Shown piece after piece: positions 1-64,000 of a stretch of 64,000 nucleotides of DNA (its first letter is position 1; the number at the start of each line of letters is the position of its first letter). The notes below the pieces were generated by a model, which did no database searches, was not told where the DNA came from, and worked only from the letters and a program-made list of their open reading frames with translations. The position numbers and the translations under genes were made by a program. The stretch lies in the NCBI GenBank assembly GCA_035235625.1, contig CP141143.1, forward strand, positions 19,699,092-19,763,091, in the 5' to 3' direction. This stretch comes from Saururus chinensis. Lineage: Eukaryota; Streptophyta; Magnoliopsida; Piperales; Saururaceae.

Positions 1-333
1 AATCTTAAGGAGGATAAAGTTATTCAAAGCACTACAAAGGAAGAAGAGGAAGTTCTAAGCTCTACCCGGAAAAACTCTCACGGTAGGAGCTAAACATGAA
101 TACATATATGTACATCAAGTCAAATCAAACATTTTCCATACATACAGCACAATTTAAACATACCTCATAAAATAATCACATAGATAAGATAACCACATGG
201 ATTTAGTTGATTCTCTATAGAGTACTATCATAAACCTAAATCTATAGAAAATCAATCACCACGGGTGCTCGAAGCTGATAGATAATCATAACCAATCTCT
301 GGCCTAATCACCTTAAGGCAATCTCTAACGGGT
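1..333. repeat. Dispersed repeat, copy A, left part (host of the giant MULE)
   Basis: This stretch matches 33108-33471 closely, including the shared pieces AATCTTAAGGAGGATAAAGT, TCTCACGGTAGGAGCTAAA and CACCTTAAGGCAAT. It is the left half of a repeat whose right half resumes at 21413. The class of the repeat is unknown. It carries no convincing coding sequence and continues beyond the window start. Confidence 0.85.
325..333. repeat. Target site duplication, left (CTAACGGGT)
   Basis: Nine bases directly outside the left terminus of the 21-kb element, repeated exactly at 21413-21421 outside the right terminus. Nine bases is the usual target duplication of Mutator-like elements. The paralogous repeat has a single copy at 33463-33471. 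Confidence 0.95.
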
Positions 334-498
334 GGACGCGAATCTGCTGGGGAGGGTATTTCGCTCAGCACCGATTGGCCACCAATGGTTGCTTACCATG
401 TCACAAACGCCAGCAGATCTGGATGGCATTTGGGTTCACGGTTTGGCATTTGGGTTCACGGCGACATGGAACCGAGAATTGGTTCACGTTCACGGAAC
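334..498 (+). repeat. Left terminal inverted repeat of the giant MULE
   Basis: Reads GGACGCGAATCTGCTGGGGA and continues to CACGGAAC. It is matched in reverse complement by 21231-21412. The right copy has an extra stretch of about 16 bases near the motif AGCAGAT. Weaker similarity continues to about 690. An open frame here is also read, in part, at the right end, which is expected from the repeat and is not evidence of a gene. Confidence 0.93.
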
Positions 499-649
499 TA
501 GGATTTGGGTCACGTTTAAATTAATAGACATAGAACCGGAAACCTGGGTTCCTAACCAAGACAGAACCAGGTAATCAAAACCAACCTCTCGTACAATAGA
601 CGCGAATCAAGAAGCTCAGTGATTTTTTCCCGCTTCTGGTACTTGCTCC

Positions 650-1210
650 CTCGGAGTCGACGTCGCCACCGGAACTGCAGCGCCTCCCTCTTGATCGCCA
701 CCGAAACTGTCCACTGCAGAGCCTCCCTTTCGAAGTACCACCGGAACTGTCCCTTGCAACGCCTCCCTTTTGATCGCCATCGGCCCTTGCAGCGCCTCCC
801 TTTTGATCGCCACCGCATAGACTCGACCTTGACCAAATCCCCGCCGGAAAACTAGTCAAAAGAACACAAGAGAGAAGATCGGGAGAAAAAGCCCAAACCT
901 TTTTCCCGCCTGTCATACCTCCTCCCTCCTAATCGACCGTCACCGCTGGAACGGAGGAAGTCGGAGCGCCTCCCTCTTCATCGCCAGTGACCAAACTGCA
1001 GCTGGAAAAGCCTCTATTTTTCTTGCCTTTCACACCTCCTCCATCCCGATCGACCATCACCATCGAAACCGAGGAAGTCGGAGTGCCACCCTCTTGATCA
1101 ACCACGACCACTTAGCTGCCAGAAAAGCCTCCCTTTTTCCTGGCTCTCACACCTCCTCCCTCCTGATTGGCCGGCACTACCGGAACCAAGGAAGTCGCAG
1201 CGGCTCCCAA
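650..1210 (+). repeat. Subterminal tandem repeats near the left end of the MULE
   Basis: Two families are visible. From about 683 to 820 a 33-40 bp unit built on GCCTCCCTTTTGATCGCCAC occurs about four times. From about 916 to 1210 a unit of about 113-120 bp beginning CACCTCCTCC occurs about 2.5 times (starts near 916, 1029 and 1149), each with GAGGAAGTCGGAG or a close variant. Open frames through this tract on both strands look like repeat artefacts. Subterminal repeats are common in MULEs and may bind transposase (inference). Confidence 0.75.
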
Positions 1211-2252
1211 ATAGTAATGCCAAATATCTCTTCATCTGTCTCTTATATCAGTGTTTCTGCATTAATTTTCTCTATCTAGTCCCTGCTTATTCTGTATATG
1301 TTGGTGAAGCATGGTGCGGGGGTCGCCTGTATTTCGTGCTCTGTTTCTATCCGATCTCTCAATTGGTTCATTGCATTTGTGTCTAGTTGAGCAGTAATGT
1401 GCTTTCATTTGGACGTTGTTTTCTTTTGTTCATTTGGGACTTGCTCCATGCTGCCATATTCATTTGTTTTTAATTTTTCTGATTAGGGTCTGTCCAACTT
1501 TTTGGTTATTTTTGTCTGTTGAATAATAGTCACTTTGTTCTTCTATGAATTTCTTTCTTTTTCAGTTTGCCACGCTCAATTTCTCAAAAAAAACCTCTTA
1601 ATGTCTGTTATAAAATTATCTTTTGATGCTCAATTGTTGGTCTATGTTGTGAGCTATTTTGTCAATTATATCTCTTTCTTAGGACGTGAGACTTTGAAAT
1701 CCCTCATATGGTCAGATTGTTCATATTTTGATCGCCATTCACGTCACTTTTAAAGATATTTGCTTAATGCTACAAACTACATACAGGCATCTCATTTGTG
1801 CATTTGCTTGTGAATGTGGCTTACATTCATGATTATTGTTTAGCTTGGTCTTAACTCCTTTTCGTGTTGTTTACCCCTGTGTTTCATCTTTCTCTATGAC
1901 TTTGACTTAAGCTTGACTGCTCTTGTATTTTTAGCATTATCGATGATAATCCTATTATCAATAAATTAAGTATGTGCCACATTTTCCAAGCATTATTGCT
2001 AAAACCATGTTAGCATTATTAGTAAATTGTTATCGTATAATTGCTAAGAATTTATAACATGATTTGTATAATGATTTGGCTTTATTGTTATAACGTTTGA
2101 ACAAGCTTATTGATGTATGTTTCACCAACTATTTTAATTTTCTTTTTTCATTTTAAAAGATTCATAAGTAAAAATGATTCTTGAATTGAGATCTCTACTC
2201 ATAAGATATTGAATTATATGGCTATGTTATTCATGGGGTATACTAAATACTT
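1211..2252. other. Non-coding stretch inside the MULE
   Basis: T-rich sequence without a convincing reading frame or recognisable repeat. It lies just upstream of the Ulp1-type gene and probably includes its promoter and 5' leader, but no clear TATA element could be assigned. Confidence 0.5.
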
Positions 2253-2287
2253 TTGTTAAACATCTATATACCTTCGTACTCATCCAT

Positions 2288-5200
2288 GGATATCTATGCA
2301 GAAGTTTTTGAAATGAAGAAGAGGAGCTCAGGCCTTGCAGTAGGGTCAAAAAATATTAGGCGTGAGTCACTAAAAGTCCCTTGCACCCCCATGGGACTAG
2401 CAAAGTCAATCAACATTCTCTCTACCATACCGCAGGTGAAGAACTTGGTTGGCCAGACCCCATTCATCAAATTGCTTGATGCCATAACCATTATTTGTCA
2501 GGCATCACTGTTTGAAGTTATTTTGGGTTATTGGTCTGAGGCTCAACCTGGGGTCACATTCAGGGGACACAGAGTGGACTTTACTATGGAGGATGTGGCC
2601 CTCATCACTAGCCTAAAAATGGGGGGCGATCGGGTGGTATTCGGCCAAAAACGAGAGAGGGGTGATTTTTGTAAGCGCCATTTTGGGAAGAAGGTTACAA
2701 GGTCTGAAATTGAAAGGAAACTGGACCTGTTACAAGGCAAGACCGATTCTAAATCAATGGAGGATTGTGCAAGATTGATCATCTTGCACATTTTTGTATG
2801 CCTTCTATTTCCTCAGACCAACCATGTGGTAAAGAACGAGTTAGTTGACCTGGTGGAAGACATGGGCAACCTCCATCGGTATGACTGGCCTCAAGCCATT
2901 TATGACTTTTTAGTAAGTTCAGCCTTAGCCCTCCATAGGAAGCTTGTGTTGAAGGAGGAAGGCAAGTTTGAGGGATACGGATCATTGATTGGAGCCGCAT
3001 TTGTCCTACAGGTATTTTATACTTTGTACATATAATTATATTTCATTTTTATGTGGGAGCTACAAGATACTAATGCATATCTATTATATGTCATAGGTGT
3101 GGGTGTTTGAGCATTTTCGGATGTTCATATCCCCTATGCTGGAGAAGCTACCCCGATTTTGCAAATGGCCAAATTGTGGCCTTGTGAAGGGTGAAAAAGA
3201 GGGAACACACCATAGGTCGGTGGGTAGATATGCACAATTGTTCAAATATGTGAGACCACAAGAGGTAATTGCAACAAGATAATATATATAATGAATTATT
3301 TGAGAGTTTTTTAAGAGTTGTTCAACTCTTAATTTTATTGAAAGTTGGATGTTAAATCATTGTGCATATGTTAACTGCAGGTTTTATCTGTGTTGGTTCC
3401 TCGCCGCAAATGAGTCATATCTATTTGAAGGGGCAAGAAAAACTTCAAAGAAAAGGAAGGTAGGAGTCGAGGCTCTGGAGCAGGGGAAGGATAGTGGGGG
3501 AGGGCTATTGGTCTTGAAGTCCTCCATAGAGAATATGTCCTCTGCACTTGGAGTTGTGCAGAGTGCCATGTATATATTGCATGAGGAGGGTTACCATACA
3601 GGCCAGCTATATGGTGTAATTGACACCATTTCAGAAAACTTTTCAAAATTTAAAAGCATGGCCAATCATTTGGTGAAGAGGCCACTGAAGAAGATGAGGC
3701 ATGCCTCACCCCCTAGAGCTGGGAACAAGGAGGAAGGTGGTGAAGCAGCTAATGAAGATGACGGAGAGGAGAGTGATGATGTGGGAGGTGAGGGTGTGGA
3801 GGGGGAAGAGGCGGAGGAAGAGGAAGGAGATGAGGAAGAGGGGGGAGAGGAAGTAGAGGACAAAGAGGAGGGGGAAAGGAGGGGGAGAAGATGGGGGTGA
3901 GGAGGAAGGAGAGGATGGAGGCGAGGAGGGGGGAGAGAAGGAAGGAGAGGATGGGGCAGAGGAGGGGGGAGATGATGGGGCAGAGGAGGGGGAGATGATG
4001 GGGCAGAGGAGGGGGAGAGAAGGAAGGAGAGGAGGGGGGAGATGATGGGGCAGAGGAGGGGGGAGAGGAGGAAGGAGAGGAGGGGGGAGAGGAGCAAGAG
4101 GTGGGTAAGAGAGAGGAAGGGCCAGATGGGGATGAGAGAAAGAAGGATGAGGAGGGAGATGGATATAAGAATAGGGGTGTTGAGAATGTGGAATGTCCAT
4201 CGAAGAGGCCTGTACGGGTGAAATATAAAACCAAGAAGTATGGGACTCCATTTACACAAGAGACGAAGAGAACAAAGAGGGAGAATAAGGCATTGATTGA
4301 AGACGTGGAGGCTGCAACAATTGTTGTTTCTTCCCAGCCCTCAACCAAGCAAACAGTCCCTACCAGCCTTCGCCAGCCATTGAAGATAAATTTATGCAAT
4401 CCTCTCTCTAATTTGACTAAGTGGGACCAAGATACTATTGAAAAATTCATTAAAGACGGGAGCCACTCCGTGGTGGGGGTTGTTGTCGCTGACAAAGACT
4501 TGATAGATATGTTGAAGGCGGAGTACATATCCTCTAATGTAAGACTACAATTTCTCCCTTTTACATCTTAACTAGTCAATATTGCTTATATATTAAATGT
4601 ATGTTTCGATGCATGTAGGTTATAGATGCATATATGTATATGCTAGAGCAGAGGGCCTCTAGATCAACTGGAAATGCCTTTCCCAAATGCCACTTTGGGA
4701 GCTTTGCCTTGCAATATTATTTCACCCAGGTATGGTCAACAGTATAATGTCTATTTATTGGATTAAGTTAGGTTATGGACTAAGTCAAATCCACACCAAT
4801 TGCAACAGAAGGATGTGGCAAAAGACATAATGGATGACCTGGCGACCACTTGTTTTGGAGTTGATAAAGATTGCCCTGACATTATCTTCTTACCACTATG
4901 TGACAATGCACATTTCCACTTGTTGGTGGTAGATGTGACCGAGGGTGAAGTGAAATGGTTTGATTCAATGCCAGGGTATGGCCATAAGAAAAGGCTTCCG
5001 AATGTGAGGAAATTGGTGAGTAATTGTATGATTAAGTTAAAATGTCTTTTTTTAGTGATGGCTTTTAAACTAATTCAGCTAATATGTCTAGGTTGCAAAC
5101 ATAAGAGTATTACTTGAGGAGCACCTTAAGGATTTTAATCCTAAGAAGTGGAAGATCAATAGTCAAAAGGGACCATATCAAGGCAACGGGGTTGATTGTG

Positions 5201-5423
5201 GGTTCTTCCTCATGCGTACAGTCTATTGCATTAGTTCTGGACTGCCGGTTGATTTTACTCAGGTATATGGCCTAATTGTAGATATCTATTTTAGTTTCTT
5301 CTTTGTACCTTCATTCAAAGTGAGGGGATGCAATATTAATTGTTTCAACTATTTTAGGAAGATATCTCTCAGCGCTTGAGACTTGTAATGGCTGCAGAGA
5401 TATTGAGAGGCTATGTTGAATGA
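2288..5423 (+). CDS. Ulp1-type (C48) cysteine protease gene carried by the MULE, frame damaged
   Basis: Seven exons can be read: 2288-3011 (or from ATG 2253), 3097-3264, 3381-4538, 4619-4729, 4809-5015, 5092-5262 and 5358-5423. All have GT-AG borders, and every exon I measured after the first keeps frame. The N-terminal part resembles the plant mobile region found before Ulp1 domains in MULE and Ulp1 proteins (DUF1985-like; family call from memory). A Glu-rich acidic tract follows. The C-terminal peptidase region carries the four hallmark residues: His in AHFHLLVVD, Asp in VKWFDSM, Gln in YQGNGVDCG and Cys in VDCGFF. It belongs to the SUMO-protease superfamily, but activity is unproven. Exon 3 starts and ends in one frame, while its middle (about 3405-3900) is open only in the +1 frame. 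Two compensating frameshifts are therefore needed, one near 3400 and one in the purine-rich tract. It is a damaged or allelic copy. Confidence 0.8.
3760..4095 (+). repeat. Purine-rich low-complexity tract within the Ulp1-type gene
   Basis: Iterated GAGGAGGGGGGAGA and GATGATGGGGCAGAGGAGG units make an acidic Glu/Gly-rich tract. Such tracts slip in replication, and one of the two frame changes of the surrounding exon falls here. Long Pro/Ser-rich open frames on the opposite strand are shadows of this tract. Confidence 0.85.
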
Positions 5424-5878
5424 GTAGGAACCTCTACGTGATGGTAAGAAACTTAAAGTTTATATATTTCTGATGAAAACTATATTGATGGTACATTTTA
5501 GCATTTATTTTGATAGATTTCATCTCTCTTCCAATGGACCATATTAGTTAAAATTGTGACTCATATACGTTAATCTTGTTTAGATAGGAACGTTTTGTTG
5601 TTATACTATCTTTTGATATTACTATATAATATAGCATTGTTTCAGTATCAATCTAAGAAGACAACTATCTTTTTCTGAAATGATTTTGTATTTCTAATCT
5701 TACAGTTTTTGGACGAGAAGTTAAAGGAAACAGTGCACAGGTAACTTCTTTACCTACCTCTAGTTTTTAGCTCATCTTGTTCAGGTTTTCAATGGATGGT
5801 TTATTTGTTGCTTAAGTAGATTGAAATGTCACTTTTAGAGGTTTGATTATGCAAGTATGACCAACTGCTTTAGCAGAT
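5424..5878 (+). other. Spacer between the protease gene and the GEX3-like fragment
   Basis: AT-rich. One small exon-like piece (about 5705-5742) ends at a GTAACT donor and is preceded by TTACAG. It would encode FLDEKLKETVHR. I cannot assign it; it could be a further piece of the captured gene or a terminal exon of the protease locus. Confidence 0.4.
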
Positions 5879-6589
5879 ATATTTGGTCGCAGAAGGCAGA
5901 GTTGTAAAAATTTGGCCTTCAAGAATAGGGTCTGGTGAACTTGTTGTGGAAGTTTTGTTTGGTCCAGAAGCAGCTAGGGGAGGCTCTGGCAAAATTGTTG
6001 GAATATCCATAAGCATTTTGGAGTTTCTCATTATATATCAACGTCAAAAATAGGGGACTCTGCATATAGGCTGCATGGGCATCATCTTTGGAGTTCAGGG
6101 CCTGTACTCCATCGGTTCGGCTATAGCCAAGGCTGCAAGGAGAATGTGACCAATTGTTATTTCACTTCAGCCCCTGTTATAGATCATTGCCAAGGAAGTC
6201 TCCATGTGAGGTCTCATTAAACCTATTTTACATTTCATTCCTCATTTATCTTTCCGCTATTACTGTCCATTTCTTTTTATTTTCACCTTCCCCATCATTT
6301 GAATTTGTAATGTTTTTCACCATTCTCATCCTGTTCAAGCAGATGGTAAATACTAAAGGTCAGCTTTATTCCTTGTCTATTCAGAAGCCTCATTATAACT
6401 GGATACAGGATTTTAGTGAAGTAGACAACATTTTTACAGTGGCTCCAGGAAACAATGGTTGCCTCTTCCTGGCTTTCCCGACGAGATCTATCATAATGGC
6501 ACTTGAAGTTTCATCTGGAAATGTTATTTGGAAACAAAGTGTTGGCCCCTTGAATACACAGGAGAGTTCCCCTGTGGTTGATTCCAATG
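5879..6589 (+). pseudogene. GAMETE EXPRESSED 3-like (PQQ-repeat) gene fragment, frameshifted
   Basis: Two consecutive exon blocks resemble plant GEX3, a membrane-associated PQQ/beta-propeller-like protein of gametes. The first (5879-6206) reads YLVAEGRVVKIW, then GSGKIVGISIS, then in other frames LYINVKNRGL and GHHLWSSGPVLHRFGY...CYFTSAPVIDHC. The second (about 6344-6589) reads GQLYSLSIQKPHYNWIQDFS, then VAPGNNGCLFL, ALEVSSGNVIWKQS and SSPVVDSNG. Block one needs at least two frame changes (about 6020-6065), so it cannot be translated as is. The intron between the blocks (6207-6343) is retained, showing a genomic rather than cDNA copy. Only the 3' half of the gene is present, and it runs into an uncoupling-protein fragment through one intron. 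Family call from memory of GEX3 proteins. Confidence 0.8.
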
Positions 6590-6767
6590 GTAAATGTTTT
6601 TGACATATTATCTCTGTCACAGATTCTGATGTATGGACGGTAATTATTTTCTTGCCATACTCATTTCTACCATTGGCATCTTTATCATTTTGAAATGAGG
6701 CAGTTTTCATTATTTTCTTATGTTTCTTCTGCATTTTTGTGAATGCATTGTTGTGGCCATTGTACAG

Positions 6768-8660
6768 ATTTGCACAATCCCTTTGGATACTGCAAAAGTC
6801 AGTTGCGACTTCGGAAAAAGCTGCTTCAGGAGATGTTGGAGTACCAAAATACAAGGGAATGTTGGGTATTGTTGCGACAATAGCAAGGGAAGAAGGTTTG
6901 GTGGCTCTATGGAAGGGCATTGTACTAAGGTTGCATCGTCAGTGTATTTATGGAGGGCTACGGATTGGGTTATACGAACCAGTATGTCTTGGGTCCTTTC
7001 TCCAGTTGATTGCCTACACATTCAATAGTTATATTGACATTTTTTATGTGTTGATGTCGTGCTGGAATATTGTGCAGGTTAAATCCTTTTATGTTGGTAA
7101 GAATTTTGTTGGCGATGCTCCATTATCCAAAAGGATACTTGCTGCGCTTACAACTGGTGTGTTATGAGTACTAGCAATGTTTTTATTCATGCTTTGGAGC
7201 AACAAAAACAAAATCTTGGCGCAATCTACTAGGTGTAAACTCATTGTTCATTGATTTTCTCAATTTTAATGTCAAACAGGTGCTATAGCAATCATTGTGG
7301 CCAATCCAACAGATCTTGTGAAGGTTCGCCTTCAATCTGATGGGAAGCTTCCTCCTGGTGTACCTAGGCGTTATTCTGGTGCATTAAGTGCTTATTCAAC
7401 AGTTATCAAACATGTACTAACTTTTTCATTCTAATCATGTCATAACAAGTACCAATATAACTAAAAAATTATCCATATTTTAGGAAGGATTTGGAGCCTT
7501 ATGGACTGGAATTGGGCCTAATATTGCCCGAAATGCCATTATTAATGCTGCTGAGATTGCCAGTTATGATCAAGTGAAAGAGGTATAACTTATACAATAT
7601 TTGATCTTTACTCTGTGTTAGCCTAATATATTTCTGCATTCTGCAATTTATCACAATTTTTTAATGTTTTTTTCAATGCAAACAATTCTGAAAATTCTAG
7701 GTTTTACAGATAATGTTATTACGCATCTATTGGATGGTCTAGGAGCAGGGTTCTTTGCAGTGTGTATTGGTTCCACTGTTGATGGGAGACTCAACATACA
7801 AAAATACACTAGACTGCTTCAGCAAGACTTTGAAAAATGACGTATTTCCTATTTTGAGATAGCTTCCTTTCTTTGAAGTTATTTAGTTGGTAGTTGGTAT
7901 TTTCTGTATCATGAAACTGAATAGGATGTGAAATTTGTAACCTATAGCTGCCCTGCTGTTTCTTCAGGGACCTTTGGCATTCTACAAAGTATTTATCCCT
8001 AATTTTGGTCGGCTTGGATCATGGAATGTGATCATGTTTCCGACCTTGGAGTAGGTCAAGTTGAAATTTCCTTTTTTTTTTAAATGTTGCCTATCTATCT
8101 ATATAAGTTGAATTTGTTGTCTTTAGCTACTTAGGATGATATGTTTAGATGGAGTCGGAAATTGATTAAACAATTTTTGCTTTGCGTTTTATTTTTGGTC
8201 AGTTGATCCCCTGAAAGTTTTGCTTTATGGTCATAGCCACTGGATATTGAGTTGGGTTCAAACAGACCCAATAATCTCAATACCTTCTAAAACATTTCTA
8301 GTTAACATTATCAAATCAAGTAGTTAAATTCCCAGTATACTTTCTGAAACATTTCCAGTTAACTTTTATTTGTTGACACTATACCAACACGTCTGAGTAT
8401 GAACTGGGCAATTAGTATTGATTTAATTTGTATGTGAAAAAAGAAATATTCTGAACTTAAAGTCAGATATGGAGATATTTATTTGAGTCTGCGTCATCGT
8501 CATTGTTGATCTCTTAATTAACAATTAATGGTGTTGCTACTTTCACGTTTTTATTCATATTGTTCCTTTTTTGTATGAATAGGCCAAGAAATTCTTCAGA
8601 AGAGATTCAGCTAGTTGTACAAACTGGATTTCCAGTCATTCCGAGGGAAAAATAGATATG
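6768..8660 (+). pseudogene. Mitochondrial uncoupling protein (UCP/PUMP) pseudogene, 5' truncated
   Basis: Exons read in order: 6768-6981, 7078-7156, 7280-7413, 7484-7582, about 7682-7841, 7968-8050 and about 8583 onward. They encode TIPLDTAKV (the carrier PxDxxK signature region), YKGMLGIVATIAREEGL, LRIGLYEP, LTTGAIAIIVANPTDLVKVR, GIGPNIARNAIINAAE, GFTDNVITHLLDGLGAGFF and [16 protein letters not shown]. This is a plant inner-membrane carrier of the uncoupling-protein family. The first exon is missing. Damage seen: a frame change right after TAKV (about 6800-6825); an acceptor that reads GCAA instead of the expected GCAG before 7682; and a gap after GSTVD near 7775 where the third carrier signature should continue, with a frame change. 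Introns are kept, so the copy came from genomic DNA. It directly follows the GEX3-like fragment, giving a chimeric locus. Confidence 0.88.
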
Positions 8661-9689
8661 CAGACAAAAGGTGCTGTGGGAGTTTTTCCTATTGTTGACT
8701 AATAAGTTTTCCCAGTGCTAGAGTGTCCTTTCATTATAAACATTGCCTCAGAGTTTCTGGAATTTGTTGAGCGGAATTTGCAGCAAAGACGTATAATTTA
8801 ATATCTACAGACTAGACCTACTTAATTTGTGCTCTTTTACAGGATAAGTTGTTCAAACATTTTGCCCTTGTGGTAATCGAAACTTCAGGAATCTTTTCCA
8901 CTGCAGTGTTTTGCTGTAAGGGAGCAATTATAAAAGAAATGGGGGTTTTTAATGGCCTAACGGTGTGTAACATCAAAACATGGACGTCTATAGTGATACT
9001 TTCTTTTTGGCCGATTAAAGTCGCATCACGGTTGAGGTCTCTCACAGGTTAATAAAGATCTGGAGAAGGCCACCTCGTACTCTGGTTGCACTGGTTCAAT
9101 CTTCGTCCTTCCGTGAATTCTTTCTAATCATATTGATCGATACGGGATAATTGATTAATGCGCCATTGCCCAATGAATTAGCGTTGCTTGTCAAAGATTA
9201 GTGTACAAAAAATTGTAAGTGGCTTATCTATCTACTTTGGACGTGCCTTTTTTAAAATTCTCACTTGTTCGGCAAATTTGGTTCAAACTGATCTCCGGTT
9301 TAAATTCTACAAACTTATAAACGACTTTGCCACAAGCTTAAATCTTTGCAAATCATGTACATCATTTCTCATTTCTTTCGGCCTTCTCTGTTCCTTTATC
9401 TCCAATTTAATTGATATTTATAAATTGTATTACTGTATACAGCAGGTTGAGTAACGATAGGAATTTTTATTTTTACCTATGTACCCATATTTTTCACCTT
9501 TATCCATCTTTAAAACTTAATTTAACTATTGAATTTTTTTTATTGAACTAGAAAATATTTATATTTGTTAAACTTTCAAACTTTTTGTATTGTCCTCAAT
9601 TGGTATGTGATATGAACGTATTTTGATAAAATTATTTACGATAATTTTATAAATAATTATCACATGTTTTAACTAAAAATGCTCATATC
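8661..9689. other. AT-rich stretch without a gene
   Basis: Possible 3' flank of the captured uncoupling-protein gene up to about 9050, then AT-rich sequence. Short open frames here show no recognisable protein. Confidence 0.5.
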
Positions 9690-11655
9690 ACGTTTGAAAC
9701 AATATCGCCACAACGTTGCAGCGTTATAGCGGCAATGTTGCTAAATTATCGCTGCAACATCGCAGCAATAACGCTGCAACGTTGCAGCAATATCGCTACA
9801 ACATTGCAGCATTATGACTGTAATATTGCAACATTATTGAGGAACGCGACAATGTTGTAGCAATAACGCTACAACGTTGCAGCGTTATCGCGGCAACATT
9901 GCAATGTTATCGCTGCAACATCGCATCAATAACGCTACAACGTTGCAGCAATATCGCTACAATGTTGCAGCGGTATCACTGCAATGTTGCAACGTTATCG
10001 AGGAACGCTGCAACGTTGTAGCAATAACGCTACAACGTTGCAGCAATATCGCTACAACATTGCAGTGTTATCACTGCAATGTTGCAGCAATATCGCTACA
10101 ACGTTGCAACGTTATAGCGTTACGCGGCTACGTTGTAGCAATAACGCTACAACATTGCAGCATTATCGCTGAAACGTTGCAACGTTATCGCTGCAACATC
10201 GCATCAATAACGCTGCAACGTTGCAACAATATCGCTACAACGTTGCAGCGTTAACACAGCAATGTTGCAACGTTATCGAGGAACGTTGCAACGTTGTAGC
10301 AATAACGCTACAACGTTACAGAGTTATCGCGGCAATGTTGCAACGATATTGCTGCAACGTTGCAGCGTTATTGATGCGATGTTGCAGCGATAATTTTGCA
10401 ACATTGCCCGATAACGCTGCAACATTGTAGCGTTATTGCTACAACGTTGCCGCGTTCCTCGATTACGTTGCAATATTGCAGTCATAACGCTGCAACGTTG
10501 TAGCGATATTGCTGCAACGTTGCAGCGTTATTGATGCGATGTTGTAGCGATAACGTTGCAACGTTGCAGCGATAACGCTGCAACATTGTAGCGTTATTGC
10601 TACAACGTAGCCGCATAACGCTATAACGTTGCAACATTGCAGTGATAACGTTGCAACATTGTAGCGATATTGCTGCAACATTGCAGTGATAACACTGCAA
10701 TGTTGTAGCGATATTGCTGCAACATTGTAGCGATATTGCTGCAATGTTGTAGCGTTATTGATGCGATGTTGCAGCGATAATTTTGCAACGTTGCAGCGAT
10801 AACGCTGCAACATTGTAGCGTTATTGCTACAACGTAGCCGCATAACGCTATAACGTTGCAACATTGCAGTGATAACGTTGCAACATTGTAGCGATATTGC
10901 TGCAACATTGCAGTGATAACACTGCAATGTTGTAGCGATATTGCTGCAACATTGTAGCGATATTGCTGCAATGTTGTAGCGTTATTGATGCGATGTTGCA
11001 GCGATAATTTTGCAACGTTGCCGCGATAACGCTGCAACGTTGTAGCGTTATTGCTACAACGTTGCCGCGTTCCTCGATTACGTTGCAATATTGCAATCAT
11101 AACGCTGCAACGTTGTAGCGATATTGCTGCAACATTGCAGCGTTATTGATGCAATGTTGCAGCGATAACGTTGCAACGTTGCAGCGATAACATTGCAACG
11201 TTACAGCGATAACGCTGCAACATTGTAGCGTTATTGCTACAACATAGCCGCGTAACGCTATAACTTCCAACATTGCAGTCATAACGCTGCAACGTTGTAG
11301 CGATATTGCTGCAACATTGCAGTGATAACACTGCAATGTTGTAGTGATATTGCTGCAACATTGTAGCGATATTGCTGCAACGTTGTAGCGTTATTGATGC
11401 AATGTTGCAGCGATAATTTTGCAACGTTGCCGCGTTCCTCGATTACGTTGCAATATTGCAGTCATAACACTGCAACATTGTAGCGATATTGCTGCAACGT
11501 TGCAGCGTTATTGCTACAATGTTGCCTCGTTCCTCGATAACGTTGTAACATTGCAGCGATAACGCTGCAACGTTGTAGCGATATTGCTGCAATGTTGCAG
11601 CGTTATTGTTGCAATGTTGCAGCGGTAAGGCTGCAATGTTTTAGTGATTTTATAG
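9690..11655. repeat. Array of near-palindromic ~22-bp repeats with internal inversion
   Basis: About 2 kb of units approximating GTTGCAGCGTTATCGCTGCA, with period 21-22 bp. Each unit is almost its own reverse complement. A marker variant reads ATCGAGGAACGC on the left (near 9840, 10000 and 10277) and its reverse complement GCGTTCCTCGAT on the right (near 10452, 11066, 11437 and 11529), so the array flips between about 10290 and 10450. In the right part a higher-order period of about 227 bp is visible, for example GATAACGCTGCAACATTG at 10571 and 10798. All open frames here (repeated LQRYRCNVAA-type peptides) are repeat artefacts. Confidence 0.93.
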
Positions 11656-12416
11656 TAAATATTATCATGCGATTGTTTTATTGTGTCTATAGACGTCACC
11701 ATATATGCAAATTAGGGTTTGATTCCTTGGAAAAGAAAATGAAGTTCCAATTCAAAGGTCTCTCTGGTTCTGTAGATCATTATGTCACCTATTTTTTCTT
11801 CTAATACTCGTGGATCTGTAATAATATTATTTTTTCTATATATAAATTGTTTGAAAGAGCAGACATTTTAAATCTGAGTGAGGACTTCATTCTCCAACTC
11901 GATTAATTATGTCTGTCACTCTAACCTTAAAACAACACCATTGGGATATCAGTCCAGCCAACCACAACTATCAGCTCACAGTTAAGAAACAAAAAACTGT
12001 CGGAAATGTTATTTGTATTGACTCTGTCCAATTTTTAGATTTTTCACTTCTCTGTTTACTGCCTTAGACAATTCAAACTAAATTGTTAAAAAGACAAACT
12101 CACTAAGGGACAATCACGAAAACCTTGATCATGGAAAATCATAGGGGTTCGGCAAGTGATACAACTATGTCCATCTTTATAATGTGAGCATGATAGGTCA
12201 TGCTGGAAATATACCAGTTATATCTATTTTGCTGCTGGGAATAGAGATAATACAAATTACATTTCTTCTTTCAGTTATTTGTCAATAAACATGGGAAGAT
12301 ATCTCAAGATTTCCCGTTCCATACGGTCAAATCATCCTCTAGCTGCAAATTCTCATTAAGTAGATGTGTCAATACCGTAACAAACATAAACCCTTCATTA
12401 TTACCCTTCTATCTGT
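11656..12416. other. Spacer after the repeat array
   Basis: AT-rich. It may contain decayed downstream exons of the CABIN1-like fragment on the reverse strand (a weak candidate near 12290-12345), but nothing that can be supported with confidence. Confidence 0.4.
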
Positions 12417-15400
12417 TCTAAGAGATGTGTATGCCCGATCAAGAGTGCAGAAGTCCCTGGTCTTCTCTAGGAGGCTCATATAAAGCAAGGTGTATTTACG
12501 GATGCAAGTGATGAATTTTCGCGAACTTTCAGATAAACTGACTTCCAGAAACTTGTTGTTTCCACCAAGACCTAGAGTTTTCCGCCTGTTTATTAAAAAA
12601 AAATTAGTGAAATATTTTCCTTTATCACCGAAATAGAAAGACAGAAGCTATCAATATGGTTTTACTCTTACCTGCCCTTTCTAACCATCCCATCAATCTC
12701 CCACATATTAATTGTAAATGAAGAACGAGAAGACCTGAAGCAGAATGAGAGTTCATCCTTAGCATGTTCAAAGTCCCCAGTTTGACGACTTCTGTAAAGG
12801 CCTTGAGCCATCTTATACCTCGCATTATGGAAATGTTTGAGCTCACCTTCCACACAAATTTTAAGAGCTGAAAGGCAATCCTTAAAAAGGATGTTCCAGG
12901 CCTCTTCCAGTTGGGGTAGCTCATCATCCTTTGGTTTCTTCTTAGAGCCAGCTTCTATATTGTTTTTAGCAGTCATACGAAAATGAAGCTCCTCATCACT
13001 CCAACCAAATATCTTCAATATAGTATCCTTAGTTGACTAACTGAAGGAATGTGCAGTAACAACCTGATAAGGCAACAGTTATGTCAAAAATGAATATCAA
13101 TATTTCAAGTTTAGCAGACACAAACACAATAGCATTCACTGACATTTCTCTCAGACTTGAGGAAATGTTAGTTTCATTCACAGCTCCACCGTTACCAATA
13201 TTTTTGTTGACGAATTCAGTAACTTAGCTAATGGTTTTTCTTGACATTATTGGAGATCCATCCCAACATTCTATAGGCAATCTATATCATCCAACATAAA
13301 AAAATCTCAAATACGTGATGTATAAGACACCCTTTCTCATCAAGTCACGTTGTTAGGATGATGAGCATATCTGTCAATATAAATTATATGCATTGCCAGT
13401 TTTAACACCATTCAGGCTAGAATAAGAAACCACTAGGAGTACTAGGCATTCAAACTGAAGACCTTGTGAAGGTGCCTCTTATTGTTGTTCAGCCAAGGCG
13501 CAATTCCAGTTGGTCTAACTAAAATTATGAAAGATGGTGCTAAAAATAAAAACTAAAATATTGACAAAACATCATTTGCATATAGTATAAAAGTAGGTAC
13601 AATAGATTACTCAAAATAGGGGAAAAGAAATTAATGAGCTTTTGTCTTTCTCAACTAATTACCACCTGTAGTGAAGATCCAACAAATAAAACATTGACAA
13701 AAGGCTCTGAGAAAACTAGCCTGAAGGGCATCCATATTATGCTTTCCACCTTTATAAAGTAACTTCAAACGCGAAGCATGCATCCTATAAACAGTATCTA
13801 CAGCAGAATTAATCAAGTTGAGAGCTTTCTGGTAATAAGAAAATGCCTTTGCAGCTGGGTACTTCATCTTTTCACAAAGTTTACCCAAGTAGAAAGCATG
13901 CAGCCAGTCAGGCCTACAGTATAAAAAGATGCAAAAAAATTAACATTCCACTTTGTTGATCAGGGACATGCAAAGGAATACAAGTCAGGATTGGCAATAG
14001 CATACTTGTACTCTAAAGCTTTCTTGAAGTGTTTCATATAATTTTGGCACAGAAACATCCAGACTTCATTCTTTTTTGGTACAACAGTTCTTTGCTCATA
14101 AAATAGAACAACATTCTGAAGGCTGTCATAATACACTAGCGCCAGTAACTCGTGCATCTAACTCTGAATATGATCACATTAAGAAATCAGATGGGATTAT
14201 AAGCAAATGAAACAACAATCAACAAAAATAAATTACTAAGGTTGTAAAACGTACCTTCTGAGAAGGAGTTGTTGCTACAACCACACTCATTAATGAACAT
14301 CTCCTAGCCCTTCTTCAACTAACTTCAACTCTCTGAGGTAAAGAATGATGCTTTCTCCATTCCACAACATTTATGTGCTTGCTGCCATCATTCAGCAGCA
14401 AATCTACCTCCTGAATAAGAATGCCTCATTATGTCATAGTTGAAAAATTATAAAATCATTTGGCAATAATGTCAGCAAAGACAATCGAATTGATGCTTAT
14501 CTGAACACAAAATCGCTTACCTCATCATAGATAGTTGCAAGCCGCTTCCAGCTGTCAAAGCGCAAGGGGTTGTATATTAAATCATATTTCAATAGGTTTA
14601 CATGTTGCTCAACAAAATCTTCACCTTCTTTAGTAAGTACAAAACCAGTCCATTTATCTGTTGCATTAATTTCTTCACCATGAGCTAGAAAGTAGTAAAG
14701 GTTCTTTGTCTGACTCCGTATCTTGCTCACAACTGCAAATTTGAACACGTCGAGAAAAATGCATTGAATCAATCTGAAATTAAAATTGGACTTCATGTTT
14801 TGAGCTTAATAAACTAATAAAAGTCAGTTTAAAGGCACTTGGTCAGAGAAAATCTTGACTAATTTGAATAAAAAACTTCAATATAAATTTAAATGGAGTT
14901 ATATAAATTGTGTACCTTGTTGCAGCCAACGCTTCACAAATTTTTAGGCCTTTTTTATCAGAAAACACTTTATTTATGATAGATTCTACATTACTTTCTG
15001 TAGCAGCTATATCAGAAAGTTTGTCTTCACATAAATCAGGATCATCTAGAAACTTGTCGATTGGATTTTCTTTAAAAATATCTTCAGGTGGTTGAGGAAA
15101 ATGGCTACGAATAGCTCTTAATATTTTTCGAAGTTTTACCAAGATAGCGGACAAATTGTATGTGATAAATAACACTTGTTTTGAATTCATCGTCTGGTTT
15201 TTTAATGATTTCCAAACATGGAAAAAAACATATTGACATGGTGTTTGTGAGAATGTAGATAACAAGGCCTGCTTTTTTCATGAACTACAAATCCAACATA
15301 AGGTGTTATGATTAAACAAATATTGCAGCCAAATGATAGGATGTTGAAATGAAATAACCAACAAAATGGCATCCAGTACCTTTAGCTGTGATTTTTCAAA

Positions 15401-15426
15401 CTGTTCCAACAGTAATTGTTCCTGAA
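12417..15426 (-). pseudogene. CABIN1-like (HIRA-complex subunit homologue) gene fragment with nonsense codons
   Basis: Reverse-strand exons, in gene order: 15426-15380; about 15270-14912; 14732-14521; 14410-14255; 14163 to about 14006; 13913 to about 13672; about 13010-12676; about 12591-12417. Diagnostic reads are [102 protein letters not shown] and ELSFCFRSSRSSFTINMWEI. These match the plant calcineurin-binding protein cabin-1-like TPR protein, a histone-chaperone complex subunit of well over 1,500 residues. Only a middle portion is here. Two in-frame stops break it: TGA at 14315-14317, where relatives have SRRR, and TAG at 14158-14160, where relatives have Glu. Introns are retained, so this is a genomic capture, placed opposite in strand to the GEX3-UCP block. 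Confidence 0.87.
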
Positions 15427-16941
15427 ACAAGAAAAGTTTATTTCAAGTAATCCCAAAAGGAAAAAAAATCCAATCCAACAACAACAGTCATTTGGATAAA
15501 CTATGATAGTGTTTATATTGCAAAAAAAAAAAAAGTTGCAGTGGTATATCCAGTACATTCTTATCATTTACAGATAACATCCCATCATGCAATTGATGAT
15601 TGCACATAACATAGTTAAACAGAGAAAAACATCAGTACAACATATGAAAAACATAAACATGACAGATCAAAAGACAACAAACACATAAAGAATTACCTGG
15701 AGAAAGGTTCTTGAAGCAATAAGACATCATTTCTCGAACATTAAAAGAACTTTCCAAGCCATGTCCTGATATGGTTTTATTTAAATCCCCCATCACGTCA
15801 TTACTTCACATATTCCAAATCAACCCTCTGTGAGACCATGGGAGTTCCAAACATATACATAGATTGCAAGTTAGATACTATAATATGACACACCGAATCA
15901 ATTGATGGAATATCACCATAAGCATCCACTAAACCTCATTTACTAGAAAAGAAAAGAAGATAAACAAAAAGGGCCTAAGGTAACGGCTATGAAGTTTCAG
16001 AGCAGGTGAAGGCAAGGTGCAGGATATAACACTAAAAAGAATAAGAAATTAATGAGCAAATTAGTCTTCTTTGGTCACTGTTGGGAGAGTAAGTAAAGTG
16101 CTGCTTGATATAGAAAAATAATAGAATATATTATCAAGTGTTAACTGCTGTGAAGTACCAAACAATAATACAAAAATAGAAAGTACGGGCAATATCTGAT
16201 TATTAATATGTATCCTTTTTGCACAAAAAACTACTAAGTTTCTACTTGCATATGTGCAGTGTTTACAAAAAAATTGATTAGTTGCTAAATACATGACTAT
16301 CACAAAAAAATCCCTTATCCTCTCCAAAAAATGCTTCACAAGTATTGTATGTTCAAGCATTCTGCACAATAAGTAGACGAAACTGCAATGTATGTATAAT
16401 GAGGATAGCAATCTTGACAACTCCATCCCCTAACAAAAACAAGCTTCCACCTGCATAAACAAAACTATAGTATGCTCAATCTAAGGATTAAGATTTGATA
16501 AACATATAATATGCATCTTTCAAATACAATATCCAACCTAGTTAGGTTGTTGAGAGCTACTTCGGTCTAAGTAGTGATGCCTACTTCCAATGGTATCTAT
16601 GTTGCTAGTGATCAAATCCCCTTGCATAGGTATAGAAACATCTTGCATCTGTAAACATATTCAGCTGCTAAGATTTGAAGTTATACATATGTATATTAAT
16701 GATGATAACCAAAAGGAAAAGATTAGGAGTTTTACACATAATAAATTCATCATGCTGCAACCATGTTGGTCAGTGATCTTTGCGGGTAATTGGCTATGCA
16801 AAGAAGTCTCCAGTTGGGAATTTATTTGACTAAGTTGAGTTTGCATGTAATCACTTGGAAGTCCATTGGTTAATTCCTACACCATAGAAAAGCGTATTTC
16901 AAACATATGTATTTAGCTAAGGTTAGTGTACAAGTCAATCA
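15427..16941. other. AT-rich interval between the CABIN1-like fragment and the transposase gene
   Basis: No supportable gene. Short reverse-strand frames near 16061-16426 show no family match. Part of this may be intron or flank captured with the CABIN1-like fragment, and the end nearest 16940 should hold 3' sequence of the transposase gene. Confidence 0.45.
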
Positions 16942-19191
16942 CTAAAAACAAAAACATAATACCTCGATACAACAATTGTCCATATTTAATCTGGTGGCCT
17001 TCTTTTTGGGTAGTGTTTTATTCTTCTTAGTCCTCTCAAGACAACTTTTGATCCTAGGACCACCTCGCTTTCCTCCTTGTTTTACTTTGAAACCCTTAAC
17101 TAGTGGGGAAGTTGCACTATCATTAAAATCATCAACTTGTGCTTTGCCACTTCCACTACAAGTTATGTCCACTCCAAAAGATTCATGCTGGCTATCACAA
17201 ACCCTACCATGTGAGATGACATCGGGTTCTTGTGAAAGTACACGATTATTACACTCTCACACTTCCTTCAAAATTGTATCCACATAGTTTAGGGCAATTA
17301 AAGTTGCATCCTCAGTTAGTGTTGCTTCTGTTGTCAAATTTCTAAAAGCCAGACATAAATCATTATTCCTCCTCATGAGAGCAACATTCGGATCTGCTTC
17401 AATTATAGAACCACGATGATCAATAACACTACCGGATTTTGCTTCTTTGGTCCATCTTTTCAGAACATAATGTGGAGGCAACTCATGTATCTTGAAGTGA
17501 TCAAGTACCCTAAATGCATGACAACATAAGATACCCACAAAATTAAACTTCTTACAACTACAATCAACTACATTGGTTGATGGGTCATAATTGACAATGT
17601 GTTTGCAATGTGTTTGATCCATTTCAATTGTACACTCCTTCATCACACCATGATCAACAACCTCTATGACAACACAGTTTAGGCAACCTAAATATTCCTT
17701 TTCGATCATCTTGAATATTACTGGTGTGTAAACACTTGAAGCATACTTCATGATCCGAGAATGAACAGTCACAATTGGCATGCTATGTTTCATCTTAAAT
17801 TCAGCATTCCCTTCTTTACAACGTCTATCAGCCAATAGCCTCTCATAATGATCAAAAAACCTGCATAAATTATGCTCAGATTTCAAGTATCCTCTTAGAA
17901 TACCGTTCATGCTTTCACTCCTCTGTGTGGATTTCATATCACCTATGAACATATGTCGCCCATAAACCATTGCCCATTTCTTTCTTTCTTTGAATAGCCC
18001 TTCTAGCCATTCATTTCCATGAAGTTCATACTTCTCAAGCATATTATCCCATGCTGTGTAAAATTCTTCTTCATCCTCGTAATCATAAATGTGTTTGCTG
18101 AAGTCATGGGCAAATGGCTTCTTGCCATCAATAACTAAATTAAATGAGTGGTTAAGATGCTTATAGGCATTCCTATACATATGCCACACACAAATACGAT
18201 GATGGGTATTTGGTAAAACCGAAGCTATTGCACTAGCCATTGCCTTATCCTGATCAGTTAAAATTGTCTTCGGATGACTACCCATTGTATCTGTGAATGT
18301 CTTGAACAACCACTCAAAACTTTGGATGGTTTCATCATATAATAAAACTGCTCCAAAAATAATGGTCATCTTATTATGATTTAAACCCACAAACAGACCA
18401 AATGGACGACAATATTTGTTGGTCCTATATGTGGTATCAAAGCAAACAACATCTCCAAAATGATGATAATCCATAATCAAAACCGGATCTGCCCAAAAGA
18501 AGTTTGTTATTTTATGATCCTCATCATATTGCATGCTATACTCAAATGAGGAATTTTGAGTACGCCTCCCTTTCAAATACTTGATTATGGCAAAAGCATC
18601 TCCTTGGTCAATTGTTTTTTGGCGCTTCGTACGTAAGTAATTATTATAGTCCTCCTGAATAAAGCCAAGGTTGTCAAACCCCCCCACTTGCTTAGCCATA
18701 AATTCAACTGCTTCTCTTGGGCGTATCCCTGAACCATCTGCTATGTCTGCAGCAACAACTTGAATAATACTCATTCTCCTTTGTGACCTTAGCCTATTAA
18801 CATAGACTTGGTTTGTGACCTCATGATTATGTTTTTCTTCAAAAGTCCGAATACGCCATGCACCATCTTGTTGCAAATTGATGACCAATTGGGCTTCACA
18901 TCCAACTCTTGTTTCTGGTCGAGGATTCTTTGGATTTTCCCGTCTCTTATCAAATAGTCTATGACCTTCTTTGGAGCAACAAAATCTTCTATAACACCGT
19001 TGACCTTTCACATTTGTACGGGAGCTGGCTCGACGAATGCTAAATCCAACATTTCGGGCATACTTATTGTAAAACTCATATGCTTCTTCCTCGGAAGAAA
19101 ATCCCATACCGACTTCTGGCTCCCATATCTCCCTTCTTTTTTCTTCTGTAGGATCACTTGATTTACCGAGGTCCACTTCTAATTCTTCCAT
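16942..19191 (-). CDS. FAR1/FHY3-type MULE transposase gene, one in-frame TGA
   Basis: A single uninterrupted frame from ATG 19191 (an earlier in-frame ATG is at 19206) runs to TGA at 17257-17259, giving about 644-649 residues. A likely 5' leader intron ends TGTGTAG at about 19200. Numbering from the upstream ATG: an N-terminal FAR1 zinc-finger region, residues 40-130, with C71, C76, C103, H126 and H128; a MULE transposase core, 250-435, with candidate DDE residues D257 (VVCFDTTYR), D318 (ILTDQDKAM) and E431 (QRSESMNG); and a SWIM zinc finger, 549-563 (C-S-C then CCH). After the TGA the same frame stays open for about 105 codons to 16942 and encodes a Lys/Arg-rich tail (GKRGGPRIKSCLERTKKNK) like FAR1-family C-termini, then meets a possible donor. 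The TGA may therefore be a recent nonsense mutation that spares all catalytic parts. A domesticated FAR1-family gene is the alternative, but its place inside the inverted termini favours a transposase. Confidence 0.9.
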
Positions 19192-19206
19192 TTGAAGCCT
19201 ACACAA

Positions 19207-19611
19207 TTAAATAAGAATGAATCACATACCATTTCATAAGTATTACTTCGCACAAGGAATAAGGGAAGCCAATAACCAATCATGAAACAAAATCTTTTAA
19301 CCAAATACTCATAAGTCTTCACTCCATTTTATATGCTACAAGGGCCAATACATGTTTCCAACTCATGGGCAACAACGATTCAGCTCAATATCATACTACA
19401 CAAAATGGATCGCACTCAAGTGATAAGAAATTCAGCATGTTATCTCATGTTGAAACCCTAAATTCTTCTTTTTCTCCCCAATGCATTGTAACCACCCACT
19501 TTTTTTTTAATCACATTGCAACGGGTAAAAGATAAATCAAAATGTGCAACTGAAAATAATTTACCTTGCCCAATCACTCAGTGGCCTGCAGAACCCAAGT
19601 GTAACACTGTA
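19207..19611. other. Upstream region of the transposase gene
   Basis: AT-rich leader or intron sequence between the transposase start and the second repeat array. No reading frame of note. An AG acceptor just before the start codon suggests that a 5' untranslated intron begins in or beyond this stretch. Confidence 0.45.
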
Positions 19612-20345
19612 TCACCAGCAATAACGTTGCAACGTTGTAGCATTATCATTGCAATGCTGCAGCGTTATTGTTGTAACATTATAGAAGAACGCAGCAACGT
19701 TGCAACAACGTTGCAGCGTTATTGCTACAACGTTGCTGCATTCCTCGATAACGTTGCAGCGTTGCAGTGATAATGCTGCAACGTTATAGCAATATTGCTA
19801 CAACGTTTCAGCGTCATTGCTGCAATGTTGCAGCGATAATGCTACAATGTTGCTGTGTTCCTCGACAACGTTGCTGCATTCCTCGATAACATTGCAACAA
19901 TAGTGCTGCAACGTTGCAGTGATAATGCTACAACGTTATTGCTGCAACGTTGCGGCATTAATGCGACAACGTTGTGGCGTTAATGCGGCAACATTGCAGC
20001 AATAATGCTACAACATTGCAGCATTGCCCAATAACGTTGCAGCATTGCACCAATAACGCTACAACGTTGCAGTGATAATGCTGCAACGTTGCAGCGTTGC
20101 CCGATAACGTTGCAGTATTGCACCAATAACGCTACAACGTTGCAGTGATAATGCTGCAACGTTGCAGCGTTATTGCTACATTGTTGCAGCGTTTCTCGGT
20201 AATGTTGCAGCAATAACGCTGCAACGTTGCAGCGTTATTGCTGCAACGATGCGGCGTTAATGCTGCACCGTTGCAGCAATAATGCTACAACGTTGCAGCG
20301 TTGCCCGATAATATTGCAACGTTTCACCAAAAACAGAGCAACATA
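19612..20345. repeat. Second array of the near-palindromic ~22-bp repeat
   Basis: Same family as 9690-11655 (CAACGTTGCAGCGTTATTGC and variants). It is shorter, and the marker also occurs in both orientations: GAAGAACGCAGC near 19685, and TTCCTCGATAACG-type near 19740 and 19878. It sits about 0.4 kb upstream of the transposase start and about 1 kb inside the right terminus. Peptides read through it are artefacts. Confidence 0.92.
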
Positions 20346-21230
20346 TACCTGCAGAGATCCTCCTCAATCTTATCCGTATTATCTATTCTAAAAAAAAGGG
20401 GGTATGAACATAGCACGTTACAATCTTTATCTTAATAAAACACAAATTTCTCGCATAAGATTATAAACATAAAATGTTTACCTTTACCACTAACTGCAGT
20501 TCAAAAGTGGTAGAGTTGATATGTTGCAATATGTAGCACAACCCCTGAATTGTCTTCCTCAACAACAACATAAAAGAGCCGCATAATCATATCTATGATT
20601 GCAGTAGCCCTCGTAGTCACTGAATTGTCGTCCTCAACTACAGCAGATTTTTGCAGCCACTAAGAGCATTTTTTGAATCGAAGGGCATCGTCCCTCCTCT
20701 CCTCATTTCATCTGGACTCTATCTCCCTTTCTCCCTGATTGTATTGCGCCTAGCTGTGAGAAGCGGGAAAAGAAGAGTAAGAGGGCGGTCAGTCAGGAGA
20801 TGACACTGGAAGCTGTTGTTTTTCTGAAAGGATTTTTACTCCTTGTCCAGAGGAACCAAGAGCTTTAGGAACAAAGAGGAGGTGGAACAAAGAGAAGACG
20901 AACCAAGAGCTTTAGGAACAAAGACGAGGTGGACAACCAGAGGATGACTCACATTGAGGTGGAGTGCAATGGGTGCCGAAAACAGATGAATGAGTATCTT
21001 CCTCGGCTCTGATCTATGCGATAAGTCCGGTTCCGGCGGCTCTTGTTCATGATCAATCAAAAGGGAGGCACTACGGTGGATGATTCCGGTGGCGACGGTC
21101 AATGAAGAGGAAGTACAAGAGGAGGGAAAAAAGTCCCAGGTTTTTCTGAATTGTTCTGATTTGCGTCTTCTGTACGGGAGGCGGGGTTTCTCTGTTCTGG
21201 TTTCGTCGTTGTTAGAAAACCGGGTTCCCG
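20346..21230. other. Right subterminal region of the MULE
   Basis: Contains a small direct repeat built on CTGAATTGTCGTCCTCAAC (near 20546 and 20622) and, from about 20840 to 21230, sequence weakly related in reverse orientation to the left subterminal region (about 500-690). It could hold the promoter of the reverse-strand transposase gene. No gene is supported. Confidence 0.5.
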
Positions 21231-21412
21231 GTTCCGTGAACGTGAACCAATTCTCGGTTCCATGTCGCCGTGAACCCAAATGCCACGCTGTGAACCCAAA
21301 TGCCGTCCAGATTGAGCGTCTTCGTAAATCTGCTGGCATTTGTGACGTGGTAAGTAACCATTGGTGGCCAATCGGTGCTGAGCGAAATATCCTCCCCAGC
21401 AGATTCGCGTCC
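21231..21412 (-). repeat. Right terminal inverted repeat of the giant MULE
   Basis: Reverse complement starts GGACGCGAATCTGCTGGGGA and follows the left terminus, with four transitions in the first 85 positions and a 16-bp extra segment. It ends with the shared piece GGTTCACGTTCACGGAAC. Confidence 0.93.
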
Positions 21413-21421
21413 CTAACGGGT
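21413..21421. repeat. Target site duplication, right (CTAACGGGT)
   Basis: Exact copy of 325-333. The sequence that follows (CGGTCCAAGGTTGATTTATA) continues the host repeat, as seen at 33472 onward. Confidence 0.95.
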
Positions 21422-22044
21422 CGGTCCAAGGTTGATTTATAGATAATTACCATATCTTTACGTAGGAGACGAAGAATAATCGGGAAACATGACTACCGCA
21501 AACAGTAGCAACATACGCCTACGCCGAAAGATGATTGTTTCGCTATACCAAATTGAGATGGTTGGGCGAGAGCGGGCGCGAACACCTGTTGCTACGGAGG
21601 TCTGTTTCACCTTCCGAAGATGTCTACTCTCGTTAGAAAAAACGAGAATGACCTTTAATACAGGACAAATCCATTGAATAAGCAAAAAACCAACCAAAAA
21701 CATGGAGGTGATGGGTGAAAATTTAGACGTGTAATAAAAAAGAAGGGGAGAAGGAAAAGGAACAAGTTTTAAAGCTTGAACGAGAGGGTACGTAGGTGAG
21801 TTTGGAATACGGAACTGTGAAGAGGACGGCTGTGAAGGAAGGAAAGAAAGGGGGGAAAGCAGGGAGAAGGGAACCACCATCAAGCGAATTATCAGACACT
21901 TCACCACCCAAAAAACAAAATTGAAAGATAGAAGGAGAGAGGGAGAAGACGGACCATCCCAGACTGGCCAAAAGGGAGATAGTCATGCGGATAACCAGCT
22001 CCGGCGACAGGGGATCAGAGCCAAAAAGCAGAGGACGAGAGGTG
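21413..22044. repeat. Dispersed repeat, copy A, right part
   Basis: Matches 33463-33990 over its length, with small indels; copy A has extra stretches such as the one near 21820-21865. Similarity stops after GCCAAAAAGCAGAGGACGAGAG. Reverse-strand open frames in both copies look alike because the DNA is duplicated; no protein family is recognised. Confidence 0.85.
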
Positions 22045-23260
22045 GCCTGCAATTACAATTTCTAACATGCCACAATTTAAGCATTTAAATTTGAGTGGCC
22101 TGCAATTCATGTGAGAAGCCAATAACTTTGAAATACAAAATGGTTCATGAGCACTTAAACCGTCAAGGGACCAAATTCCTAATATAGTTGTTATAAATTA
22201 ATTGAGAAATAAGGATATGCCAAACTACTACTCTGGTGACAATGCTAATGTTTTTACGTTGAAGATGTAAGTAACACAATCCATTTTGAGATGGAAAATA
22301 CTATAAGAATATTGTACTTTTTGAAACCGTCATCATCCATATATTTTAAATAGATAAATTTAATAAGATAGTAGTCCTATGGTAACCATAAAATACAATT
22401 AACTTATACTAGACACAGAAATATTTATGAATTTCAAGTATGGACCAACAAAAAGACTAGATGGCTATGTATAACAAGGTTGAATTCTAAAAATAAAAGT
22501 AGTAGTAGTAGTTAAGGAAGAAGAAAATAGAAAAAAAAAAACAATCACAAAAAATACTTTAAGTTTGTTCACATACAAACACAACTTCAAGACAAAAAAA
22601 GCTCCTTTTTGTTCTGTTTACCGTTTACCGACATTAATAGATATAATTAACGTTATTTATTTTAAAACGTTGTTAATATATGCCATATAGCGACTATTCT
22701 CAAAAACTTCACTACATGTGTATGGTTAATACCCCCTGTTTTTTTTGTAGTGACGGATTTTTCAATATGCTGTCGAGAACATATTAACATTTTTTATACA
22801 TTACCTAACTCCGAGATGTAAAGAATCCAATGCTCGAGAAGATAAAGTAGATAAATTTCTTCCTCGCCATGTGAATTTGGAAGTAGAACACGTTTGCCAT
22901 GAGGATTTCAGGTTGGTTGCTTTCGTCGGTACCAAATGAAAGGTTCTGGGAGGTGGGGAGGCTGTCACGAAGAAGGCTCATGGATGATTCACGGGTGAGA
23001 GACAATTGAAAAAATAAGAAAACTTTTTTTACATCCAAGAGTGACCCTTAGTGGAATGAGACGCGAGGAGTAAACAAAAATGATAATCACCTTAAATATT
23101 AATTGAAAAACAAAGAGTCGGACATTGACAGGAGATGATGAGGATAAAGATATGTGCGGTTAGAAAAAAGAAAGAAAACTGTGTGTATAATAATTATCTA
23201 AATGACAAAACGTTTGGAGCTCAGAATTTGAAAATCCACCGACAACATTATCAAGGGTAT
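22045..23260. other. Intergenic AT-rich stretch with a CACTA-type terminus
   Basis: No gene is supported. TTTTTTTTGTAGTG at about 22740-22753 looks like the right terminus of a CACTA-type element (reverse complement CACTACAAAAAAAA), but no matching left end was found. About 22855-22930 resembles 26930-26985 (both contain CCTCGCCATG), another trace of local duplication. Confidence 0.4.
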
Positions 23261-23451
23261 TTTTTTTTAAATGAAGTCAAAAATAATTTTATGAAAGGCC
23301 CAAGCATGGCATCCCACCAACTTTGATTAGTTACGTAATTATTTCTGAGATAATAATCTCCTCTCTACATTTGTCCATGGAGTCCCCTGGAGCTTGTGCT
23401 TGTCATGGGGACCAGCCTCTCAAGTCCTGGGTTTCGCGTGGCTCTCTCCTC

Positions 23452-23459
23452 TATAAGAA
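23452..23459 (+). promoter_or_regulatory. TATA box of the first inhibitor gene
   Basis: TATAAGAA lies 72 bp before the ATG in a conserved upstream block. The paralogue has CAAAAGAA at the aligned place (about 30788). Confidence 0.65.
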
Positions 23460-23523
23460 GGCAAACAACACTTCAAGATAGACGGGCAGGGAAGATATTG
23501 TGATTCTCTCAAGTGTTAGAAGC

Positions 23524-23915
23524 ATGGATATGAAAGCTTTTGGTGTGCTCTCGCTGCTGATGTTGGCTGCTTTCCTTGCCACTTCTTCCGCCGACGAAGA
23601 TATCCTCAAGTTACCAGTCGAACGTATTGTCCTGTTTCTCTGTTTCTTGTCTTCTGCTATTTATTTTTTAAGAGATGGCTTTGTCACTAAGATAATGTTT
23701 CCATTGTTGTTGATGCATGCGCAGTTGAAGGTGGGCAAAGTAGACACCCGAAGCCGAAATGGTGCGACTTCTGCGCATGCACTTTCTTCATCCCTCCCCT
23801 ATGTGTATGCACGGATGAGAGGCGCCCTTTTTGTTACCCTGCCTGCGATTTTTGTGTGTGCACTCGATCCATACCTCCGCAGTGCCACTGCGCTGACACT
23901 AAAGACTACTGCTGA
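23524..23915 (+). CDS. Bowman-Birk serine protease inhibitor 1
   Basis: Two exons, 23524-23623 and 23725-23915, join in frame (C plus TT gives Leu34) to 96 residues. Residues 1 to about 23 are a hydrophobic signal peptide (MDMKAFGVLSLLMLAAFLAT). The mature part has 12 Cys and two canonical loops. Loop one, C52-TFFIPPL-C60, has Phe at the P1 position and, unusually, Phe instead of Ser at P1'. Loop two, C79-TRSIPPQ-C87, has Arg at P1, predicting trypsin inhibition. Relative to the 14-Cys family pattern the first Cys is Trp46 and the last is absent, so exactly one disulfide (C1-C14) is lost. It is probably secreted or vacuolar and defensive (family knowledge). An AATAAA-like signal lies near 24040. 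The ATG at 23524 is chosen because it is followed by the signal peptide and matched in the paralogue. Confidence 0.9.
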
Positions 23916-24448
23916 GCTCAGGAGCACTGCTACTTTCTCTCTCTCTCTCGGGGAGAGAAGTGATCAACTGGATAGTAGGTAGATCCATTTTCTTTCTGTA
24001 AGAAAATGGGCCTAGTACTGTGTCATGGGACTTTATTTAGAAATAAATTGTTCCTTACTAGTATGTGACCTTGTTTTTAAGTATTACTGTATTTTGGAGT
24101 CTGTAATAGGATCTCTCTCTCTCTATATATATATATGTCTTAACGACTAGTTTGTCCGGGTGTTCATCTTAGGCTTTGGTGCATGAAATCTGGCTTCTCG
24201 TTTTAATTTTTTTGGCTCACGCATTTGTAGAAAGTATGTGAAGTAGGGATAGGTTACTATCATGGTTTTGTTATATCAATTAGAAGGAACTAGGATTTCT
24301 CTGCATTTGACTTTCCTTTTTCCTATCTTGTGGGGGTAGCACGTGTTTTTTTTAGTTAGTTGGTTATTTTCATGTGTTGTTGCTAATAAAATGCTTATTT
24401 TCTCCTCCCCTTTATCTTACCATACTTGCACGACCACAATAGCTTATC

Positions 24449-24994
24449 TAGGGGTATAAATAGACGAACACTAGACAGACACATGTATAGGTAAGGCATG
24501 TCCATAGCCGTCTATTTTTATATGGACATGTATTTGTTGATTTGCATATATTCTTAATAGACATGGACAAAAACGGATAATCACAACAAAAATGAAATTA
24601 AAATTTTGATATTATACTACTTTATTCTCAAATTAGGGGTTGTTGATAAAAAAATTGATTAAAAAATAAGTTATGATAAGTGTTAAATCTTCTAATTTAA
24701 TAAATAAATAAATAATAATATTATAGAAGACATGTGACAGTATAAGTAGCATTTTTAAAAAAAATTACAAATATTAACTATATAATATTGGTTAGTAATT
24801 TAGAATAAATTAAAAATAATAATAAGAAAATATATAATTAATAGACATGGATAGTTGTAGATATGGGCAACCCTTGTTTATGTCTCTTCGCATTAAGGTT
24901 GGACAAAAAATAATACTATTCATTTTAGTGTGAACAAACATAAACACAAACACAACAGACACCACCATACAAATAGACGCCATTTACAACCTTA
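24449..24994. mobile_element. hAT-like non-autonomous element
   Basis: Ends read TAGGGGTATAAATAGACG on the left and, in reverse complement, TAAGGTTGTAAATGGCGTC on the right. Flanks AGCTTATC and CGTTTATC are an imperfect 8-bp duplication. The interior is AT-rich and non-coding. Confidence 0.6.
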
Positions 24995-25610
24995 CGTTTA
25001 TCTTATATATGTTGTTCATTAATTCATCCAATTTCTCCTTCGAAATTGACTCTGATTCGCTCTAGTTTTATAGGATGTTAACAAACAAGTAAATGATCCT
25101 ATAAGGGAATTCAGCGCCTCTAAGATTGAGAAACTAAGAAGGGTAATTAATTTTTTATCCATAGAAAAGCATAAATCCTGTGGGTACGTATATCTTGTAG
25201 ACTTCCATTTAAGCATGAAAATCTGGCCTAAATGATGCATCAATCCTCTTAACTAAATACCTTACGTCTTGTGTGATTGAATGCTTAGTCTGCATGCTCC
25301 GGTAGCCTTTCCTTTTATAGTTGGCGCCTATGTAAACTCTTTATGTATAGTAATAAATCACTATGGCCCTCGAGGGCCTCAGGGAAACAGCACCTGCTAT
25401 ATCAATTGTTGGCAGCTAGTCCACAGTTAGATAATCTGGCCTCCGAAGTAACACATGGACAATGCATGAAAGAGGATACTTTGCTAAGTATGTAAACTCA
25501 TTTTTAATTATAAAAATAGAAATCTGTCCATGAGGGTAATTAGGGAATAGTCTTCTTCACTTATTAATCAATCGCAAGAAGTGTAACAGAGTGAAGCCGA
25601 AGAATAAAAA

Positions 25611-25716
25611 ATGAGAACTGTCAGTCCGCTCCTTGTGTTTTTTTCAGTGGTTCTCGCCTTAGCCTCTCTTGCTGTAGCCGTACAATACGAGATGGAAAAC
25701 AGCTCCACTGTCCTAG
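25611..25716 (+). pseudogene. Bowman-Birk-like inhibitor, first exon only
   Basis: Encodes a signal peptide and propeptide (MRTVSPLLVFFSVVLALA..., then YEMENSSTV) with a GTATTGTTCC donor, closely matching exon 1 of the gene at 32307. The intron follows the paralogue only to about 25805 (GATGGGTGAAGGT). Sequence then changes to repeat DNA, and no cysteine-rich second exon follows. The gene was truncated by rearrangement or insertion. Confidence 0.82.
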
Positions 25717-26164
25717 GTATTGTTCCTCTCTTTCTCTAACTTCAGTCTTAAATGAAAACTCGATTAAAGGAAGATCAAAGTGATCACTCTTGATGGGTGA
25801 AGGTTCATTTGGAAATTTTTTAAAGAATTTCAACAAAATTCGGAGAACCTTGTCACTATGTACGAAACTACCTTTTCTTTATCGAATTCCAAACCACCTT
25901 TTAAATGAGTATCAATTTTTTTTAAAAAAAGGGCATTATTAAAGAAACTAAATCCTTACTCTGACACATTATCAATTTTACTGAAAATCTCTTCCTCTTC
26001 ATGGTATCGAGAGTCAGTGGCTAAAGCCCTTCCTCCTCTTCTCAATATACTATGTGATTATTCTTCTCTCACAAGTCTCCACCTGTCCCCTCCAAGAACC
26101 CATCACCCAGCATTAGAACTCTCCTTGTTCCTTCCCGTCACTTTCTTCTCGTTCCCTTAATAGG

Positions 26165-26290
26165 CATATTAATCTTAAGGAAGATAAAGTCCTTGGAAAC
26201 ATATGCATAATCATAACTCTCATGGTAGAAGCCAAAAAATATTTTACATCAAATTGAAAATTTTCCATTAAAATGCATCAAGTCAGTGTT
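26165..26290. repeat. Dispersed repeat, partial copy C
   Basis: Begins TTAATCTTAAGGAAGATAAAGTCC and contains a degenerate CTCTCATGGTAGAAGCC, corresponding to the start of copies A and B. Short related modules (CGAATTCCAAACC) also occur near 25884 and near 33053. Confidence 0.65.
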
Positions 26291-27100
26291 GGAATATAAA
26301 ATAAATTATAAATAAAATTTCCCTTCGACTCAAGCTCTTCCAAACCCCCTTTTCTTTTCAAATTTCAAACCATGTTTTAAATGAGAGTGTCAACTTTTTT
26401 AAATAAAAGAAGGTTATACCTATAATATTCTAGAATTTCTTAATTTTTTAATTGTGGACATATAAAAATTAGTGAGTTTTGACTCTTAAACCTTCTTAGT
26501 TAAACAACTTATGATATAGATGGATTTTAGGGTTGAAGCCACTACACATAGAAAATAAATGAAAACAACTTTAAAATACCACTAAAAATGTTTGAGTAAG
26601 AGTTCAGATAAAGACAGTTCAAAATTGAATATGGTGCACAAGTCCTATTTGCCTAAATAAGATTGCTTTTGATTTCGGCCTTGCCCTGTGTCATTTTCCT
26701 CACGATTTAGTTGTAACCTTCCATATGCTAGTGCCAAATCCCTAGATGCATTGGTAGTTAGTTACTAATTCCTTGCTAGCGTTGGCCACATATTAGGATT
26801 AGTGACTTCAACGGTAGTTTCCTCCTGCTCCCTGCAAAGGAAATCTAAAGTAGGGGTTTAATTTGTCCCCCACCACAAGTTGGCCTCTAAAAGGGCCCTA
26901 TTTGGTAGTGTTTTTTGCGCCATTTTTGCAATAAGTAGATAATTTACTACCTCGCCATGAGAATTTAGAAGACCTGTTGGGAATATCCATAATTGTAACC
27001 TGACCCACCTCCAACAACAAGAAAGCACACCCCCAACATTCATAATAATGGTACTAAACACCTAAGTTTTCCATGCAAATCTCGGAGCTTCTATGCAGCT
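26291..27100. other. Intergenic stretch
   Basis: No gene or complete element is recognised. The part near 26360-26420 resembles repeat modules next to copy B. Confidence 0.4.
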
Positions 27101-27108
27101 ATTGAAAG

Positions 27109-27280
27109 TAGGGATGCCAGTCGGGTATTTTTAAAATTTTTCTTTGTATTCTTATAAAACCAGACCCTAATGGATTAAATGTGGGTTTCCAAATTCAACC
27201 CGAGTAGCTATTCGGGTTTATTATTTCTTAAATAGTATTAGGTTCGGGTTTAGCAAAACCCAACCCGAAGACATCCCCTA
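27109..27280. mobile_element. hAT-type MITE (172 bp)
   Basis: Termini TAGGGATGCCAGTCGGGT and, in reverse complement, TAGGGGATGTCTTCGGGT. Perfect 8-bp target duplication ATTGAAAG at 27101-27108 and 27281-27288. Confidence 0.85.
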
Positions 27281-27496
27281 ATTGAAAGACAATTAAAAAG
27301 CATACCTCTATAAAATGTTGAATCTTAAAACAATAACCTTTGATCTAATAGTTGTTATCTTCTTTGTGCTCTATAATTAGTTTTAAATCAGGTTGTCTTC
27401 AAGGATAAGGGAGAGACAAGATAAGGAAGATGACCGAGACCATAGAGGTACTCATGTTGGTTATTTTGATGTTAGTCAACATTAATTGGAATGTGC

Positions 27497-27972
27497 CACT
27501 ACAAAAAAATTGACTTTCAGCGATGATCACCAACCGTCGCTGAAAGCCCTTCTGACTGTGGCTAAAGATATTAGCGATGATTCACATTCCATCATTCAAA
27601 AAAGCATCGCAAATACTATCAACAATGGTTAGAGTGATTTTCAGCGATGGTTATGACCATTGCTGAATATCCTTCACCCATGTCGCCGTTAACTTAATAC
27701 CGACAGCTTTGGTGGCTTTAGCAATGTCTAGGACCGTCGCTAATGCATACTTTAAGCGACATCCATCAAAGTCATTGCTAATGCATACTTTCAACAACGG
27801 CTATCAAAGTCATCGCTAAAACGTGATATTTAGTGATAGTCATTTTAGACGTCACTAAAATTCTACCTATCAGCGATAGTATAAGCCCGTCCCTTGAAAC
27901 AGCTTTCAGTGACGGTCAAATTGACCTTTAACAACAGTCTTGACCGTCGCTGAGTGTAATTTTCTTATAAAA
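27497..27972. mobile_element. CACTA-like non-autonomous element
   Basis: Starts CACTACAAAAAAATTGAC and carries many subterminal copies of CAGCGATG / GACCGTCGCT in both orientations. The right end (AATTTTCTTATAA) is a decayed form of the expected TTCTTGTAGTG. No coding capacity. Confidence 0.65.
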
Positions 27973-30424
27973 AAATACCTTAAATAATCCAATTTATCAT
28001 ATGCTACCTTAATACCTTTACTACCAGCTTCAACATTAAGATAAAAATAATTTAGAGACATATTGTTATCAAAATAAACATGAATCAAATGGAAAAAAAT
28101 CAAAACTTTTCCTATCAAATAAGGAAAATAAATTCGACCCACATGAAAGAAATTAATTTATATTGCCATGAAAATTTGATCAATGTACCTGGACAAACGA
28201 TTATAATAATTCCAACAGAAACTAAAGAGATTCAGTAGGAAAAGTGAAAATATGGAAAAGAGGACGAGTTTCTTTTGAAATGATCGAAAGTTATTCATTA
28301 ATCCAAAAACAGTACTGGTCAAACACCCAAAATCTGCCCCTAAAATTTGACATAATACGAACGTTGATGTTTTGGCCATAAATACCTTAGCTGCAACTGG
28401 CGAATATGTTAAAGGCAAATTGCTTTGGGCAGTTAAAATTATATTGACTAACAACTTCAATAGAAATTTATAAGAAAAGGGGACGATGGTTTACTGAAAT
28501 ACTACTGAATCAAAACAATTTAAAGCAATGTGGAAAAATCTAAATAAATACGTCATGGAAGCAAAATAAACTAGTTTTAGCTGAGTCGTGGCCAAACTGA
28601 ATCATATAATTAGCACATGGCAAAATGAACTGCTATTGAAACATTAAGTCGATAACATTATGGGTGTTGGACAAATTAATGTCTTCGTGAGGTCCAGAAT
28701 TGGGTCCAAAGGGGCTAATTCAAATCTGCATGGTAAAAGGAACGAAGGAGGTGAGACAGAGGCAGGAGGTCCCAAATTACACAATACCCAAACACAATCC
28801 AGCAAAAGAAGTTACATCTGCCTGTTATAAACTAACAGCAGGATCTAGAGATTGGAAAACAAATCTGAAGGGCGCTGTGGATTGGTAATAAAAAATTGAA
28901 AACTTGCAATACAAAAAAAAAACATACAATGACTTCCACAATCTATGATTCATGCACTGCCACAAACATTTAAGAAAAGTGAAACTTACACAACCAATAT
29001 AGCACTTTACTGGTGATAAAATTAATGAATGTCAATGAAGGATGGGATCTCTTACCCTATTAAAATGATTAATCTCAAATGAAAGAAACTGGTCTTTGAG
29101 CTTCTTGGCTTCCTTGCATAAGTCCACCATATTTTGGTTTCTGTTTCGCCATAATCCTTTCATCTGTTTTGACACCACATAGCATCAACCGCAGCAGAGG
29201 ATCCATAAAAATGAAACAAATAATGAATATGATTTGCGCACTTATTCTCGATCAAAGTTGTCAGCACTTTTATCTACTAATTAGATAGTACTATTTCATA
29301 AATTTAATAATGGCACTTGAAAATATATATAATCCTAAAACCAGGAAATTCTAACATAAATAAACCTTGTTTTTGGCACACGAGGAAATAGACCGATGGC
29401 AGCACTAGCTGCTATTGTCTGAAATCTACAAGAGATTTCTCTCTTCCAAATAGCCAACTGGTAGCCCCAGAAAGCTGCTTGTGTATATAGAAATAGTCAC
29501 ACTTTGATCACCATATACCCTCTTATAACTCTGATTGAGCATATAAATATTTTCGCTCCCTAATGTCGTATGTCCATACACAAACATTGTGCCATATACA
29601 TATTTTTAGTCCTATCAGTAGCACCAATTCAGGTTACACATCCAAAAAATCCTCACAGACGATGAAACACATATTTAAGCCAAGCCTCTTTTTTTCTTCT
29701 ATTCTCTGATTCTCCGGAACGACCAAGTGCACACCCCGGTCAATCTATTCCGGTGACCGGGGTTTGTGCTCGAAAGACAACATCAGACCGTTAGGTGAAA
29801 AAAAAACTGGTCATTCAATTGCCGACCGGTGACAATCCAACTGCATATCATTGTTCCTTATAATTACAAGAACAGTGACTTGTACATATCATTGTTCATC
29901 GTAATTACAAGAACAGTATGTAGGAATCAGGAAATTGAAGAGACTACCAATAATGTAATTTACATCTAAATTTATTCAACAAAACATGCACTAATCTCGA
30001 CTTAAAAATTAACAATCATCCTACCTTAATTGTCAGTTTGCCATCTATCTACCACTGCCAGAGCCATGCCATCTGCCACCGCCAGAGCCATGCCATCTGC
30101 CACCTTTTTCTTTACTTAAGGGCCAAAAGGCTAAATGCTCTTTAATTATGCCCTAAAAAGGCCTTTTTATATGCATGAGGATTAGGGTTCCTCCTTAATC
30201 TGGCCTCATAATCTTAGCATTTTCAAAGTGTTGTGCCTCATAATCTTAATATTTTCTATGTTTCTCACTAACAAAGCACCTAGCGTAAGGAATGCATATT
30301 AGCATGAACACCTTGATACTAACATACAATAGCATGTACACCGGCTCTCATGGGTTCCTTGTGGTGAGCACTTTGTGAGAAACTACTTCCTCTACTTATA
30401 CCATCATTAAGGATAATTAAATTT
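27973..30424. other. Intergenic stretch with an unassigned exon-like fragment
   Basis: No complete gene. On the reverse strand 29168-29066 is open and reads KGLWRNRNQNMVDLCKEA then KKLKDQFLSFEINHF, followed by a possible donor, which looks like a gene exon I cannot name. A hairpin lies at 29729-29769 (GCACACCCCGGTCA against TGACCGGGGTTTGTGC). A short tandem of GCCATGCCATCTGCCACC lies at about 30063-30105. Confidence 0.4.
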
Positions 30425-30852
30425 TATTTTATTTTGAATGAAGTCACCGGAAATTTTATGAAAGTCTTGTGGCACTAGCATCCCACCAACTTCATTATGT
30501 AGTTTATGATAATAATCACCCCCTCTACGTTTGGAAAGAATTTTTAATATTTTTATCTGACAATGAGCTCAACGGAAGGAATACATAAGAGCCCTTAATA
30601 TTTGAGATTGATTACATATATATTAATACATATTAGCACTAGTAAAATAAAACTCTCATATATTTTTTATATTGGGCTCATTATAAAAATAAAACATAAA
30701 ATAATTCCCTACATATCTTGATCCCTTGGAGCTTGTGCTTATCCTCACATCCTATGAAGACCACGGGCTTCACGTGGCTCGCCCCTCCAAAAGAAGGCAC
30801 CAGCGCGTCAAGATAGACGAGTTGGGAAGAGATACTGTGAAGTGTTAGAAGA

Positions 30853-31235
30853 ATGGAAATGAAGGCTTTCGGTCTCTTCTCGTTGCTGATATTGACCCCC
30901 TTCCTTGCCACTTCTGCTGCCGAGGAAGATTTCGTCAAGCTACCAGTCGAACGTGCGTAAATAACAACACTTTGTCCTATTTCTCAGTTTCTGCTATTTT
31001 TTAATAGATGGCTTTGTCACTAAGATAATGTTTTCTGTGCCATTGATGTGCAGTTGACGGTGGGCAAAGCGGAGTTGCAAAATGGTGCAACCTCTGCTAC
31101 TGCACTCGGTCCAGGCCTCCCCAGTGTAGGTGCCGGGATATGGGCACTTCCTGTTACCCCGCCTGCAAGCAGTGTCTGTGCACTCGATCCTTCCCTCCGC
31201 AGTGCCAATGCAAGGACGTTAAAAATCATTGCTGA
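30853..31235 (+). CDS. Bowman-Birk serine protease inhibitor 2
   Basis: Exons 30853-30952 and 31054-31235 join to 93 residues. The signal peptide MEMKAFGLFSLLILTPFLAT is followed by the acidic propiece EEDFVKLPVE and a 12-Cys inhibitor domain. Both reactive loops have Arg at P1 and Ser at P1': C50-TRSRPPQ-C58 and C76-TRSFPPQ-C84. The product should be a double-headed trypsin inhibitor. As in inhibitor 1, the first and last Cys of the 14-Cys pattern are both gone. Exon lengths and the splice phase are identical to inhibitor 1, confirming duplication. An AATAAA-type signal follows at about 31364. The upstream block is conserved, but the TATA-like motif is altered, so expression may differ. Confidence 0.92.
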
Positions 31236-32200
31236 GTTTAGGAGCGCTGCTAGTTGCTCTTTCTCTCTTTCTCTTGAGAGAAATGTTCACTTGGATATTA
31301 AGTAGATTAGATCCATTTTCTTTTCAGTAAGAAAATGGGGTATAGTATTGTGTCATGGGACTTTATAAATAAATGAATTGTTCCATACTAGTACGTGACT
31401 GTGTTCTTATAGCTATCACTGTATTTTGGGGTCTGTAATGTGCTCTTCATAAATCTTAACGATTAGTTCATCTCGGTTGGTCAGCTTCAACTTTGGTTAG
31501 CTCATGCATATGTGGAAAAGTATGTTTGAGTATAGTAGTTAAGCTGGTTATGTTCATGTGTTGCTGGCGCCTAAATGCTAAATTTTCCCTCCCCCACATC
31601 GTACTCCACTTGCAAGACCGCGACAGCTTATCTCATATTTATTGTTCACCAGTTCAGCGGGTCAGTCCTTCCTGCATGCGGAATCGGCTGTGCTGATTTC
31701 GCCCCTTTAATTCTCTCTATTTTTGCTTTATGATATTAAAAACAAGTAAATGGTCTATGAGGGAATAACAGTGCCTGTAAAATTGAGAAACTGAGGAGGG
31801 AGCATCAATCCTGGAGGTATATGTACGAGATTCAACAATCCACTCAACCAAAATAAAATCACTGTAGCCCCTGGGGGGGTCTTAGTTTAAAAAAGGAAGT
31901 CGTGTGTCTCGGGCCGTGCTGTCGAGCTACACAATTTTAATTACGCAGCCCGTAACATTCAGGGAGCAGCCGGTTTTGTACACCCCCGCCCCCTTATTAG
32001 CTACGAGCCATCAGATCACGACACATACTTTTACGCTAAAAAAAGCATGCTTAGAATGGACTGCAATGTGCCAAACTCAGTGCCTGCTTCATCAATCTTT
32101 TGCGGCTGTTAGATAATCTGGCCTCCTAAGTAACACATGGACTATGCATGACAGAGAAGGAAATTTTCCACGACACATGGCTGGTTCGTAAACTCGTTTC
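31236..32200. other. Spacer between inhibitor genes 2 and 3
   Basis: Contains the 3' untranslated part of inhibitor 2, then sequence paralogous to parts of 24050-25500. The TTATAAAAT motif near 32207 is a possible TATA box of inhibitor 3, about 100 bp before its ATG. No further gene is seen. Confidence 0.45.
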
Positions 32201-32306
32201 TAATTATAAAATGGAAATCCGCCCATGAGAGTAAATGGGGAGTGGTCTTCTTCTCAATTTACTCAATCGCAAGAAGTGTACCAGTGCGAAGCCCTTAGAA
32301 TAAAAA

Positions 32307-32859
32307 ATGGGAGCTGTAGGTCCGCTCCTTGTGTTTTCAGTGGCTCTAGCCCTGGCCTCTCTTGCTGCAGCTGTACCATATGAGATGGAAAACAGCTCCA
32401 CTGTCCAGGGTATTGTTACTCTCTTTCTCTAACTTCAGTTTAAGCAAAAACTTGATTAAAGGAAGATGAGGGTGATCACCCGTGATGGGTGAAGGTCTAT
32501 AAGTCTGATTATTAGTTATTGAATGATCATGATGAATGAACTTCAATCATGACGAATGAACATCAATGGCAGATGAATGCTGGTTGTTTTTTTTTTGCGC
32601 AGGGAATGAAGTATATGCAGTTGCTGCGTTGGCTTGGGGAGGCTGCTGCGATGCCTGCAACTGCACCCTGTCCGTTCCCCCGCAATGTCATTGCGGAGAC
32701 GAGAAAGGCGGCTGCCATGGATCATGCAGAAACTGCGTCTGCAGAAGGCCTGTCATGTGTGGGAAATGTGGCTGCAGGAGGGGGACGAAGACTACTCCCA
32801 CATGTGTCTGCCATGACGTCAAGGATAGCTGTGACCGCCCTTGTGTCAAGCCCCACTGA
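32307..32859 (+). CDS. Bowman-Birk-like inhibitor 3 with expanded second loop
   Basis: Exons 32307-32409 and 32603-32859 join to 119 residues. The signal peptide MGAVGPLLVFSVALALASLA is followed by a propiece with MENSSTV. The cysteine domain starts at C49-C50. Loop one, C55-TLSVPPQ-C63, is canonical with Leu at P1, suggesting a chymotrypsin- or elastase-type target. All 14 family Cys positions can be placed (49, 50, 53, 55, 63, 65, 72, 76, 79, 81, 102, 104, 111 and 115). Loop two, normally seven residues between Cys 10 and Cys 11, is replaced by 20 residues (82-101) carrying three extra Cys (87, 90 and 92), partly echoing a C-x-x-C-x-C motif. With 17 Cys at least one is unpaired or the protein dimerises. 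The second head is unlikely to act as a standard inhibitor loop. Confidence 0.88.
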
Positions 32860-33107
32860 TAAAACTCACATCAATGACGGCAGAAATGCTTTGTAATGGA
32901 TCGTATCAGAATCATTGTTGTCATCTTGCCCTCGACAAACATATTAGTATACATCTACAGACCACCTTTAGTAAATTAAACAGTATGCCCTCTTAGTGAG
33001 AGACATTGGGATCAAAGCAATTTCAGGCTTCCAAACCCCCCTTTCTCTATCGAATTCCAAACCCCGTTTTAAATGAGAGTATTTTTTTATAAAAGAAGGT
33101 TATATTA
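32860..33107. other. 3' flank of inhibitor 3
   Basis: Under 300 bp of probable 3' untranslated and flanking DNA before repeat copy B. It contains the CGAATTCCAAACCCCGTTTT module also found near 25884. Confidence 0.45.
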
Positions 33108-33990
33108 ATCTTAAGGAGGATAAAGTCCTTCGAAACCCTACACAGGAAGAAGAGTAACTTCTAAGCTCTACCCACACCGGCTCGAATAACTCTCACGGTA
33201 GGAGCTAAAGCATGAATACATACATGTACATCAAGTCAAATCAAACGTATTATATAAAAAAACATCAAGCTAATCAGACTCTGAAATTGACAGCACAATT
33301 TAAACATACCTCATAAAATAATCACATAGATAAGACAACCACATAGATTCAGTTGATTCTCCATAGAGTACTATCATAAATCTGTAGCAAATCAATCACC
33401 TCGGGTGCTCGCAGCTGATGGATATTCATAACCAATCTCTAGCCTAATCACCTTAAGGCAATCTAACGGGTCGGCCCAAAGTTGATTTATAGATAATAAC
33501 CATATCTTTATGTAGGAGACGAAGAATCATCAAGAAACATGACTACCGCAAACAGTAGCAACATACACCTACGCCGAAAGATGATTGTTTGGCTATACCA
33601 AATTGAGATGGTTGGGTGCTACGGTGGTCTGTTTCACTTTCCGAAGACCTCTACTCTCGTTAGAAAGACGATAAAAAAAATGACCTTTAACACAGGACAA
33701 ATCTATTGAATAAGCAAAAACTAACTATAAAAAGGAAGGGGAGAAGGAAAAGGAACAACTTTTAAAGCTTGAACGAGAGGGTGGGTGAGTTTGGAATGCG
33801 GATATGTGAAGAGGACAGGGAACCACCATCAAGAGAATTATCAGACACTTCACCACCCAAAAAACAAGCTCGCAAGAAAGAAGGGGAGAGGGAGAAGACA
33901 GACCATCCCAGAGTGGCAAAAAGGGAGACAGTCAGGCGGATGACCGGCTCCGGCGACAGTGGATCAGAGCCAAAAAGCAGAGGACGAGAG
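33108..33990. repeat. Dispersed repeat, copy B: the empty target site of the giant MULE
   Basis: Reads continuously through sequence that in copy A is split by 21 kb: GGCAAT then CTAACGGGT (33463-33471, single copy) then CGGCCCAAAGTTGATTTATA. This shows the state before insertion and independently fixes both element ends. The left junction of copy A differs only by an extra CT. Confidence 0.92.
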
Positions 33991-35636
33991 CTGGCTGGGG
34001 GGGAGAGACCTGAGGTTTGCCATCCCCGACCTAGACTCAACGCCATAGAAGAGGCACGGTTGAAAATTGCGGATAAAGGATTGTAAGCACCTGAAGGAGG
34101 AAAATAGAAGGGAAGCTCCGTGAAGACAGTGAGCCGAGCCTATACGAGGCGTACTTTTGCAAGCGCAGGCAGAGCTTCTCCCTCACCTCCCACAGTGATA
34201 TTTACACAATAAAAATGCCTAATAATAATTTTAATATGAGTTTTAAGACAAGTGTTTTCGCATTGGTTGGAAATCGAAGTTTTCATTGAATGTTTTTATT
34301 GTATATATTACTTTCTTTCCCTTTAAGGAACCTCGAGAATATTTTTAGGCTTTCTTAAAAGTCGTTTTGGCTAATTAAAAAACTTATTGCCTTCCTCTTG
34401 TATTAATAGTTTTATTTAATTTTTTACAATGAATTAATTTTAATTTATTTTAAAAAATTAAATAAAATTAATAATATAAAACAAGGGAAGACTAACTCAA
34501 GGGTGCAATTACAACTTTTCAATTGCAACCTTCCTTGCGTTTAAAATAAAAAATGAGTACGTTAATAAAACCTCATCGAATTACACACAAATAGTGGCAG
34601 GTCTTCCATCTCATTTTTGCTGACCAGAAGGTATGGTGTGATGTTTTTAATTCCGGTGATCTGTGCATTACCGGAACGAGCAAGCTACCCACTGTACTCA
34701 TATTCATGTTTCTTTCCCATGCCGACAGAAGTAAAGAAACCAAAAAAAAACCTTTCTTAATATGCTAGCTTTTTTCAATATTTTTCCGTGTAAAATTAAT
34801 AGTTCAATTAGGCAAAATTTTTATTTTATATTAATAATTTTATTTTGTTAAACTTAAGTGGTTGAGTACTTAAAAAAATTATTATAAGCTTATCTTTCTA
34901 TTAGATTAGATGGGAGTTTAACCATTTAATAAAAATTACTATTTTTCTAAAATATAACTATTAATATAAGACAAAGAAAGTACTTTACTTGACTATAATT
35001 ATATCATTAGTATTTAAAAAATATCAAATTTACCCTTAAGGCTTCACCCTTCTTTTCTAAATTTAATTTTAGGTATTTTTTAAGATAAAAAATTAGCCAT
35101 GGCGAAAGCTGCCAACTGCCACACCGCTACCAAGCAGGACAGGGAGTAGGGCTAAAGAGTAGAAAAATGGTGGGTTGGGCATGATTCAAATTTTGAAGTG
35201 GGAGGAAGGTTGTTTTTGTCCTATTATGTCAGGGCACACTTGGAGGTGGAATAAGCTAGCAGGGTGTTCAAGTATGTCAAACGCTATTTTTGGGTTTATT
35301 GGTCACTGGACAATATCACGCTTAGTTCTAATAAAAAAAGCTTACAGAAAAGTCAAGATCACTAACAAACACGAATTCATGCAAATTGTGGCATTTTTCA
35401 AATTATATAGATATTGGCATACTTGTAAGATTTTTTCCTATCTTTTTCCTTTTTTTTGGTTTTCTGCTTGCTTGGCGCATAAATAATATCAATTGTTAAA
35501 TAAAGATGGGAACGTATCCCATAAAGGAAGAATACATATATATACAATGCAGAGAGAGAGAGGGACGAAGGGAGGCAGGGAGGTGTAGACGGGGAAGTTT
35601 ACAACCTTCAAGGTGCAGCAAAAATAATAACTTGGA
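33991..35636. other. Intergenic AT-rich stretch downstream of GLDP
   Basis: No gene is supported. A short inverted motif, TTCCGGT...ACCGGAA, lies near 34651-34676. The part next to 35637 is the 3' untranslated region of GLDP on the reverse strand. Confidence 0.45.
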
Positions 35637-38600
35637 TTATGCAGTTGCTGCTGCTTGTTCTTCAACAACCTGTGACGCTGGCAAGAGGGTACAGATGAGA
35701 TTGCGGTCCCCGTAGACATTGTCAACCCGCCCTGGTTTGTCAAATGCATTTCGTAAGCCTTCATCCATTACCAAAAGCAAATTTACTCGAGAAATATGAA
35801 TCAAAATAAATGATCTGACGTGTTCACTTTTGGATTGACAGATTCTTATAGTACAACAAAATATCCTATTTTCTAAATAATCTACGATGCGGTTCTAAAG
35901 AAACCAAAAAGAAATTCAAACTTCCAAGATCAATGTTAGTGATATTATTGAGAAAGATGACATTAATGACCAGTACCTGTTGTCGGCCAGAATTTGGCTG
36001 TTCGAAGCCAGGCAGCAGGGAAGGCTGCATATTCCCTGGAGTATGGCTTTGTCCATTTGTCACCCATAAGGAGCGATGGTGGGTGAGGGGCACTCTGCAC
36101 AAGTAATTAAATTTGTGAAACATTACATAATAATCCATCATCATAACAGTAAACAGAGCCGCTTTAAATTGCCAAAGGTATGTGTTATATACATATGCAT
36201 CATGGCCTACATTTAAACCTCGAGGCCACGCCGCAACCGGATATTTTTTTTCCTTGTTGGGATGAACACTTAAGCTATTTATTGTTACCAGATAAAACGT
36301 ATAGTGTACCTTGAGGACATTGTTGTTAACATCGGCTTTCCCACTCTCAATCTGCGCTATTTCTTCTCTAATAGATATTAAGGCATCGCAAAACCTGTCT
36401 AGTTCAGCCTGTAGATGACAACAGCAGCCATAGTAAAAACCTCAAGCAAAAAGATGTAGACTTTTAAATGGACAGCCATTTGTTCAATTGTCTGTTCTTG
36501 TCCATGTTCGCATAGAGCAAAATGGATATAATTTTGTGTCCCTTGCTACTTCGCTGACCGACGTGGACACAAGCTTTAGCTGTCTGCTAAGCCATATTTA
36601 TAATAACTAAATTTGCATAAAATAGTATTTTTTTATATATATATTTATCCATTTGGACATGCACGCCTTTATCGTTTACATAAAATTTTCTCTAATTTAG
36701 TCCTCCATTTTATATAATTTACACTTTTAAGAATAAGATGTTTGACATAGCTATTTACTGTATCGTTAAAGTTCGTGTCCATCTATGCCCACACGTCAAG
36801 TGGACAGACGGAGAGTTTATGCAAACACAGTCAACCCACGTCCACTTCCCTATGTAAACACTAATGTTAAAAAATGTTGACAACCTTTAGACACAAACCT
36901 TGCTTTCACTTTCGGTGGGCTCAATCATAAGTGTCCCTGGAACCGGCCATGACATTGTGGGTCCATGAAACCCATAGTCCATGAGGCGCTTAGCAATGTC
37001 TTCAGGCTCTATGCCAGCAGTTGTCTGTGGCAACAACTTCATCATTAGAAGAAACACAGAAGATCCACAGGAGAAAATATATATGATTGAATTCATTTAA
37101 ATTCACATTACCTTGAAACCTCTAAGGTCAACAATGAACTCATGGGCCACTGTGCCGTTGACACCACGGAAAAGTATGGGAAAGTGTTTCTGAAATTCCA
37201 ACATAATTAGCAGTGACCAAACAGAAGCCGGAATAATTCATACTCCCTCCATACCATACTAAGTGTCCCATTTCATTTTTCAAAATGACCTATTACTTAG
37301 TTCATTTTACAAAACTATATGGGACAGTTAATATGGGACGGAGGGAGTATTAAACTTGACAAAGAACAATGTACCTCTAGACGCTTTGCCATGTAATTTG
37401 CATTTAATATAGCAATTTTTGAAGCGTCAGTTAATCCCTTGGATCCCATCATGGCAATGTATGTGTATGATATTGGCAAAATGAGTGCTGATCCCCACGG
37501 TGCAGCAGAAATGGTGCCAAGTGGCTGTGCTTTGTCAGGTGCCGGTATCCCACCAGTGGGCACCTAAAAAATAACAAATTATTGAATGTCTAGTTCGGCC
37601 TTACCTTTTTATCAAATTTATGTTAGTCATCAAATTCTCTTATGCTCAAGAATGGTGGTGAGGTTGTAACTCCATTAGGTGTGGGCTAGTTATGAATCTT
37701 GTGTTTGCATCACCCTAAATTGTCATAAATATCTTACCACCGGATGTGATGGAAGGAAGGGGGCCAAGTGTTTCTTCACGCCAATAGGGCCCATGCCAGG
37801 ACCACCTCCACCATGTGGAATGCAAAATGTTTTATGCAGGTTAAGATGACAAACATCAGCCCCAATCCAACCTGGGCTGGTGAGTCCAACCTGTGATGCA
37901 GCACGACATTGCAAAAGTTACGCCAAAACGATAAGAAATCTTGCGTCGAGTTAAATCAAGATCATGTGTATACTATTGATAAGCAGATGCCTAGTATCAC
38001 AAAGTTTGGATTTACACTACAGGATCCAACAGCAACTAGCAGCCTGAAATGCCAATACTCAAACTATTCTAGTATGAACAAACACCGAAATAGTGCTGGG
38101 CTAGAAACAATGTATCCAATAACTGAAAGACAGGAACTAGAAGCAAGGGCATCAATTTTTTTAAATGAATGGGAAATTCCATGACTGATCTTCCTGGAAG
38201 CAGCCAAGTAAATTCCTCCTTTCTTTGTGCTTTCACTAACAGATATCAATTTTTTAAAAGAAAATTTATCTATTGAGTGGAGGTATTTGGTGATATTAAT
38301 CCTAAAAAAACTGACAATAGAAAACTACCTGTGCATTCATGTTAGCACCATCCATGTATACTTGCCCTCCATTGTCATGTATAATCTTACAAATCTCGTC
38401 AATACCTTCCTCATAGACTCCATGTGTTGAAGGATATGTAACCTGAAACATACAGTAGACTGATGAACACCTGGGACAAATTGATGGCATGGAACAATGA
38501 AATGAGCAAGTGGGAAATTGAACACATTGGATTTCTTGCAAGCTTTGTGAATGGCTAATTTCAGACCACCTAATTATGAATTGGTTCAAAATTAAAGAAA

Positions 38601-41600
38601 TAATCACCAAAATTCATCCATATAAAAAGACTAGAAGCTAATGTATTGACATTATAGATCACATACCATCAAAGCAGAAAGATTGTCCTTGTGAGCTTCA
38701 GCAGCTTTCCTCAACTCTTCAATGTTGATGTTTCCCTTCGAATCTGTTCCAACAGCAACAATTTTCATTCCACACATTGCTGCACTAGCAGGATTTGTTC
38801 CATGTGCGGAGACAGGTATAATGCATACATTCCGATGGCTGTCTCCCCTTGACTGTAATTTTATGAAACTCTAGTCAATAAATAGCCTTATACCTTTCTG
38901 CAGCTTTTTCTATATGCAATAAAATATGCAGGTAAATCTACACCTACCAAATGGTACGCACGAATGACCATCAGACCAGAATACTCTCCAGCAGCACCAG
39001 CATTTGGTTGCAATGAAAATGAATCAAATCCAGTGATTGTGCACAAAAGGTCACCCAAGTCTTTGAACATTTCCTTTATGAAGACAATTACAAACCAACA
39101 AAATGCATCAGGAGAGACATCATCTATGAAGGAAAGTAAGTTAATTGTACTAGCTAAATAAAGTACAAGAAGAAAATTACCTGATAACCAATTGACTGAT
39201 TTGTTGGGGCAAAGGGATGGAGATTAGCAAATTCAGGCCAGGTTACAGGCATCATCTCAACAGTTGCATTCAACTTCATTGTACAAGAGCCCAATGGAAT
39301 CATACTGTGACATAGGGAAAGATCTTTTGCTTGGAGCCTATGAATGTAACGGAGTAGTTCATGCTCTGTGTGATACCTGTAAAGATGAAGAAAATATTAG
39401 CATCAGTTTACATACACAGCAGCTTTAAGAAGGCACATTGGATGGTTGAAGGCCATACGAGTTAAAAATTGGATGGGTCAGATATGGGCTATCTCTCACA
39501 AGCCCACTAGGAATCATTGATTGAACGGAAGGTGCAAGAGACTCAGCAGTGAAGGGCACCTGGGAATCATGGGCAGACTTCAGAACTTTCTATTATGAGA
39601 AAAATTTAAACAGGAGAGAATAAATTGTGCAGTACAAATTGTCCATTTAGTATTATTCACTAAAATTTGGTTAGATGGCTGAATCATAGAAAATAAATAA
39701 ATAATTTTAAAACTAAATCTAAAATCTAGATTTTCTTGCTTTTTTTTATTAAGTTTTATTCTGCAAACGACTTCTTTTTAATGCTAACATGAGCCTTCTT
39801 TCCACAATCATATCTTTTGAAGTAACCAAAAATTGCAGCAGTTTTTTAGATGGTTATAATTCAATTTCTCTAAATCATTTACTTCTTATTCACCAGTACT
39901 GCTACCAACCTCCAGCCACTAACTCACTTGAGACTTAGTTACAGCTCAAAGAAAAATGCATTGAGATATAGCAAACAGAATCTAAACTAGCACAGGGTAA
40001 TTTGCATTGGCTGCAAGATTGAATCTAAAATTCCCCAGACACAAAGTACGCCTCCTGGTTAACATGAAATTAATCCCTGAAGAAATGATTCAATTTCCTA
40101 GCAACTTAATGATAATTTATTCATTTCGCACAGAGAAAAACAAAACAGAAGAAGCAGCTTAACAACTTCACCCGTTTTAAAGACATATAATAGTTATGTT
40201 GGAACCTTAAAGGGAATAAAGTAGATATCATGGATACTAATGTGCAGATTCACGTAAGAAGGTTCAATTTAGATCGAGATTCAGGTAGAAGAACATCAGT
40301 AAGATAACAAAAACTCACGTCTTTTCCACCAGAGAAAACTTTAAACAGCTCGTCAACATCCTCCAGAGTTGTTGTTTCATCAAATGACACAGTTACCTAA
40401 TATACCGCCAGTAAAACCGCATCAGCAATCAAAACTACCACTTTTCAAATCAGACATAAAATCAACCAATAAGCAAGCACAAATCAGAGTTACTTACAGT
40501 GTTAGAATCCACAACACGGAGATTCATCTCGCTCTTCTGAGCAGCTTCTGCAATCGCCCCTGAATCAGCACACTTGACCTTCACGGTATCAAAGAAAGGA
40601 AGATCCTGAACCTCCACCGCTCCGAGCTTCTTCAGCCCCTGAGCAAAAACTCCGGCAAGCCCGTGAACACGCTCGGCAATGGCCTTCAGCCCCTCGGGAC
40701 CATGATACACCGCATACATTGCGGACATGTTCGCAAGCAGAGCCTGTAGAACAACGAAAATGGAATCAATTTCAGTTATATAGAAGCAAAGAAGACGAAA
40801 AATTGGGAAATTGACAGGAATTTCAACCTGAGCAGTACAGATATTGCTGGTGGCCTTGTCCCTCCTGATGTGCTGCTCCCTCGTCTGCATTGCCATCCGG
40901 AGCGCTGGCTTTCCGCTGGAATCCACGCTCACCCCGATGATCCTCCCGGGCATCATCCTCTTGTACTCCTGCGACGTCGCCAGAAACGCTGCATGAGGCC
41001 CACCATAGCCCATTGGCACTCCGAACCGCTGTGCCGAACCCACAACGATGTCGGCGCCGAGCTCGCCCGGCGGCTTCAGCACCGTCAGGGCCAGCAGATC
41101 CGTCGCCATCACCACCTTCACGCCCTTGGCGTGCACGCTCCTCACGAAGTCCCCGTAATCCAGCACCTCCCCTTCAGTCCCAGGGTACTGAACCAGCACT
41201 CCGCAGACGTCCCCCGAGCTGTAATCGAAGTCCTTCAGATCTGCCACCACCACCTTCAGATCGAACCCGTCCGCCCTGGTCTTGCAAATGTCGATGGTTT
41301 GTGGGTGGCAGTTGCTGGCGATGAGGAACGTCTTTTTCTTTCCGCGCTGAATGTTGTTGCACATGGCCATGGCCTCAGCGGCTGCCGTTCCCTCGTCAAG
41401 GAGGGAAGCGTTGGACATGGGGAGGGCCGTGAGATCGGCGATCATGGTCTGGTAATTGAGCAGCGATTCGAGCCTCCCCTGGGAGATCTCCGCCTGGTAG
41501 GGGGTGTACTGGGTGTACCAGCCGGGGTTCTCCAAGATGTTGCGGAGGATGACGGCGGGGACGTGGGTGCCATAGTAGCCCATCCCAATGAAGCTCTTGA

Positions 41601-42024
41601 AGACCCGGTTCTTGTCCGCCAGGGCCTTCATGTGAGCCACCATCTGGTTCTCCGTCAGCCCGGCGTCGAACTTGGTCAGCTTCATGTCCGGGATGCGGAT
41701 GGCCGCGGGAACGGTGGCGTCAATCAGAGCGTCCAGGGAGGGGAACCCGCAGTGCTCCGCCATCTTCGCCTGGTCCTCGGGGGTCGCCGAGTTATGTCGT
41801 CGCGGGAAGGTGTCGGACGGCTTCAGCGCCTCCACGGCGACGGAGCGGGCCTGCCGGTGGTGGTAGTGGGCCGGGCGGGGGGAGTCAGCGGAGGGGGAGA
41901 AGGAGGACGGGGCGAGGGAGGATACACAGCGGGCGAGCTGCCGGTGGGAGGCGGGGAGGGGCTTGGAGTCGGAGAGGAGGCCGCGGAGGATCGCCCTGTT
42001 GGCGAGTCGGCGTGCCCGCTCCAT
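35637..42024 (-). CDS. GLDP: Glycine decarboxylase P-protein, mitochondrial
   Basis: P subunit of the mitochondrial glycine cleavage complex: a PLP enzyme that decarboxylates glycine and passes the aminomethyl group to H-protein, central to photorespiration and C1 supply. Exons in gene order include 42024-40828, 40743-40498, 40396-40319, 39559-39459, 39376-39181, about 39073-38948, about 38853-38668, 38442-38329, 37890-37738, 37563-37375, about 37195-37110, about 37025-36896, about 36413-36311, about 36098-35975 and about 35730-35637. The start [17 protein letters not shown] gives an Arg/Ser-rich transit peptide; an in-frame ATG further upstream (42288) lies before the TATA box and was rejected. 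Hallmarks: [71 protein letters not shown], and the PLP-lysine region [18 protein letters not shown]. The product is about 1,030 residues, the usual family length. No break was seen. Confidence 0.96.
37243..37347. mobile_element. Stowaway-type MITE in a GLDP intron
   Basis: Ends CTCCCTCCATACCATACTAA and, inverted, TATGGGACGGAGGGAG. It is flanked by TA on both sides, the Tc1/mariner target. It lies wholly within an intron, so the coding frame is untouched. Confidence 0.85.
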
Positions 42025-42137
42025 CGCTCGGCTAGAGGGGGCCCCGGGGAGGGAGGGTGTCACGCGCGCACCGTCGGCCGGTGGGTTGGTCGGGGGAGCA
42101 GCGAAACGCGTACAAAGAAGGAGAGAAATACGGCGGG

Positions 42138-42147
42138 CTATATAAGG
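42138..42147 (-). promoter_or_regulatory. TATA box of GLDP
   Basis: Reverse strand CCTTATATAG, about 115 bp before the ATG at 42024, placing transcription start near 42105 by the usual spacing. The surrounding DNA is GC-rich. Confidence 0.7.
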
Positions 42148-42159
42148 CGGGCAGCGGAT

Positions 42160-43120
42160 CTGGTGCGGGGTGGGTGGGTGCGCAGGATAGCAAACATGCG
42201 CGTGATTGGGTGACGATGACGTGGCGGGTGAGTTGGTGGGTGCGGTGGGAGCGGGAAACGGAATGTGGGCTTCAAAACCCAAATCCAAGAACGGGAGGCG
42301 GACGTAAATCCGGCCCGGAAAAAAAAATCCGCATTTTTCATTTTGCCAAGTGGGACGGGCGTTCTGTCTTCTTCTCCTTCACACAGCCTCGCTCGCCTTA
42401 TCGTCTCTCTCGGGCCAGAGCTGGTGCGCCTCAGAAATGTGTTTCCCATTTCATGTCTTTTCTGAGCTTCCGTTCTTGCATGGACCAGAAATATTCATGG
42501 GAAATTGGGTAGATTCGGATCTGGGCCGGAAATATATGTTACGTCAACTGCTTGTAATAGGATGGAATGTCATAAATTTTGTGTGGTGGGCATTCATGAA
42601 TCTTTGGATTAGATTCTTTTCCTTTTTCGTGTTATGATTTTACTCTGGTTCCATTGCTGGGGTTTTTGTAGACTCGGGGGATTCCGTATATGTTATCCGG
42701 TCTGAATGCGGTATGAGTCGGGCAGTGGTTGGCTCTAAATTGATTCTGGCTGCCTGGGTCAGCCTTGTTCACGTGTTTTTTTCCCCTTCTCATTCTACCT
42801 TGTTCACGTGTCTTGTGGAACGTGAGTGCTACTTGGGAGGACTGGGAAGTGAGCAAAGTCACAGTTCGGTCTATGGTGTGTAATTTGATATTTTAGTGCT
42901 ACTTGGGAAAGTGAGTAATTTATAGACATGTATGTTTGCCTCGAGGACCTAGACCAATGTCATTGATAATGAATAAAGAAAGAGAAGATGCGTCACAAAG
43001 CCTACTGCTTACTATGCATTCTCTTCCATTTTATGGCTCCTGAGTTCTTAATAGAGGCCGCTGTCTTATTATCTTAACTTATTTTTCTACTTTGGAAAGG
43101 GGGAAAGAGTGGCATTTATT
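42160..43120. other. GLDP upstream region and intergenic DNA
   Basis: The first 200-300 bp are GC-rich promoter sequence for GLDP. Beyond that no gene, repeat or RNA is recognised. Confidence 0.45.
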
Positions 43121-43123
43121 GTG

Positions 43124-43321
43124 TTTATATGAGCTCGGGCTCATATAAACTTACTTGAGCCCGGGCTTTATGGGCCGCAGAATTTATATCTGACGGCTCA
43201 TAATAATCATGGTTATACTCATTGATTAAACCTATAAGTATTATGGGCCACCGGATATAAATCCGATGGCCCATAGAGCTCAAGCTCACGTAGATTTATA
43301 TGAGCCCGGACTCATATAAAC
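43124..43321. mobile_element. MITE-like element with palindromic termini
   Basis: Each end is itself an inverted repeat: TTTATATGAGCTCGGGCTCATATAAA on the left (given here as TTTATATGAGC / GCTCATATAAA) and GATTTATATGAGCCCGG with CTCATATAAAC on the right. The interior repeats GGGCC and GATGGCCC in inverted order. No coding capacity. Confidence 0.7.
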
Positions 43322-45767
43322 TTTTTCCTTTATATAAAGAAGTAAATTATACTTCACTTCTATAGCTGCTGTGAAACAACACTTTAAGGCATATTACTTT
43401 TGAAAATCAATATTCCACTCCTATGCATGACAAAAATTAGGGACATGACCCTGACTAATTCATTTTTAAGATGGTTTTCATCTAGCCCACTCCTTTCTTC
43501 CTCTTCCATCACCAGCACCATCGACCTCCACCCCACCTCCATCCCCCTTCCAACATCACCACCCTTCTCTGCCAGTCTCCCAGGCTTGGCCCAGTCCCTT
43601 GCCTTTCTCCCTAAAGCATAGGTCATGTACACGCTCTAGCCATGGTGGTTATTGTCAAATTTTGTCTTTGAGACTCTAGCAATAACCCCCATGGCAAGAG
43701 CATAGGTGGACGCTTGGGAGGAGGGGTGCCAAAGAGAGAATGTTAGGCATCAATGGTGGAAGAGGAAGAGGAGAGTGAGGAGAGTTGGCTAAACTTAGTT
43801 TTCTAAAAAAATGGTAAAATCATCTTCAAAGTGAAGTCTCATAATCCATATGTTATAATTACTATTTGAAATGCGGCCATAATTTAAATGCAAATTTTAT
43901 CCTCTTACGTGTGCATAAGTCTATTTGTAGCATTATGCAAATTTTACAAAAAAATAGGGCATTAGAGTCTAGTTACATTAAATGACCAACAAAAAATTAA
44001 CTTAAACACACAACAAGAATAAGGCTTTAAACGTGACAAACATTAGGCATTAGTCTGCCTAAATGTGGCGGGGCATTCTATTAAGGAAAAAGTTTATATG
44101 AGCCCGGGCGCACGCCAACACCCGGGCTCATATAAACCCCGGGCTCATATAAACGGGACTCTTCTATTAAACTAGTCCAGATTGAAACTTGTAACTACTT
44201 CAAACATATTACTCTTCACTTCCACAAGCTACCACCAAGCACACTTACGCCTTCAACCATGCCACGAGCGGAATTAAACAAATGGAAGTTCACTTGAGTT
44301 ACTCCCGCCTACTTATCCGATTCACTAACTGGACTCACCAGCGCCACCAATCTTCCACATAGAGGAAAGTTCAATTCATCCTGCACCAATCTTTCATGTA
44401 CAAGATGTTTGATTCTGTTGCGAGCACCGCATCTGACCTAACTGATTAGTCGGCTATGTATATGACCGATAACAACCAGCAGTAGGTGCCGGCAAGGGTT
44501 TATATAATAACGTAATTCTGCATACACAGTGAAGTTGCCGCAAAATAACAGCTCAGTTCGTGAATGTCTGAACTGCCCTAGGTAGACGAGAACCATGTTC
44601 GTGAATACCATTCACTGAGGGGGGGGGGCACGCTGTGTGTGTGTTGGGGGCAAGGCTGCTGGTCCTCAGCTAAATAACAGGCGGACAAGTCTTGCCCATG
44701 CCTGTATCTACTGACAATTTAAATCTGTTTTGTCCGTGGACAGTTTTTATTTGGCGCCCACGGATTTAACCTCTTGATGATTATAACTAAATGGAGCAGC
44801 CTCCAGATTTCTTAATTAAGTTACTTACTATATAATGATAATTTAGACTCGTAGTAGTATTATTATTGAACTTAACTTATAAATATTTAACAATTAACAC
44901 TAAAGAAAAACTCAAATGAAATATTAACATAATTATATTTATATTGTTAAAAGTTTAGGTAAAAAATGGATGCTTAAAAGTAGTTATAGAGAAATAATAA
45001 AATAAATAATTAAAAACTAACCAGCCCTTGGACAACTCAGCAAAGATTTTCGTATGTGGCCATGTCCAAAAATTAATGGACACAATACTTGAGCTTCAAC
45101 AAGAAAGGAGGACGAAAAAGAAGGAGGGGCAAGAAGAAACGGGGGTTGATTCACATCACAACCGAACCAAGTCAGTATTTAAAACACTGATACGTGAGAG
45201 ATGAAGGTAGGCCGAGGGTGTTCACATCTGGAAACGATAACAGAGTTCAGAGGATTCAATTTGTTAAATAACAACTTTTGTTTTAACAGTGAATTGACAC
45301 TTTCAGATTGTCCCACACAAGAAAATCAACTGCATACAAAACGATGAAGCTGACAAAGTTTTAAGTATGGAAGAAATGATTTCGGGAGGTCTACCAACCA
45401 CTTAAGCATTTACAAGGCTAAAGAGGTTACGATGAAGACTCCCACGGCAAAAGAAAATGTGTTATTGAAGACAAAATAAGTTATTCCGAAAAATAAGTAC
45501 GTATGTGGACAGAATATCAAAGTTAGCAGTGCCTTGCTAAAAAAAGACAGTCGTTTTAACTTTCTATAATTTTACCCTCTACGACTAAGGCTACCTCGCA
45601 AGTATAAATGATCATGAGCAGAATAGCTCAAACACAAGCCATATGAATCCACAACCAAAACAGGTATATATATTGTTGACCACTCCGTGCAAACGGATCA
45701 AATCTTAAAAGAAAACGGTTCGCCAAATAACTCAATTTCAAACTAAACAAAATGGCATTGAAGAGAA
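43322..45767. other. Intergenic stretch with a second palindromic fragment
   Basis: 44088-44155 holds GTTTATATGAGCCCGGGC and inverted GCCCGGGTGTTGGCG-type sequence followed by two CCCGGGCTCATATAAAC copies, a derivative of the element at 43124. A poly-G run with (GT)n lies near 44621-44645. No gene is supported. The end next to 45768 is the 3' untranslated region of RPL22. Confidence 0.45.
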
Positions 45768-47122
<1,355 letters not shown>

Positions 47123-47183
47123 CCTCGCGGCTGCTTCTCACTCCGGATCTCTTCCTCCGCCGCGAGCTCTGCAGGAACTAGGA

Positions 47184-47375
47184 AGTGCCCTAACCCTAGC
47201 TGCCGGTTCCCTCACTGGAGAAATGGGCGCTATTTATACACAAAGCCCGGTCTCCGATTTGCAGGTACTAGATGGTATACGGGCCGCTTAGGCCTTTGAT
47301 TCGAAACACTCGATAAAAAGGGCAAACTTTGTTCGTCTACTGGGCTTACAGGCCCATTCTTAAAGGTTCCACGAT
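47184..47375 (-). promoter_or_regulatory. Ribosomal-protein-type promoter of RPL22
   Basis: On the reverse strand a TATA box (TGTATAAATA, 47240-47231) lies about 110 bp before the ATG. A telo-box-like CTAGGGTTAGGGC is at about 47200-47187, in the leader. Site II-type TGGGCY elements appear at about 47340-47360 (TGGGCT and GGCCCA). Telo boxes and site II elements are known co-regulators of plant ribosomal protein genes. Confidence 0.7.
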
Positions 47376-49476
47376 CAAGCCCTTTGTTTTAGCTCAAGCC
47401 CACACATTATAGGTGTGGCTGAAATCGGGCTGGACCGGGCTTGGGCTAGGCCATGGCGTTATCCCTAAAAAAATTTCAGCCCTAGCCGGCACGGAAGATA
47501 GCCCAATCCACTTACTTCGCCGCCCATGTTACAACCCCTTGAAACTCCTCTCAAAACTTCAAGGTGAAAACATCACCCACTTCTCTCATCAGAATCAAAC
47601 AAAGCCAATTTAGGACGACGATGAATGCATCTAATATTCAAATGCTAGCCAGCATCTAATTTGAACGCCACTTGCATATATTCATCACTGAGCTAGGTTT
47701 AAGGACAATTCTCAAAAGCTAGTTAGCATAGGCACTTTTACCCCCTTATCCACCCCTTATTCATTTACTTAAATCAATCACTTGTAGCATCCGAGACGTC
47801 CATAGTGAGTACTCTCATGTTGGGTCAAATCATTAAGATGGGTCTACTAGTTTTCCTAAAATATACCCTTAGGTCAAGTTCGTGTGTTTCACCTTTCCTA
47901 AACTTCTAGTTAGGGTTTTAGGGTTTCTGAGTATACCCAAGTTGACTAGGTTAACCAACAACATGTATTCTTGTTTAAAATTAGGAAAGTTCCTACCTTT
48001 TGCCCTTAAAGATCAAGGGATCAAACCTAAGCTTTTTAGTTATCCGATTTAACTATAGGGTGTTAATTTCTCTCCTAAATTACTAAACCAAAGAAAATTC
48101 TTTTAAATTTTTAAGGTGTTACACTCATACTCACATAATTATCATGTTCATTTTGCTTATAATTCAAATTTAAATTAAATAATTTATACAAGTATAATTA
48201 TGCTATGAAACCATTTGTTTCATAGTGTTTTGCTAACAACTCCAATGTTGGACCCATTCTGAAATACTATTATGTCACTGCAACATATTTCACTTAACTC
48301 ATTCATCTCATAATCGTAATTCATCATACATTTCAGCATATTGAATTAACATATCTTCACATACATTCCACACTATCCCCTTATGGCAAAAGAATTTTGC
48401 TCAGAATTCATCAAACTAAATTTGTATGAACTAACTCAGGTCATCAAACTCTTACTAATACCTTATTTATTTTACTTAAGTTTAAATTTATAACACATAC
48501 ATTATACTTATACAATTATGCTATGAAATCTTACTCCCTTATAGTCCACCAAATGAGCTTTAAATGCTAAGTCTGTCTACTAACTGAACCCTGAGGCCTT
48601 CTACTCACTACTCCACATTCGATCAAAATCAAACTAACCTTAGCTCATCAATCATACGCCAATCAATGTCATGCATGCAAACACCCACTGTGCCACATGA
48701 CAATCCACACATATTCAATCTGACATAACTTACAATTTATTAAACAATGTCTAACATACACATAATTCATTGCAAGCAAATAAATCTTCATACGGACAAT
48801 TCATCATTCATCAAGCCAATAGACATGCCCTTCAATTAGCATTCACATAATCTAATATCACATCACTATATGCGATATCATTAACTTTTGTGTCATCAAA
48901 CAAGTATTTACATTATGTGAATACAAAGCATGTTATTATAAAATTACAAGTTCAAAGTCTTCTACCTCGTCGTTTGAGCAAATTCAATGGTAGGGCACAT
49001 GGAGTGGTAGCATCGGTAACAATTCCTACGGACCAAGGCACTGCCTTTTATAATATGGAGTTGCCCCTATGAGGAAAGACGTCGAAGAGCCTACCAACAT
49101 TTAAGCGGAGTGTGGTTTTATCCCAAATATTAGATGTCTATCAATCCACAAGCTTCCCATTGATCCAAGAGTCTCCAATCAACATGCAAAAGGGGCAGCT
49201 ATGAGTGGAAATATGCTCTAAAGGGGTTGTTGTGGGCCCTAAAGGTACGCTTTGTGCACCGGCTACCATGTGTTCTAGGGTTCCTTGTGTGAGAATTTGA
49301 GTTCAAATGAGCAGGGGTTGCTCAAAAGCGTTGGCCTTAAGGAGCATGTCTATTTGGTATGGGTTTGCTCGAGGGTTTCGGCCTTGAAGAGCATATTTAT
49401 TCTCTCTGTGTGTGGACATACATGTTAGCCTAGTGTATGTGAGACACTTAATACATGCATGATGAATGAGAATGTT
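47376..49476. other. Intergenic stretch without a gene
   Basis: AT-rich, with short frames that show no protein family. GACCGGGCTTGGGC near 47433 and CCTTGGACCGGGTTTAGC near 50456 are vaguely alike and could be remains of one old element, which I cannot define. Confidence 0.4.
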
Positions 49477-49765
49477 AATGCATGGTCTTAAATGTATATT
49501 AGATATACATCTCATGTAGGTTTATATGATGTTGAATGCATGATTTGAATGTGTGGTAGAGACACTTCTCATGCGGTATATGTGATATTCTAAATAATCT
49601 AAAATTGTGTGATAGAGATATTATTATGCAGGTTTATATGATATGAATGCATGATTAGAAAGTGTTGAATGTGACACTATTATGTGGGTTTAAGTGATAT
49701 GGTTGAATGATTAGAAAATGGTGTGAAAAACACTCCTTATATGATTTACGGGATTATCATACTTG
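49477..49765 (+). repeat. Degenerate ~57-bp tandem repeat
   Basis: About five units starting near 49477, 49535, 49592, 49645 and 49705. Each begins AATGCATGATTxGAA or a decayed form and ends with a variant of GGTTTATATGATAT. Non-coding. Confidence 0.6.
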
Positions 49766-50918
49766 ATTTGAGTAGATATAAATGAATACCTATGTGGGAT
49801 ACATGTTAGGTTATAACTTGAATATTTATAACTTGACTTGATAGGTATGTCTTATGCAAGCTAGTTCTTATGTTTATGGTTAAATATGGGTTTTAGTTAG
49901 TAAATTATTAGAAAGTGGTATATCATGTTAATTTTATATCTGAATTGCTACATTGTCATGTCATCATATTTTCTGATTAATATAGTTGTATTCAAACCAT
50001 TATTGAGTTTTTATATTCACCCCACTTTCCTTGTTTTGTTTTGGGGCTGCATGGCGTGACATGCAATCGGACATGATCCTCTTTATGAGAAAAAGTTGGG
50101 GAGAGCTTAGGAGTAAAAGTGGAGGCCACTAGATTTTGCATCTCTCTTTGATTATTTTGTTATGATGTTAGAACCCTTGTGAAGTGGTTCTTGTTTAAGA
50201 CTTGTGATATATTATATCTTTAGTTTTGTTTAAGACCTTGTTTTGAGCCAAGTGTGTTAGCTATAGATTATTAGTATGTGGGTTTGAGATTTGTGGTTTA
50301 ATTTAGAGTTTAAGTAGCTCTTTTTGTTCTACCTATTTACTCTTGCTTAAAGTAGTGCGTAACTCCGTTAATTAGACCACCCGTGGTAAGGGCATAAGTC
50401 TTCAACTATTTTTTTAACCATTTTCAATCTTGTGGCCCCCGTGCGCTGGACCGGCCCTTGGACCGGGTTTAGCTCGGGTCAGGCAGTGCCAGGGCGTGAC
50501 ACCATGACTCCCCAAAGACTTCCCTCTCTCCCAAATCCCAAGTTTTACTTGCTTAAATATAATAGTAACTATTTCCGAAGTCCAAAACCGCCAAAACACC
50601 TTGTTTTCCAAAATAACCAATACATGGTGTTTTTATTGACGCACCATTGATGCATCAATGCCTACCGATAGTAAAATACATTGTTCACCGATGATAGATT
50701 GGAGTGTTGTTAGGTTGTTGGTGAAAAAAAAAAATTTAAAAGATATAAAGGATTATATTGGTCTATGAAAAATACGGGGTGTCGCAAGTTAATATCAAAA
50801 AATTTAAGACCCTACTAGAGCTATTAGAGTAGGGTTGAACTCAAGATGTCTTCTTATGGATATGTGTCTTGACCATGCCACTAATATTATGCTTATTATA
50901 TATGAAATGCACCTTTGC
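49766..50918. other. Intergenic stretch without a gene
   Basis: No supportable gene or element. CGGACCGGCC-type G+C-rich sequence at 50440-50500 is a local composition change. Confidence 0.4.
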
Positions 50919-50927
50919 CAAAAGTAA

Positions 50928-51083
50928 GGATGAGAAGTTTGTCACCTCCTACTTTATCTGGCCCACCCCACTTTTATACCATTGGTAGATATCCACCGAC
51001 CCAATATATACAGACGGTAGATATTTACTGATTGTGTTAAAGGGGTGGGCTAGATAAAGTATGGGGTGAGAGACTCCTCATCC
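50928..51083. mobile_element. Mutator-type MITE (156 bp)
   Basis: Long inverted termini of about 45 bp: left GGATGAGAAGTTTGTCACC, right in reverse complement GGATGAGGAGTCTCTCACC; both continue into TACTTTATCT-GCCCACCCC. A perfect 9-bp target duplication, CAAAAGTAA, lies at 50919-50927 and 51084-51092. The termini are unlike those of the 21-kb element. Confidence 0.82.
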
Positions 51084-51689
51084 CAAAAGTAATAGTCATG
51101 TTATTATGAGGTCATGCTCACATGCATGGATAGAACTGGGGTTTTAACATCAGGGGGGCTGAGAAGTGAATAAGTCACATATTTATGTAGATGATCATTT
51201 CTACTTGCCTCTCTTCAAATCTCTCGAGAAGTATTTTTTATACATAATAATTTAAAAAATATAAATTCCTTAAGATTTTATTTGAATTATTAATTTACAT
51301 TCTTTTAAAATTGGCCTTTCCAACCTCATTAGTATCAAGTTGTGACAATTATTGCTAGGCCAGGCCGTCTTCATTCAATTATTTATCTTTCTACTTTTTA
51401 TCTCATTTTTTTAGAAGAAGACTTCTTAGCTCTTAAGATTCATTGGTAGCACTCATCAATCCAATGTTATAAAAGTTTTTAGGTTACACAACTCGGGTGG
51501 TACGAGTGAATTTTAAATGTAAAAAAGTCTTTAACTTTAGACAAAAATGGCGTCTAGTCCTAAGAGAAAGCTTTATTTTACACCAGCTATGAGAAACGTG
51601 AAATTAATTTGAAGGTCACGTGATATTAATTTTTAGACAAAATTACCCTTCTTCCAGCTTCTTCCTTTTGTTTCTCCTTCTTCCTTCCA
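51084..51689. other. Intergenic stretch
   Basis: No gene is supported. The end next to 51690 is flank of the CYP75B-like pseudogene. Confidence 0.4.
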
Positions 51690-52225
51690 CCTTCATCCAG
51701 ATTCTTAATCCCTATTTTTTTAATGCTTCTATTTCTTTCAGCATAGATCTCTTCCTCTCCATCCTCGACTACCTCCTCCTCACCCCTAGGGCCACCTCCT
51801 CAACCGCCACTGGCCCAACCTCCCCCCCGGGACCTAAACCTTAGCCCATCTCCAGCCCAATCTCCTTCACCTTGGCCCATCTCTGGCCCAACCTCCCCCA
51901 CCTTGGCCTTGCCCCCCACCACAACCTGGCTGCACTCACCTGCACCTACGACCCGCTCCTCAGCCTTCATCCCTGTCATGGTTGTTGCTTCCTCCCACAC
52001 TATCTCCCTCTTCCTCAAGATTCACGATGTCAACTTCTCCTCCTGGCTGGCGTCTTCAACGTGGGTGACTTCATCCTGGCCCTCAACTAGCTCAACCTCT
52101 AGGGCATTGCCAAAAAGATAAAACGCCTTCACTGCCGCTTCAACTCCTTCCTCTCCCGCGTCCTCGACAACCACTATGGTTCCTCCGGCCTCCACCACTA
52201 GCGCGACATCCTAACAAAGACAGTA
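51690..52225 (+). pseudogene. Flavonoid 3'-hydroxylase-like (CYP75B) pseudogene fragment
   Basis: Pieces of the N-terminal third of a plant CYP75B-type P450 are readable in shifting frames: TSPPGPKP, then NLPHLGLAPHHNLAAL with TYDPLLSL, then SLFLKIHDVNFSS, then LLLAGVFNVGDFILAL and GIAKKIKRLHCRFNSFLSRV, RDILTKT. The proline-rich hinge and the stretch before the first helices are recognisable. An internal deletion joins the FSS region to LAGVFN, and no haem-binding region is present. Stops occur where relatives have Trp and Gln in WLDLQG (TAG and TAG), consistent with G-to-A and C-to-T change. Family call from memory. Confidence 0.75.
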
Positions 52226-52925
52226 AATATTTACTCTCTTTGTATATAATAAAATGAGTAAATACTTCATGTTTTTTTCCTCCTCATAGTTGCTGCAACG
52301 GAGCCTGCTAGAGGTGTTAGAGTCGGGCATCTTCGTGTCTTTTCAGGGAGAGGTGGACGGAGCTGACGGAGGGATCCACGGCAGAGCTGGAGCCGACATG
52401 GCCTTGAGGAGGCCCTTCATGCAATCAAGCTTCGAATCTTTAATGTCGGTTCTGGTCTGGGCTTCTGGCTTGGTGGTGGAATAGCGGCGCTTGAGGGGGA
52501 GGATCACAACCATTTCTGGTGGTGATAGGGATGAGGTGGGAGCAAGCGAGGGATGGTGACCGGCGGTGTGAGGTGAACGGAGAGGGAGAGGAGAGTGAGG
52601 GAGCGAGGTGTAAGCGGGGCGGTCTGGACAAAGATGAGAAGAGGTGGGGCGATAGGATCAGAAGGTGGACCACGGTGAAGAGATTATCTAGTGGGCGGCG
52701 GTGAGGAGGTAAGGTGAACATAGATGAAAATGTGGACGGTGGAATGAGAATGGAAGAAGAAAAGGACGGTGGTTGGGGGTATTTTTGTTTAAATATAAAT
52801 ATTAAAGTTAATAACATATTAATAAAAAATATAGTTAATATCTAAAAGCCCTTAACTTTAATCACGTATCTATTAATTCACATCATATTATAAATACGAG
52901 GTTTAAGGGTGGGATTGTAGTCTAA
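52226..52925. other. Flank of the CYP75B-like fragment
   Basis: G-rich on the + strand from 52490 to 52770. The reverse strand of 52760-52817 (TTAAACAAAAATACCCCC, then CTTCTTCCATTC) resembles the + strand at 51635-51690, so the fragment may be bracketed by diverged inverted arms. Not strong enough to call an element. Confidence 0.35.
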
Positions 52926-53054
52926 GGGGCTGTTTGGGAGGGATTTTAGGAGAAAATTAATATTTTTTAATGTAATATATCACATAAAAAAAAGAAAAAC
53001 GATTTCTCTAGGGAAAACGCTTTCTCCAAAATCTAATCCCTCCTCAACAGCCCC
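52926..53054. mobile_element. Short inverted-repeat MITE (129 bp)
   Basis: Left GGGGCTGTTTGGGAGGGATT, right in reverse complement GGGGCTGTTGAGGAGGGATT, followed on both sides by a TTTTxGGAGAAA motif. No clear target duplication. hAT-like by its ends. Confidence 0.65.
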
Positions 53055-53622
53055 TGAGTTTCATAACGTACTGTTTAGTCCAAAAACACTTTGATTAATA
53101 CGTCTAAAAATATTTGATTAATACGTCCAAAAAGTGAGCTCAGTTTAGTCCAAAAATATTTGATCAATACCTCCAAAAAGTGATCTGGTTTCAGCCTGAT
53201 CCTCAAATAGCTGATAACCACGTCAAGTTGCTTAAAACATTTTTCTTCCATCCATCACCTCATTTCGCTTCTAACCAAATAAATCCGTCATTTTCACCTG
53301 TGACGTTCATGCGTGGAGCGCCATTATGGGCTCCTTCGTCATTCTTTTTAGATGTTTAATCAATCGAATTTGGCGTCGCTTCCTTGACAACCTTGGTCTT
53401 GCATCTGGGTAATCTGGGAAACTTCGAAAAGGCTTTCCTGACCAAACGTTCCTTTATATGCATATCGACTGAGTTGCCGTCGTACCATGTCCGGAGCTGT
53501 CTGTGAGCTGGTCACGGGGCTCTCGTCAAGTTGCGTCCGAGAAACTTCGTGAATCCAGACCGCATAATTAGCGGGAGATAGAGGGGTCGATCCGGGCTCA
53601 TGGTAACTTCCAACCGAAGAAC
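53055..53622. other. Upstream region of CBL10
   Basis: Contains small direct repeats (TTTGATTAATACGTC and GTCCAAAAAGTGA near 53088-53175), then more GC-rich sequence that should include the promoter and 5' leader. No TATA box could be assigned. Confidence 0.45.
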
Positions 53623-56600
53623 ATGGACTCCGTACGCTTCTCCAATCTCCTTCTCCGGATACAGAAGGCTTCTTCCAAATTCTTCTTCACCTTTTTTTTT
53701 GTTGTTGGAAGGCCTAATGCCCTTCTGTTGTTCTTAGAAAAGATTTGATGTTTTTCTCTTTTTTATATCGTTAGGATCTGAGATCGAGCTCATTGACGGT
53801 GGGGGAGCGGCTGTGCGCGGCGCTCATACCGTTGGTGGCGGTGGTGGAGGTGCTTTTCATTGCGCTGGCCAGCTGCTTCGAGTGCCAGCCACGGAAGCGC
53901 CCGCTTCAGCTGGAATTCCAGGATATTGATCGCCTCGCCAAGGAATCCAGATGTTTGGTTCCGACTCCTTATTGCTTTATTTTTCTGTTATTTTTCTTTT
54001 TTTGTCTCTTTGATCTTCTAATGGAAAAATAAGCATTTCGGATTTGGCAGTTAGTGTAAATGAAGTGGAGGCCTTGTACGAGTTGTTTAAGAAACTGAGT
54101 AGCTCCATCATTGACGACGGGCTAATCCACAAGGTACTGCCATTTTCAGGTTTATTGGTGATTTTGATGGGTAATCGAGCTTATTACGGGAAACTAGCGA
54201 GGAAGTTCTCGACTTTTATTGAAGGTGTTGTCCATAGACATCAATTTTGCCTCATTCATTGTTGAGCTTCGGGACAACTCCAAAAGAGACTTGCTGAGAA
54301 CAGATTACAAGTTTTGGAGATTTCCTGAAGTTTCCATCCGAGGAGGGAAAATCTTATATCAGTGGGTGACTCCACTGCCTTTAAGAAATGAATCTGTCTA
54401 GGATTTTTCCTCCACTTGCATAACAACAGAGGCAGAATTTATGCCAGTGGAAAACTTCTTCACTAGAACCAAAATATTACCCTTTCAAAAACTAGTAAAC
54501 TAAGGAATCTCAATCTCTAGCTATATAAAGAACGAATGAGCAGTACCTGGAATTATGAGATATATCCTGTTATCCTTGCTTATCATTTTCTGCTTTATAA
54601 GTCAAAATTTTCTGTTTGGTTGCCCATGCACTGTTTGACTGATGCATGAATTGTATATTTTGTAGGAAGAACTCCAGTTAGCACTCTTCAAAGCTCCCTC
54701 TGGTGAGAATCTATTCCTGGACAGGGTAAGTGCATATAAAGAAGTTTAGTTATTATCCCCCCTCTCACGCATCTCTCTTTAATTTTTGAAAATTTGTTGT
54801 CCTTGTATGTGAAATAAACCCTCATCATTCTGGATTGGCTGTACACAAGCCTTTTGACCAATCTTACTGCAAGTGTCAAACTAAGCTGCATATTATCTTC
54901 CTTTTTGTCTTTTTGTTAGTGATTACTTCTCTTTGTGTATTTGTACTCTATTGTTATTGACTATAGCAATTTGTTCTATTAAGTTTGTTTCTGCTGCATA
55001 AATATTCCAATGAAATTGAAATTGGCAATTTGACACATATATATTCAATGTTTTGGCTCGACAGGTTTTTTATCTTTTTGATGAAAAGAAAAACGGTGTT
55101 ATAGAATTTGAAGAGTTTATCCATGCTCTTAATGTTTTTCATCCTTATTCACCTCTAGAAGACAAAATTGATTGTAAGATTTCTTTTCGTATATGGATTG
55201 CAATTTATAACCCATGGGTGTGAAAGGACTGTTCTTACCTGTCTTTGTATTTCCTGCAGTTGCATTCAGGCTTTACGATCTAAGGCAGACAGGTTATATT
55301 GAACGTGAAGAAGTGAAAATCTAACCTTATACATTTTATAACTTTCACATTGTTGTCTTTTTTAGGGTTCTTTGCTTCTTTTTTTGAGTCTTTTCATTTT
55401 GTACATCTAATAGTTTTCCTTTCCCATATATAGGATTCTCAGGATATCTTGTGTACCGTTTATTTTAGGTTATGCAAATGATTGTTGCTATAATGAAGGA
55501 GTCAGAATTGGAGTTGTCAGATGATCTTCTTGAGGCTATTGTTGATAATGTAAATCTACTTTGAGCATTTTTTTTTCTTTTTCTTCTATGTGTTTTGTGT
55601 ATTTGGGGAGGTTGTAGGTTTTACATTTTTTTTATCAAACACTTTTTACAGACTTTTGCAGATGCAGATAGTGACATGGATGGCAAAATCAACAAAACCG
55701 AGTGGAAAGAATTTGTTCTGAGAAATCCATCCCTTTTGAGGAACATGACTCTTCCGTATTTGAAGTATGCTGTGTTCCCATCACTCGTTTACATGCACAT
55801 ATGTATACCCTGGATCGTTGTAGTTATCACATCACTTTATTTTGCCCTTCCGGGGGGGGAAAATGCCACTTCATTGCGAAAAGGTCTTGGCTGGTATACT
55901 GTCTAGGTTTGTGAGGTTAGACAATCATTCGAAATGCAATAAAATTAAAGATAACTAAGAAGCCATTGCCCCCTTTCAAGGGCATGCTATATATCTAGTA
56001 CTGAAAGTCTGCAAATTCATAAACTGCTGCATGGGTAAATGATATTTCATAAAAAAGTGAACTATTTTTATGTATACGAGTAGTTAATTATATGGTTTTA
56101 GGTTCTTATTCTACATTATTCACGTTTGGTATGTTCATACTTATAGCCTTTTGTCCTTATTCTTTACATCAAGTATATTTTGTTCATCAATGAGGAAGGG
56201 TGGGAAGGTTTTTGATCAATTATAGTTAATTTGGTATTAAATTGAAATCCTGCGCTTCTCCCTTCCCTATGTTCTCGAAGAAGTGAGACTTAAAAAGTTT
56301 GTTGGAGGTATAAATATAATTGTTCCACTTTCTGGACTTTGTTACATCAAAATGGAAAGATGAGGCATCAGGAGTCACTTTGATATTGCAGTATTATAGA
56401 GTTATTGTTTAACACAGCAGTAAGTGGATCAGACATGAAGAGATCTGGCATTATTACTTAATGTTTATATTGGTCATCCTCCTTTCTTGTGATTTTGTAG
56501 TCTCAGAGCTACATCATATTAAATAGTAAATTTAAGTAACATTGCCAATCTTTCGTGTTGGTCCAATTTTTCAGGGACGTAACTATGGCCTTCCCAAGCT

Positions 56601-56629
56601 TTGTTTTCAATACAGGAGTCGAAGATTAA
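53623..56629 (+). CDS. CBL10: Calcineurin B-like calcium sensor, CBL10 type
   Basis: Nine coding exons join in frame to 246 residues: 53623-53631, 53775-53952, 54051-54133, 54666-54725, 55065-55173, 55260-55312, 55469-55549, 55652-55764 and 56575-56629. The first coding exon is only nine bases (Met-Asp-Ser). CBL10 has a hydrophobic N-terminal anchor instead of a myristoylation site, here about residues 18-37 ([20 protein letters not shown]). EF-hand regions follow: [47 protein letters not shown] and [15 protein letters not shown]. The end [13 protein letters not shown] is the conserved CBL tail. CBL proteins bind Ca2+ and activate CIPK kinases; CBL10 acts with CIPK24 in salt tolerance at vacuole or plasma membrane (family knowledge). 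The donor of exon 6 (GTGAAA) is weak. The gene looks intact. Confidence 0.95.
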
Positions 56630-57489
56630 ATGCTGGTAAAATGTAAAACCAAATTTTTTCTGGAACTTCTGGGAGTCAGCTGCAGGTCATGTCGAAGATG
56701 GCAATGAGGCAGCTGGAAACAATCGATTCTTTGTGAGGCATTGAATGTAGTTGATGTTTCAGCTTTTTCAGCTCCATGAGATGCCGTTCTGCCCTTTATG
56801 ACATCAAAGTCGGTTCGTGTATTTGTTGCCCAACCTTAGAATGCAATGTACAGAAAGCAGGAATTCTCAGGTTTTCTCGTTACGACTGACCAATGATCTT
56901 TGCTTTCTGATTCTATCATTCTCAAATTAATTCCACTTGCAAGATTGGTCAGACAAAATTTTGAATTTTGATGGGGTTAAATTTATGTAAGCTGCAAGTT
57001 GCAAGTAAAGCTCCTGTTTAAAGATCTCATTTATCCATTTCCCATTTTTTCTTTATGTTTATTTATTATAGCTCAAGGTGTGGCTCATCATATAGCAAAC
57101 TTTATTGATTAGTTGAAAGTGATTGCAGCTTATGGGACCGACTTGCCAGGTTAATATGGGTGGCTTCTTATCGAGTCCGCACTCTCTGGTGAGAACCAGA
57201 GTTGACTCTGGTCATACTCTTGGCGGACAAGCCGTTCACACCCTTCAATAAGCAAATCCACCGCTCTTTTTTGTGAGACCCACATGCAAATTGGTTTGCG
57301 AATTACTTTTTTGAATGCTTATAAAAACTTCTATTACTCACAATTTTTCTCAACAGGGAAAAAAATGTCGGCTCAGCAGTCATCCACTACATGGTTTAAA
57401 AGGGTTGAAAAAATAGAACATCATATTATGCTTTTAGTGTCTTGCTTAAATTAGAGATGATGCTTAAAGCAGAGTTGTTGTCTCTTTGC
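56630..57489. other. CBL10 3' region and intergenic DNA
   Basis: Probably 3' untranslated sequence for the first few hundred bases. No other feature is supported. Confidence 0.45.
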
Positions 57490-57761
57490 TAGGGGTGCTA
57501 ATGAGTCGAGCCAGGTATCTCGACTCGATTAAAATATGACTCAACTTGAAACTATGGCTTAAACTCGACTCAAACTCAAATATTTTCGAGTTGAGTTCAA
57601 GCATATCCTAGTTTAACTCAACTCGGCTTAAATAGAACTCGAACTCGGCTCAAATTCAACTCTCAAACTTGAATGAAATTTGTAAATATATTTTATAATA
57701 TATATAAATGCATATTGATACCTATGTATATATTTGCAAAATTACAACACTAATTTACATT

Positions 57762-57762
57762 T

Positions 57763-57807
<45 letters not shown>

Positions 57808-57810
57808 ATA
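57762..57810. repeat. (TA)n microsatellite
   Basis: About 19 TA dinucleotides followed by TATGTATGTATATAT. Confidence 0.9.
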
Positions 57811-58037
57811 TTGAGTATTGGTCTATATCACACATGATATATTTTTGAGAAGTAAACATGTAAAGATATATTATACACATATCATTATGTATTGAAATTT
57901 AGATATATCATAAAAATAAGATTTAATAAGGTATATTGATATATAGTATAATTGAGTAAAAAATGGGATATATTGTACTACATATCAAATAATATATTAG
58001 TAATTATATAATATGTTATGGTAAAATTAGTTACTAT

Positions 58038-59089
58038 TAGGGGTGTTAATGGGTAGGGTATGGGTCAGGTAAGGCTTTATCCATATTAATGTCCGCTTTC
58101 AAAAATTTTACTCATACCCTACCCATTACCCATTTCCTTATTCGTTATTTATACCCTACGGTCCCTGCCTAGTACCCATTACCCATCAAGTAAATGGGCA
58201 GGTAACGGATAAATGGCCAACCTATCAATGAATAATAAATAATATAAAATAAATTATAATAAATTATTTATATTTTTTAAAAGTCTATCCAATGTATCAC
58301 AATTTCAATTCAATAAGGTTGTGAGCAATATTACATATAAAAACTTCACAGTTCATAAAAAAAAATAACATAATAAGAATATGATACCTTATATAAACTT
58401 ATATAAAAAAAATTAAGACTTGAAAATAATTTTTATTACTCTAAAATCCCTCAATCATCGTACCAAAATGCTACAATATACAAGACTAATCTTATTACAT
58501 ATGCAAATCTTATTCTTCTAATTAGCTATAACAGAGTAAATTGGGTACTTATCAAAACTAAACAACATGACATTAAAAACCAAAAAATAAAATTCTCACT
58601 TCTCTCTTAACATAAAATCCCCTTACTTGTCATTTACTCTCTTACTGCAATTCATCGAGGATAAAACTTATATTTTCTCTTCAAGATATATACTTTATGC
58701 AACAAGTATAACGTAAAAAGACACCAGAGATTGACTATGTTCTCTTCCGTTTTCTCTATCATAAGTTTGCATTATAAATTTATATATATTTCTTAGAAGA
58801 TTATCCAATGTCTCACAATAAAAGTATAAAATATTCAAATGAAAGTATAAAATGTTTCAAATGGAAGACATTCTCCTTAGGCAACATATGCAATTGTGTC
58901 TTTATATATTATTCGGGTAATGGGTAACGAGTATAGATAAGGGGTTACTAATACCCTACCCACATAATAAATAGGCAGACAAAATTACTCACTTATTTTA
59001 TCTGTTATTCATTCATCAATTACCCACCCACGAATTTCGGATTGGGCGAGTGGGTGAGGCGGGTAAATAGTTACCCATTAACAGCCCTA
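58038..59089. mobile_element. hAT-like element nested in the 57.5-kb element
   Basis: Left TAGGGGTGTTAATGGGTAGG; right in reverse complement TAGGGCTGTTAATGGGTAAC. Subterminal TACCCATTACCC motifs recur in both halves. Flanks GTTACTAT and GTAACTTA are at best a decayed 8-bp duplication. Confidence 0.65.
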
Positions 59090-60419
59090 GTAACTTACTA
59101 TCTCTATATGTCAAATAAATTATAATATATATATCTTTTCAAATTCTCTATGGAAACTACCATTGGAATCCTTACAAATTATAATTTTACAATAATTTTT
59201 TTAAATATTTTTTAGCATTGACTCATGGATGTAAGTGAATTCCAACCATGGATGTCAAATACAAGTAAGGGAGGTTAAAACCTTGAAAAATGATGACTAA
59301 TATATATATATAAGGGAGGTTAAAATTTTGCCTAGCTCGAATTGAAAATCCAAAGTTTGGCTAGAACTCGAGCTCAAATTGAAATAAGTAAATCATGAGC
59401 CTAGGCTTGAACTGGGCTCGAACTAAAAAAATAAAAATATAATATATATAAATCTAAAGTATATAAAATATCACACATACTAATATATTTTTAGTATTAA
59501 ATATTAATAAATATACTTCAACAAGTATTACGACTACACCTTTAACATTTGACTATAGTCACTAAGAAAAAAGAAAATTATAACAAATAAGTTTTAGTTA
59601 CATAGGCTCAAAAAATGTAGCATTACTATTTTCATTTTTTTATGTGCATATAATAACTAAAAAAGATGTAAAAAATAAAAACTCACTTTGGCAACATTGT
59701 CATCTACTTCTTCGTATTTTTTTTTCTTTACATGTTTATTAATCACTTATAAAAGACTTATTTTTTAGTCTTAGTATGTCTCTAAAAATTTTTAAAATAC
59801 TTGTAAAGAGATATACATTTTGTAAGCTGAGGACAGTCCCAATGTCATGCTTTAACTTTTAAAAGAATATATAATCATTCTTTTGTAAACTAAGGTTGGT
59901 CTCCCTAATGTCATGCTTCTTTTAGAAGTATTTTTAAGTATATCAGTGTGATATCATATTGACCTTTCATCATATACTTATAACTCATTTGGTTTTTCAA
60001 TTGAACTAATTTTAGTTCACCTTAAAAAACCAATTAGAGCTATTAATTTAAAACAGAAAGAGTATATAAGTGTTTGTCTCTAATATTTTTATTTTTTAAA
60101 AATATATATTATATATAAAAATTATATATCAATTACAATTTAACGAGAATATATATCATAAAAAAAATTTATATGAGTTTGGGTTCACGTATGTCAACAT
60201 AAGCTAAGACATCATGGGCCATCAGATCAAGATTTGAGGGTGCAAAAAGACATAAACTAATCTACCTCCTGAGTTATGTGTGTTGTTGGATTATAATATA
60301 AGGATGCACGACATCAGGATTCACACAGTCGTGAGACTTGGCTCCTATAAACGGGTGTCATATATTATATATGATACATGGTATTGGTACATATATGTAA
60401 TTATATGTCGTTTTATATA

Positions 60420-60500
60420 TTCCATCCGTCCTAGATTAATAGCTCTATTTGATTTTCTAGAATGAACTAATAGGGAGCTATTAATTTAGAACGGAGGGAG
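60420..60500. mobile_element. Stowaway-type MITE (about 81 bp)
   Basis: Left TTCCATCCGTCCTAGATTAATAGCTC-like end (TCCATCCGTCCTAGATTAAT) and inverted right end GAGCTATTAATTTAGAACGG then AGGGAG. TA-rich on both sides. It sits inside the larger hAT-like region. Confidence 0.75.
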
Positions 60501-60538
60501 TATATGTATTTAAATTGACAATTATATTTATATAAAAT

Positions 60539-60603
60539 ATGCATATACATATATTATTTATTATATATATATTATTTATTATATATATATTATTTATATA
60601 TAA
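60539..60603. repeat. Short AT-rich tandem repeat
   Basis: About three copies of a ~20-bp unit (ATATATTATTTATTATATAT). Confidence 0.75.
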
Positions 60604-60791
60604 TTTAAAATTTATATATGAGTTCGAGTTTGAGCCGAGTAGCGTCAAGTTTGATTCTATTCAAACCGAGCCGAGTTCGAGCAGACCTATTCAAGCTCGA
60701 ACCGAGCCCGATTCGAGTCAAGCCTAATTCGAACCGAACTGTGCCAAGTTGGGTGTGCTCAACGAGCCAGCTTGGCTCTTTAACAACCCTA

Positions 60792-61305
60792 CCTACAACT
60801 TAAAATCCTCGAAAATTAGCATCAATAGCTCTTGGGCTTATTAAAGCATAATAGAGTTTGGTTTTGCAGTTAGCAAATTATATTCTTTTTGTCATTATCA
60901 GTGTACTCTATAATCAAAATGGGAGGAAAACTAACAGTATGAGACTTGATTTTTATTGTTTTTGAAGTTTTTCGTGTTCTGATAAGTGCTTCCTGCATGC
61001 AGTGACCAGTTACCCATTTGATAGGATGGAAACATGCGTGAGGCTCTTAGCATATGACCAGAGATGCTAAATAAATAAAAAGAATTGTGGTTATAGGACC
61101 AACTAATCCACTCTTTATCTTGTCTCGGTGCAATGCGCCTATGCACAAATATTATGTGTGTAAATATATATTAAATAAAAAAATTAAAAAAAAATAGAAA
61201 TAAAACTTGCATTGAACAAATATCTCCTTTGCATATTATAGTTATAATACATATTTTTTGGATCATAATGATCATAATTTACATGTACATATAATTAATT
61301 ATAAG
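60792..61305. other. AT-rich intergenic DNA
   Basis: Nothing recognisable. Confidence 0.4.
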
Positions 61306-61785
61306 CATTATATTAACCCATATACAACACTTGTGAGTCCAAATCTTATGCATTCGATATTATGTTATAGTAGGGCGGGTTTCATTTGATAGAGCTTGTC
61401 AGGAGTTTTCTAATGAAGTAAAAAATACTTGAATATAATTATGTTTAAGATAGGTAAAAATGCAAAAAATATTATTGTAAAGTGTGTTGTATGCATGAGA
61501 CCCTAAAAACATTCAAAAAAATATACTTGTGTTAGTTGATAGATAAGAATTATATTAACCCATACACAACACTTGAGAGTCCAAATCTTTTGCATTCGAT
61601 ATTATGTTATACGAGAGTGGGTTTCATTTGATAGAGCTTGTCAGGAGTTTTCCAATGACATAAAAAATACATGAATATAATCATGTTTAAGATAGGTAAA
61701 AAAGTAAAAAATATTATTGTAAAGCGTGTTGTATGCATGAGACCCTAAAAACATTCGAAAAAATATACTTATGTTGGACATTATT
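61306..61785 (+). repeat. Two-copy 242-bp tandem duplication
   Basis: Copies at 61306-61547 and 61548-61785. Shared pieces include TTATATTAACCCATA, GCATTCGATATTATGTTATA, TTTGATAGAGCTTGTCAGGA and GTATGCATGAGACCCTAAAA. A third, diverged start (TTATTTGATAAAGCTC) follows at about 61781. Non-coding. Confidence 0.88.
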
Positions 61786-63102
61786 TGATAAAGCTCAATA
61801 AGAGCTTTTTAATGATATTAAGAATGCGCAAATGTGAACTTGAGAATGCAAGACATAACCTTGCAAAAATAGATGAACATAATGTAAAAAGAAAGAGTCA
61901 TGCCATATCAATAACGAGGATTAAGTTGACATGTGGTAATCATCTATAAGAATATAAATAAATAGTTTTACTAAAATTTATTCATATCACATGCCAATTC
62001 AAACTTATATTAAAATACATATTAAAAAAATGTAAGGGCAACATATGAAATATAACAAAAAATTATTATTACTCAAATTTCTTTATATTATAGCATACTT
62101 TACTTACTAGAAACCTGTCAAAGGCCCAAATTGCTCATGCACGCTGTATGTTTCTCTGTTTTTTTCATTTTTCTTAAGATTACTTTCTCTGTTGATGCAA
62201 TCCAAAAAAATATTGATTTTTCTAGAGTTTCACTTATTTAGATTTGGCAAAAATTGACGAGAAATGTTAGACTGAGAAAATGAGTGGATAGTAACTATTT
62301 TTTTTTTGGCATAGTGTTTGATTGAGAGAGAAGTACCCAATTAAAGTCACCAGCCAGATGTCTTATGTGTTGTCTCTTGCGTGTCTAGCCCAAAGGGGAT
62401 TTAAAAAAGAAAATGATATTTATACACTAAAAGATTACATTAAAAACTTAAACTTAGTTTTTCATTGGATAGAATAAATGAGCTCAAAGTGAACTTTATA
62501 TGAGGCCCACATATTTTGTCTAATTTAAACCCTAAGTATAAGTTTTTAGTGTGTGAATATTACTGTATGATAGAATCCTCTTATAGATTGCATGTGAATT
62601 GCAGGCGACGGGTGTGGAACCTAATTTGCTAGGTCCAGATTTGCGAGGTCTTTGAGGCCAATAATTGAAGTTGTGCTGCTTTTCCCCTCTGTTGAGCTGT
62701 AGTATTTTTGTTTCTTGATTTACAAGAAAAAGTAGTTAAGAGCACTTACAAGTAACTTGTGAGAAAACACTCTTACACCATATAATTTAGACACCAAAAT
62801 AGTATTTGATAATATAGTAGAGTCAAGCAAGGGAGTGTAAGTGACTCCGTACATGATAAGAAGTTATTATACTTGTATTAGTGCAAGTTCACATATTAGC
62901 AGATATTAATACAAATGATAAAAATTTTATTTATACTAACACATGCTAGCATGTGCATCATTGATCAATAACATGTGCATCATTAATCAACAACTTACTC
63001 CCACTATCTACTTCCATAGTACCCACTAATTCTATATGAATACTTTAATTAAAGCTCAACAGTATCTGAGCACATGGCGACTTTTATGGTAACTTTCTTT
63101 AA
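61786..63102. other. AT-rich intergenic DNA
   Basis: No gene or element is supported. Confidence 0.4.
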
Positions 63103-63311
63103 GATGCGTCTAGCCTATCTAGTAATAAGGCTTAGCATGGTATATAAAAACTTAACATACGGTAGATATTTTTAGGAAAATGTTGTCGTGACCGAGTTGG
63201 TTGACCAAAATCTACGGGTACATCAGAAGTCCTAGCATTTTCCACCGTCTGAGGACTCATGTACCATGGTCGCGGATTTTGGTCATAGAAAGTTGGCATG
63301 CTAGACGCATC
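63103..63311. mobile_element. MITE-like element with nested hairpin
   Basis: Outer ends GATGCGTCTAGC (63103-63114) and GCTAGACGCATC (63300-63311) are perfect inverted repeats. An inner hairpin pairs GACCAAAATC (63203-63212) with GATTTTGGTC (63275-63284) and continues with TACAT/ATGTA and AGTCCT/AGGACT. No coding capacity. Confidence 0.65.
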
Positions 63312-64000
63312 CAGTTTCTTATTGCTACGGGAATGTCACTACATATAAATAAACTTACACGCATATTTGCACGTCACATTCGTAACATGTGACGAATCAA
63401 CCATGTGAAGCCAAGTCAAAAAATAGCCTGGTCGTCATGCAAACACGGGTGTTCTGTATCATTATCCCTGTGTCAAGGCCGCCGAGATCAAGCCCATAAA
63501 TCCTAATATGGGCGAATGGACAGGGCCCGCTCGGTTAAACAAGCTTAGAAACCAGAACAATGTCATTCCTGCACACTGTAATCAGGGGAAAACCGGGCCG
63601 GATTTAATTTGGACCTCGAACCACTAAGATCCGGATCAGGCTTGGATTTTTTTATATTGAAATGAAAGGCAGATCAGGTTTTCAAATATATTAAAATTTA
63701 GGATAATTTTTATATATGCAAAGAGAGAGGGATGCTTTTTATTTAAGGTAGAAAGAGAAAAATATATTTGTTCATATTTTAATAATGAGTACTATATGGT
63801 AGGTATATTTTAAAATTATCCCCAAACTACCCCTAAATACCCCATTTTTTCTCCTCTATTTCAAGATGCTTTAATAAAACAATTTTAAATTCCCCTTTTA
63901 TCACTTCAACACTTCGGGACATGGCAAGTCATCCCCTCCTTCCCTCCTGCTCTACCTTTGTTTTCCGCCTCTTCACTTTTGTATCAATTTGATGTACATT
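63312..64000. other. Intergenic DNA to the window end
   Basis: No supportable gene, RNA or element. Confidence 0.4.

Follow-up and report, generated by a model that had tools for sequence, protein, structure and literature searches.

The window, which comprises 64,000 nucleotides of Saururus chinensis (assembly GCA_035235625.1, contig CP141143.1, positions 19,699,092 to 19,763,091, forward strand), contains a complete Mutator-like element (MULE) together with a related, unoccupied site. The element carries a transposase gene, an accessory gene, segments of three host genes and two repeat arrays. All features are given in window coordinates.

325..333, no strand: left 9-bp target duplication, CTAACGGGT
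334..21412, no strand: complete Mutator-like element, 21,079 bp
334..498, plus strand: 5' terminal inverted repeat (TIR)
2247..3032, plus strand: exon of the accessory gene that encodes DUF1985 (PF09331)
3804..4120, plus strand: repeat with a 12-bp period encoding acidic residues, in the frames of the DUF1985-Ulp1 region
4767..5376, plus strand: pieces of Ulp1 (Peptidase C48), spread over two overlapping frames
5817..6635, plus strand: captured GEX3 segment, 93.8% identical to its donor (C4:2252336-2253155), frameshifted between 6020 and 6026
6644..9668, plus strand: captured uncoupling-protein (UCP) segment, 95.3% and 92.5% identical to its donor (C6:42553436-42556976)
9704..11648, no strand: array 1, built from 84 copies of a 22-bp dyad unit; its blocks run in both directions
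12364..15142, minus strand: captured CABIN1 segment, 95.1% identical to its donor (C2:50378408-50381170), introns kept
17260..19206, minus strand: transposase with FAR1, MULE and SWIM domains, 649-codon open frame
19623..20331, no strand: array 2, made up of 28 dyad units and located upstream of the transposase
21231..21412, minus strand: 3' terminal inverted repeat
21413..21421, no strand: right 9-bp target duplication, CTAACGGGT
33107..33995, plus strand: paralogous unoccupied repeat with one CTAACGGGT at 33463-33471

Termini, target duplication and unoccupied site

The outermost 20 bases of the two ends (334-353 and, read as reverse complement, 21393-21412) matched at 20/20 positions. Over the full inverted repeat of about 180 bp, 163 of 175 aligned bases were identical with a single 17-bp gap. 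Inverted termini at 334 and 21412 with identical 9-bp flanks had been described in the initial annotation, and both the perfect ends and the exact CTAACGGGT flanks confirmed this description. As a test for chance occurrence, the whole window was scanned for identical 9-mers bordering 20-bp inverted termini with at least 15 matching bases. Nine matches were obtained, and the only 20/20 pair corresponded to the element ends. The remaining eight matched at 15-18/20 and were array-internal or AT-rich; ten shuffles of the window gave 0-1 matches each. Repetition of the scan with 8-mers and 10-mers yielded 423 and 142 matches, respectively, and the 25 listed of each were array-internal. Within the element but outside the arrays, the 9-mer scan revealed no further TIR element bordered by a 9-bp duplication. 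Moreover, no nested LTR retrotransposon was found inside the MULE, the tandem arrays being the only source of long direct-repeat pairs, and an Rfam search over 1-22100 gave nothing at the gathering threshold.

Apart from the two element flanks, CTAACGGGT occurred only once more in the window, at 33463. Positions 1-333 joined to 21422 onward aligned to the 33-kb repeat across this single copy, with identities (gaps excluded) of 299/325 for the left and 486/526 for the right flank. The two loci differ by about 8%, including a 2-bp CT difference just beyond the duplication. The proposed internal empty site was retained as far as the continuous alignment of the flanks is concerned, but it is a diverged paralogue and no empty allele.

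Transposase and accessory gene

The transposase matched the Pfam families PF10551 (E 4.8e-28), PF03101 (E 9e-25) and PF00872 (E 1.1e-4). Its FAR1 domain covers residues 44-131, and a SWIM motif at 538-568 scored below the curated cut-off (E 0.0076) but retains its C and H columns. An N-terminal FAR1 and a C-terminal SWIM domain are listed as features of the Jittery-like MULE clade (PMC6446971, Table 1), and this layout is present here. In an alignment of 121 rows, a single residue accounts for at least 95% of the entries in 76 columns; the protein departed at 4 of these, and it was placed on a long branch in the corresponding tree, which holds no Jittery sequence. Among eight copies compared, all 649 codons were open only in the window copy and in copy c6. 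Purifying selection on the transposase among the young copies was not supported, the ratio of 0.87 showing no difference from that of the cargo (p = 1.0).

The DUF1985 match of the accessory gene (E 7.3e-8, 32.9 bits) lies just below the Pfam cut-off of 35.1. Ulp1 (PF02902) was detected in separate open reading frame pieces with E 2.2e-4 (21.6 bits, cut-off 20.7) and E 0.0031 (17.8 bits). We infer that the DUF1985 and Ulp1 pieces, which are oriented opposite to the transposase, are parts of one spliced gene. The DUF1985 exon was open in 7/8 and the Ulp1 exon in 8/8 copies. Their combined nonsynonymous load was lower than that of the cargo, a difference that was not significant (Fisher p = 0.09).

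Host-gene segments and their donors

The donors of the three host-gene segments (GEX3, mitochondrial uncoupling protein and CABIN1) are located at three other loci and match at 92-95%, introns included. The CABIN1 identity extends over 2,783 aligned bp. In the UCP comparison, 508 donor bases are absent from the UCP segment at about position 7784. In the CABIN1 and GEX3 donors, extra exons flank the captured part on both sides. The carrier is in frame in the UCP donor and frameshifted in the element copy, and the cargo reading frames of the window element are broken. The last exon (7622-7837) was assigned to UCP by eye only, although the DNA alignment with the UCP donor covers it; a search of solved structures with this piece returned nothing, and with the CABIN1-like piece designed TPR proteins only. 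Family copies matched region 15150-16940, for which no recognisable donor was found. Related elements form a nested series carrying GEX3 only, GEX3 and UCP, or all three segments. The CABIN1 segment is full or nearly full at ten loci, and the full GEX3-UCP stretch is present at eight loci with at least 97% identity.

Related elements in the source genome

A genome search for paired termini with 9-bp duplications found them at other loci; the outcome named in the initial annotation as refuting, namely ends that lack such pairing elsewhere, did not occur. Both ends were located for 21 related elements, 15 of which had intact duplications of 9-10 bp (in two cases after allowing a shift of 1-2 bp), three had decayed ones and three had none. 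The classification as a complete MULE is thus supported by the Pfam MULE domain, the exact 9-bp duplication and the paired ends elsewhere. Ten copies are giants of 20-26 kb, and seven of these possess their own intact duplication. Among the three without (c3, c5 and c6), c3 and c5 resemble the two halves of a single segmental duplication, which does not account for c6. Seven further copies, six of at least 20 kb and one deletion derivative, were 95.9-98.7% identical to the window element when aligned pieces of more than 500 bp outside the arrays were compared. Because ten copies are 20-26 kb long, we infer that the giant form itself moves.

Shorter relatives include a 5-kb Pack-MULE subfamily bearing the CABIN1 piece. 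Its member L037 (5,090 bp) is flanked by the duplication GTGAAACAC and contains two arrays, whereas nothing in it matched the transposase region. It is an ordinary non-autonomous Pack-MULE. The filler pieces of L036 matched no Pfam family at E < 0.1.

Dyad arrays and their possible function

About 0.4 kb separates array 2 from the start of the transposase frame, which lies downstream of it. Array 1 contains long inverted blocks and varies from 1,265 to 3,173 bp across the seven copies having it. In full copies the arrays lie 1-10 kb from the element ends. Inside and outside the arrays, CG and CHG sites had decayed from C to T, which shows that the family copies were methylated. The idea that the arrays escape methylation, derived from their high CpG ratio, was rejected on the same grounds.

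Because of its domain content and the arrays, the DUF1985-Ulp1 protein may be a VANC-like anti-silencing factor, with the 22-bp dyad arrays as candidate sites to which this or another protein would bind; we advance this tentatively, at somewhat below an even chance. The methylation of the copies all the same, the DUF1985 score below the Pfam cut-off and the non-significance of the lower nonsynonymous load count against it.

Alternatively, the arrays could be dyad satellites that yield long double-stranded RNA when their transcripts fold, and thereby small RNAs aiding host silencing of the family. This is somewhat unlikely. It is in line with the inverted blocks of array 1 and with methylation both within and beyond the arrays. 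A piece of array 1, 727 nt long, also folds at -574 kcal/mol compared to -247 kcal/mol (sd 8) for 20 shuffles, but this is no independent evidence, because any run of dyad units folds likewise. Furthermore, the 5-kb derivative L037 retains its arrays, which is not predicted for a purely harmful satellite.

It is rather improbable that the arrays are cis signals, namely subterminal binding sites of the FAR1-type transposase, and that DUF1985-Ulp1 is an unrelated passenger. The position of array 2 upstream of the transposase and the arrays near both ends of L037, which lacks a transposase-region match, would fit such signals. In contrast, copy c4 inserted with a clean duplication despite having array 2 only, and the distance of the arrays from the ends of full copies speaks against subterminal sites. 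A mere passenger is at odds with the DUF1985 and Ulp1 exons open in nearly all of the eight copies.

Discussion

The window element is a member of a giant (20-26 kb) FAR1-type MULE family, most of whose copies form single units bounded by 9-bp duplications. By its sequence it encodes a FAR1/MULE/SWIM transposase and, in the opposite orientation, a predicted DUF1985-Ulp1 gene, and it contains portions of three host genes copied at the DNA level. As a whole, these results are very probably explained by a giant gene-capturing MULE that moved as a unit and acquired its cargo stepwise. The transposase would act on the termini of about 180 bp and move the whole unit. The host segments would have been copied in singly, first GEX3, then UCP and finally CABIN1, with template switching in the course of gap repair as the probable mechanism. 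The 5-kb Pack-MULE may then represent the spread of a derivative that retained termini, arrays and the CABIN1 piece. A dead composite, into which host pieces inserted after landing and which never moved with its cargo, would agree with the interrupted transposase in most copies examined and with the broken cargo frames but is contradicted by the cargo shared between independently flanked copies (seven of ten giants with intact duplications, CABIN1 at ten and GEX3-UCP at eight loci), leaving it hardly any probability.

Published MULEs already include elements of 14-18 kb and elements that bear Ulp1. Table 4 of the grapevine study lists families of 17.7, 16.2 and 14.4 kb, among them Mutavine-1 (17.7 kb) and, with Jitvine-1 at 11.9 kb, the Jittery-like Jitvine-2 (14.4 kb) (PMC2528002). 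The length of 21 kb, initially regarded as unusual, is therefore less exceptional than claimed. The same source reports Ulp1 sequences downstream of the transposase in some Jittery-like families, 9-bp duplications where found, and transduplicated gene fragments. The window element shares large size, Ulp1, 9-bp duplications and gene fragments with these MULEs. It differs in the 20-26 kb length of its family, in TIRs of about 180 bp (none are listed for Jitvine there), and in combining three separate host genes with dyad arrays, the donors and the nested capture order being identified.

According to the cited accounts, VANDAL and Kaonashi elements (KI-MULEs) with VANC or KIU genes encode a DUF1985 protein, with an Ulp1 domain in the KIU type. 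They contain coding tandem repeats as well as noncoding ones, also upstream of the transposase, and their arrays expand and contract (PMC5735166, PMC10398659, PMC13317346). Putative DUF1985 and Ulp1 pieces, a coding repeat and noncoding arrays including one upstream of the transposase are likewise present in the window element, and array length varies among its copies. In contrast to these non-TIR elements, in which TIRs are missing or degenerate, it has TIRs of about 180 bp and a FAR1-type transposase. Its dyad motif differs from YAGTATTAY, and anti-silencing is here a candidate role deduced from sequence. Systems of the VANC or KIU type are further characterised by noncoding tandem repeats as targets and by a loss of DNA methylation that is sequence-specific.

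Host gene fragments between MULE TIRs are shared with Pack-MULEs, which in the cited review are mostly 1-2 kb, never exceed 7 kb and receive transposase in trans (PMC6431247). Unlike these, the window element is 21 kb long and encodes its own transposase, and thus falls outside the non-autonomous class. According to the review, DNA transposition becomes less effective once the cargo exceeds about 6 kb, and no Pack-MULE in the original rice study was longer than 7 kb (PMC6431247). Here, repeated insertion within one genome is seen for a unit of 20 kb that bears segments of three host genes. With the nested relatives and the donor genes at hand, the order and junctions of gene capture can be reconstructed.

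More speculatively, and with rather less than even confidence, a TIR-bearing FAR1/Jittery-type MULE may have assembled a VANC-like system, in which an acidic-repeat DUF1985-Ulp1 protein recognises its own 22-bp arrays, stacked three host genes while shielded, and still spread. The dyad arrays and DUF1985-Ulp1 represent a directly testable candidate anti-silencing pair outside VANDALs. If this holds true, the anti-silencing strategy of the non-TIR VANDALs would gain a second, structurally different carrier.

Boundaries of the element and the unoccupied site

The positions of the termini, the flanks and the unoccupied sequence in the initial annotation were borne out. CTAACGGGT flanks the 21,079-bp Mutator-like element (MULE; 334..21412) at 325 and 21413, and its sole further occurrence in the window lies at 33463. 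In a whole-window scan for identical 9-mers beside inverted termini, a pair matching at 20 of 20 positions was unique to this element, while a shuffled-sequence control gave 0 or 1 hit. The inverted repeat extends over about 180 bp with 12 substitutions, seven of them C-T type at CG sites. As proposed for the copy near 33 kb, the joined flanks aligned continuously across CTAACGGGT to 33107-33995 (about 92% identity, gaps apart). This unoccupied copy is paralogous rather than allelic. Adjoining it are older repeated segments (23383-26418 and 30722-33108) that are 75-83% identical, and the flank repeat is younger than these. Repeated segments of differing age around the unoccupied repeat place the insertion target within a repeated region.

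Elsewhere, the window carries a glycine decarboxylase P-protein gene on the minus strand (35869-42378; GDC-P 40465-42378, GcvP2_C 35869-36441), an EF-hand motif in an ORF at 55565-55903 and a 242-bp unit in two tandem copies, 92% alike, at 61301-61775.

A family of giant copies

Within the 516-Mb source genome (11 contigs, C1 onwards) the window corresponds to C4:19699092-19763091. Searches with the element ends gave at least 43 (5′ end) and at least 44 (3′ end) matches, which are lower bounds because scoring covered the best 40 of about 200 candidates in each search. Paired termini with 9-bp duplications, as expected from the initial annotation, were found at other loci. An exact 9-bp duplication borders 13 of the 21 elements with both ends located, and three have duplications with one or two mismatches. 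Copy c9 shows either an exact 10-bp duplication or a 9-bp one with the first element base changed; at c10 the duplication is an exact 9 bp when the start is placed 2 bp further out (8 mismatches at the uncorrected start). No target duplication was found at three of the 21, namely c3, c5 and c6. Two giant copies without duplication, C3:3563201-3589478 and C3:3635923-3657953, are separated by about 68 kb and have left flanks that are nearly identical. The left flanks of c3 and c5 are 98.7% identical over 1,500 bp, and since these flanks are common to both, the two copies probably represent one insertion copied by segmental duplication.

Judged from coordinates, 10 of the 21 elements are 20.1-26.3 kb long, seven of them with a duplication. 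Piecewise alignment of seven copies to the window element gave 95.9-98.7% identity for non-array pieces above 500 bp; shorter pieces went down to 91%, TIR-to-TIR matches aside. Copy c4, 7.9 kb, is an internal-deletion form in which 4985 is fused to 18298.

Captured host genes and order of capture

Three host-derived segments make up 6,623 of the 21,079 bp (31%). A search with a GEX3 exon returned four proteins, three named GAMETE EXPRESSED 3 by their source and one hypothetical. The segment (5817-6635) is 93.8% identical to C4:2252336-2253155, a donor gene with more exons on either side of the captured part, and 92.0% identical to a second genomic copy at C4:2258 kb. The uncoupling protein (UCP) segment was identified by matches to solved UCPs; its pieces 6644-7784 and 7780-9668 are 95.3% and 92.5% identical to a C6 locus, and 508 donor bases between them are absent from the element. 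The donor carries the UCP exons in frame, whereas the copy in the element is frameshifted. The CABIN1 segment (12364-15142) matched 78 proteins, many named calcineurin-binding protein 1, and is 95.1% identical, introns included, to C2:50378408-50381170, where more exons lie on either side of the captured part.

Relatives at other loci form a nested series. Among the matches listed, six loci (C5:13.53, C1:39.63, C9:0.42, C3:7.93, C7:40.21 and C8:21.68 Mb) have GEX3 and a CABIN1-flank match and lack UCP and CABIN1 matches, the two parts at C8:21.68 Mb being only about 0.26 kb apart. Three loci (C6:17.37, C3:50.97 and C4:43.14 Mb) have GEX3 and UCP and, among the matches listed, lack CABIN1. The CABIN1 segment is full or nearly full at at least 10 loci, with the best 40 of 60 candidates scored. 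Read from match lists for most of the elements, this nesting fits a capture order of GEX3, then UCP, then CABIN1. The host segments would have been captured by gap repair. At the CABIN1 junction the overlap is 5 bp. The CABIN1 slot of the relative L036 (C6:17366200-17369400) holds a different 2.5-kb filler, and four ORF pieces from it had no Pfam match with E < 0.1.

At a minimum of 13 further loci, the match to the CABIN1 query is limited to its first 2.28-2.32 kb. One of them, the Pack-MULE subfamily member L037, measures 5,090 bp and has TIRs, the duplication GTGAAACAC and two arrays; no match to the transposase region was found in it. Just beyond its right end lie extra TIR-like pieces (L037 5385-5587; C1:68378384-68378586), which may reflect terminal repeats in tandem or the presence of a second element.

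Transposase frame and putative DUF1985-Ulp1 gene

The element contains the following coding regions:

17260-19206, minus strand, transposase: uninterrupted frame of 649 codons containing FAR1, MULE and SWIM domains
2247-3032, plus strand, DUF1985 exon
plus strand, besides the DUF1985 exon: acidic coding repeat and Ulp1 pieces

The closest database proteins to the transposase were Magnolia sinica FAR1-RELATED SEQUENCE 5-like proteins (50-52% identity), and a quick tree placed the query on a long branch without a firm group. Among eight copies compared, the window element and c6 keep the frame intact over its full 649 codons; c3, c5, c7 and c8 have one stop each, and c2 and c4 are truncated. The translation appears to retain the Ulp1 motifs (H, D, Q and C). 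Nonsynonymous/synonymous variant ratios per site were 0.32 for Ulp1, 0.61 for DUF1985 and 0.87 for the transposase, and 0.53, 0.90 and 1.22 for the GEX3, UCP and CABIN1 cargo. DUF1985 plus Ulp1 against cargo gave p = 0.09 (Fisher), and the transposase did not differ from cargo (p = 1.0). A selection signal in these ratios is suggestive at most.

Large size and Ulp1 are not new in kind, because published work describes grapevine MULE families up to 17.7 kb and Ulp1 in MuDR-like and Jittery-like MULEs (PMC2528002) and, for VANDALs, the capture of Ulp1 and anti-silencing by KIU (2026 review, PMC13317346). No report of this element's combination of features was found in searches of open-licence papers. 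According to PMC5735166, VANC proteins, the anti-silencing proteins of VANDALs, also contain DUF1985.

Dyad arrays and the methylation scar

Dynamic programming cut the arrays into 84 units at 9704-11648 (array 1) and 28 at 19623-20331 (array 2). Their consensus AWYGCTGCAACGTTGCAGCRWT is a dyad, with a mean of 7.5 of 11 positions paired in single units. The core CAAYRTTG occurs 68 times in array 1, 19 times in array 2, a single time elsewhere in the element and four times in the 43 kb outside it. The perfect array 16-mer was found 184 times in the genome (reversed control, 0). The 50 sites listed are on C1 and C2 alone, and 31 of them have a family match no more than 20 kb away. The other 19 (e.g. 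C1:8177158, C1:19285806, C2:20918516) lie away from scored family matches and possibly represent older or other family members. A strong hairpin RNA is predicted from a 727-nt array stretch. Among the seven copies carrying it, array 1 spans 1,265-3,173 bp. PMC5735166 and PMC10398659 describe VANC targets as noncoding tandem repeats prone to expansion and contraction, some of them lying upstream of VANA21; as length-variable tandem repeats, the arrays may be their analogues.

Changes of the C-to-T type affected 25% of cells at CG, 21% at CHG and 2.4% at CHH in array 1 (transitions in 1.2% of A/T cells) and 29%, 21% and 7% in array 2 (A/T, 4%), in units that are not independent and with CHH represented by two positions only. 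Outside the arrays, private transitions among eight copies numbered 161/4683 at CG, 193/7858 at CHG, 170/38690 at CHH and 109/81686 at A/T sites. The low figure for A/T points to young copies. As the CG and CHG excess appears in the arrays and independently outside them, the copies have been methylated, and past methylation, as read from these substitutions, argues against a permanent escape.
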